In this document: piece by piece, positions 1 through 35,533 of the stretch
Position numbering within the stretch: the first letter of the stretch is position 1
Layout of the letters: each line of letters opens with the position of its first letter
Notes under the pieces: generated by a model
Told to the model about the DNA's origin: nothing
Databases searched by the model: none
What the model saw: only the letters and a program-made list of their open reading frames with translations
NCBI GenBank assembly: GCA_016870795.1
Contig: VGAJ01000008.1
Coordinates: 1-35,533, forward strand
Source: Actinomycetota bacterium
GTDB taxonomy: Bacteria > Actinomycetota > Actinomycetes > Nanopelagicales > Nanopelagicaceae
DNA length: 35,533 nucleotides
Reading direction: 5' to 3'
Translations under genes and position numbers: made by a program

Positions 1-166
1 CTAGACCTTGATCTGATGGCTCCTCTCCTTTTGAGGCATCATTAAAGATCTCAAGCGCCCTGCTTAATAGATCGCTTTCATAGTTGTATTCAGCAAGCTC
101 TTTCTCATAGAGCTTCTTAGCTTTCTTAGCAGCACGCTTTGCTTTGAAGTTCTGGAAAAATCTCAT
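1..166 (-). CDS. Hypothetical protein, N-terminal part only
   Basis: A leftward reading frame opens with ATG at 166-164 and stays open to the window edge, so only the first 55 codons are visible and the stop lies outside. The product begins MRFFQNFKAKRAAKKAKK, a strongly basic amphipathic start, and then becomes acidic (KELAEYNYESDLL). There is no signal peptide or membrane segment. The frame shows ordinary coding composition and is divergent from the DUF1349 gene, with 104 bases between the two starts. I do not recognise the family. The basic, lysine/alanine-rich N-terminus could be a peripheral membrane or nucleic-acid contact. A chance open frame of this length is possible but unlikely, given its regular codon pattern and its placement at a divergent promoter region. 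Confidence 0.55.
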   Translation of the reverse strand, partial: MRFFQNFKAKRAAKKAKKLYEKELAEYNYESDLLSRALEIFNDASKGEEPSDQGL

Positions 167-234
167 GAGAAATTATCTCTTAGATTCATCAAATAAGTGC
201 TCATTAACTGCTACTAATACTGCCTGACAGCATT

Positions 235-256
235 TATACTTAACGAGTCATCTCGT
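235..256 (+). promoter_or_regulatory. Putative promoter -10 box and inverted repeat before the DUF1349 gene
   Basis: The hexamer TATACT at 235-240 is a good -10 box. No convincing -35 is seen at the usual distance. Immediately downstream, ACGAG-TCAT-CTCGT at 243-256 is a perfect 5-bp inverted repeat covering the expected transcription start, a plausible repressor position. AGAAGG just before the ATG at 271 is the likely ribosome binding site. The DeoR-type regulator encoded in the same block is an obvious candidate ligand for the repeat, but this is inference. Confidence 0.4.
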
Positions 257-270
257 CTGGAAGAAGGTTT

Positions 271-846
271 ATGGAAAAGCGATCTCTTACAGAAGGTAGT
301 TGGCTCAATCCCCCACTAGAGACTAAATTAATCGATCAGGGTTTATTGGTTACAGCTAAAGAGAATTCTGACTTTTGGCAGAAGACCTCCTATGGATTTG
401 TGCATCACTCGGGGCATGCCTTACTAAATGACTTTGAAAACGATAGCGCTGTTGAGGCTACCTGGCTTCTTGATTACCGCCATCAATTTGATCATGCCGG
501 TTTAATGGTCTATAGCGATGAGAAGAATTGGATTAAGGCTGGAGTGGAGTTTGCTGATGGCGCTCCGCAGCTGGGCGCAGTGGTAACTAGAGAAATCTCC
601 GATTGGTCTGTAGCTCCAGTGCCACTCTGGATGGATAAGAAAATAGAGATTCGTTTTAGTCGCTCTGGTGATGCTTTAACCATTAGGGCTAGATGCCAGG
701 GACCTTGGCAACTTGTTCGCCTTGCCCCATTAGATATTGATAGAGAATGGAAAGTAGGAATCTTCTGCGCAAGCCCGCTTCGCTCTGGGCTCTCAGTTTT
801 ATTTACTGATTTAAAGACTGGTCCGGCAGATAGCGCGCTCCATTAA
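271..846 (+). CDS. DUF1349 family protein (YesU-like, concanavalin fold)
   Basis: This 191-residue protein matches what I know of the DUF1349 family: a W-x-K-T-x-Y-GF segment near residue 37, the FDHAGLMVYSDEKNWIKAGVEF-type core around residues 74-94, and a C-terminal strand region (VGIFCASPLRSG). The family is thought to have a concanavalin-like beta-sandwich fold, and members are often encoded beside sugar-use genes. Its biochemical role is not established, so carbohydrate binding is inference. There is no signal peptide, so it is cytoplasmic. It starts at ATG 271 behind an AGAAGG site and heads the rightward block of the sugar island, 72 bases before the ABM-domain gene. It could be an accessory lectin-like or mutarotase-like protein for the imported sugar. 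Confidence 0.8.
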   Translation: MEKRSLTEGSWLNPPLETKLIDQGLLVTAKENSDFWQKTSYGFVHHSGHALLNDFENDSAVEATWLLDYRHQFDHAGLMVYSDEKNWIKAGVEFADGAPQLGAVVTREISDWSVAPVPLWMDKKIEIRFSRSGDALTIRARCQGPWQLVRLAPLDIDREWKVGIFCASPLRSGLSVLFTDLKTGPADSALH

Positions 847-918
847 TTTGCTTCCTCTTGGAATGCGGCTTGGAAATCACTACCTTTGGCTTTAAGAAAC
901 TGAGAGGAATTTAGAAAA

Positions 919-1230
919 ATGGTTATTACAGCAATTTTTGAGGCAAAGCCTGGCAAAGCCGACCAACTACGAAAAGAGCTAGAAAATGGCGCCCGGCAAT
1001 CTTGGCAAGAGGCGGGGGTTTTAAGTTATGCCGTCCATGAGTTAAGTGATAAACCGGGAGTATTTATGAATATCGAGGTCTACCGCGATGAGGATGCCTT
1101 TAAATCTCATTTAGATTCTCCTCATGTAAAGGCGTTTTTAGGAATGCTTGATGACTTATTGGCTAATCCTCTTACGGTTTATCAAGCAAAGGCTCTCTTC
1201 GCTGGAGAAAATCCTAAATCGAGCATTTAA
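919..1230 (+). CDS. ABM-domain protein (YgiN/LsrG-like)
   Basis: This 103-residue product has the ferredoxin-like alpha/beta pattern of the antibiotic-biosynthesis-monooxygenase (ABM) family. It opens with the beta strand MVITAIFEAKPGKADQL, has a helix ending in E-x-x-xR, then YAVHELSDKPGVFMNIEVY and the SPHVKAFL segment near residue 67. Relatives include YgiN (quinol monooxygenase) and LsrG, which isomerises phospho-AI-2. In a sugar locus with an LsrF-like aldolase, an FGGY kinase and an LsrB-like binding protein, an LsrG-like isomerase role is more attractive than oxygenation, but this is inference. GAGAGGA lies 10 bases before the ATG at 919. The gene ends 11 bases before the DeoR-type regulator and is probably co-transcribed with it. 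Confidence 0.82.
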   Translation: MVITAIFEAKPGKADQLRKELENGARQSWQEAGVLSYAVHELSDKPGVFMNIEVYRDEDAFKSHLDSPHVKAFLGMLDDLLANPLTVYQAKALFAGENPKSSI

Positions 1231-1241
1231 AGGATTTGATG

Positions 1242-2012
1242 ATGAGACGACTACTCTCAATTGAGCGACATCAGAAAATATTAGAGCGCGTTGCTTCAGA
1301 GGGAGCGGTTGATTTCATAAGTTTGGCTGAGGAACTTGGTGTTTCATCAATGACAGTTCGGCGAGATGTCAGGGTTTTGGAAGAGAACGGTCACATCACA
1401 ACAACCCGTGGTGGCGCATCTGCCCAGGTGACAAACTCGCGAGAGATACTCTCCCACCCTAGGGCTCAAGATCAGAGCATTGCTAAATCTCAGATTGGAC
1501 AATTTGCAGCATCGCTGATTGAAAAAGGAGAGGTGATATTTCTAGGCACTGGATCTACTACAGCAATCTTTGCTCAATTCCTTCCTGCAAATTTAGATCT
1601 GACGGTGATAACTCCATCCTTGCCTCATGCCTCAGTCCTAGCATCTAGAGGTATTAAAGTTATTAGTACTGGTGGCCTAATTGCGACAGCAGATCTAGCT
1701 CAGACTGGTGTGATCGCTCAGGATGCGCTGACTAGATTTTTTGCCACTCGGACAGTAATTGGATCTGGAGGAGTTTCTAAGAGTGGTGGGCTTAGTGAAT
1801 TCGATCAGGTTGTTGCTGACTTAAACCGAGTAATGATTGAACGAAGCGAGGAAACAGTAGTTCTAGTTGATCCTTCAAAGATCGGAGTTACTGCGCCATA
1901 TCGAGTAGCTGGGATTGAGGTTGTTGAAGAATTCATCACTTCAGATAGCGGAAAAACACTCTTTCGAAAGGAGCTCGGAGCAAAAGCGAGGATCTTGGCA
2001 CCAAAGTCATAA
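1242..2012 (+). CDS. DeoR-family transcriptional regulator
   Basis: The product (256 aa from ATG 1242) has the two-part DeoR layout. An N-terminal winged HTH carries I-E-R-H-Q-K-I-L and L-A-E-E-L-G-V-S-S-M-T-V-R-R-D (about residues 6-45), followed by the TTRGGA wing. The C-terminal DeoRC sensor has the phosphosugar-binding LGTGST motif near residue 100. Such regulators normally repress a sugar operon and are released by a phosphorylated intermediate. Three in-frame starts are possible (TTG 1236, ATG 1239, ATG 1242). AGGA at 1231-1234 gives 7-base spacing to 1242, which I prefer. It lies inside the catabolic block, between the ABM and BtpA-family genes, so it probably controls this island and may bind one or more of the inverted repeats noted at 243-256, 2022-2034 and 13015-13035. 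Confidence 0.92.
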   Translation: MRRLLSIERHQKILERVASEGAVDFISLAEELGVSSMTVRRDVRVLEENGHITTTRGGASAQVTNSREILSHPRAQDQSIAKSQIGQFAASLIEKGEVIFLGTGSTTAIFAQFLPANLDLTVITPSLPHASVLASRGIKVISTGGLIATADLAQTGVIAQDALTRFFATRTVIGSGGVSKSGGLSEFDQVVADLNRVMIERSEETVVLVDPSKIGVTAPYRVAGIEVVEEFITSDSGKTLFRKELGAKARILAPKS

Positions 2013-2065
2013 CATTTTGTTACACTTTATGTGTTATTATGTGTGCCCTACGAAAGGGCAGAGTC
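2013..2065 (+). promoter_or_regulatory. Intergenic control region before the BtpA-family gene
   Basis: ACAC-TTTAT-GTGT at 2022-2034 is an inverted repeat, with a further GTGT at 2041-2044. TATTAT at 2035-2040 resembles a -10 box and abuts the repeat. No good -35 is seen. This arrangement fits an internal, operator-controlled promoter. It also argues against starting the next gene at ATG 2039, which lies within the putative -10 box. GGGCAGAG at 2056-2063 can serve the TTG at 2066. Confidence 0.4.
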
Positions 2066-2869
2066 TTGGCAATCGCGTTATCGTCCATTTTTTCGGCAAG
2101 AAAACCAATTATCGGAATGGTTCACCTGCCAGCATCCCCCGGCCAAGCACAGGCAAAGAGTCAACCAGATCTCAAGCAAGTCATTGCCTCTGTTAGAGCC
2201 GATGTTGTTGCTCTGCAAGATGGCGGAATAGATGGACTGCTATTTTGTAATGAGTCTGACCTTCCCTACACCACAAAACTGAGCTCAGAAGTTGGTGCTT
2301 GGACTAACTTTCTAATCGGAGCCCTCTACGACGAATTAAAGATTCCTTACGGCGTCAATCTTCTATGGGATCCAATTGCTTCAATCGAAGCGGCTGCTGG
2401 ATGTGGCGCTTCATTTGTTCGCGAAGTTATGTGTGGCTCTTTTGTTAGTGAAATGGGCCCCCTGACACCAAATCCAGCTCTAATTGCTCAAACCAGAACT
2501 AGGTTGAGAGCAGAACACATTGCGCTATTTACCAATATTGTCCCTGAATTTGCATCAGCTTCAGAGGCAAGAAGTGTTGAGCAAAGAGCTATAGCTGCTG
2601 AGTATTTTGGTTTTGATGCCATTTTGATTTCAGGGCCAGTTGCTGGAGTTGCTTTTAGCGACGCTGACTTACTTGCTGCTAAATCCACCGCGAAGCAAAT
2701 ACCTGTCTTTGCAAATACTGGGGTCAATGCTAAAAATATTGCCAAAACCCTTGAGGTTGCTGATGGGGTTATCTCTGGAAGTGCAATGAAAATTGATGGC
2801 AAGACCTTCAACCCAGTAGATCCAAAACGAGTAATTGAATTAGTTCAAGCTGCAAGTAAATCGCGTTAA
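2066..2869 (+). CDS. BtpA/SgcQ-family TIM-barrel protein
   Basis: The product (267 aa from TTG 2066) shows the BtpA/SgcQ signature: KPIIGMVHLPASPG near the N-terminus, DGGIDGLLFCNESDLPY, then GVNLLWDP, SFVREVMCGSFVSEMGPL and a C-terminal phosphate-site-like stretch, VFANTGVNAKNIAK and GVISGSAMKIDG. These proteins are predicted TIM-barrel enzymes. BtpA was named for photosystem I accumulation in cyanobacteria, while SgcQ sits in a cryptic E. coli sugar operon; the reaction is unknown to me. The frame can be extended to ATG 2039, but that would start inside a putative promoter. It is 22 bases upstream of the dehydrogenase gene. Co-location with M42, DeoR and kinase genes points to carbohydrate metabolism rather than photosynthesis. 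Confidence 0.87.
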   Translation: MAIALSSIFSARKPIIGMVHLPASPGQAQAKSQPDLKQVIASVRADVVALQDGGIDGLLFCNESDLPYTTKLSSEVGAWTNFLIGALYDELKIPYGVNLLWDPIASIEAAAGCGASFVREVMCGSFVSEMGPLTPNPALIAQTRTRLRAEHIALFTNIVPEFASASEARSVEQRAIAAEYFGFDAILISGPVAGVAFSDADLLAAKSTAKQIPVFANTGVNAKNIAKTLEVADGVISGSAMKIDGKTFNPVDPKRVIELVQAASKSR

Positions 2870-2891
2870 TTCTTTCGATTAGGAGTTAGTT

Positions 2892-3779
2892 ATGGCCAGA
2901 GTTAGCTTTATTGGACTAGGAATTATGGGATCAGGAATGGTCTCAAATCTGCTCAAAAGTGGACATCAGGTAAAAATCTGGAATCGCAGTGAAAGTAAAT
3001 CGCGGGAATTAGAGAAATTAGGGGCTGAGGTAGTCGCAACTCCTGCGCTTCTGGCAGAAGGGGCGGATTACTTTATGTATTGCCTTGCAGATGATGCGGC
3101 GATATCTGAAGTTATTACTGGCGGCCATAAAATGGCAGAGTTGACAAAACCAGGAACTATTGCAATCGACCTTTCAACCATAGATCCCAAAACCAGTAAT
3201 GTTGAAAGGGCCATTTATGAGAGTCGTGGCGTGGAGTTTCTGGATGCTCCAGTATTTGGAACCAAAGGTGAAGCTAGAGATGGTGGCCTCTGGGTTGTAG
3301 TCGGGGGCAAAGAAGAGATTTATCAGAAAGCTCTGGAGGTTTTAAACCCCATCAGTGCAACTACTCATTACATGGGTGATGGTGGAAGCGGAACAAAAAT
3401 GAAATTAGTAGGTAATCTCCTAGTTGCCTCACAAATTGTCTCTATTGGTGAGGCCCTGGCTCTGGCCAAAAAAGCTGGATTGGATTTAAGAAAGGTGTTA
3501 GAGGTCGCGGCAGTAGCTGACTTCAAAACTCCTATTTATGCTGGAGTTGGCGGCGCAGTCATTGCAGGAGATTACGAAGTCAATTTCCCTTTGAGGTTAA
3601 TGCTTAAAGACTCCAGATTGATTCAAGAGTTTGCCGAGAGATTGTCATCTCCAGCCACCATCGCTGCAATTACAGAAGATTTAGCAAAAGATGGCGTAGA
3701 TGCAGGCTATGGTGAGTTAAATGCCTCAGCGATTGTCAAGGTAATCGCCCAACGGGCTGGAGTTGACCTTAGTGAGTAA
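2892..3779 (+). CDS. NAD(P)-dependent beta-hydroxyacid dehydrogenase (GarR/HIBADH/YihU-like)
   Basis: This 295-residue protein is a standard-length 3-hydroxyisobutyrate/tartronate-semialdehyde reductase relative. The Rossmann fingerprint is SFIGLGIMGSGM at residues 5-16. The substrate loop DAPVFGTKGEARDGGL near 116-131 replaces the usual DAPVSGG sequence. GSGTKMKLVGNLL near 166 carries the catalytic Lys with its Asn partner, and FPLRLMLKD lies in the C-terminal helical domain. The Ser-Gly to Phe-Gly change in the substrate loop suggests an unusual substrate. It is preceded by AGGAG and overlaps the following aldolase gene by 8 bases. Within the island it would reduce or oxidise a small aldehyde acid such as an aldolase product. 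The exact substrate is unknown. Confidence 0.88.
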   Translation: MARVSFIGLGIMGSGMVSNLLKSGHQVKIWNRSESKSRELEKLGAEVVATPALLAEGADYFMYCLADDAAISEVITGGHKMAELTKPGTIAIDLSTIDPKTSNVERAIYESRGVEFLDAPVFGTKGEARDGGLWVVVGGKEEIYQKALEVLNPISATTHYMGDGGSGTKMKLVGNLLVASQIVSIGEALALAKKAGLDLRKVLEVAAVADFKTPIYAGVGGAVIAGDYEVNFPLRLMLKDSRLIQEFAERLSSPATIAAITEDLAKDGVDAGYGELNASAIVKVIAQRAGVDLSE

Positions 3780-4599
3780 AAAAAGAAGCAAGATGTTTAA
3801 TTCAAAGTCTGGCAAGTGTATAAATATTGCTTTAGATCTAGGAATTTTTGGTGACCGCAGTTTTGCTAAAGGTATCGAGAATTTATCAACAGCTCTTCCT
3901 GAAATTCTTAGGGAAAAACCTGATGTAATTCAGTTAAACCCTGGTGGTTTAAAGATTTTCAATAAATTAATAAATAAGCCTCCAATATCAGTGGCGCTCC
4001 GACTTGATGTCACAAATGTCTATGAACCTCGAAAAATTGAGCATGCTTGGGATACTGCAAATATCGCCACTCTTGATCTGGCCTCTGACCCAAAAGTAGC
4101 TTGCGTGGTCCTAAATCTTCTTAACTTTGATGAGAACTCCCGACTACAAGAGCAATGCATTGAAAATATTCAAATCGTTGCCGCTAGGTGCCAAAAATTA
4201 TCAATTCCTTTAATGATTGAACCCTTGGTCATGACTGTAAAACCAGGAGCAGGCTCAACTTCAGTAGGAGAAGTTGGGAAAATTGCTGCACTGGTTAGAC
4301 AGGCAGTTGAGCTAGGTGCTGACATTATTAAGGTAGATGCCACCACGCCAATGAGTGATTTTGGCCAGGTTGTTGAAATAGCTTCTGGGGTTCCAGTTCT
4401 AGTACGAGGCGGAGGCCAGGTTACTGCTAGAGAATTATTGGAAAGAACACGAATTGCCATGGATGTAGGAGCATCTGGCGTTGTTTATGGAAGAAATGTT
4501 GTCCAGCACCCAACCCCGGCAAAGTTCATAAAGTCCATCAAAGCTGTTGTTCATGAGAATGCTTCAGTGGACAAAGCTCTCAAGATCTTAGAAGGATAA
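3772..4599 (+). CDS. Class I aldolase, DeoC/LacD/LsrF-like
   Basis: The product (275 aa from GTG 3772) belongs to the DeoC/FbaB aldolase superfamily. The likely Schiff-base lysine is K187 in ADIIKVD. The phosphate-binding C-terminal part is VLVRGGGQVTARELLERT followed by AMDVGASGVVYGRNVVQHP, typical of LsrF, DhnA-type and IolJ-like proteins. The usual N-terminal DHG motif reads D-L-G here (residues 22-24), so the conserved His is missing. GGAG at 3759-3762 supports the GTG start, which overlaps the upstream stop codon (GTGAGTAA), implying translational coupling. It probably splits a phosphorylated ketose into two small fragments that the neighbouring reductase and dehydrogenase could handle. 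LsrF itself acts as a thiolase on processed phospho-AI-2, so transfer chemistry is an alternative. Confidence 0.85.
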   Translation: MSKKRSKMFNSKSGKCINIALDLGIFGDRSFAKGIENLSTALPEILREKPDVIQLNPGGLKIFNKLINKPPISVALRLDVTNVYEPRKIEHAWDTANIATLDLASDPKVACVVLNLLNFDENSRLQEQCIENIQIVAARCQKLSIPLMIEPLVMTVKPGAGSTSVGEVGKIAALVRQAVELGADIIKVDATTPMSDFGQVVEIASGVPVLVRGGGQVTARELLERTRIAMDVGASGVVYGRNVVQHPTPAKFIKSIKAVVHENASVDKALKILEG

Positions 4600-4602
4600 T
4601 TT

Positions 4603-5631
4603 ATGACAGAGATCATGAAGGCTGCTGTTATCACTGAGATTAAAAAGGTAAATGTAATTGATGTACCAATGCCAAAAATTGGTCCGCGTGATGTCTTACT
4701 AAAGATCAAGTCTGCTGGGTTGTGCACCTGGGAGCAGAGGATCTATACCGGTCAAGCAAAAGCTGAATATCCTTTTTTAGGTGGCCATGAAAATGCTGGA
4801 GAAATCGCTGCCGTCGGAGAGTTAGTTACAAACGTTGCAGTTGGTGATCGCGTCACAATGGGCTCATCTGCTTGTGGCACCTGCCGAGCATGCCTACGTG
4901 GAGAAGATAAAGGTTGTGCCGAGCACTTTCTTAATTTTTCTTTAAAAGGTGGCATCTATGGCCCAGGTGGTTTTGCGGAATATAAAGTTCATCGTAGCGA
5001 CGGGGTATTTACTGTGGCAGATGCGCCCTGGGATAAAGCAGCCCTGGCAGAACCGCTCTCCTGTGCAATTCACGCAGCACGCCTACTAGGTGCCAAATTG
5101 GGCGATACCGCTGTTGTTTTTGGCTCCGGAACTATGGGTCTAATGAACCTTCTGGTTTTAAAGAAATCCGGATTACGCGTTGCCGTTGTCGATGTCAATG
5201 AAGACCGTCTGGAAAAAGCAAAAAAGCTTGGCGCTGATTTAGTTTTTAAATCAGATGAGAAAATCAGAGAGAGAATAAAGGGTGCATTTTTAGGAGGCGT
5301 TGACTATGCAATTACTGCATACGGAAGTGATGACGTTAACCAGGATGCTCTTGATGTGCTAAACAACCGAGGCAAAATTTGTCTCTTTGCCTCTGCCCAC
5401 CCTGTCGTGCCATTTGCGATAGATCCAAATGTTATGCACAACAAAGAAACATCAGCTGTGGGTGTAGTGAGCGCAGATCGTTGTGATCATGCCCTAGCTA
5501 CCGAGATGATTGCTCACAATCAAATTGATTTATCGGAGCTAATTGATGCAACGTATCCACTATCCCAAGCTCAGGAAGCATTTCATAGAGCTACCTCAAC
5601 ACCAAGTTATCGAGTAATGCTCAATCCCTAA
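4603..5631 (+). CDS. Zinc-dependent medium-chain alcohol/polyol dehydrogenase
   Basis: This 342-residue MDR enzyme has the catalytic-zinc ligands C41 (GLCTWE), H62 and E63 (GGHENAG), a complete structural-zinc loop C-x2-C-x2-C-x7-C (about residues 86-100), and the nucleotide fold GSGTMG near 175. The acid after strand 2 (VVDVNEDR) favours NAD over NADP. Sorbitol, threonine and threitol dehydrogenases share this form, so oxidation of a polyol or secondary alcohol is expected. AGGA lies a few bases before ATG 4603, and only 3 bases separate it from the aldolase gene. It ends exactly against the convergent kinase gene. In the island it could oxidise the imported polyol before phosphorylation, or handle an aldolase product. 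Confidence 0.9.
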   Translation: MTEIMKAAVITEIKKVNVIDVPMPKIGPRDVLLKIKSAGLCTWEQRIYTGQAKAEYPFLGGHENAGEIAAVGELVTNVAVGDRVTMGSSACGTCRACLRGEDKGCAEHFLNFSLKGGIYGPGGFAEYKVHRSDGVFTVADAPWDKAALAEPLSCAIHAARLLGAKLGDTAVVFGSGTMGLMNLLVLKKSGLRVAVVDVNEDRLEKAKKLGADLVFKSDEKIRERIKGAFLGGVDYAITAYGSDDVNQDALDVLNNRGKICLFASAHPVVPFAIDPNVMHNKETSAVGVVSADRCDHALATEMIAHNQIDLSELIDATYPLSQAQEAFHRATSTPSYRVMLNP

Positions 5632-7167
5632 TCAATAATCAAGTTCGTGCAATTTATGCATTTGATTTTTTGTTGCATCATATAAAGAAGTGTAAATCTC
5701 ACTTAAGGGTCTATAGATTTCCGCTAATTTCTCGTCAGGATTTATGATCCGTGCTTTACCTTGCCAGGTACGAATCTCCTCAGGGCTCGAAACTAATCCA
5801 ACTGCCACACCCGCTAGTAACGCATCGCCATAGGATGCGCCAAAAGTTAATGGCGCAACCTCTTGAGGCACTCCAGAAATATCACTAATGGCTTGCAGCC
5901 AGATCGAGTTCTTTGTTCCGCCCCCAACTGACTTTATTGTTTTAGGCCGTGCTCCAATTGAAGTAAATAGGTCAACGTGCTGCTTAACGCCATGTCCCAT
6001 TCCCTCCAATATCGCGCGGAAAATATGGCCTCGAGAGTGAGTCAGGCTTAAACCAAAAATCATTCCTTTCGCTCTTGGATCCATTACTGGGGTTCGTTCG
6101 CCACTGAAATATGGAAGGACAATGACGCCTTCAGCTCCGGGTTTGGTTTCTGCCGCCTCTTTAACCAATTCAGCATATGCAGGGGCTCCACCAGATTTTT
6201 CTGCAGCCACCAATTCTGGCGCAAATTGATCCCTAAACCAGCGTGTTAATGAACCACTGGTTGCCATTCCTGCCAAGAGACACCAAGTTCCTGGGAAGAG
6301 ATAAGGCCCTGCCCAGAGCCGCTTCTCTCGTGCCTGATCATTATCGGTCACTTGAATCATAAATATTGTTGAGCCATACATCATCATCATTTCACCGGGC
6401 TTGGTTACACCAACGCTAAGAGCCTCAGCTCCAGCATCTATTGTTCCGACAGAAACTGGTGTTCCCTCAGCAAGTCCCGTTAGTTCGGAAGCTTTCTGCG
6501 TCACGTATCCAGCAAGCTCATGACTCCAAAGAATTTCAGGTAGCTGTTCTAAATTAACAAAATCGTGACAGAATTTATCACTCCACTTATTCTTCCAAGG
6601 ATCATACATCGGAACCATACAGCCTGCTGAAAAGTGATCAATTACAACTCTTGAGGTCAATCGAGCCACGATGAATGTTGTAGCGTCAACAAACCATCGC
6701 GCCTTTTTATAGACCTCTGGTTCATTTTTCTTGATCCAGAGAATTTTAGGACCAGTTGATTGCGATGATAGACAGTTTGCTGTGGCATTAAAAATTTCAT
6801 CTTCGCCATATTTTGCATTTAATTCATCAATCTCTTTTACCGCACGTGTATCTACTCCATAAAGAATTCCCATTCTTAATGGGTTGAAATTTTCGTCAAT
6901 CGGTAAGACATCTGGCCCAATGGCGCTTATTCCTACCCCTTTGACATCTGCCGCCACAACTCCAGGTGTACTTAAAAGTTGTTTTGTAATAGTACAAAAA
7001 TCTCCCCACCAAGTTAGTTCAGGATCATGTTCCGCCCAACCCGCGCGTGGAAACAAAAGTTGATGAGGAACAGCTACCTGAGCTCTTACCTCACCGGTGA
7101 CGGTGGTTAAAACACCTTTTGACTCATAGGTTCCAATATCAATTCCAAGTAGTAAGTCTTGAGACAT
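5632..7167 (-). CDS. FGGY-family carbohydrate kinase (xylulokinase-like)
   Basis: This 511-residue kinase has both FGGY halves. The N-terminal ATPase motif is LLGIDIGTYESKG (residues 5-17). The substrate-side segment is AGWAEHDPE. GTIDAGAEALSVG near 243 carries the catalytic-base Asp in the usual G-x-x-D context. PYFSGERTPVMDP follows, and the C-terminal adenosine motif is VGGGTKNSIWLQ near 418. It resembles xylulokinase and other ketose kinases; LsrK is in the same superfamily but less similar by eye. It is the last gene of the leftward transporter block, 34 bases after the M42 gene, with AGTAGG upstream of the ATG. Its TGA at 5632-5634 directly abuts the stop of the dehydrogenase gene. It probably phosphorylates the imported sugar or its keto derivative. 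Confidence 0.92.
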   Translation of the reverse strand: MSQDLLLGIDIGTYESKGVLTTVTGEVRAQVAVPHQLLFPRAGWAEHDPELTWWGDFCTITKQLLSTPGVVAADVKGVGISAIGPDVLPIDENFNPLRMGILYGVDTRAVKEIDELNAKYGEDEIFNATANCLSSQSTGPKILWIKKNEPEVYKKARWFVDATTFIVARLTSRVVIDHFSAGCMVPMYDPWKNKWSDKFCHDFVNLEQLPEILWSHELAGYVTQKASELTGLAEGTPVSVGTIDAGAEALSVGVTKPGEMMMMYGSTIFMIQVTDNDQAREKRLWAGPYLFPGTWCLLAGMATSGSLTRWFRDQFAPELVAAEKSGGAPAYAELVKEAAETKPGAEGVIVLPYFSGERTPVMDPRAKGMIFGLSLTHSRGHIFRAILEGMGHGVKQHVDLFTSIGARPKTIKSVGGGTKNSIWLQAISDISGVPQEVAPLTFGASYGDALLAGVAVGLVSSPEEIRTWQGKARIINPDEKLAEIYRPLSEIYTSLYDATKNQMHKLHELDY

Positions 7168-7201
7168 AATAAATACCTACTTTCTGGTCTTAATGAGTCG
7201 T

Positions 7202-8290
7202 TTATCCTCGTTGAAAATTCTCATTTTCAGGAAAGTTCTCCACTATTGAAACAAGTAATTTACCTAAATCCTCTAGATCATTTAGTGAGCAACTCTCTAC
7301 TCCTGAATGGGTGTATCTAGTTGGTAGTGCTAAATCAACACAAGCCACTCCCTCACCAACTAATTGCACATAGGAGGCATCGGTTAATAATCCGATTGTT
7401 GCATGACGTTGCAGTGTTATTTTCGAATCTTTCGCGCTCTTATCGACAACGCTGACTAATTTAGGATGGGGTATTAAGCCATTTAAAGTCCCGCGGCCAT
7501 GGAAAGTATAGGTACCAAGAACTGGTCCTGCTCCAACTCTTACGCCATTACCCTCGGCTATATCTGGAGTATCAGATGCTGCTACTAAATCGATACTGAT
7601 TGCAGCCAGTGGCTTTATCGACTGAGCTGCGACCATAGCACCTCGAAGATTAAATTCCTCTTGAACAGATCCCACAATATGAACTGTGATTGCAGGGCGT
7701 TTTTGTTTCAAATGTTTTGCCAGTTCTACCAATAAAGCACAGCCCCCACGATCATCAATTGAAGTTGCTGCAACACGGTCGTTTAATAGTCTGACAAAAC
7801 TAGGTCGGTATACAACTGGAGTTCCAATATCGACTCCCGCATCCAATACTTCCTTAATGCTTGTTGCGCCAATATCAACATAGCATTCACCTATGGGTTT
7901 TACTCGATATTTTTCATCTGGCGGCGTTAAGTGATGCGAGACAAAACCAATAACGCCTTCAACGTTCTTGCCCCCTTTGGCCTGAAGGAGAACATTCGAT
8001 GCGGCTAAAATTCTCTCGGGTACGCCACCTACCCGTTCGATTCTTAAATAGCCATTCTCTTCAATCTTCTTAACAATCATTCCGAGTGAATCGGTGTGAG
8101 CAAATACCATTAATGCCGGGGCTTTTGGATTGGAGCCTCTCACCGTTGCAATTACATTGCCTAAAATATCGACCCTTAATTCATCAACTAGGTCTTTAAG
8201 GTCTCTGGAGAGCTTTTTGATCATCTCGTCTTCGAATCCAGACATGGCTGGAGTGAGACAGTAATCTTGAAGTCTTTCAATCAGGGACAT
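7202..8290 (-). CDS. M42-family metallohydrolase (FrvX/SgcX-like)
   Basis: This 362-residue protein is a full-length M42 glutamyl-aminopeptidase-like enzyme. Two-metal ligands and catalytic acids are all visible: His in FAHTDSLG, Asp in SIDDRGGC, the E-E pair in SVQEEFNLRGA, Asp in AISIDLVAASD, and the C-terminal His in TRYTHSGVE. The common V-G-L-R-G after the E-E pair is F-N-L-R-G here. M42 members include tetrahedral aminopeptidases, but FrvX and SgcX are encoded in sugar-PTS operons of E. coli. Its place inside a sugar ABC operon (TAATG overlap with the upstream permease, 34 bases before the kinase) suggests it removes an amide-linked or acyl group from an imported sugar conjugate. That function is inference; plain peptide cleavage is the alternative. 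Confidence 0.9.
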   Translation of the reverse strand: MSLIERLQDYCLTPAMSGFEDEMIKKLSRDLKDLVDELRVDILGNVIATVRGSNPKAPALMVFAHTDSLGMIVKKIEENGYLRIERVGGVPERILAASNVLLQAKGGKNVEGVIGFVSHHLTPPDEKYRVKPIGECYVDIGATSIKEVLDAGVDIGTPVVYRPSFVRLLNDRVAATSIDDRGGCALLVELAKHLKQKRPAITVHIVGSVQEEFNLRGAMVAAQSIKPLAAISIDLVAASDTPDIAEGNGVRVGAGPVLGTYTFHGRGTLNGLIPHPKLVSVVDKSAKDSKITLQRHATIGLLTDASYVQLVGEGVACVDLALPTRYTHSGVESCSLNDLEDLGKLLVSIVENFPENENFQRG

Positions 8291-9315
8291 TATGACTCCA
8301 ATGACTTGTTGATGGATTTAGAGCGGCGTCTATTTTCTAATACAACATTGAATATCATGACTAGCACCAATACTCCACCCTGTGCTGCAAGATAGAAGAA
8401 TTGATTGAAGCGAAGAGCATTAAATCCGGATGCAACCATTTGTAACACAATTGTGGCCAAAACAACGCCAGTAACAGTCCCAAATCCCCCCATCGGATTT
8501 ACTCCACCTAAAACCACAACAACTATGGCTAAAAGGATATATGAATTTCCAAAGTCCGGACTTGCAGCAGACATGCGAGAAGCAATAATCAAGCCAGCAA
8601 GCGATGATAAGAGGCCTGAGATCACATAGGTCCAGGCTATAACCCTCTTATCCCCCATAACACTGTATTGAGCCGCCTTTCGATTAGTACCGATGAGGAA
8701 AATCTTTAAGCCCAAACTGCTCCGATTGATGATTAGGGCGACCAATAAAGCAATTAAGACCATGAGCACAAATGGCGTTGGCACACCAAAAAATGTTCCA
8801 TTACCGATACGAGCAAATTGCTCCGGAAGACCAGAGATAGAAACTCCGTTTGTTAATCCAATTGCTATGCCATTGAATAATGTGAGGGTTGCCAAGGTAG
8901 CTAATATTGGCGTGATGTTTAAAACAGCGATTAGAAGCGCATTGATACCACCGCAAATCAAACCAAGCAAAATACCAGCCAGGCATGCCATCAGAATCCA
9001 CAGATTCGTTATTTCTCCATCCTCACTCATATGTTTTGTAAGAATGTATGCGGCTAATAGCGCTGCCAGATTAGATGTTGCGACTATGGATAAATCTATT
9101 CCACCTGTGAGCATAGATAGCATGACTGCAATCGAGAGTATTGCTACCTCTGGGATTTGAAATGCCATCGAAGTGAAATTCTCCGGGGTAAAAAAGATAT
9201 CAGAGGAGAAGTAAGAGAAAATTAGAAGTACTAGAAGAGTAAAACCCATCAGCTGAGTTACTTTTCGATCTGATAAAAGGGTCGAGGAGGCGAACCGATT
9301 TCTTAACTCACTCAT
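8290..9315 (-). CDS. Sugar ABC transporter permease, RbsC family (second)
   Basis: The 341-residue polytopic protein has about 8-10 hydrophobic segments and the RbsC/AraH-type landmarks: MLTGGIDLSIVA after the second segment, a GINALLIAVLNITPILATLATL re-entrant part, and the ATPase-contacting LGGVNPMGGFGTVTGV loop near residue 270. It forms a heterodimeric channel with the adjacent permease. The basic tail (ENRRRSKS) agrees with a cytoplasmic C-terminus. Its start overlaps the upstream permease by 8 bases and its stop overlaps the M42 start (TAATG), so translation of the block is probably coupled. The substrate cannot be read from the sequence; relatives carry ribose, rhamnose, AI-2, erythritol and other small sugars. 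Confidence 0.93.
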   Translation of the reverse strand: MSELRNRFASSTLLSDRKVTQLMGFTLLVLLIFSYFSSDIFFTPENFTSMAFQIPEVAILSIAVMLSMLTGGIDLSIVATSNLAALLAAYILTKHMSEDGEITNLWILMACLAGILLGLICGGINALLIAVLNITPILATLATLTLFNGIAIGLTNGVSISGLPEQFARIGNGTFFGVPTPFVLMVLIALLVALIINRSSLGLKIFLIGTNRKAAQYSVMGDKRVIAWTYVISGLLSSLAGLIIASRMSAASPDFGNSYILLAIVVVVLGGVNPMGGFGTVTGVVLATIVLQMVASGFNALRFNQFFYLAAQGGVLVLVMIFNVVLENRRRSKSINKSLES

Positions 9316-10342
9316 TTGAATCTACCTCACCCTCTGAGAGAGCTCGACGTCTTTTATTGCGTCGACTTTCGCTGATGGCTTGAAGGGTTATTCCAATAAC
9401 CAGAAGAGCTCCAACAGCCGCTCGCTGCCAAGAACTACTAACGCCCAGAAGTACTAGATTGTTTTTGATTAAATTAATAAAGAGCACTCCTAGAACAGTT
9501 CCAAAAACAGTTCCATAACCACCCATGATGCTGGCGCCACCCAAGACAACTGCTGCAATGATGTCTAATTCAGATCCTGCTAGATCATAAGGATTTGCTT
9601 TCCTTTGCAACGAGACATACAAAATTCCAGCCAGTCCTGAAAGGGCACCAGCCAAGAGATAGATTTTTGTCTGAGTTCCTTTAACTGAAATTCCTAAACG
9701 GCGTGTTGGTTCTACTCCGCCACCTAAGGCGTAAACAGATCGACCAAAGAGCGTTCTACTTAAAATCAGTGAGATAAGAATTGTAATTATGGTTATAGGG
9801 ATGACCAGAACATGGAGTCGAACTAATGTGCCAGCTGCGGATTCAAACTTTACTAAATCTGCTGTTGAAAACTGATCGAGGGCAATAGGGATATCACTGA
9901 TGAATGAGGAGCCAATTAATGTCAGCATCAAACCTCGGAATATTCCGGCTGTTCCTAGAGTCGCTATTAGAGTAGGAATTCCAAACCCAGCAATAGCAAT
10001 TGCATTTACTCCTCCCAGTAGGGTGCCAATCACGATAGCTAAGACAATTGGGATCAAAAGACTCTCGCCATCTAGCTCAAACTTTTGCATGATAACCACG
10101 GCGGTATAGCCCGCAAATATTCCCACTATGGGAAATGAAACATCTATTCCACCGCTGATAATTACAATTAATACACCCAAGGCAAAAAGTAGTTGAACAA
10201 ATGATGATCTCAAGATGTCAAAAAGGTTGGCAAGTGTGAAAAACTCAGGACTCTTAGACCCAATTACAAGAGAAAATATCACGATAGCCAAAATGAGCAC
10301 AGTTTCGTTTCGCATTAATAATCTCTTTAAGTTGGGGTTCAA
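9308..10342 (-). CDS. Sugar ABC transporter permease, RbsC family (first)
   Basis: This 344-residue integral membrane protein is the partner permease. It carries VIISGGIDVSFPIVGIF, GVNAIAIAGFGIPTLIATL and the coupling-helix region LGGASIMGGYGTVFGTVLG near residue 270. The two permeases differ, so the channel is a heterodimer, as in LsrC/LsrD and the RhaP/RhaQ pair, rather than the RbsC homodimer. The start overlaps the ATPase stop by 4 bases (ATGA type), and the stop region overlaps the next permease by 8. It ends with a highly basic tail (ESRRNKRRRA). Nothing in the sequence defines the substrate. Confidence 0.93.
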   Translation of the reverse strand: MNPNLKRLLMRNETVLILAIVIFSLVIGSKSPEFFTLANLFDILRSSFVQLLFALGVLIVIISGGIDVSFPIVGIFAGYTAVVIMQKFELDGESLLIPIVLAIVIGTLLGGVNAIAIAGFGIPTLIATLGTAGIFRGLMLTLIGSSFISDIPIALDQFSTADLVKFESAAGTLVRLHVLVIPITIITILISLILSRTLFGRSVYALGGGVEPTRRLGISVKGTQTKIYLLAGALSGLAGILYVSLQRKANPYDLAGSELDIIAAVVLGGASIMGGYGTVFGTVLGVLFINLIKNNLVLLGVSSSWQRAAVGALLVIGITLQAISESRRNKRRRALSEGEVDSNE

Positions 10343-11835
10343 TTCAGCTCCTTATAAATCGCACTCTCGCTGATTTGATTATCAATAAATTCTTTGGAAA
10401 TTTTGCCATGTCGAATTACCAAAACTTTATGACAAATTTGCACTAACTCTGGAATATCATCAGAAACCAAGAGAAAAGCCATTCCAGCCTGTGCTCTATC
10501 TCGAATAATCTCAAGTATTTCACGCTTGGAACCAACATCGACGCCTACCGTTGGGCCGTTGAGAATCATGACTTTCGGGTTAATTGAAAGCCATTTAGCT
10601 AGGACTACTCTCTGTTGATTTCCGCCCGAGAGGGAGGAGACAGGATTGCTTGGATTTTTAGTTTTTATTCGTAGTTCTGAGATCCAAGAGCTTCCAATTT
10701 TCGCTAATTTCTTTTTTGATATAGATCCCCATCGACTCCTTTGCCTATCTAGTCCCACAGCAACAATATTGCGCAGAATTGATTGCTCAAGAAATAATCC
10801 TTGGGTTAATCGATCTGGTGGTACATAACCAATACCGGAAGCTAATGCCGCCTCTGGTGAATTTAGAGTCACCTCTTTTCCATCTACTTTAATAGAGCCT
10901 GCATCTACTGGGTATTGTCCAAAAATTGCCTCAGCTAACTCTGTTCGGCCTGAGCCAAGTAGGCCAGTTAATCCAATAATCTCTCCTTCGGAAATAGAGA
11001 AAGAAACATCATCAAAAGTATTTTTTGAAGTTAGTTTCTCAAGCTCTACAAGGGTTCGAGGATTTTTACCTAAAAGCGGCGCAATTCGAGAAGTTGCTAT
11101 CTCTGAACCGGTCATAGCCGTGGCTATCTCTTTAGCTTTAAAATCTGACATCAAACCTTCAGCTACTACTTCGCCATTTCGTAAGACGGTAATGGTGTTA
11201 CAGATCTCTTGAATTTCATCAATTTTATGGCTAACAAAAACAATTGCTACTCCACGCTTGCGAAGCTGGTCCACAACTTCAAATAGCTTCTTGACTTCTT
11301 TGCGAGTTAAAGCCGTGGTTGGTTCATCCATAAATAGCATCTGTACGCCCAAATTGGTGGCCCGAGCGATTGCTATTAACTGCTTAGATGCAATTGAGGT
11401 TTCAAGTAGAGGTGAGTTTATATCAATGTCTACGCCGATATGCCCCAAGGCCTCTTCAGCTATTTTCTTGGTCTCTTTTTTCCCAATAAATCTTGAAGAA
11501 TTCAATATGTTTGTTGGAAGGGCAATATTTTCAGCAACGGTTAAATTAGGAAGTAAGGAAAAATCTTGGAAGATTACCTGCACCCCTTCATTGACCGCTT
11601 GACGAGGAGATAGGTGAGTAAATTCTTTTCCTGCAAGTGTAATTAATCCAGAATCTGGGGCATGCACGCCTGACATAATTTTTATTAACGTTGATTTGCC
11701 GGACCCATTCTCGCCGGCAAGGCAGTGGACTTCTTCAGCGGAGACTGACATTGATACTCCCGCTAAAGCCTTTGCGCCTCCAAAGCTCTTTACAATATTC
11801 CTTACACTGTACTCAGCGGTTTGCGTGGCTAGCAT
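10339..11835 (-). CDS. Sugar ABC transporter ATP-binding protein, RbsA/MglA type
   Basis: This 498-residue protein contains two fused nucleotide-binding domains. Domain 1 has Walker A GENGSGKST (about residues 42-50) and Walker B MLFMDEPTTALT, but its signature motif is degenerate (TSIASKQ). Domain 2 has a degenerate Walker A (GLLGSGRTE), an intact signature LSGGNQQR, and a Walker B reading MILNGPTVGVD, where the catalytic D-E of the usual LDEPT is replaced by N-G. So only one composite site, Walker A/B of domain 1 with the LSGG of domain 2, looks competent. It follows a 152-base gap after the binding-protein gene and overlaps the permease by 4 bases. GGAAAGG precedes ATG 11835. Confidence 0.95.
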   Translation of the reverse strand: MLATQTAEYSVRNIVKSFGGAKALAGVSMSVSAEEVHCLAGENGSGKSTLIKIMSGVHAPDSGLITLAGKEFTHLSPRQAVNEGVQVIFQDFSLLPNLTVAENIALPTNILNSSRFIGKKETKKIAEEALGHIGVDIDINSPLLETSIASKQLIAIARATNLGVQMLFMDEPTTALTRKEVKKLFEVVDQLRKRGVAIVFVSHKIDEIQEICNTITVLRNGEVVAEGLMSDFKAKEIATAMTGSEIATSRIAPLLGKNPRTLVELEKLTSKNTFDDVSFSISEGEIIGLTGLLGSGRTELAEAIFGQYPVDAGSIKVDGKEVTLNSPEAALASGIGYVPPDRLTQGLFLEQSILRNIVAVGLDRQRSRWGSISKKKLAKIGSSWISELRIKTKNPSNPVSSLSGGNQQRVVLAKWLSINPKVMILNGPTVGVDVGSKREILEIIRDRAQAGMAFLLVSDDIPELVQICHKVLVIRHGKISKEFIDNQISESAIYKELN

Positions 11836-11930
11836 TTAAACCCGCCTTTCCTTTTCAATCAGGTTAGTTAAGCACTAATCGATTCTCAATATGAGTCTAC
11901 TGCGCCATGAGAAACGTGTCGTTAATGAAA

Positions 11931-11955
11931 GTGGGGCGCGGTGTGCGCGCCCCAC
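11931..11955 (-). terminator. Strong GC hairpin between binding-protein and ATPase genes
   Basis: GTGGGGCGCG (11931-11940), loop GTGTG, then CGCGCCCCAC (11946-11955) is a perfect 10-bp stem, the most GC-rich structure in this AT-rich intergenic space. Read leftward it is followed by TTTCATTAAC, too poor in T for a classical terminator. It lies 33 bases after the binding-protein stop. Position and strength suggest partial termination or a 3'-end stabiliser that lets the binding protein be made in excess over the membrane parts. That role is known for hairpins in other ABC operons and is inferred here. Confidence 0.7.
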
Positions 11956-11987
11956 AATCTTCCAACAACTAGCAAGCTAGCAAGTGC

Positions 11988-12983
11988 TTAGATGTTGTAC
12001 TTACTTGCGTTGTTCTTATCGACGATAACCCATGCAGCTCCATTGAAGCTCTTAGGATTTGTCTTGCTGACAGTGATCTTGTTATAGCCCTTAACTTTCA
12101 GGTTCATTCCAGCCTTAATTTTCTGTCCCTTGTTTAAAAGTTCCAGCATGTTAAGCATGGCCTGACCGGCAAGCGCTGAGTCCCAGAAGAAGATCTTGTC
12201 AATGGCACCTGTTTGCAGCCACTTATTTGTCATTGATGGAATTGATGTTCCCATCACGCAAACTTTGTCGTTTAGTCCGAGCTCCTCAACTGCTCGTCCA
12301 ATACCAACAACGTCATTGGCAGAAGACCCCTCAAATCCCTTGAGATCTGGATATTTCTTCAACAATTCTTTTGTCTTGTTGTAAGCAACATCGGCATCTT
12401 CTTTTGATTCAATTGGGTCTTCAACTCTTGTGATGTTTGGATACTTGCTCTTTGCTTGCTCGTAAGCTCCAGCAACCCACTCGTTATGGCTTCCATTGGT
12501 AAGTGTTCCAACAAATGCAACATACTTACCAGAATTACCCATACATGTGGCGAGGTTATCCATCATCACTGCGCCATAAGCAGCATTTTCGAATGCTTCA
12601 ATATTTGCATCTGCATTCTTTATGCCACCGGCTTCGTGAGTTACAACTTTAATTCCAGCTTTCTTTGCTTTCTTGATAACGCCATCAATCGAAGCTACAT
12701 CGTTGGGGACAATTCCGATTCCTGTTACTTTTTGAGCAATCAGGTCCTCAACCATCTTGGCTTGTTTTTCTGGTGAAGCATCTGTTGCGCCAGTCATGGA
12801 GGCGTCGATCTTGTTCTTCTTGGCCCAAGACTTGATTCCTTTATCCATATTGTCGAACCAGCCAACACCAATCAACTTAACAGAGATGACGTATCTCTTC
12901 TTAGCAGCTTGGCTTGTTGCCGTTCCAGTTGTCAGCAAAAGAGCAAACGCTGCACCAACTGCTATCCATTTCTTGTTATTCAT
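11988..12983 (-). CDS. Sugar-binding protein of ABC transporter, LsrB/RhaS-like
   Basis: This 331-residue type I periplasmic-binding protein has a Sec signal (basic start, hydrophobic residues 7-20, likely cleavage after SQA near residue 26). The mature start VISVKLIGVGWFDNMDKG and the body VTHEAGG, GTLTNGSHNEW and FEGSSANDVVG align by eye with LsrB. Of the six known LsrB contacts to AI-2, the first Lys is present, but the Asp-Gln pair is replaced by Ser-His and the Pro by Ser, so the ligand is probably not AI-2. No lipobox cysteine follows the signal, which is unusual for a Gram-positive transporter. ATG 12983 is preceded by AGGAG at 12989-12993. It is the first gene of the leftward transporter block. 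Confidence 0.93.
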   Translation of the reverse strand: MNNKKWIAVGAAFALLLTTGTATSQAAKKRYVISVKLIGVGWFDNMDKGIKSWAKKNKIDASMTGATDASPEKQAKMVEDLIAQKVTGIGIVPNDVASIDGVIKKAKKAGIKVVTHEAGGIKNADANIEAFENAAYGAVMMDNLATCMGNSGKYVAFVGTLTNGSHNEWVAGAYEQAKSKYPNITRVEDPIESKEDADVAYNKTKELLKKYPDLKGFEGSSANDVVGIGRAVEELGLNDKVCVMGTSIPSMTNKWLQTGAIDKIFFWDSALAGQAMLNMLELLNKGQKIKAGMNLKVKGYNKITVSKTNPKSFNGAAWVIVDKNNASKYNI

Positions 12984-13014
12984 TCATACTCCTAGGTTGT
13001 ATGGCCCTTATTGG

Positions 13015-13035
13015 GGGTCAACTTGTAATTGACCC
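13015..13035. promoter_or_regulatory. 21-bp palindromic operator candidate
   Basis: GGGTCAA (13015-13021), a 7-base centre CTTGTAA, and TTGACCC (13029-13035) form a perfect inverted repeat midway between the divergent binding-protein and dhaK genes; a further GGGTC follows at 13040-13044. The right arm overlaps the -35 box proposed for dhaK. The geometry fits a dimeric repressor controlling both directions. The DeoR-type protein of the island is the nearest candidate; binding is inferred. Confidence 0.6.
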
Positions 13036-13056
13036 GTTAGGGTCTAGCGGTATCTT
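13029..13056 (+). promoter_or_regulatory. Putative dhaK promoter
   Basis: TTGACC (13029-13034) and TATCTT (13051-13056) are separated by 16 bases, a reasonable -35/-10 pair. It would give a leader of roughly 95 bases. A second possible -10 box, TATAAA at 13121-13126, lies nearer to the ATG at 13160 but has no clear -35. The first -35 is inside the palindrome at 13015-13035. Confidence 0.4.
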
Positions 13057-13159
13057 TTCCCTTTTCACAAACAGAGTCAAGGTACCTGTGAAGTTTTGCT
13101 GGGCTCCATCACAAAATTGTTATAAACTCCCCACACCTCAAAGAGATAGGCTCGCTTTT

Positions 13160-14161
13160 ATGCAGAAAATATTAAACATCCCAAAAGAATTTGTTAGCGA
13201 GATGCTAGAAGGAATTCTTCAGGCATATCCAACCCAATTAAAAGCTGTAGACGGTGACAACCATGCCCTGGCTCGCGCCGATGCCCCGATTGCCGGCAAA
13301 GTTGGAATAACCACCGGAGGAGGCTCTGGCCATCTTCCTTTATTCCTAGGTTATGTTGGAAAAGGCTTACTCGATGGAGTGGCAGTTGGAGATGTTTTTC
13401 AAAGTCCGACAGCAGATCAGATGTTGGCGGTAACCAAGCAAGTTAATTCAGGTGCTGGAGTTCTCTACATCTATGGTAATTATGGTGGAGATGTTATGAA
13501 TTTTGATCTTGCTGCTGAGTTAGCTGGAGCTGAGGGAATTCGCGTTGAAACTATTCTAGGAGCCGATGATGTCGCTTCAGCTCCAAAAGGAGAAGAATCT
13601 CGCAGACGAGGCATTGCCGGAATTTTCTTTCTCTATAAAGTGGCAGGTGCAGCTGCAGCTGCAGGTAAGTCACTAGATGAAGTAGTTGCCATCACCAAGC
13701 GAGCTGCTGCCCAGACGCGAACAATGGGAGTAGCACTTAGCCCAGTCACTCTTCCAACCGTTGGACACCCCACATTTGAAGTCAAAGCTGGCGAAATGGA
13801 AATTGGCATGGGTATTCATGGAGAGCCAGGAATTAGAAAAGCTAAATTAGAGACTGCAGACCAGATTACTGCAGAACTAATCAGTGCAATAAAGAATGAT
13901 CTGTCATTAAAGTCCGGAGATAAAGTATGTGTTTTGATGAATAGCCTGGGAGCGACGCCTCCTGAGGAGCTATACATCATGTACCGTCAAGTAAAAAAGA
14001 TTTTCAGTGGCGACGGAATTGATGTAGCTAGGGTATATGTTGGTGAGTTTGCCACTTCGCTGGAGATGGCTGGTGCATCTATTTCAGTCATTAGAGTTGA
14101 CTCAGAACTACTTGGTTACATTAACGCCCCCGCCGACACTCCTTTCTTTACCCAGGTATGA
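13160..14161 (+). CDS. dhaK: Dihydroxyacetone kinase-type subunit DhaK
   Basis: The 333-residue product is a complete DhaK domain. RADAPIAGKVGITTGGGSGH carries the active-site His58. NYGGDVMNFD holds the catalytic Asp111. MEIGMGIHGEPG holds His220, which in E. coli DhaK (H218) binds the ketone covalently. The usual GGGSGHEP reads GHLP here, so the Glu after the first His is Leu. The frame runs upstream of ATG 13160 into the promoter and the opposite gene, so a longer start is rejected. DhaK and DhaL are separate, as in PTS-dependent systems, but no DhaM is present; ATP-dependent ketotriose or ketotetrose kinases (erythrulose kinase type) are plausible relatives. It overlaps dhaL by 4 bases (ATGA). 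Confidence 0.9.
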   Translation: MQKILNIPKEFVSEMLEGILQAYPTQLKAVDGDNHALARADAPIAGKVGITTGGGSGHLPLFLGYVGKGLLDGVAVGDVFQSPTADQMLAVTKQVNSGAGVLYIYGNYGGDVMNFDLAAELAGAEGIRVETILGADDVASAPKGEESRRRGIAGIFFLYKVAGAAAAAGKSLDEVVAITKRAAAQTRTMGVALSPVTLPTVGHPTFEVKAGEMEIGMGIHGEPGIRKAKLETADQITAELISAIKNDLSLKSGDKVCVLMNSLGATPPEELYIMYRQVKKIFSGDGIDVARVYVGEFATSLEMAGASISVIRVDSELLGYINAPADTPFFTQV

Positions 14162-14745
14162 GTGAATTTTCTGCGACTTTAGAGAAAGTAGCCAAGGCGC
14201 TGGAAAACAACTCAAAGAGATTTGAGGAGTTAGATTCAGCTGCTGGAGATGGGGACTTAGGTATTACAGCGGGAAAAATTGCTGAAGGAATAAGATCTGG
14301 CATTTCATTATCAACTGGAGATTTAAAGGCAGATCTCATGATGCTGGGCCGTGAAATTTCAAAGTCAGCGCCCTCAACCTTTGGCACTTTGTTTGCCACA
14401 GGTTTTATAAGAGCATCAGGGGTAGTTTCAAATGAATATTCTCCTTTAGAGAATGTTCAAAAGGGCTTCAAAGCTGCATTTGAAGGAATTGCTGCGCGCG
14501 GAAAAGCATCGATTGGTGAGAGAACTTTGCTCGATGCGCTAGCGCCGGCGCTAACTGCCCTAAATGATGCCAGCGATCTTCGATCCGGTCTCTCCTCTGC
14601 TGCAATAGCTGCCAGGGGTGGCGCAAAAGCAACAGCAGAGATGATGCCACGTCACGGTAGAGCGGGATGGATTGGGGAGAGAGCCAAAGGGCTTGAAGAT
14701 GCTGGAGCTAATGTGATTGCTGTTGTTTTTGAAGCTCTTCAATAA
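14158..14745 (+). CDS. dhaL: Dihydroxyacetone kinase-type subunit DhaL
   Basis: This 195-residue protein is the nucleotide-binding partner of DhaK. The metal-ADP site LDSAAGDGDLG provides D26, D31 and D33. SAPSTFGTLFATGF follows in the helical barrel, GERTLLDALAPA near residue 122 is a strongly conserved segment, and RAGWIGERAKGLEDAGA closes the family pattern. Length is normal for a stand-alone DhaL. It overlaps dhaK by 4 bases and no terminator hairpin with a T-tract follows. With DhaK it should transfer phosphate to a short ketose. In PTS-dependent enzymes DhaL keeps its ADP and is rephosphorylated by DhaM; without DhaM nearby it either exchanges ADP for ATP or uses a DhaM encoded elsewhere. 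Confidence 0.9.
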   Translation: MSEFSATLEKVAKALENNSKRFEELDSAAGDGDLGITAGKIAEGIRSGISLSTGDLKADLMMLGREISKSAPSTFGTLFATGFIRASGVVSNEYSPLENVQKGFKAAFEGIAARGKASIGERTLLDALAPALTALNDASDLRSGLSSAAIAARGGAKATAEMMPRHGRAGWIGERAKGLEDAGANVIAVVFEALQ

Positions 14746-14787
14746 TCTATAAACAGTAATAAATAGTTCTAACTATCCCCCTCTCTC

Positions 14788-15045
14788 TCATCCCCCAAAG
14801 AGATCATCTGGAGTCTTAATCTTTCTAAGCTCTCGCTTCATATTGATCTCACCTGCCAATTTGAGGATTGATGGGGGAAGCTCTTGCCTTGGTTTTTTCT
14901 TCATGAGAAAGAGAGGAATTAAGCACCAGAATTGGAAGAGATAAGCCCAGAAGGCCCAGAGAAAAGGATTTCTTCCAAAGGCAAAGGCGGTAAAGGAAAC
15001 TATTGGCATAGCCATTACTGTCAGTATCACTTGCTCAAGATCCAT
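14788..15045 (-). CDS. Small membrane protein of unknown function
   Basis: An 85-residue leftward frame starts at ATG 15045. It has one or two hydrophobic stretches (VILTVMAMPIVSFTAFAF and FLWAFWAYLFQFWCLIPLFL), then a basic turn MKKKPRQ and a soluble tail ending DDLFGG. The layout is a two-TM hairpin with the C-terminus in the cytoplasm (positive-inside rule). I recognise no family. It is divergent from the protease gene, with 71 bases between the two starts, and convergent with dhaL. Coherent composition and placement support it as real; a conserved actinobacterial small membrane protein is the likeliest reading. Confidence 0.62.
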   Translation of the reverse strand: MDLEQVILTVMAMPIVSFTAFAFGRNPFLWAFWAYLFQFWCLIPLFLMKKKPRQELPPSILKLAGEINMKRELRKIKTPDDLFGG

Positions 15046-15116
15046 GGCTTTAATCTAGAGGTAGGTGGGGACAAAGATAAGAGCCCTTGTCAGATGCTGG
15101 CCCTAGGCTCATAGCC

Positions 15117-15881
15117 ATGAATCGATCTGAGAATCCCTTTATAGCTTTTCTGGTAATCATTACAGCTCCTATTGCGGCAGGAGCACTTTTACTAACTTGG
15201 GCTCCTTCCAATCATTTCTTTGATTTCTCACCTAAATATGATGGTTATGTTCCAGCTAGAGATATTTCAACAACAGTAGATACTGTTCAAGATGCAACCC
15301 TTACCGTCTTTTGTGATCAGAGCGATGATCGAGGATCTCTTGGCACAGCCTGGGCAATTGATAAAGAGGTTTTGCAAATTGAGTCAGAAAAGACTCTGCT
15401 TGTTACCAATCATCACGTCATTGAAGATTGCATCAAGCCGGGGTCAAAGCTAAGAGTTGCTAAGTTATATGGTAAGAAACGAGATGCAACGCTTCTAACT
15501 TATGACAAGAAGAATGATTTAGCTCTGCTAGAAGTTGATATGAAGCTGGAGCCGCTAGAGCTTTCAGAAAACTTTATGTATTCAGGGTATTGGGTGATGA
15601 GCCTTGGAAGTGCAGCGGGATATGAGGGCTCGGTCTCCTTTGGAAATATCATTAACACCACCTATGACGAGGTCTTATTCACTAACAATATCTCTGAAGG
15701 AAATAGTGGTGGCGCGCTCATTGATAATGAGGGCAAAGTTGTCGGCGTAATTACTTGGGGTGTGAATAATGAGCGAGAGCAATATAACGGCGCTAAAAGC
15801 CTTGATGCTTTATGCCTGAAAATCATTAATTGTGAGTATGAATATGATGGCGAAAAGACTTGGTATAACTGGAAAGACTAA
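15117..15881 (+). CDS. Membrane-anchored trypsin-like serine protease
   Basis: The product (254 aa from ATG 15117) has a single N-terminal hydrophobic anchor (about residues 8-28) and a chymotrypsin/HtrA-like domain without a PDZ domain. The triad is visible: His100 in VTNHHVIEDC, Asp134 in KKNDLALLEV and Ser197 in SEGNSGGALI, with the oxyanion Gly before it. The catalytic domain should face outward. In-frame extension to a TTG at 15087 is possible but adds no conserved sequence. Its stop directly abuts the stop of the mycoredoxin gene on the other strand. A role in protein quality control or processing at the cell surface is inferred from related trypsin-like proteases. Confidence 0.87.
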   Translation: MNRSENPFIAFLVIITAPIAAGALLLTWAPSNHFFDFSPKYDGYVPARDISTTVDTVQDATLTVFCDQSDDRGSLGTAWAIDKEVLQIESEKTLLVTNHHVIEDCIKPGSKLRVAKLYGKKRDATLLTYDKKNDLALLEVDMKLEPLELSENFMYSGYWVMSLGSAAGYEGSVSFGNIINTTYDEVLFTNNISEGNSGGALIDNEGKVVGVITWGVNNEREQYNGAKSLDALCLKIINCEYEYDGEKTWYNWKD

Positions 15882-16121
15882 CTAGAGCGAAGCAAGCTTT
15901 TCTTGAACTTGTTTTGCTGATGGGTTAGTCATAGCGCTGCCATCTGAGAAAACTAGGGTTGGAACGGTTTGATTTCCCCCGTTTACCTTTTCAACGATTT
16001 GGGCTGTTCCGGCAACCTCTTCAATATTGATCTCTTCAAAGCTAATACCAAGGTCTGCTAGTTGCGACTTTAGCCGCTTGCAATAACCACACCAGGAGGT
16101 TGAATACATAACAAATGACAT
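15882..16121 (-). CDS. Mycoredoxin/glutaredoxin-like protein
   Basis: This 79-residue protein is a short thioredoxin-fold redoxin. The active site is W-C-G-Y-C (C11 and C14), the cis-proline motif is QTVPTLVFSDG near residue 50, and the C-terminal helix is AKQVQEKL. The CGYC motif and small size match actinobacterial mycoredoxin-1 (Mrx1), which reduces mycothiol mixed disulfides, rather than CPYC glutaredoxins that use glutathione. It acts in the cytoplasm. It follows the small acidic-protein gene on the same strand after 35 bases and may be co-transcribed with it. The assignment to mycothiol rather than another thiol rests on lineage. Confidence 0.88.
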   Translation of the reverse strand: MSFVMYSTSWCGYCKRLKSQLADLGISFEEINIEEVAGTAQIVEKVNGGNQTVPTLVFSDGSAMTNPSAKQVQEKLASL

Positions 16122-16156
16122 CTATACCCCGCTTCTTTTTCTCTTAGAAGAAAACT

Positions 16157-16270
16157 CTATTTGCCAGCAGGTTCCAGCTCTGGAGTTACTACTGGAGAGG
16201 CGGGGCTGACTGCAGGCTCAAGCTCTCTTTCGCGGCGAACTACGCGATCTGGTTCTCCAATTTCAGCCAT
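16157..16270 (-). CDS. Small 37-residue conserved-looking protein
   Basis: A short frame from ATG 16270 encodes a 37-residue protein beginning MAEIGEPDRVVRRERELEPA and ending in a Pro/Val/Glu-rich tail. AAGGAA lies 6 bases before ATG 16270; another ATG at 16276 is too close to it. The pattern, an I-G-E-P-x-R-x-x-R-R-E-R-E opening with a disordered Pro-Ala-Glu tail, resembles small proteins I recall from many actinobacteria with no known function. It is directly upstream of the mycoredoxin gene on the same strand. It is too short for length-based gene callers and is likely to be missed. Confidence 0.6.
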   Translation of the reverse strand: MAEIGEPDRVVRRERELEPAVSPASPVVTPELEPAGK

Positions 16271-16380
16271 AGCCATTTCCTTCGCTCTCGACTTATAAAA
16301 GGTGAGCCTACCAACCTACTGGATTTGAGCAAGATGAATTCTTTAGGGCCGAGATAGAAGAGGCAAAGTTAGCTCAGTGG

Positions 16381-17169
16381 GTGTTAACTGCCGATATGAA
16401 TCTGGCCAGAGTCAAACGCCGGCTGATAAAAGCTATCCGCCTCTATCCCATTTTGGCCCTTGCAATCTTGGCCCTTGCCTATTTTCTCGGCGCATTTACT
16501 GAGCAAGAAGATCCGCTAGTTCCTCAGAGCGCATTAATCACCGGGCTGTATCTCTTTGTTGGTTTAGTGCCACTTCTCTTTATTATTGGTTTTATTATTT
16601 TGGGAGGAGCTACTGATAGAGAGTTTAAGAAGATGGGCTCAAAGAGAGAGAAGCTTCTTACCTCAGATCCTTTTCTACTTCCAAAAGAGGAGATGTTTGG
16701 CTATAAATTAGCCCTCATTACCGATCGCCCTCCGACTCTTACCGGTCTTACCGGGGATTCGTATCGAGCAGATGATGCAGCTAGTTGTGATTTAGATCCG
16801 TCTCATATTCCTCCTGTAATCGATTGTGAATGTGGCTTCTATGCATATAAGGAATTTGATGATGCTAAATTTGAATTAACCCTAAACCCAGGGTGTTTCT
16901 TAATTGATGTAGATCTGTTTGGCATCGGTTTCATCTATAAGAGAGGGTTTCGAGCTGAGAGCCAGGTGGTAAAAAAACTTCACCTGCCTAAGAGATGCAT
17001 GAGATGCCATATCTTTCCCACTAAAGTCTTCGTTTCTAAATATAGATTAGGGTATTCCTCAACTCCTTGGTGGCAATGGCAGATCTATTGTCAATTCTGT
17101 AGTCGAGGATTTAAAGCAGAGCATCGATTAGAGATCACTGAAATGATTAAGACTCTGGCAATTAAGTAA
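16381..17169 (+). CDS. Two-TM protein with cysteine-rich (zinc-ribbon-like) domain
   Basis: The product has two transmembrane segments (YPILALAILALAYFLGAF near residue 22 and LYLFVGLVPLLFIIGFIIL near 57), then a roughly 180-residue soluble part with paired cysteines: C-E-C-G-F-Y-A-Y, R-C-M-R-C and C-Q-F-C-S-R-G. These pairs could hold one or two zinc ions. I do not recognise the family. GTG 16381 and ATG 16396 are both possible starts. The frame stays open back to 16306 with protein-like sequence (QPTGFEQDEFFRAEI) but has no usual start codon there, so the true N-terminus is uncertain. It is convergent with the S51-type peptidase gene. Confidence 0.72.
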   Translation: MLTADMNLARVKRRLIKAIRLYPILALAILALAYFLGAFTEQEDPLVPQSALITGLYLFVGLVPLLFIIGFIILGGATDREFKKMGSKREKLLTSDPFLLPKEEMFGYKLALITDRPPTLTGLTGDSYRADDAASCDLDPSHIPPVIDCECGFYAYKEFDDAKFELTLNPGCFLIDVDLFGIGFIYKRGFRAESQVVKKLHLPKRCMRCHIFPTKVFVSKYRLGYSSTPWWQWQIYCQFCSRGFKAEHRLEITEMIKTLAIK

Positions 17170-17182
17170 TTTAAGTTACGAG

Positions 17183-17911
17183 TTATTGACTATTTAGCTT
17201 GATTCTCTCGCCAGATTTGAGTATCTCAGGATTAGCCCCAGAGAGAATATGTACTGATGCCGCTCCTTCGACTGTAAAGAAGTCATCTTCGCTGCGCTTA
17301 ACTAAAGCGGTTAGCTCATCGATTCCTATCAAGATTGTGTCATCAGGTGAACTCATTAATACCTTTGCTGCGCTCTCTGGAATCCATCTAAAGAAGCGGT
17401 CAAAGTGAGGAATTACTCTTACTTTAGGCAGAAAGTTAAAGCCTGGGGTTGGGCTTTTCTTGCTAAATCTAAAGTTTGGAATCTGAGTTGAAAACGCCAT
17501 CGCACCTGCGCTGCAGCCAGCAAGGGATGAACCACTAGCCCAGCCTTGATAGATGGCATCAAATACTGGGGTATCAATTAAGGACTCTGCTAGATGATGA
17601 GGATCTCCACCAGAGAGATAGATAAGAGCGCTATCTGCAATCAGTGGCACTAGCTCTTTATCATGCGCATCTTGCTTACTTAATATTTCTAGGAATTCAA
17701 CCTCTACCCCTAAGCGCTCACCTTGCGCTCTTCCTAGCTCTTTCCAATACTTGATGCGCTCTGGGCTCTCCTTGCCTGCTGCAGTTGGGATTTGAATAAA
17801 TCTTGGAACTTTGCCATTTCTTACGCCGTCTTGAATAAGAAGGCTTTCCAGTTCTGACATCTCAGGCAGAAACTCACCGGAGCCAACTAGAGCAATTGAT
17901 CCCTTAGGCAC
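17183..17911 (-). CDS. S51-type peptidase (cyanophycinase/PepE-like)
   Basis: This 242-residue protein is an S51/class I glutamine-amidotransferase-like hydrolase. Landmarks are IALVGSGEFLPEM at the N-terminus, YLSGGDPHHLAES near residue 98, the nucleophile elbow AGCSAGAMAF with Ser134, and VIPHFDRF near 190. PepE (Asp-X dipeptidase) and cyanophycinase share this fold. The sequence does not tell which peptide is cut; no cyanophycin synthetase is encoded in this window. The start is GTG 17911 with AGGAAG 9 bases upstream. It follows the lipoprotein gene after 44 bases on the same strand. Cytoplasmic: no signal peptide. Confidence 0.8.
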   Translation of the reverse strand: MPKGSIALVGSGEFLPEMSELESLLIQDGVRNGKVPRFIQIPTAAGKESPERIKYWKELGRAQGERLGVEVEFLEILSKQDAHDKELVPLIADSALIYLSGGDPHHLAESLIDTPVFDAIYQGWASGSSLAGCSAGAMAFSTQIPNFRFSKKSPTPGFNFLPKVRVIPHFDRFFRWIPESAAKVLMSSPDDTILIGIDELTALVKRSEDDFFTVEGAASVHILSGANPEILKSGERIKLNSQ

Positions 17912-17955
17912 GCTCTATCACTTCCTGATTTCTCTCCTTAATTGAGTAGGGGATT

Positions 17956-18423
17956 CTAAAGAGTTGGGTCAACTTTATTCTCGACAATTGTGGCAGCATC
18001 GACGCCCCATTGCTCATCTATTTTTGATAGAACATATTGCATGGTAAAGCTCTTATTTTGATTATCGATTAAATCCACCTGAAATACATAGCCTTCCTCA
18101 AGAGCAAAGCAGCGTCCAATTTCAAAACTCTTTAAAGAAAGTAGAGCGCTATATTGGCCAGAAATTATTGAAGCAAACTCATCTAGAGATACACCTTGTC
18201 GAAATTGCTCTGAGGCAAAATTGTAGGCAGCCTTTGGATCCTCACTACCAAAGGCATTTAATTGACCGGTAATCCAGGCAGCACCGCCAGAAATGTCCTC
18301 CTGGCTACATTGAGTTGATTGTGACTTAGATTCATCCTGCTGAGCTGGCTCGCTTGAACAAGCCGAGAGTAATAAGGATAGAAGAAGTAATGGCTTTGTT
18401 AGATGAAAGCCTTTGAGAGCCAT
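17956..18423 (-). CDS. Lipoprotein with DUF4864-like domain
   Basis: The 155-residue product starts with a lipoprotein signal: KPLLLLSLLLSAC with the lipobox cysteine at residue 22, then a Ser/Gln/Glu-rich linker. The mature domain (about residues 45-150) is a small alpha/beta fold with the pattern QLNAFGSEDPKAAYNFASEQF and a long sheet ending QWGVDAATIVEN, which resembles DUF4864/SnoaL-like domains. No catalytic residues can be assigned. It is anchored outside the membrane. It lies between the UbiA-family gene and the S51-type peptidase gene, all leftward, and may share a transcript with them. The family call is moderate; the lipoprotein call is firm. Confidence 0.75.
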   Translation of the reverse strand: MALKGFHLTKPLLLLSLLLSACSSEPAQQDESKSQSTQCSQEDISGGAAWITGQLNAFGSEDPKAAYNFASEQFRQGVSLDEFASIISGQYSALLSLKSFEIGRCFALEEGYVFQVDLIDNQNKSFTMQYVLSKIDEQWGVDAATIVENKVDPTL

Positions 18424-18467
18424 GAATAAAGGTTACTGCCCAATTATGCTTTTTGAGCATTGAGAGT

Positions 18468-19148
18468 CTAGGTGTATTGACTTCTTAGATCAGAGCTAAT
18501 TGGACTATTTATCAATATGGCGGTGACAATGATTAAGAGGATAAAAATGACCAGTATTGAAACTCTTTTGCCAACTCGCTGTGGAAGGCCGCCAATATTG
18601 CTATCTCTATCAGCGCTTAAATCCTTTAAGACATTGGCGAAGTGAAAAGCAACTCCAAGTAGAGAGCTAGTTGCCAATACCCAGAGCGGTGGATTTCTAT
18701 CAACGGCATAGAAAATACTTGCTGGAAGCGCTGCAAGGGCGATGAAGTAAACCAAAGGGGAGGTAATACGAAACTTGAAATAGAAGTTATAGGCAATACC
18801 ACAGCCAACTCCTAGTAGATAGACCGCGCCGCCTTTGAGCCCAAGTGGTCCAAGTAAATTAGCAAGCAGTGCAATTGGAAGAAGAATAAATGTGGCCCTT
18901 CTTAGATCTTCAATCTTTACTTGGCCGCTAACTAAAGGTTTATTTACTCGGTTATGTTTTAGATCATCTTGATAGTCATAGATGTCATTGCTCCAGCCAA
19001 TTAGAAGCTGGCCTAAAAAGACGGTGAAAGCAATTAGATAGGCCGGCCCCTCCCACCAAAGCCGCGCAGCTAGAAGGAAGGAAATAGTGGTGATGAGCAT
19101 TGTTGGGCCAAAGTGAGCGGCTCTGGCATAGGCACTTATCGCTCTCAT
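18468..19148 (-). CDS. UbiA-family prenyltransferase
   Basis: This 226-residue multi-TM protein carries the first Asp-rich motif of UbiA enzymes, GWSNDIYDYQDD, followed by HNRVNKPLVSGQV, and a second motif, KDLSADRDSNIGGLPQRVGK, near residue 190. These bind the prenyl-diphosphate magnesium. At 226 residues it is shorter than MenA or UbiA (about 290) and ends shortly after the helix following motif 2, so it may have fewer membrane segments. The aromatic or sugar acceptor is unknown; menaquinone, heme O or chlorophyll-type prenylation cannot be told apart here. It heads a leftward group and is divergent from the NfeD-like gene across 164 bases. Confidence 0.83.
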   Translation of the reverse strand: MRAISAYARAAHFGPTMLITTISFLLAARLWWEGPAYLIAFTVFLGQLLIGWSNDIYDYQDDLKHNRVNKPLVSGQVKIEDLRRATFILLPIALLANLLGPLGLKGGAVYLLGVGCGIAYNFYFKFRITSPLVYFIALAALPASIFYAVDRNPPLWVLATSSLLGVAFHFANVLKDLSADRDSNIGGLPQRVGKRVSILVIFILLIIVTAILINSPISSDLRSQYT

Positions 19149-19216
19149 CTGCCAATAGTGACATAGAAGCGGTTACTTCCCGCCAGGGTTCTCAGGAAAT
19201 TCAATAATTAAGGCAG

Positions 19217-19235
19217 GAAGTGAGTAGATCACTTC
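19217..19235. promoter_or_regulatory. 19-bp palindrome in a divergent intergenic region
   Basis: GAAGTGA-GTAGA-TCACTTC is a perfect 7-bp inverted repeat with a 5-base centre. It extends further (GCAG and CTGC) if one bulged G is allowed. A run of seven A follows on the plus strand. It lies between the start of the UbiA-family gene and the start of the NfeD-like gene. Neither side has the T-tract required of an intrinsic terminator, so an operator or RNA hairpin is more likely. Confidence 0.5.
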
Positions 19236-19312
19236 TGCTCAAAAAAACTTCATCTCCACTACCAAGGGCTGCTCTGATAAAGTCCCAGTTATAGATTAGT
19301 TAGGTGGTAGCA

Positions 19313-19744
19313 ATGGATCCATGGATCTGGTTTGTAGTAGCTGGGCTGCTCTTGGTTGCCGAGATGTTAGTTGTCCATCTCTTATTTGCCTCACTTGCAC
19401 TTGCTGCCCTTGCTGCTGGAGTAAGTAACTTACTTGGAGCCCCGCTTGCCAATCAAGGTATTGCCTTTGCTCTCTTCGCTCTGATCTCACTAGTTGGAAT
19501 TCGCCCAATTGCCTTGCGACATATGAAGAAGCAAGGCCAAGATGGTTCAACAAATGTTGATGCTTTGCTAGGTGCAACTGCCTTTACTACTACCGATGTA
19601 AATGAATTAGGTGGCCAGGTGAAGTTAAGTGGTGAGATCTGGAGCGCTCATACTTTGGGTGAAAAGATTTCATCTGGTGAAAAAGTTCAAGTTGTTGCAA
19701 TCGATGGTGCAACAGCGCGGGTTAAGAAAATCGAGGAGAGATAG
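19313..19744 (+). CDS. NfeD-like membrane protein
   Basis: The product (143 aa from ATG 19313) has about three N-terminal hydrophobic segments (WIWFVVAGLLLVAEMLVVHL and two more up to residue 65) and a C-terminal OB-fold domain with GATAFTTTDVNELGGQVKLSGEIW. This is the short NfeD form that partners SPFH proteins. AGGTGG at 19302-19307 is 5 bases before ATG 19313, which favours it over GTG 19304. The stop is two bases before the SPFH gene, so they form a conserved operon pair. The pair is thought to organise membrane microdomains or assist membrane-protein quality control. Confidence 0.9.
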   Translation: MDPWIWFVVAGLLLVAEMLVVHLLFASLALAALAAGVSNLLGAPLANQGIAFALFALISLVGIRPIALRHMKKQGQDGSTNVDALLGATAFTTTDVNELGGQVKLSGEIWSAHTLGEKISSGEKVQVVAIDGATARVKKIEER

Positions 19745-19746
19745 CG

Positions 19747-20619
19747 ATGTGGTATTCCTATGTAACTGTAAGTCTTATAGTTCTTATCTTTGGAGTGATA
19801 TTAGCTAGATCTATTCGAATAGTCCCCCAGGCAAATGCAGGAATCGTTGAACGGCTAGGAAGGTTTAACCGAGTATTAGGCGCTGGTTTAGCAATCATCA
19901 TTCCTTTCGTTGATCGCCTAAGACCACTAATCGATATGCGCGAGAGAGTTGTCTCCTTTCCGCCCCAGCCAGTAATTACTGAAGATAACCTGGTGGTTTC
20001 AATTGACACTGTGATTTATTTTCAGGTAACGGATCCAAAATCTGCTACCTATGAGATTGAGAATTTTATTCAAGGTATTGAGCAGTTAACCGTTACAACC
20101 TTGCGTAACGTGGTTGGTGGCCTTGATCTAGAGGCAGTTTTAACATCTCGCGACTCAATTAATGCAGCCCTTCGTGGCGTGCTCGATGATGCCACTGGAA
20201 AATGGGGAGTAAGAGTTAATCGAGTTGAACTGAAAGCAATTGATCCACCAGCCAGCGTTCAAGAATCAATGGAGAAGCAGATGCGCGCAGAGCGAGATAA
20301 GCGCGCCACAATTCTCACTGCAGAGGGCGAGAAGCAGAGTCAGATTCTCACCGCTGAAGGAGCAAGGCAGGCAGAGATTCTTCGTGCAGAAGGTGATGCT
20401 CAAGCAGCAGTTCTGCGCGCTAAAGGCGAGGCTGAAGCAATTGAGAAAGTCTTCAAAGCAATTCATGACGCAGATGCTGATGACCGGGTATTGGCCTATC
20501 AATATATCCAGCAGTTAAAAGAGATTGCTAATGGCCAGGCTAGCAAGATCTGGGTCATTCCAGCAGAGTTATCTGGAGCTGCCGAAAAGATTGCTCAAGC
20601 TTTTAAGGAGAAGGGTTAA
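19747..20619 (+). CDS. SPFH/Band 7 membrane protein (stomatin/QmcA-like)
   Basis: The 290-residue protein has one N-terminal TM helix, then the SPFH domain: VPQANAGIVERLGRFNRVL, a G-L-A-I-I-I-P-F-V-D-R motif and MRERVVSFPPQPVITEDN, up to about residue 180. A charged coiled coil follows, with a repeated A-E-G-x-x-Q-x-x-I-L pattern (about residues 180-230). The C-terminal part ends in WVIPAEL and a basic tail. Such proteins oligomerise into membrane cages or rings around FtsH-like proteases or other partners; FtsH is encoded elsewhere in this window. It is transcribed with the NfeD-like gene, 2 bases downstream of its stop. Confidence 0.92.
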   Translation: MWYSYVTVSLIVLIFGVILARSIRIVPQANAGIVERLGRFNRVLGAGLAIIIPFVDRLRPLIDMRERVVSFPPQPVITEDNLVVSIDTVIYFQVTDPKSATYEIENFIQGIEQLTVTTLRNVVGGLDLEAVLTSRDSINAALRGVLDDATGKWGVRVNRVELKAIDPPASVQESMEKQMRAERDKRATILTAEGEKQSQILTAEGARQAEILRAEGDAQAAVLRAKGEAEAIEKVFKAIHDADADDRVLAYQYIQQLKEIANGQASKIWVIPAELSGAAEKIAQAFKEKG

Positions 20620-20648
20620 TCCTGCTTTAAAAGAGTAGAGATTTTTCA

Positions 20649-21095
20649 ATGTTATCCCTGCGCGCTCTTGCAAGCGATGATTATAAGGACTGGAAGAGGC
20701 TATGGGATGGATACTTAAGTTTCTATAAAACTGAGTTAAGCGATGAGATCACCGCTAATACCTGGCGTGAACTAAATGATTCAAAGAGTTTGATTACTGG
20801 ATTTGTTGCAGAGATTGATTCAAAAGTTTGCGGTATAGCCCATTGTTTTCTCCGGCCTTCTACTTGGCATCCAGTTGGCTATCTCTATCTAGAAGATCTC
20901 TTTGTTGATCCAGAATCTCGCGGGGCTGGAGTTGGAAGAGCCCTGCTTGATAAGGCTGCAGAATATGGAAGAGAGATTGGCGCTGAGCGCCTTTATTGGA
21001 TTACTAAGGAAGATAATGCCCAGGCTAGAGTTTTATATGATTCTTTTGTAAAAGGCGCAGCTACTGGATTTATCCAGTATGAATACCCTCTATGA
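20649..21095 (+). CDS. GNAT-family N-acetyltransferase
   Basis: This 148-residue protein follows the GNAT fold. Strand 4 and motif A read LYLEDLFVDPESRGAGVGRALLDKA, with the R-G-A-G-V-G acetyl-CoA pyrophosphate loop near residue 97. A following YWITKEDNAQARVLYDSF segment is typical of the C-terminal part. The substrate is not evident; many such proteins acetylate amines, amino acids or proteins. The ATG at 20649 follows the SPFH stop by 29 bases, with AGAGTAGAG upstream. It precedes the flavin reductase gene by 14 bases, so they are probably co-transcribed. Confidence 0.86.
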   Translation: MLSLRALASDDYKDWKRLWDGYLSFYKTELSDEITANTWRELNDSKSLITGFVAEIDSKVCGIAHCFLRPSTWHPVGYLYLEDLFVDPESRGAGVGRALLDKAAEYGREIGAERLYWITKEDNAQARVLYDSFVKGAATGFIQYEYPL

Positions 21096-21109
21096 GATTG
21101 GTTAATTAA

Positions 21110-22177
21110 TTGGCAAATCTATTTGATCCATTAACGCTTCGTGGTCTTACTTTTCAAAATCGCGTCTGGGTCTCCCCTATGTGTCAGTACTCAGCCAATG
21201 ATGGGCTGATCTCTCCTTGGCACCATGGCCATTTAATGGCATTTGCCACTGGTGCACCTGGCTTAGTAATGGCTGAAGCAAGCGGTGTGGTTATGGAGGG
21301 AAGAATCTCTATTGGTTGTCCCTCTCTTGAAAGTGATGAGAAGGTAAATGCCTTTAAATCCATTAATGATTTTGCAAGATCTTTAAATGTGAAAATGGGA
21401 ATTCAATTAGCTCATGCTGGACGCAAAGCTTCAACGATGCTTCCTTGGGATGATCATCGAATCGCATCCGTTGAAGAAGGTGGTTGGACTCCAGTCTCAG
21501 CATCTCGGCTTGCCTATCACGGCATGCTTGAGCCCCATGAGCTAACAGTTGCTGAAATTGCAGAGCTAGTTAAGGCCTTTGCAAGCGCTGCAAAAAGATC
21601 TGTGGCAGCAGGCTTTGATTTAGTTGAAATTCATGCCGCCCATGGCTATCTATTCCATCAGTTTTATTCACCTCTTTCTAATCAGAGAAGTGATAACTAT
21701 GGCGGTTCTTTTGAGAATCGAATCAGATTCTTGCTTGAAACTATCAAGGCAGTTAGATCAGTGATTCCTGATTCCATGCCGTTATTTGTTCGCATTAGCG
21801 CAAGTGATTGGGTTGAGCAGGGCTGGAGTATTGAGGAATCTATTGAACTCTCAAAGCTTATGAAAGATCTTGGTGTTGATCTTGTTGATGTTTCAAGCGG
21901 TGGAAATCTTCATAACGCGCCAATAAAGGCAGTTCCTGGTTTTCAGGTGCCATTTGCTCAAGCAATTAGGCAGGGTGCAGATATTCCAACCTCTGCAGTT
22001 GGATTGATAACAGGGGCTAAACAAGCAGATGAGATCATCTCATCAGGAAAGGCTGACGCTGTATTTCTTGCAAGAGCGATGATTAGAAACCCTAGATGGG
22101 CAATGGCAGCAGCAGAGGAACTCGGGGTAAAGATTGACTGGCCGTTGCAGTTTGATCGGGGAAGAACGCTTAATTAG
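21110..22177 (+). CDS. NADH:flavin oxidoreductase, old yellow enzyme (YqjM-like)
   Basis: The 355-residue (beta/alpha)8 FMN enzyme has the YqjM/XenA-class fingerprints. SPMCQYSA holds Cys25 and Tyr27, equivalent to the flavin-tuning Cys and Tyr of YqjM. GIQLAHAGRKAS follows, then VEIHAAHGYLFHQFYSPLSN with the substrate-binding His pair, and VFLARAMIRNPRWAM near the C-terminus for FMN phosphate. Such enzymes reduce activated C=C bonds of enals, enones or nitro compounds, often in detoxification. The start appears to be TTG 21110, since the product begins LANLFDPLTLRG at the usual distance from the conserved core. It acts in the cytoplasm. The physiological substrate is unknown. Confidence 0.9.
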   Translation: MANLFDPLTLRGLTFQNRVWVSPMCQYSANDGLISPWHHGHLMAFATGAPGLVMAEASGVVMEGRISIGCPSLESDEKVNAFKSINDFARSLNVKMGIQLAHAGRKASTMLPWDDHRIASVEEGGWTPVSASRLAYHGMLEPHELTVAEIAELVKAFASAAKRSVAAGFDLVEIHAAHGYLFHQFYSPLSNQRSDNYGGSFENRIRFLLETIKAVRSVIPDSMPLFVRISASDWVEQGWSIEESIELSKLMKDLGVDLVDVSSGGNLHNAPIKAVPGFQVPFAQAIRQGADIPTSAVGLITGAKQADEIISSGKADAVFLARAMIRNPRWAMAAAEELGVKIDWPLQFDRGRTLN

Positions 22178-22215
22178 CGTATGTTTTTTGAAGCACTATA
22201 GGTAAGGTTGGAATC

Positions 22216-22461
22216 GTGAAAACAATCTCTCTTAGCCAAGCACGCAACAACTTAGTAAAGCTTATTGCTCAAGCAAAAGCGGAACCCATAGTGATTGAAG
22301 GTGATGAGAAACACTCTGCAGTATTGATCAGTACTGCGCAGTTTGAAAAATTCTTAGATGCCCAAGAAGAACTAGAGGATATTGCCGCAATTGAACAGGC
22401 TATGCGTGATAGTGAGCCAAGTATTCCTTGGGAAACGGTGAAGAAAGATCTCGGAATTTAG
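22216..22461 (+). CDS. Phd/YefM-family antitoxin, apparently orphan
   Basis: The 81-residue product begins MKTISLSQARNNLVKLIAQA, the dimerisation and DNA-binding part of Phd/YefM antitoxins. It continues PIVIEGDEKHSAVLIS and FEKFLDAQEELEDIAAIEQA, and ends with a toxin-wrapping tail. GTG 22216 is preceded by AGGTTGGA. These proteins normally neutralise a RelE-, YoeB- or Doc-type toxin encoded next to them. Here the next gene is on the other strand and the 58-base gap has no toxin-like frame, so the antitoxin stands alone. It may be a relic, a regulator, or an antidote to a toxin encoded elsewhere. Confidence 0.85.
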   Translation: MKTISLSQARNNLVKLIAQAKAEPIVIEGDEKHSAVLISTAQFEKFLDAQEELEDIAAIEQAMRDSEPSIPWETVKKDLGI

Positions 22462-22519
22462 TGACAACTTGTGCTTTAGAGTCTAATCAGTTCTTAAAAA
22501 GTATTGCCTCTGCTATGGT

Positions 22520-22987
22520 TTAGCGGTTGCGGTGCGCTGATTTAGATAAGAAGATGGCAAATACCAAGGCCACCACAATAAGTGCATTGAGGCCCATTTC
22601 ATAGATTGATCTTTCAAATGCAGTGTCACTCTTTCCTGATTCCAGAGTAAGAGATGCGCCGACGGTAAGAATGTGCCGGACAGCGGCGATGACTCCAATA
22701 ATTAAGAACTTATCTAATTGATATACGCCATCTGTGAAGCGAGAAATAACGGTCCTCAGAATCTCAAGAATAATTACAATAAATAGAATGTCATTTACGC
22801 CTTGAATCATGCCATTTGGAAAGAAAGGCTGAGTTTCAATTAGCCTCTTACCGCTATAAAAGAAGGCGCCTATCCCAATTCCTAGAAGCGATATAGCCAA
22901 GATCGCATGAAATACATCTTCAACTACATCTATATACTTGGCAGGGATGACTGACTTTTCGCCATCTTGCGATTCATTTTTAGCCAT
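22520..22987 (-). CDS. PsiE-family membrane protein
   Basis: This 155-residue protein has four hydrophobic helices (starting near residues 30, 62, 92 and 130) and the PsiE-family core GVNDILFIVIILEILRTV followed by LDKFLIIGVIAAVRHIL. PsiE of E. coli is induced by phosphate starvation, but its function is unknown. The N-terminus is a short charged cytoplasmic tail. The start (ATG 22987) is 95 bases from the divergent heliorhodopsin start, so both promoters share one short region. The family call is good; involvement in phosphate stress here is only by family name. Confidence 0.82.
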   Translation of the reverse strand: MAKNESQDGEKSVIPAKYIDVVEDVFHAILAISLLGIGIGAFFYSGKRLIETQPFFPNGMIQGVNDILFIVIILEILRTVISRFTDGVYQLDKFLIIGVIAAVRHILTVGASLTLESGKSDTAFERSIYEMGLNALIVVALVFAIFLSKSAHRNR

Positions 22988-23082
22988 ACCAAACTGTATT
23001 ACTGCACTCAGATGATGTCACCTATATTTCGTGATTTTTATGCGGCGTGTATGTCTACGCCCCTTAAACCAGAGAGTAACTT

Positions 23083-23856
23083 GTGCTTATGAGTAAAGAG
23101 ATAACAATGCAGGGACTTCGTAAGGTAAACATCTTGGCAGGCCTACTCCATCTATTTCAGATGGCAGCTGTTCTTGCCCTAAGTAGCGATTTCGCACTTC
23201 CAGTAACAGCTACCTATATGGCAGGTCCTCCAGGATCTTCATTTGCACCTTCAGTGATCTTATTTGAAACACCAATTGGGCTAACAGTTGCAATATTCCT
23301 AGGTTTATCTGCGCTAGCTCATTTCATTGTGGCTAGCCCTAAATTCTTTCCTCGCTATAGCGCAGGTCTTCTTGCCCAGCGTAATTACTTCAGATGGGTG
23401 GAGTACTCCATCAGCTCATCGGTGATGATTGTTTTAATTGCTCAAGTCACCGGAATTGCTGATATCACATCATTGATTGCAATATTTGGCGTTAATGCCT
23501 CAATGATTCTCTTTGGCTGGCTTCAGGAGAAATATGAAACCCCAGGCAATGGTGGTTGGCTGCCATTTATCTTTGGTTGTATAACTGGAATTATTCCTTG
23601 GGTTGCGCTGCTAATTTATGTATTTTCAATTGGTGGGGTTGGAGAGACCTCGGCTCCAGCCTTTGTTTATGGAATTGTCGTAACTATTTTCTTATTCTTT
23701 AATTCCTTTGCTCTGGTGCAATGGCTGCAATATAAGAAGGTTGGTAAGTGGAGTGATTACCTAAGAGGTGAGCGCAGCTACATCACGCTCTCACTGATTG
23801 CTAAATCAGCTCTAGCTTGGCAGATCTTTGCCAACACCTTGATTCCACCTATGTAA
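23083..23856 (+). CDS. Heliorhodopsin
   Basis: This 257-residue seven-helix protein is a retinal-binding heliorhodopsin. The C-terminal helix SLIAKSALAWQIF holds the Schiff-base Lys at residue 241, and the third helix RWVEYSISSSVM holds the counterion Glu107. His23, His80 and Ser237, known around the pocket of HeR 48C12, are also present at identical numbers when translation starts at GTG 23083, which supports that start over ATG 23089. AGAGAG lies 6 bases before the GTG. Heliorhodopsins have an inverted topology and long photocycles and do not generally pump ions; sensing or enzyme regulation is proposed. Divergent psiE-like and convergent DUF2256 genes flank it. No retinal-synthesis gene is seen in the window. 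Confidence 0.95.
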   Translation: MLMSKEITMQGLRKVNILAGLLHLFQMAAVLALSSDFALPVTATYMAGPPGSSFAPSVILFETPIGLTVAIFLGLSALAHFIVASPKFFPRYSAGLLAQRNYFRWVEYSISSSVMIVLIAQVTGIADITSLIAIFGVNASMILFGWLQEKYETPGNGGWLPFIFGCITGIIPWVALLIYVFSIGGVGETSAPAFVYGIVVTIFLFFNSFALVQWLQYKKVGKWSDYLRGERSYITLSLIAKSALAWQIFANTLIPPM

Positions 23857-23994
23857 CTATTTGCCTGCCTTGCAGCGCTTAGAGCAATATTTAACGCTGG
23901 GCCAATCCCTGGCCCACTTCTTCCGCCATTCAAACTCAAGGCCGCAGCGCTGACATATCTTTGGCGGAAAACCGTTCTTGATTTTTGCTTTCAT
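23857..23994 (-). CDS. DUF2256 small zinc-finger-like protein
   Basis: A 45-codon leftward frame from ATG 23994 encodes a protein with [24 protein letters not shown] and R-C, the DUF2256 signature. The four cysteines (C14, C17, C37, C41) should bind one zinc. Members are tiny proteins of unknown function that I recall near cryptochrome/photolyase-family genes. Its stop at 23859-23857 touches the heliorhodopsin stop at 23856 with no base between. It is short enough to be missed by length cut-offs. The next gene downstream on its strand is the psiE-like gene, beyond the oppositely oriented heliorhodopsin gene. Confidence 0.85.
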
Positions 23995-24082
23995 TGAACT
24001 CTAAGTATCCCATTTATGTAGAAAACTTGCCTGCCTGGGGATAACTAAAAATCTGGAAATCTCTTTTGGATAATTTCCTCAA

Positions 24083-24484
24083 GTGCCAACCTCGATTCAA
24101 TACTTAGAAGATATAAAGGGGGAAACACCTTTTATTCAATGGTTTATTGAGTCCCTGACAAGCGAGGAGCAAGACTTTATTGATTTCGTATTCGAAAGGG
24201 TATTGAGTACCCATGGCATCGAACTTCTTGGCGGAAATTGGCTTAAAGACCTAGGCGACGAGCTCTATCAACTTCGACTCCGCGTGCTTGGAAATGATGG
24301 CAAAGCTCGAATATTACTTAGAGTATTTCTCACAATTATCTCTCATGATGAGATTTTAATAATCTCTGGTTACTGCAAACTACGTAACCCGGGTTCAGTA
24401 AATCAAAAATTTGAAATTAGTAGAGCAAAACTTCTTCTAAAGCAGTGGAGGAGTGATTCTGATACTATGTGGTATTCCACATAG
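24083..24484 (+). CDS. HigB/RelE-type toxin (phage Gp49-like)
   Basis: The 133-residue protein has the HigB/Gp49-like pattern: FIESLTSEEQDFIDFVFERVL, a GNWLKDLGDELYQLRLRVLG core near residue 53, and RILLRVFLTIISHDEILIISGYCK. Basic residues at the strand ends would contact mRNA at the ribosome. The start is GTG 24083. It lies upstream of a HTH antitoxin gene by 13 bases, the toxin-first order of higBA modules. The expected function is ribosome-dependent mRNA cleavage under stress. It may be plasmid- or phage-derived, but nothing around it marks a mobile element. Its length is above the usual 90-120 residues. Confidence 0.78.
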   Translation: MPTSIQYLEDIKGETPFIQWFIESLTSEEQDFIDFVFERVLSTHGIELLGGNWLKDLGDELYQLRLRVLGNDGKARILLRVFLTIISHDEILIISGYCKLRNPGSVNQKFEISRAKLLLKQWRSDSDTMWYST

Positions 24485-24497
24485 GCAAGGATGATAA

Positions 24498-24830
24498 ATG
24501 TCAAAGGTTAATGATCAATGGCGCCAGACCAGAGTAAGGTCTTTGAGCTCTACTAAATTGAAGCAACGGCGTAGTCGAAGAGCTGTCTGGGAGATAGGGC
24601 TATGGCTTGAAAATAGAAGAGTGGCTATGGGTATGAGTCAGAGTGAACTAGCAGAAAGAACTGGCGTGCAACAAGCCGATATCAGTAGATATGAACACTT
24701 GGAAATGACACCTTCTCTTGAAACTCTCCTGCGTCTTTTAACCGGTCTTGAATCAGAGATTATCTTGAAGGAGAAAGGCTCGAATAAAGCCGAAGTTAGG
24801 TCTGCAAAAAAGTTGGCAAAGAGTAAGTAG
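24498..24830 (+). CDS. HigA-type XRE-family antitoxin
   Basis: This 110-residue protein has a basic N-terminal extension and a Cro/C1-type HTH (about residues 45-95): RVAMGMSQSELAERTGVQQADISRYEHLEMTPSLETLLRLL in outline, with the recognition helix QADISRYE. A lysine-rich tail ends in K-L-A-K-S-K. The ATG at 24498 follows the toxin stop by 13 bases, with AAGGATGAT upstream. As a HigA-like protein it would bind the toxin and repress the shared promoter. The pair is complete, with no truncation seen. Confidence 0.83.
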   Translation: MSKVNDQWRQTRVRSLSSTKLKQRRSRRAVWEIGLWLENRRVAMGMSQSELAERTGVQQADISRYEHLEMTPSLETLLRLLTGLESEIILKEKGSNKAEVRSAKKLAKSK

Positions 24831-24858
24831 CCTCTGGTTTGCGCTATATAATTTCGAT

Positions 24859-25242
24859 ATGACTGAAGAGAATCTACAAACCCCTGCTTCTGAAAAATTA
24901 GCATCAGTTCAGGCGCGCTTTGGCGCCGCTCTGCTTGATGCCGCTCTTTTAGTGGTGACCTTAGTTATTGGTTGGGTGATCTGGAGCTTATATACCTGGC
25001 AGACCGGACAGAGCCCTGCCAAGCGGATCTTGAAGCAAGTAGTTGTTGATGCCAAAACTGGAGAGCGTTTTACTTGGGCAAAAATGGCGCTACGTGAATT
25101 TGCCGTTAAGGGCCTTGCTGGTCAACTTCTCTCAGGTGCAACTAGTGGAATTACATTTGTGATTGATAGCTTATTTGTATTTCGCAGTGATAGAAGAACC
25201 GTTCACGACTTAATCGTTGGAAGCAAAGTCATCCAACTCTAG
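24859..25242 (+). CDS. RDD-family membrane protein
   Basis: The 127-residue product has the RDD layout in short form. ARFGAALLDAALLVVTLVIG is the first TM helix with its Arg and Asp. TGQSPAKRILKQVVVDAKTG follows, then a second hydrophobic stretch and DRRTVHDLIVGSKVIQL. The R-A-x-x-D and H-D-L-I motifs are the family marks. It has about two TM segments, one fewer than usual. The function of RDD proteins is mostly unknown; some act in Na+/H+ transport or protein export. It is separated from the antitoxin gene by 28 bases and converges on a small membrane-protein gene. Confidence 0.85.
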   Translation: MTEENLQTPASEKLASVQARFGAALLDAALLVVTLVIGWVIWSLYTWQTGQSPAKRILKQVVVDAKTGERFTWAKMALREFAVKGLAGQLLSGATSGITFVIDSLFVFRSDRRTVHDLIVGSKVIQL

Positions 25243-25244
25243 TT

Positions 25245-25370
25245 CTACTCGTTAAAGTCCCCGCCGCGGCCAGTAATCTTTGGACCACGCTTAGTTGGGT
25301 GATCAAATCTGAATATGACCACGCCAACTAAGAGTGCAAATATCAAGAAGATCGCTACCGCTATCTCCAT
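25245..25370 (-). CDS. Small single-TM protein
   Basis: A 41-codon frame from ATG 25370 gives MEIAVAIFLIFALLVGVVIF, one TM helix, followed by the basic segment FDHPTKRGPKITGRGGDFNE. The sequence is coherent, with a typical positive-inside tail. The start is two bases after the stop of the next upstream gene (25373), so the two form a tight operon. I know no function; the compact Pro-Lys-Arg-Gly tail resembles small actinobacterial membrane proteins. It is easily missed because of its length. Confidence 0.6.
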   Translation of the reverse strand: MEIAVAIFLIFALLVGVVIFRFDHPTKRGPKITGRGGDFNE

Positions 25371-25372
25371 AT

Positions 25373-25747
25373 TTAAGCCATTACCGCCCAAATAACTAGA
25401 GCGAAAATTGCTAGTCCAAGACCAATTACTGCAATTGCAGTTAATGATAGGAAGTCTCTTGATGAGGCAATCTTCTTTGTTAGAGCTGTTGGCTCTTTAA
25501 CTTTACCCATATCAAGAAGTAAAGCCTCTGCTTCACGGATTGCTGCATATTGGGAAACAATTGCTAGAAATCCTGTGACTGCTGCTACTCCAATTGTGAG
25601 ATATCCAGCTGCATCGCTAGCTGTTGCAAAGGTTCCTTGAGCAGCAAGAACTAATATTGCAACTAAGACTAGAGCTGGCGAAATCTGAGCGATAATAATT
25701 TGCATCCGCTTAGCGTTCCAAAGTTTTAATAGGTCTTTCTCATCCAT
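25373..25747 (-). CDS. Three-TM membrane protein of unknown function
   Basis: This 124-residue protein has an N-terminal charged segment (MDEKDLLKLWNAKRMQ), hydrophobic helices near residues 18-36, 44-66 and 100-123, and a central charged loop (REAEALLLDMGKVKEP). No known family is recognised. AAGGAGAGAAT lies just before ATG 25747. It is followed after two bases by a 41-residue membrane protein, suggesting a two-gene operon. The 130-base interval up to clpC (25748-25877) contains CAGGC-TGGT-GCCTG but no T-tract terminator. Confidence 0.72.
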   Translation of the reverse strand: MDEKDLLKLWNAKRMQIIIAQISPALVLVAILVLAAQGTFATASDAAGYLTIGVAAVTGFLAIVSQYAAIREAEALLLDMGKVKEPTALTKKIASSRDFLSLTAIAVIGLGLAIFALVIWAVMA

Positions 25748-25877
25748 ATTTTCATTCTCTCCTTATCCAGGCTGGTGCCTGCTGATATCAGAGTCTAAGG
25801 CACAAGAGCAGAACACACAGTGCTGGCTTTCAAAGAGGGAGAGACTTGTTGGCTTTATAGTTGGATTACCTGCTCAA

Positions 25878-28376
25878 TTAAGCTGTTGGAGCCTCTGCTA
25901 AGTCTTCTGGAGTATCAGGAAGTGCCTCGCGAGGCACACCCTTAAAGGTCAATGTCTCTTTGCCTTCTTCTCCCTCAACATCGATAAGGATTATCTGGCC
26001 GCTCTTAATCTCACCAAAGAGAATTTTCTCTGATAAGACATCCTCGATCTCTCGTTGAATTGTTCTACGAAGTGGACGAGCACCTAGCACTGGGTCATAA
26101 CCGCGGTGGGCAAGTACTGCCTTTGCCTTTGAGGTTAATTCAATTCCCATATCTTTTGCCTTAAGGCGTATCTCAAGATTTGTAATCATCAAATCAACAA
26201 TCTGAACGATTTCGTTTTCAGATAACTGGTGGAAGACAATCACATCATCGATGCGGTTAAGAAACTCTGGGCGGAAATGATTCTTGAGCTCATCTTGGAC
26301 CTTATTCTTCATGCGCTCATAATTTCCTAGCGCGTCATTTACGTTAGTAAAGCCAAGAGCTAAGGACTTGGAGATGTCGCGAGTTCCAAGGTTTGTTGTC
26401 ATGATGATTACAGTGTTCTTGAAATCAACTTGACGTCCTTGGGCATCAGTTAGACGGCCTTCTTCTAATACTTGAAGCAGTGAGTTGAAGATATCTGGGT
26501 GAGCTTTTTCAATCTCATCAAATAGCACTACAGAAAATGGACGGCGACGAACTTTCTCGGTTAATTGACCACCCTCGTCATATCCAACATATCCTGGAGG
26601 AGCGCCAAAGAGGCGAGAGGCTGTGTGCTTCTCGGAATACTCTGACATATCAAGTGCGATGAGTGCATCCTCATTACCGAAGAGGAATTGGGCAAGAGTT
26701 CTTGAAAGTTCTGTCTTACCAACTCCAGAGGGGCCTGCGAAAATAAATGATCCACCAGGACGCTTAGGATCTTTTAGCCCTGCGCGAGTGCGACGAATTG
26801 CTTGAGAGAGAGCTTTAATTGCTTGCTCTTGGCCAATCACGCGCTTATGGAGTTCATCTTCCATACGAAGCAGGCGAGAAGTTTCAGCTTCAGTTAACTT
26901 AAACACCGGAATTCCTGTTGCAGTTGAGAGGACTTCAGCAATTAACTCTTCATCAACTTCAGAGACAACATCAAGGTCTCCTGCCTTCCAAGATTTTTCG
27001 CGCTCAGATTTTTCAACCATTAATTGCTTCTCTTTATCGCGAAGTGATGCAGCCTTTTCAAAATCTTGGCCATCAATTGCTGACTCTTTCTCTTTTCTAA
27101 CATCAGCGATCTTGTCGTCAAAGGCGCGTAGCTCAGGAGGTGCGGTCATGCGACGAATACGAAGGCGAGATCCTGCCTCATCGAGAAGATCAATGGCTTT
27201 ATCTGGCAAGAAACGATCTGCGATATAGCGATCTGCAAGTGTTGCGGCAGCAACAATTGCATCATCATTTATGGAAACTTTATGGTGTGATTCATAACGA
27301 TCACGAAGACCTTTTAGGATCTCAATGGTGTGGGTAAGTGATGGCTCAGCTACTTGAATTGGCTGGAAGCGACGCTCTAGCGCAGCATCCTTTTCCAAGT
27401 GCTTGCGATACTCATCAAGAGTTGTTGCGCCAATTGTCTGGAGCTCACCGCGGGCAAGCATGGGCTTTAAGATGCTAGCTGCATCAATTGCGCCCTCTGC
27501 TGCTCCTGCGCCAACTAGTGTGTGAATTTCATCGATAAACAAAATGATGTCGCCTCTGGTGCGAATCTCTTTTAATACTTTCTTTAAGCGCTCTTCAAAA
27601 TCACCGCGATAGCGAGATCCAGCAACTAGAGCGCCTAGATCTAGCGAGTAGAGCTGCTTGTCCTTTAGCGTCTCTGGGATATCGCCTTTAACAATTGCTT
27701 GAGCTAAACCTTCAACGACCGCAGTCTTTCCAACGCCAGGTTCACCAATTAATACTGGATTATTTTTTGTGCGGCGAGAGAGAATCTGCATTACGCGTTC
27801 AATCTCTTTTTCCCGGCCAATTACTGGATCTAGTTTTCCTTCGCGGGCAGCAGTGGTTAAGTTGCGACCGAATTGATCAAGGATTAAAGATGTGGATGGA
27901 GTTCCCTCTGCTGGTCCTGCTGTAACTGCTTCTTTTCCTTGATAGCCAGAGAGTAATTGAATTACTTGTTGACGAACTCGATTGAGATCTGCGCCAAGTT
28001 TTACTAGAACTTGCGCAGCAACACCTTCTCCTTCACGGATAAGGCCAAGAAGAATGTGTTCGGTTCCAATGTAATTATGTCCAAGTTGAAGCGCTTCACG
28101 AAGTGATAGCTCAAGAACTTTCTTAGCTCTTGGAGTAAATGGAATATGACCTGATGGAGCTTGCTGACCCTGGCCAATAATTTCTTCAACTTGAGAACGA
28201 ACCGCTTCAAGTGAAATTCCTAGAGACTCTAAACCTTTTGCAGCAACGCCTTCACCTTCATGGATTAGGCCAAGGAGGATATGTTCGGTTCCGATGTAAT
28301 TGTGATTGAGCATGCGAGCCTCTTCTTGCGCCAGAACAACAACGCGGCGGGCTCGATCGGTAAAGCGCTCAAACAT
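25878..28376 (-). CDS. clpC: ATP-dependent Clp protease ATPase subunit ClpC
   Basis: The 832-residue AAA+ unfoldase has a double N-domain (two [13 protein letters not shown] repeats, near residues 26 and 101), AAA domain 1 with Walker A GEPGVGKT (211-218) and Walker B ILFIDEIH, and a middle domain with a UVR-like [13 protein letters not shown] segment. AAA domain 2 has [19 protein letters not shown] and the C-terminal sensor 2 motif GARPLRR. It feeds substrates to ClpP in the cytoplasm and is essential in actinobacteria. AAGGAG at 28385-28390 is 8 bases before the ATG. The 160-base upstream gap should hold its promoter, but no clear stress-type (HspR/CtsR) inverted repeat was found. lsr2, often between lysS and clpC, is absent from this position. 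Confidence 0.97.
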
Positions 28377-28536
28377 CAGTTCATCTCCTTTTCAGGCTTG
28401 CTAAAACGGACTGGCTCTAGCGTATAAGAAGGCCTGAAACGATGCGACATCTATTTTCCTGCCCCCAAATCAGCGCTAGATATGGGAATCCACAGGGGCT
28501 ATAACCGCCATATTTAGGTTTTTATGCCCGAAAAGA

Positions 28537-29034
28537 TTAGAGAATCTTGAGCATTCTGGTGTTACCCAGGGTGTTGGGCTTCACGCTCTCAAGGTCTAGA
28601 AACTCAGCAATGCCTTCATCGTAGGAGCGTAGTAGTTGTTGATAGACATCAGCCTCGACAGGGGTTCCTTCAATAACTTTAAATCCATGTTGCGCGAAAA
28701 ACTCAGTTTCAAATGTTAAGCAAAATAATCTTTTCAAGCCTAAGGAAATGGCCCGATTGGTAATTGCTTCTAGAATCTGATTACCAATCTTCTGTCTTCT
28801 AAATCCTTCATCCACTGCAACAGTTCTAACCTCACCTAAATCCTCCCAAAGAACGTGAAGCGCTCCGCAACCAATTACTTTCCCATCAGTTTCTGCAACA
28901 AAGAACTCTTGAACATCTTCATAGAGTTTGACTGTGTCTTTTGAAAGAAGGCGGCGCTGCAGAGCATATTGATCAATGATTGCGCGAATTGATTTCACAT
29001 CTGTAGCCCTTGAAGGGCGAACAATAACAGCCAT
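28537..29034 (-). CDS. ArgA-like GNAT amino-acid acetyltransferase
   Basis: The 165-residue protein is a short N-acetylglutamate-synthase-like GNAT. VRPSRATDVKSIRAIIDQYA opens the fold. CGALHVLWEDLGEVRTVAVDEGFRRQKIGNQIL in outline contains the acetyl-CoA loop R-R-Q-K-I-G near residue 80, and LKRLFCLTFETEFFAQHGFKV is the typical ArgA motif. M. tuberculosis ArgA (Rv2747) is of this minimal type, lacking the kinase-like domain. It would acetylate glutamate or glutamine for arginine synthesis; other acceptors are possible. Its ATG directly follows the lysS TAA, so it is co-transcribed with lysS. Confidence 0.82.
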   Translation of the reverse strand: MAVIVRPSRATDVKSIRAIIDQYALQRRLLSKDTVKLYEDVQEFFVAETDGKVIGCGALHVLWEDLGEVRTVAVDEGFRRQKIGNQILEAITNRAISLGLKRLFCLTFETEFFAQHGFKVIEGTPVEADVYQQLLRSYDEGIAEFLDLESVKPNTLGNTRMLKIL

Positions 29035-30522
29035 TTAATTATCTTCCGGCTTTACTAATGGAAAGAGAATTGTCTCTCGAATTCCAAGACCAGTTAAAGC
29101 CATCAGTAGTCGATCAATTCCCATACCAACTCCTCCCATAGGAGGCATGCCATGTTCCATCGCGTTAAGGAAATCTTCATCAACTTGCATTGCCTCTAGA
29201 TCACCTTTTGCTCCAAGTTTTGCTTGTTCTATTAGGCGATCTCTTTGGATCACAGGATCGATTAACTCGCTATATCCAGTAGCTAATTCAAAGCCATCGA
29301 TATATAGATCCCACTTCTCAGCAATTCCTTTAACGCTGCGGTGTTCTCGAACAAGTGGTGAGGTATCAACTGGGAATCCCATAACAAAGGTTGGGGTATT
29401 TAACTTGCCGCTATAGAAGTGTTCAAAGATATCCTCAGCTAACTTGCCATTAATCCAGGCTGGATCAACTTTTAGGCCAGCTTTTTCAGCAATCTTTGCT
29501 AGCTCTTCTCGGCTCGTAGCTGGAGTAACAGATAAACCGACAGCCTCTGAGATAGCGGTATAAAAATCTAGCTCTCTCCAATTCCCACCTAGATCACTAA
29601 TTCGTCCATCGTGATGTTCAACTTTGTGAGATCCAAAGATGGCAAGAGCTGCATTTTGGACTATCTCTTGGGTTAGAGATTTCATATTCTGCCAATCTGC
29701 ATAGGCCCAATACATCTCAAGCATTGCAAACTCTGGAGAGTGGCTTGAATCAGCGCCCTCATTTCTGAAATTTCTATTTATTTCAAAGACTTTTTCAATG
29801 CCACCAACCACGCATCTTTTTAGGAATAACTCAGGAGCAATTCTTAAATAAAGGTCCATGTCATAGGCATTACTAAAGGTTTTAAAGGGCCTTGCTGCTG
29901 CTCCCCCATGCATAACTTGCAGCATTGGAGTCTCAACTTCAATAAAGTCATACTTATCAAAAGTCTCTCTTACCGACTTGAGAACTTTTGGTCTAATTCT
30001 TGCATTCGCTCTTGCCTCAGGCCTAACAATTAAATCTACATATCTTTGGCGAACCCGAGTCTCTTCATTTAGCGGGTTATGCTCATTTGGAAGCGGGCGC
30101 AGGGCTTTGGAGGCTAATTGATAAGAATTGGCAAGAATTGATAACTCGCCACGCTTTGAAGTTATTACCTCGCCAGTAACACTTACAATATCGCCTAAAT
30201 CAATATCACTCTTCCAACTCTCTAAAACTGCTTCGCCAACTTTATCTAGCGAAAACATTGCTTGTAGTTCTGTGCCATCACCTTCACGAAGAGTTGCAAA
30301 ACATAACTTTCCAGTATCGCGCTTAAAAATTATTCGCCCAGCTACGCTCTCAATTTCGCCAGATGGGCTATCTGTTGCTAGATCTTTAAATCTCTCGCGG
30401 ATTTCTTTTAAAGAGGCTGTTCTATTAACTGATACGGGATATGGGGCTATGCCGCGGCCAAGCAATGATTGGCGTTTTTCGCGTCTAATTCTTAATTGCT
30501 CAGGAAGGTCATTTTCAGGCAT
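29035..30522 (-). CDS. lysS: Lysyl-tRNA synthetase, class II
   Basis: This enzyme, 495 residues from ATG 30522, charges tRNA-Lys. The OB-fold anticodon domain includes VAGRIIFKRDTGKLCFATLREGDG in outline. The class II motifs follow: motif 1 FIEVETPMLQ, motif 2 FRNEGADSSHSPEFAMLE and motif 3 GVGMGIDRLLMALTG near the C-terminus, ending GIRETILFPLVKPE. In-frame starts further upstream overlap the coaX stop and add no conserved residues; ATG 30522 leaves 13 bases between the genes, but no strong ribosome site is seen. It is part of the leftward coaX-lysS-argA-like group, as usual in actinobacteria. Confidence 0.96.
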   Translation of the reverse strand: MPENDLPEQLRIRREKRQSLLGRGIAPYPVSVNRTASLKEIRERFKDLATDSPSGEIESVAGRIIFKRDTGKLCFATLREGDGTELQAMFSLDKVGEAVLESWKSDIDLGDIVSVTGEVITSKRGELSILANSYQLASKALRPLPNEHNPLNEETRVRQRYVDLIVRPEARANARIRPKVLKSVRETFDKYDFIEVETPMLQVMHGGAAARPFKTFSNAYDMDLYLRIAPELFLKRCVVGGIEKVFEINRNFRNEGADSSHSPEFAMLEMYWAYADWQNMKSLTQEIVQNAALAIFGSHKVEHHDGRISDLGGNWRELDFYTAISEAVGLSVTPATSREELAKIAEKAGLKVDPAWINGKLAEDIFEHFYSGKLNTPTFVMGFPVDTSPLVREHRSVKGIAEKWDLYIDGFELATGYSELIDPVIQRDRLIEQAKLGAKGDLEAMQVDEDFLNAMEHGMPPMGGVGMGIDRLLMALTGLGIRETILFPLVKPEDN

Positions 30523-30535
30523 AGTGCCGATAAGT

Positions 30536-31309
30536 CTAACCATTCCTCTCGTGCACAAGACGTAGGCCAGTAAGGGTTAAATCGGGTTGGTGATATTCAA
30601 TTGTCTCTGAAATTCCCAGCACCAATGGCGCTAAACCACCAGTTGCTATCACTGAGATCTTCTCGTTGTCTGGATAGAGCGCATCTAGCTCATCACTAAT
30701 ACGAGCAACAAGGCCATCTACTTGGCCTGCAAAGCCATAGATAGTTCCGGATTGAAGCGCCTCTACTGTGTTTTTGCCAATCACTGACTTAGGTTTAACT
30801 AATTCAACTTTTCTTAACTGCGCAGCCCTTGATGCAAGAGCCTCTACAGAGATCTCAATTCCTGGAGCTAGCGCCCCTCCTAAGAACTCACCTTTTGGTG
30901 AGACGACATCAAAGTTAGTAGAAGTTCCAAAATCAACAACTATGCATGCGCCATGGTTATAGAGCGTATGAGCAGCAAGGGTATTTACGATGCGATCAGC
31001 TCCAATTTCCTTTGGATTATCAACTAGAAGCGGTACTCCAGTCTTTACTCCTGGCTCAATAATGGTTGTTGGTAGATCTTGAAAATGGCGATTAATCATC
31101 GCTCTTGCTTCCCTAAGTACTGAAGGAACTGTTGAACAGATAGAAAGGCCAGTTAACTCATAGCCGGTAATTAGAGAGCGATATTGTAACCATAATTCAT
31201 CGGCAGTATCTCTAGCATCGGTTTTAACTCGCCAAGTATCAATCATCTTTTCTTTGGAAAAGATTCCAAGAACGGTATTGGTATTGCCGATATCAATAGT
31301 TAATAGCAT
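30536..31309 (-). CDS. coaX: Type III pantothenate kinase
   Basis: The 257-residue acetate/sugar-kinase-fold enzyme catalyses the first step of CoA synthesis. Phosphate-1 is LTIDIGNTNTVLGIF at the start. VDFGTSTNFDVV near residue 124 carries the catalytic Asp, GGALAPGIEIS follows, and VIATGGLAPLV lies near 213. Type III enzymes are not inhibited by CoA and require a monovalent cation. Its ATG is adjacent to the nadC stop (31310), and panC is in the same operon, so pantothenate production and use are linked. Length is standard. Confidence 0.95.
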   Translation of the reverse strand: MLLTIDIGNTNTVLGIFSKEKMIDTWRVKTDARDTADELWLQYRSLITGYELTGLSICSTVPSVLREARAMINRHFQDLPTTIIEPGVKTGVPLLVDNPKEIGADRIVNTLAAHTLYNHGACIVVDFGTSTNFDVVSPKGEFLGGALAPGIEISVEALASRAAQLRKVELVKPKSVIGKNTVEALQSGTIYGFAGQVDGLVARISDELDALYPDNEKISVIATGGLAPLVLGISETIEYHQPDLTLTGLRLVHERNG

Positions 31310-32176
31310 TTAGAAATCCAATCCGATATCTAGTACTGGGGCTGAGTGGGTTAACGCACCAACTGCTAAGTAATCAACACCTGTTGCAGCATAGGCGGCA
31401 GCATTTTCAAGTTTTAGACCGCCTGATGATTCAAGTTTAGTATTGGATCCTCTAGCAATTTCAACAGCTGCTTTAGTCTGCTCAATACTCATATTGTCTA
31501 GCAGCACTATTTCAACGCTGCATTGCAGAGCCTCTTTTAACTGTTCTAAGGTATCAACTTCAACCTCAATAAGAGCACCTGGCGCAGCTTTCTTAACCCG
31601 ATTAATCGCCTCACTAACTGAGCCAGCTGCAGCAATATGGTTATCTTTGATTAAAGCTTGATCGCTAAGGTTCAATCGATGATTTAAGCCGCCGCCCATA
31701 CGAACTGCATATTTCTCAAGCTCCCTAAGTCCGGGAGTTGTTTTTCTAGTGTCGCGAATAGCAGTTTTACTCGAAGAGACTTCTTTGACCCAGAGGTTAG
31801 TAAATGTTGCAATTCCGGAGAGATGAGAGAGAAAGTTCAGTGCAGTCCGCTCGGCTTTAAGTATCGATCTCGTCTCTGCCCTTAGGCGGATTAACTCAGT
31901 ATTAGCACTAACTTCCTGGCCATCTTTAACTAATAATTCGTATTCTTTTATCCCGCATTGCTCAAGAACAGTTGCAGCAACTAAGCAACCAGCAATTACT
32001 CCACTCTTTCTTGTAACAAAGCGGGCATTACTTACTTGAGATTGGTTAATTGTTGCCTGACTAGTTAAATCATCAGTAACTGAGTCCTCAGATAATGCTT
32101 CGCTTACCTTGCTATTGATTGCATCGGGGTTTAACCCTTGATTAGTTATTAACTTACTTAACGATTGTGAGATCAC
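31310..32176 (-). CDS. nadC: Quinolinate phosphoribosyltransferase
   Basis: The 288-residue enzyme makes nicotinate mononucleotide from quinolinate and PRPP. Visible landmarks are TFTNLWVKE-type segments with AERTALNFLSHLSGIAT, the phosphoribosyl-binding R-D-T-R-K-T-T-P-G-L-R motif, GGGLNHR, IKDNHI, and the C-terminal LESSGGLKLENA and VDYLAVGALTHS. The start is GTG 32176, inside the nadB frame, backed by a full GGAGGT at 32182-32187. It overlaps nadB by 23 bases and abuts coaX. NadB and NadC are present; NadA is not in this window. Confidence 0.95.
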   Translation of the reverse strand: MISQSLSKLITNQGLNPDAINSKVSEALSEDSVTDDLTSQATINQSQVSNARFVTRKSGVIAGCLVAATVLEQCGIKEYELLVKDGQEVSANTELIRLRAETRSILKAERTALNFLSHLSGIATFTNLWVKEVSSSKTAIRDTRKTTPGLRELEKYAVRMGGGLNHRLNLSDQALIKDNHIAAAGSVSEAINRVKKAAPGALIEVEVDTLEQLKEALQCSVEIVLLDNMSIEQTKAAVEIARGSNTKLESSGGLKLENAAAYAATGVDYLAVGALTHSAPVLDIGLDF

Positions 32177-33782
32177 TATTCACCTCCGTAATCGTTGAGC
32201 TCCAAGAGCCATCACTTGCAAGCTTTTGAGTAATTCTCTTTAGCCATGCATTTGAGCTCTCTGGATAATCCTGGCGGTAATGAGAGCCTCTAGATTCACG
32301 CCTTTCAAGTGCTGAGCGAGCAATGGCAGTTGCTAGCAGATATAAATTAGTAGTCTCCCAAGCATCAACGCTGGCATAAATTGTTGCAGCGCCTTTTAGT
32401 CGCTCTAAAGTTTTTAGAGTTTCCTTAAGTGATGCCTCACTTCTTACTACTCCAGCCCCCTTTGACATAGCTCTCTGTAGCTCGCCGCGAATAGATGGTG
32501 AGAGAAGAAAGTCATATGAATCCTGAGCAACGGGCTGTTCTTGAGGCAGTTGGTTTGCAGCAATATCTTCAGCAATTCGAGCTCCAAATACCAAGCCCTC
32601 TAGTAAGGAGTTGGAAGCAAGGCGATTAGCCCCATGCGCCCCCGTGCAAGCAGTTTCGCCAACTGCATAAAGGCCAGCAACTGAGCTATGACCATTTAGA
32701 TCTGTTCTTACACCGCCTGAGGCATAGTGCGAAGCAGGAGATACTGGAATCAGATCAATTGCAGGATCAATCCCAATTTCTTTACATGAGGCATATATTG
32801 TTGGAAAGCGTTCTGAGAATTCTTTAATTCCTCTTGCATCAAGCCAGACATGTTGGCTATGAGTAATCTCCATCTGGCGTGAAATTTCTTTAGCAACAAC
32901 ATCGCGAGGAGCAAGATCAGCTAATTTGTGAACATCGCGCATAAATCGCTCACCGCGATTATTAACTAGAAATGCTCCTTCGCCCCTAAGAGCTTCTGAA
33001 ATTAAAGGTTGCTGACCTTTTGAACCTTCGCCGATATATAGAACTGTTGGATGAAACTGGATGAATTCCACATCAGCGACCTCTGCTCCTGCTCTTAAGG
33101 CAAGTGCAACGCCGTCACCAGTTGATACTGATGGATTAGTCGTTTGAGAATAAACCTGACCTAGCCCGCCAGTTGCTAGCACTACAGCTTTTGCTAACAC
33201 CTCGCCAACGCCATCTCGACTACCTTCGCCAATAACATGCAAGGTAACGCCGCAAACTCTTCCACTGTTACTCTTTAGAACATCTAAGACCAGAGCATGT
33301 TCGATAACTTCGATTCCAAGATCATCAGAGACTGCTGCAAGGAGAGCCCTTGATACTTCAGCTCCTGTTGCATCTCCTCCAGCATGAAGGATTCGATTTC
33401 TTAAATGTCCACCTTCTCTAGTCAGAGCAATCTCGCCAGTTTCTGACTTATCAAAGACAGCGCCTCTTGCAATCAATTTTCTTACCGCCTCTGGCCCTTC
33501 ACTAACCAAAACTTTTACTGCTGCTAGATCACATAGGCCTGCTCCTGCAACAAAGGTGTCTTCTTCATGTTGGCTTGGTGAATCTCCTGGTCCTAGAGCT
33601 GCAGCAATTCCGCCTTGCGCCCACTTTGTTGAGCCAGCATCGATGGATGACTTAGTAACTAGTAATACTGAAAGATTATGAGCTCGAATCTGCAGCGCAG
33701 TAGTAAGTCCTGCAACACCAGAGCCAATAACTACAACATCGGCTTGGGCTCGCCAGCCAGGAAGTGGCGCTCTAAGTCTCAT
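32154..33782 (-). CDS. nadB: L-aspartate oxidase
   Basis: The 542-residue flavoprotein oxidises aspartate to iminoaspartate, the first step of de novo NAD synthesis. The FAD site is DVVVIGSGVAGLTTALQI near residue 15. The active-site region includes STKWAQGGIAAA and EFIQFHPTVLY. HYASGGVRTDLNGHSSV and GANRLASNSLLEGLVFG near residue 390 are typical of the succinate-dehydrogenase/L-aspartate oxidase family. A helical C-terminal part (about 440-542) completes it. The ATG overlaps the panC stop by 4 bases, and the end overlaps nadC by 23. The product must be passed to NadA, encoded elsewhere. Confidence 0.95.
   Translation of the reverse strand: MRLRAPLPGWRAQADVVVIGSGVAGLTTALQIRAHNLSVLLVTKSSIDAGSTKWAQGGIAAALGPGDSPSQHEEDTFVAGAGLCDLAAVKVLVSEGPEAVRKLIARGAVFDKSETGEIALTREGGHLRNRILHAGGDATGAEVSRALLAAVSDDLGIEVIEHALVLDVLKSNSGRVCGVTLHVIGEGSRDGVGEVLAKAVVLATGGLGQVYSQTTNPSVSTGDGVALALRAGAEVADVEFIQFHPTVLYIGEGSKGQQPLISEALRGEGAFLVNNRGERFMRDVHKLADLAPRDVVAKEISRQMEITHSQHVWLDARGIKEFSERFPTIYASCKEIGIDPAIDLIPVSPASHYASGGVRTDLNGHSSVAGLYAVGETACTGAHGANRLASNSLLEGLVFGARIAEDIAANQLPQEQPVAQDSYDFLLSPSIRGELQRAMSKGAGVVRSEASLKETLKTLERLKGAATIYASVDAWETTNLYLLATAIARSALERRESRGSHYRQDYPESSNAWLKRITQKLASDGSWSSTITEVNSDLTIVK
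32182..32187 (-). promoter_or_regulatory. Full Shine-Dalgarno deciding the nadC start
   Basis: GGAGGT on the minus strand, 5 bases before GTG 32176, lies inside the nadB coding region. It is a perfect anti-16S match and the best ribosome site noted in the window, fixing the nadC start at a GTG rather than a later codon. Confidence 0.75.
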
Positions 33783-34588
33783 GCGCGCACCAGTGAGTTC
33801 TGCATCGCCATATTATCAATCAATCTAACGCCCTCAATCCACCCAGCAATAATTACTCGCGTTTTAAGACTTGATTCATCTGCCACTTGAAAGCTCTCTT
33901 CATCAATTATTTCAGCGTAATCTAAAGTAAATGAACTATGCTTTTCAATCTGCTTCAAAGCTTGGCGCGCGCTAGTAAGGCTTGATTCGCTGCTTGCCAC
34001 TCTTAGTATTTTTGAAATTACCTCTGCACTTTTAAGGCCTTGATCACTTAATCTGACATTTCGTGATGAGAGAGCAAGGCCGCTGGTATCTCGAATAGTT
34101 GGCACAGCAATTATCTGGATCTCTGGATGGATCCTTGCTGCCATTTCTTTAATCAGGAAGAGTTGCTGGAAATCTTTCTCGCCAAAGACTGCATATTTTG
34201 GCCGGCATAATTCAAAGAGGCGATTAACTACGGTCAATACTCCATCAAAGTGACCTAGGCGATGAACTCCTTCAAAACTTCTTCCAATCTCACCTGATGA
34301 GAGCTTCTTTAATTCACCTGGATAAATAATTTCATAACTTGGTCGCCAGAGAATTGTTGCGCCGGCCTCTTTGGCCAACTGGCTATCGTGTTTTGGAGTA
34401 GTTGGATATTTAGCTAGATCATCTTTATTTTCAAATTGAAGTGGATTAACAAAAACAGATACGGCTACCTCATCTGCTAATTCACGGGCGCGCCTAATTA
34501 GTGATTGATGACCAGCGTGAAGTGCTCCCATAGTGGGAACAAATGCGCATGGGTTATTAAGGTCGGTTAGGACTTCGACTTCTCTCAC
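33779..34588 (-). CDS. panC: Pantothenate synthetase
   Basis: The 269-residue enzyme joins pantoate and beta-alanine. The nucleotidyltransferase HIGH-type motif is FVPTMGALHAGHQSLI near residue 17. VSVFVNPLQFE, FDGVLTVVNRLFEL and VFGEKDFQQL follow, and the KMSKS-equivalent loop is GLALSSRNVRLS near 176. The start is GTG 34588 with GGAG 9 bases upstream. No panD or panB is nearby; in many actinobacteria panD is adjacent. It is 54 bases downstream of the folE-folK remnant and overlaps nadB by 4 bases. Confidence 0.95.
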   Translation of the reverse strand: MREVEVLTDLNNPCAFVPTMGALHAGHQSLIRRARELADEVAVSVFVNPLQFENKDDLAKYPTTPKHDSQLAKEAGATILWRPSYEIIYPGELKKLSSGEIGRSFEGVHRLGHFDGVLTVVNRLFELCRPKYAVFGEKDFQQLFLIKEMAARIHPEIQIIAVPTIRDTSGLALSSRNVRLSDQGLKSAEVISKILRVASSESSLTSARQALKQIEKHSSFTLDYAEIIDEESFQVADESSLKTRVIIAGWIEGVRLIDNMAMQNSLVRA

Positions 34589-34642
34589 TTTATTTACAGC
34601 TCCAGTCCGTTAGTGGTACCAGGCGATGGCAAGTCTACCCCG

Positions 34643-34843
34643 CTAATTAAGGGCCGCCAAAAGCACCTTTACCGCTCCAAAACCAGTTAATTGCGCCTCT
34701 GGGTCTACTTCCAACCAAGGTCGCAATACAAACTCCCGCTTTGGAGTATCACGTAGTCCATCGCGTTCCAGGTCTTCGCCAAGGGCTGAAAGGAGTCCAC
34801 TAATCGCTCGCTCAGCTCTATCCTGATCAAAGGATTCACTCAT
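34643..34843 (-). pseudogene. Fused folE-folK remnant (deletion scar of the folate operon)
   Basis: A 66-codon frame joins two unrelated families. Residues 1-36 (SFDQDRAERAISGLL, GEDLERDGLRDTPKR) match the N-terminus of GTP cyclohydrolase I (FolE). Residues 36-66 (REFVLRPWLEVDPEA, LLAALN) match the C-terminal end of actinobacterial FolK. Everything between, including the FolE zinc and catalytic residues, the FolK ATP site and presumably folP and folB, is missing. The join is near 34733-34741 and keeps the frame. It occupies the standard position between ftsH and panC, 4 bases after ftsH. Neither enzyme could function from this product. Homology is judged by eye, but both halves are characteristic. 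Confidence 0.85.
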
Positions 34844-34847
34844 CTAA

Positions 34848-35533
34848 CTAAGCATCTTTCGAAGATGGCTTTTTCTTTCGTTTTACGCTTTCATCACTTT
34901 TGCCATTTGCTCTTGGCTTTATTGCAACCGGAGGGATTCGAGAAGGAATGCGTGAAGACGATCCAGTCCAAGCAGGCCGCTTTGGTCTTGATGCCACATG
35001 TTTAAAAATTACCGCAATCTCTTCCTTCTGCAAGGTTTCTTTTTGTAACAGCTCTTCAACCAAAGCATCAAGAATCGAACGGTTTTCAATCAAGATTTCA
35101 TAGGCTTCTTGGTGGGCTTGTTCAATTAAGGTTTTGATCTCTTGATCAATTGTTGCTGCTAACTCCTCTGAATAATCTCTTTGATGTCCGTAATCTCTTC
35201 CCATAAATGGAGCAGCATCGCCGCTTCCTAACTTAATAGCGCCTAACTTCTCAGTCATTCCATATTGAGTAACCATTGCGCGTGCAAGGGTGGTTGCTTT
35301 CTCAATATCGTTAGATGCCCCAGTAGTTGGATCGTGGAATACCAGCTCTTCTGCAGCTCTTCCGCCCATTGTGTATGCAAGTTGATCAAGCATCTGATTT
35401 CTGGTCGTGGAGTATTTATCTTCATCGGGCAAGACCATGGTGTAACCAAGTGCTCGCCCTCTAGGCAAAATTGTTATCTTGTGGACTGGATCTGTGTGAG
35501 GAAGTGCGTGTGCAACTAAGGCATGGCCGCCTT
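34848..35533 (-). CDS. ftsH: ATP-dependent zinc metalloprotease FtsH, C-terminal part
   Basis: Only the peptidase domain is in the window; the frame is open at the right edge (reading GGHALVAHALPHTDPVHK at the edge, the last half of the HEGGH zinc motif). ILPRGRALGYTMVLPDEDKY, YTMGGRAAEELVF and TTGASNDIEKATTLARAMV are strongly diagnostic. The third zinc ligand is the Asp in S-N-D. A lysine-rich, disordered tail (KSDESVKRKKKPSSKDA) is typical of actinobacteria. The AAA+ domain and membrane anchors lie beyond the edge. It degrades membrane and some cytosolic proteins. A shorter start within the frame is not real, because conserved sequence continues upstream. Confidence 0.95.
   Translation of the reverse strand, partial: GGHALVAHALPHTDPVHKITILPRGRALGYTMVLPDEDKYSTTRNQMLDQLAYTMGGRAAEELVFHDPTTGASNDIEKATTLARAMVTQYGMTEKLGAIKLGSGDAAPFMGRDYGHQRDYSEELAATIDQEIKTLIEQAHQEAYEILIENRSILDALVEELLQKETLQKEEIAVIFKHVASRPKRPAWTGSSSRIPSRIPPVAIKPRANGKSDESVKRKKKPSSKDA

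Follow-up and report, generated by a model that had tools for sequence, protein, structure and literature searches.

It is not obvious which compound a bacterium would take up and break down with an island in which relatives of the E. coli sgc genes stand beside a sugar ABC importer and two types of kinase. The window (the whole stretch of 35,533 nucleotides that was analysed) comes from a streamlined freshwater actinobacterium of the acI type, and the island covers about 14.5 kb of it, at 271–14745 (Table 1). The first base of the window is also the first base of the contig, so that the left edge of the island is out of view. Gene content, strands and order, as listed by the initial annotation, were confirmed gene by gene with Pfam and NCBIfam profiles, and the catabolic route for an undescribed small sugar or sugar conjugate that it proposed is supported by the comparisons below. 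A small-ketose pathway with an sgc-type core is probable. The best overall reading, judged from sequence and held with even confidence, is that the locus would be a ketose uptake and breakdown island assembled around the core of E. coli sgc.

Table 1. Genes and sequence elements of the island, with positions in the window
Feature	Position	Strand	Profile match or remark
DUF1349 protein, peripheral	271..846	+	Pfam PF07081 4.8e-58; 69% identical to L013 homologue
ABM-fold small protein, distant LsrG relative	919..1230	+	Pfam PF03992
DeoR-family regulator	1236..2012	+	PF00455, PF08220
BtpA/SgcQ-family phosphate-barrel enzyme, core	2039..2869	+	TIGR00259
3-hydroxyisobutyrate/tartronate-semialdehyde-type dehydrogenase (HIBADH/GarR-like), acI-specific block	2892..3779	+	PF03446, PF14833
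LsrF/ADH-synthase-like class I (DeoC-family) aldolase, acI-specific block	3763..4599	+	PF01791
Zn-type medium-chain dehydrogenase (MDR), acI-specific block	4603..5631	+	PF08240, PF00107
FGGY kinase, xylulokinase-like, core	5632..7167	-	PF00370/PF02782
M42 metallohydrolase, SgcX type, core	7202..8290	-	PF05343 3.6e-76
CUT2 ABC permease 2	8290..9315	-	PF02653
CUT2 ABC permease 1	9308..10342	-	PF02653
CUT2 double ATPase	10339..11835	-	PF00005 x2
Perfect stem-loop, SBP–ATPase intergenic	11931..11955	-	GTGGGGCGCG-n5-CGCGCCCCAC
Substrate-binding protein (SBP), Peripla_BP_4	11988..12983	-	PF13407
Perfect inverted repeat, divergent SBP/DhaK promoter	13016..13034	.	GGTCAA-N7-TTGACC; sole exact copy in window
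DhaK	13160..14161 (likely start 13160)	+	PF02733 4.2e-118
DhaL	14158..14745	+	PF02734

The likeness to E. coli K-12 sgcABCEQX-R lies in SgcQ (BtpA, 35% identity), SgcX (M42, 38%), the DeoR regulator (26% to SgcR) and an HGRGTLxG insertion in the M42 protein. The two systems differ in uptake, since sgc has a PTS, which in the window is replaced, as previously proposed, by a CUT2 ABC importer and an FGGY kinase. They also differ in that sgc has the epimerase SgcE and lacks DhaKL, the aldolase and the dehydrogenases; no SgcE-like ribulose-phosphate epimerase is present in the window, nor was PF00834 found in the 79%-complete MAG. No function or substrate has been assigned to sgc, and when 190 carbon sources were tried, its deletion mutants had no growth defect on any of them (PMC13343008). 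The literature searched yielded no functional paper on BtpA/SgcQ/M42 clusters. The ABC/FGGY versions offer binding proteins that can be screened and whose pocket residues suggest a ligand class, and together with the M42 insertion as a marker they make the sgc question testable outside E. coli.

The order of the island is kept in three more acI-type genomes (L013–L015; 68–86% identity); acI-type actinobacteria conserve the island as a unit, and the grouping is not due to chance. At its edge, the ABM gene precedes DeoR in the window, L013, L014, L015, L017 and L018, and the DUF1349 gene occurs, among the fetched loci, only in the window and L013/L007. We compared 84 BtpA loci, from about the best 80 matches in some 80 other bacteria. 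Of these best-match loci, 76 carry an FGGY kinase and 57 carry M42, at a median distance of 48 bp from BtpA; about 25 of the 84 have neither M42 nor M29, indicating that the hydrolase is not obligatory. The transporters around the core vary (CUT2, CUT1, dipeptide-type ABC, amino-acid permease, PTS). A neighbourhood search for co-occurrence of the blocks had been suggested with the initial annotation, and the full set of CUT2 importer, BtpA, M42, FGGY and DhaK/DhaL was indeed found in about 12 other loci, of Rhizobiales type and as one operon. In L029, L040, L042, L046, L055, L075 and L086 the order is DeoR-BtpA-permease-M42-FGGY-SBP-ATPase-permease-DhaK-DhaL, with identities to the window of 41–46% for SBP, about 52% for DhaK and about 50% for FGGY and M42. 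Unlike the window, these operons lie entirely on a single strand, and some end with an aldo-keto reductase or HIBADH-like gene rather than the aldolase/MDR block; no described function for them was found in the literature searched. L010 has most of the importer, BtpA, M42, FGGY and DhaK set, with FGGY missing, and importer plus DhaKL occur without BtpA and M42 in L119, L121, S. meliloti pSymB and others, so that the modules are able to work separately. The island is not a one-off hybrid; its core is widespread and is combined here with one of several transporter types.

The ligand class is suggested by the binding protein, which matches the D-ribulose-binding AauA (9I1M, 1e-51). Its pocket residues K36, W42, E117, H166 and E195 match five of the six AauA contacts for D-ribulose (K37, W43, E118, H167, E196 and S223; PMC12307932). 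The sixth, the C5-OH contact S223, is replaced by A222 (Ala or Gly in the group), with an Asp at 224, and the ligand may therefore not be D-ribulose itself. Position 166 is His in 30/30 non-ribose SBPs and Gln in 4/4 SBPs of the ribose/deoxyribose type; as far as the sequences can tell, this His/Gln switch divides ketose-kinase loci from ribose/deoxyribose loci. Standard ribose uptake is unlikely, as 5BRA, the nearest ribose-named structure, and the RbsK/DeoC loci have Gln where the window has His166. Searches on the genomic context of 5BRA (Oant_2843) and on what induces the S. meliloti pSymB locus gave no result.

Judging from these pocket residues, the CUT2 importer would take up a small ketose of the pentulose/tetrulose class, free or conjugated. 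The FGGY kinase would phosphorylate the ketose at the far end, standing in for the PTS of sgc. The model nearest to the kinase is that of xylulokinase, although below its cut-off (XylB, 292.7 against 380), and not LsrK; the kinase is 49–51% identical to the kinases of alphaproteobacterial BtpA-M42-FGGY loci. The resulting phosphoketose may be processed by BtpA, acting as epimerase, lyase or deglycase. BtpA scores above the cut-off of TIGR00259 (183.7 against 153.4 bits). A sequence search of the PDB gave no significant match, and a fold search was used instead, in which the AF2 model (pLDDT 93.5) had KDPGal aldolase, HPS and ribulose-P 3-epimerase (Rpe) as nearest folds; on this model BtpA is a phosphosugar-type (beta/alpha)8 barrel. 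Ribulose-phosphate-type neighbours of BtpA loci include KpsF-type isomerases, ribose-1,5-bisphosphate-isomerase-like proteins and SgcE. DhaK keeps the covalent ketose-binding His in GIHGEPG (alignment to L. lactis DhaK) and DhaL the Mg-binding DGDGD-type Asp motif (DSAAGDGD), and the pair would phosphorylate a short ketose of the dihydroxyacetone/erythrulose class. PTS enzyme I was not found in the 79%-complete MAG, for which reason a PTS-dependent DhaK was rejected and DhaK/DhaL probably use ATP. In acI-type genomes the LsrF-like aldolase, which keeps the Schiff-base Lys K190 (alignment to the LsrF structure), and the two dehydrogenases could then bring the product to the triose level; the HIBADH/GarR-like dehydrogenase falls below the cut-off of every NCBIfam equivalog. 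This block is restricted to acI-type loci, and in the sister group a split transketolase is present instead and may take over the step. If true, the pathway would give the most abundant freshwater actinobacteria an extra carbon source.

No M42 gene other than that of the window turned up in the 79%-complete MAG, and the metal and catalytic residues of the window M42 are intact. Across the alignment the ligands of the dinuclear metal site and the catalytic Glu (H65, D179, E211, E212, D234, H328) are invariant, with one sequence deviating at H328. The insertion, HGRGTLNG in the window, is present in 51/51 BtpA-linked M42 proteins checked and in SgcX and is missing from FrvX, YpdE and MJ0555, marking off SgcX-type M42 proteins from the others compared. 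Among 30 fetched M42 loci of actinobacteria the motif occurs in two, both of which adjoin FGGY, and neither BtpA nor FGGY lies next to M42 in any of the remaining 28. Deblocking of a sugar conjugate by M42 is plausible; the enzyme would act before the kinase and strip off a linked group, for which an amino-acid moiety in amide or amine linkage is the likeliest candidate; that its substrate is an amide- or amine-linked ketose we propose tentatively.

An alternative, possible though on the unlikely side, is that the ketose (D-ribulose, D-xylulose or erythrulose) is taken up free, as in C. rodentium Rbl and EHEC Aau, and phosphorylated by FGGY and DhaKL, with BtpA and M42 as accessories. These systems share with the window a CUT2 importer, a related SBP with most of the D-ribulose contacts and an FGGY kinase, here pentulokinase-like, and with sister loci L016/L017 a KpsF-type isomerase gene resembling RblI (PMC12307932); the minimal importer and DhaKL locus L119 also speaks for free ketose. 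However, Rbl and Aau have no BtpA, M42, DhaKL or aldolase, and their SBP differs at the C5-OH contact. Free-ketose uptake gives no explanation for BtpA and M42, the most conserved pair, neither of which Rbl needs, and it does not account for L009, L070 and L091, the only three loci in which an unrelated M29 aminopeptidase takes the place of M42.

This aminopeptidase swap, like the amino-acid permease or dipeptide-type ABC transporter of other loci, speaks for the best overall reading given above and also for an Amadori-type pathway for pentose-glycated amino acids or peptides (ribulosamines), in which the importer takes up the conjugate, M42 or M29 trims the peptide, FGGY phosphorylates the ketose and BtpA serves as deglycase in place of FrlB, an explanation that we consider rather doubtful. 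The Amadori-type pathway would also accommodate the AP_endonuc_2 protein gene that adjoins FGGY in the amino-acid-permease version. Dipeptide-type ABC transporters also carry oligosaccharides. By analogy only, the permease and aminopeptidase versions recall B. subtilis and E. coli frl, with its parts list of transporter, kinase and sugar-phosphate enzyme (PMC12632257). Against it, frl has an FrlB-type SIS deglycase, which is absent from the annotated genes of the island, and a kinase of another family, and known frl pathways have no place for DhaKL or the aldolase block. A bolder form of the ketose reading, equally speculative, is that BtpA, SgcX-type M42 (or M29) and a ketose kinase together handle ketoses in amine or amide linkage, such as conjugates of ribulose with amino acids or peptides, in a pathway not described so far. 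BtpA would then be a barrel enzyme of a new kind that processes phospho-ketosamines. Such a pathway, fitted with exchangeable transporters, would serve acI bacteria, alphaproteobacteria and Chloroflexi and would account for sgc.

It is quite improbable that M42 is an ordinary peptidase whose place in a sugar operon is accidental, and that the pieces of the island have nothing to do with one another. M42 proteins are mostly aminopeptidases and the modules lie apart in some genomes, but the frequency and close spacing of M42 at BtpA loci, its locus-specific insertion and correlated divergence (distance matrices of BtpA, M42, FGGY, SBP and DhaK correlate at 0.73–0.94, a statistic that ignores phylogeny) argue against it.

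AI-2 uptake and degradation as in E. coli and Salmonella lsr is very improbable and was rejected: the resemblance to LsrA/C/D/B, LsrK, LsrF and LsrG (CUT2 importer, FGGY kinase, class I aldolase fold, ABM fold) is at fold level, all matches to the LsrA/B/C/D/F/G/K equivalogs lie far under cut-off (LsrF, 81.2 against 297 on the aldolase; LsrG, 26.9 bits against 135 on the ABM protein), and of the AI-2 contacts, which we take to be K35, D116, D166, Q167, P220 and A222, the window SBP keeps two (K and A), with E117, S165, H166 and S220 in place of D116, D166, Q167 and P220. The notion of an lsr and sgc hybrid consequently survives in its sgc half, BtpA and M42 being homologous to SgcQ and SgcX, and loses its lsr half. 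RefSeq names relatives of the window SBP "autoinducer 2 ABC transporter substrate-binding protein", and such annotations within this SBP family need checking.

The DeoR protein may regulate the island. The inverted repeat at 13016..13034 is a candidate operator by its sequence; no palindrome common to the island promoters was found, and shared operators were rejected on that ground. The stem-loop at 11931..11955, of which L015 keeps the stem with a different loop, is an ordinary intercistronic hairpin.

In this study, we find the island to be a real, conserved and so far uncharacterised gene set with an sgc-type core, probably for ketose-type catabolism, a reading based on the best 80 BtpA relatives, flanks of up to 10 kb, one incomplete MAG and three M29 swaps. 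All of the genes named in the initial annotation were confirmed on the strands assigned to them. An alignment scan with BtpA across 84,980 species genomes found no fewer than 585 relatives. The best 80, a choice biased to close relatives, were kept and joined with four more loci (n = 84). Of these 84 loci, 76 have FGGY and 57 have M42, which in 55 lies within 1.5 kb of BtpA (median gap 48 bp). Seven Rhizobiales-type loci (L029, L040, L042, L046, L055, L075 and L086) read DeoR–BtpA–permease–M42–FGGY–SBP–ATPase–permease–DhaK–DhaL, SBP being the importer's substrate-binding protein, and an actinobacterium of another family (L010) has M42–BtpA–SBP–ATPase–permease–permease–DhaK–DhaL. Thus, the blocks are found together beyond the window, and their grouping in the initial annotation stands. 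Moreover, the sets of pairwise distances for BtpA, M42, FGGY, SBP and DhaK show Spearman correlations of 0.73–0.94, values reached in no more than 2 of 300 permutations, with shared organism history ignored.

Coordinates of the island and of features discussed in the text
Record	Positions	Feature
Window	271–14745	island
Window	23083–23853	heliorhodopsin gene (PF18761, 1.1e-97)
L011 (same-family genome)	7742–9160	GH20 hexosaminidase gene
L093 (E. coli sgc)	3112–3918	SgcQ
L123 (E. coli)	6011–8133	ypdE, ypdF

The host genome is a MAG of 1.05 Mb, 79% complete, and the window's first base is also that of its contig; from its streamlined size, heliorhodopsin gene and adjacent housekeeping genes, we take the host to belong to the acI (Nanopelagicaceae) group. 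The heliorhodopsin gene also lies near the island in the relative G006 (locus L013; 57%). BtpA of any kind was found in 6 of 60 relatives, and a close one (82%), among the same-genus genomes searched, in G006 alone besides the window's own genome. In G006 (L013/L007), L014 and L015 the order ABM–DeoR–BtpA–HIBADH–aldolase–MDR is kept, followed across the strand switch by FGGY and, where contigs are long enough, by M42–permease–permease–ATPase–SBP, with most genes 68–86% identical to the window's. Synonymous substitutions in these acI-type genes are saturated and replacement ones much rarer. Conserved order, few replacement substitutions and patchy occurrence together mark a sporadic but maintained accessory island. 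The contig of L015 is labelled 'Streptomycetaceae bacterium', a doubtful label given its acI-type genes.

While the core BtpA–FGGY(–M42) is constant, the transporter varies: a CUT2 ABC importer in the window, a CUT1 ABC version with FucU/ribokinase neighbours in Rhodobacterales/Rhizobiales, a dipeptide-type ABC in L070, L091 and L011, an amino-acid permease in Chloroflexi-type loci (L020–L028) and a PTS in E. coli sgc. The ends are also exchanged, with a split transketolase in place of the acI aldolase/HIBADH/MDR block in L016–L018 and a KpsF-type isomerase in L016 and L017, and the importer with DhaKL occurs without BtpA/M42 in L119, L121, S. meliloti pSymB, Paracoccus, Labrenzia, Ponticoccus, Shinella and R. 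tumorigenes. The island is therefore a set of two or three modules, often found in company with one another. In L011 the hexosaminidase gene stands between the dipeptide-type transporter and BtpA–FGGY.

The metal ligands and catalytic acids of the window M42 are all intact, and the insertion F-HGRG-T-[LI]-x-G is present in 51 of 51 BtpA-linked M42s checked. E. coli SgcX carries YHGRGTLAG, whereas FrvX, YpdE and archaeal MJ0555 are M42s without it. When the search was started from M42 in 396 actinobacterial genomes, two of the 30 loci fetched had the motif, both adjoining FGGY; none of the 28 motif-less M42s adjoined BtpA or FGGY within the fetched flanks. Three loci (L009, L070 and L091) lack M42 and have an unrelated M29 aminopeptidase in the cluster instead, L009 otherwise retaining window-type SBP, FGGY and BtpA. 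The swap of one metallo-aminopeptidase for another, unrelated one in three loci suggests that what the cluster needs is the hydrolysis of an amine- or amide-type bond. In E. coli, ypdE and ypdF, adjacent genes annotated as aminopeptidases between the PTS genes fryA and fryC, form another PTS–peptidase pairing.

With regard to the importer, its SBP is a relative of AauA, for which a D-ribulose complex is published (PMC12307932). Among the AauA contacts compared (K37, W43, E118, H167, E196, S223), five of six are kept (K36, W42, E117, H166, E195); S223 is A222, and two positions on, Asp (D224) replaces Gly. His166 is found in 30 of 30 SBP relatives that do not come from ribokinase/DeoC loci, almost all of them encoded with DhaK and/or FGGY, whereas four of four ribose/deoxyribose-type SBPs, 5BRA included, have Gln. 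Judged by homology, this pocket suits a ketose better than ribose, and the C5 end of the ligand would be unlike that of D-ribulose. The initial annotation had seen an lsr/sgc hybrid; its sgc-type core is borne out, but the lsr comparison is to be dropped, as the AI-2 contacts are not conserved in the SBP. Family members on plasmid records (L155, L156, L160, L161) bear the name 'autoinducer 2 ABC transporter substrate-binding protein' yet stand in DhaK/DhaL or RbsK/DeoC loci; the name is probably wrong.

The best model for FGGY is xylulokinase, with a score below the cut-off. DhaK keeps the ketose-binding His and DhaL the Mg motif, and since a PTS enzyme I did not turn up in the MAG, which is incomplete, the phosphoryl donor is presumably ATP. 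The LsrF-like aldolase keeps its Schiff-base lysine (K190).

The AlphaFold model of BtpA, built from 43 homologues (mean pLDDT 93.5), has KDPGal aldolase, 3-hexulose-6-phosphate synthase (HPS) and ribulose-phosphate 3-epimerase as nearest solved folds, making a phosphosugar substrate likely. None of the invariant residues (H29, N71, E72, D111, R128, E129, N166, E170, K251) is a lysine on an inner barrel strand, which makes metal/acid–base chemistry somewhat the likelier mechanism. RefSeq names E. coli SgcQ a 'putative nucleoside triphosphatase', but the fold predicted for its window homologue lends this name no support. A 6-phospho-3-hexuloisomerase-like SIS protein, whose usual partner is HPS, which BtpA resembles in fold, occurs near M42/FGGY in L036, L039, L049, L057, L058, L069, L071, L077 and L080. 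In L113–L116 (Actinomycetota) the setting differs from that in the window, with divergent BtpA homologues adjoining IF-2B/ribose-1,5-bisphosphate-isomerase-like genes.
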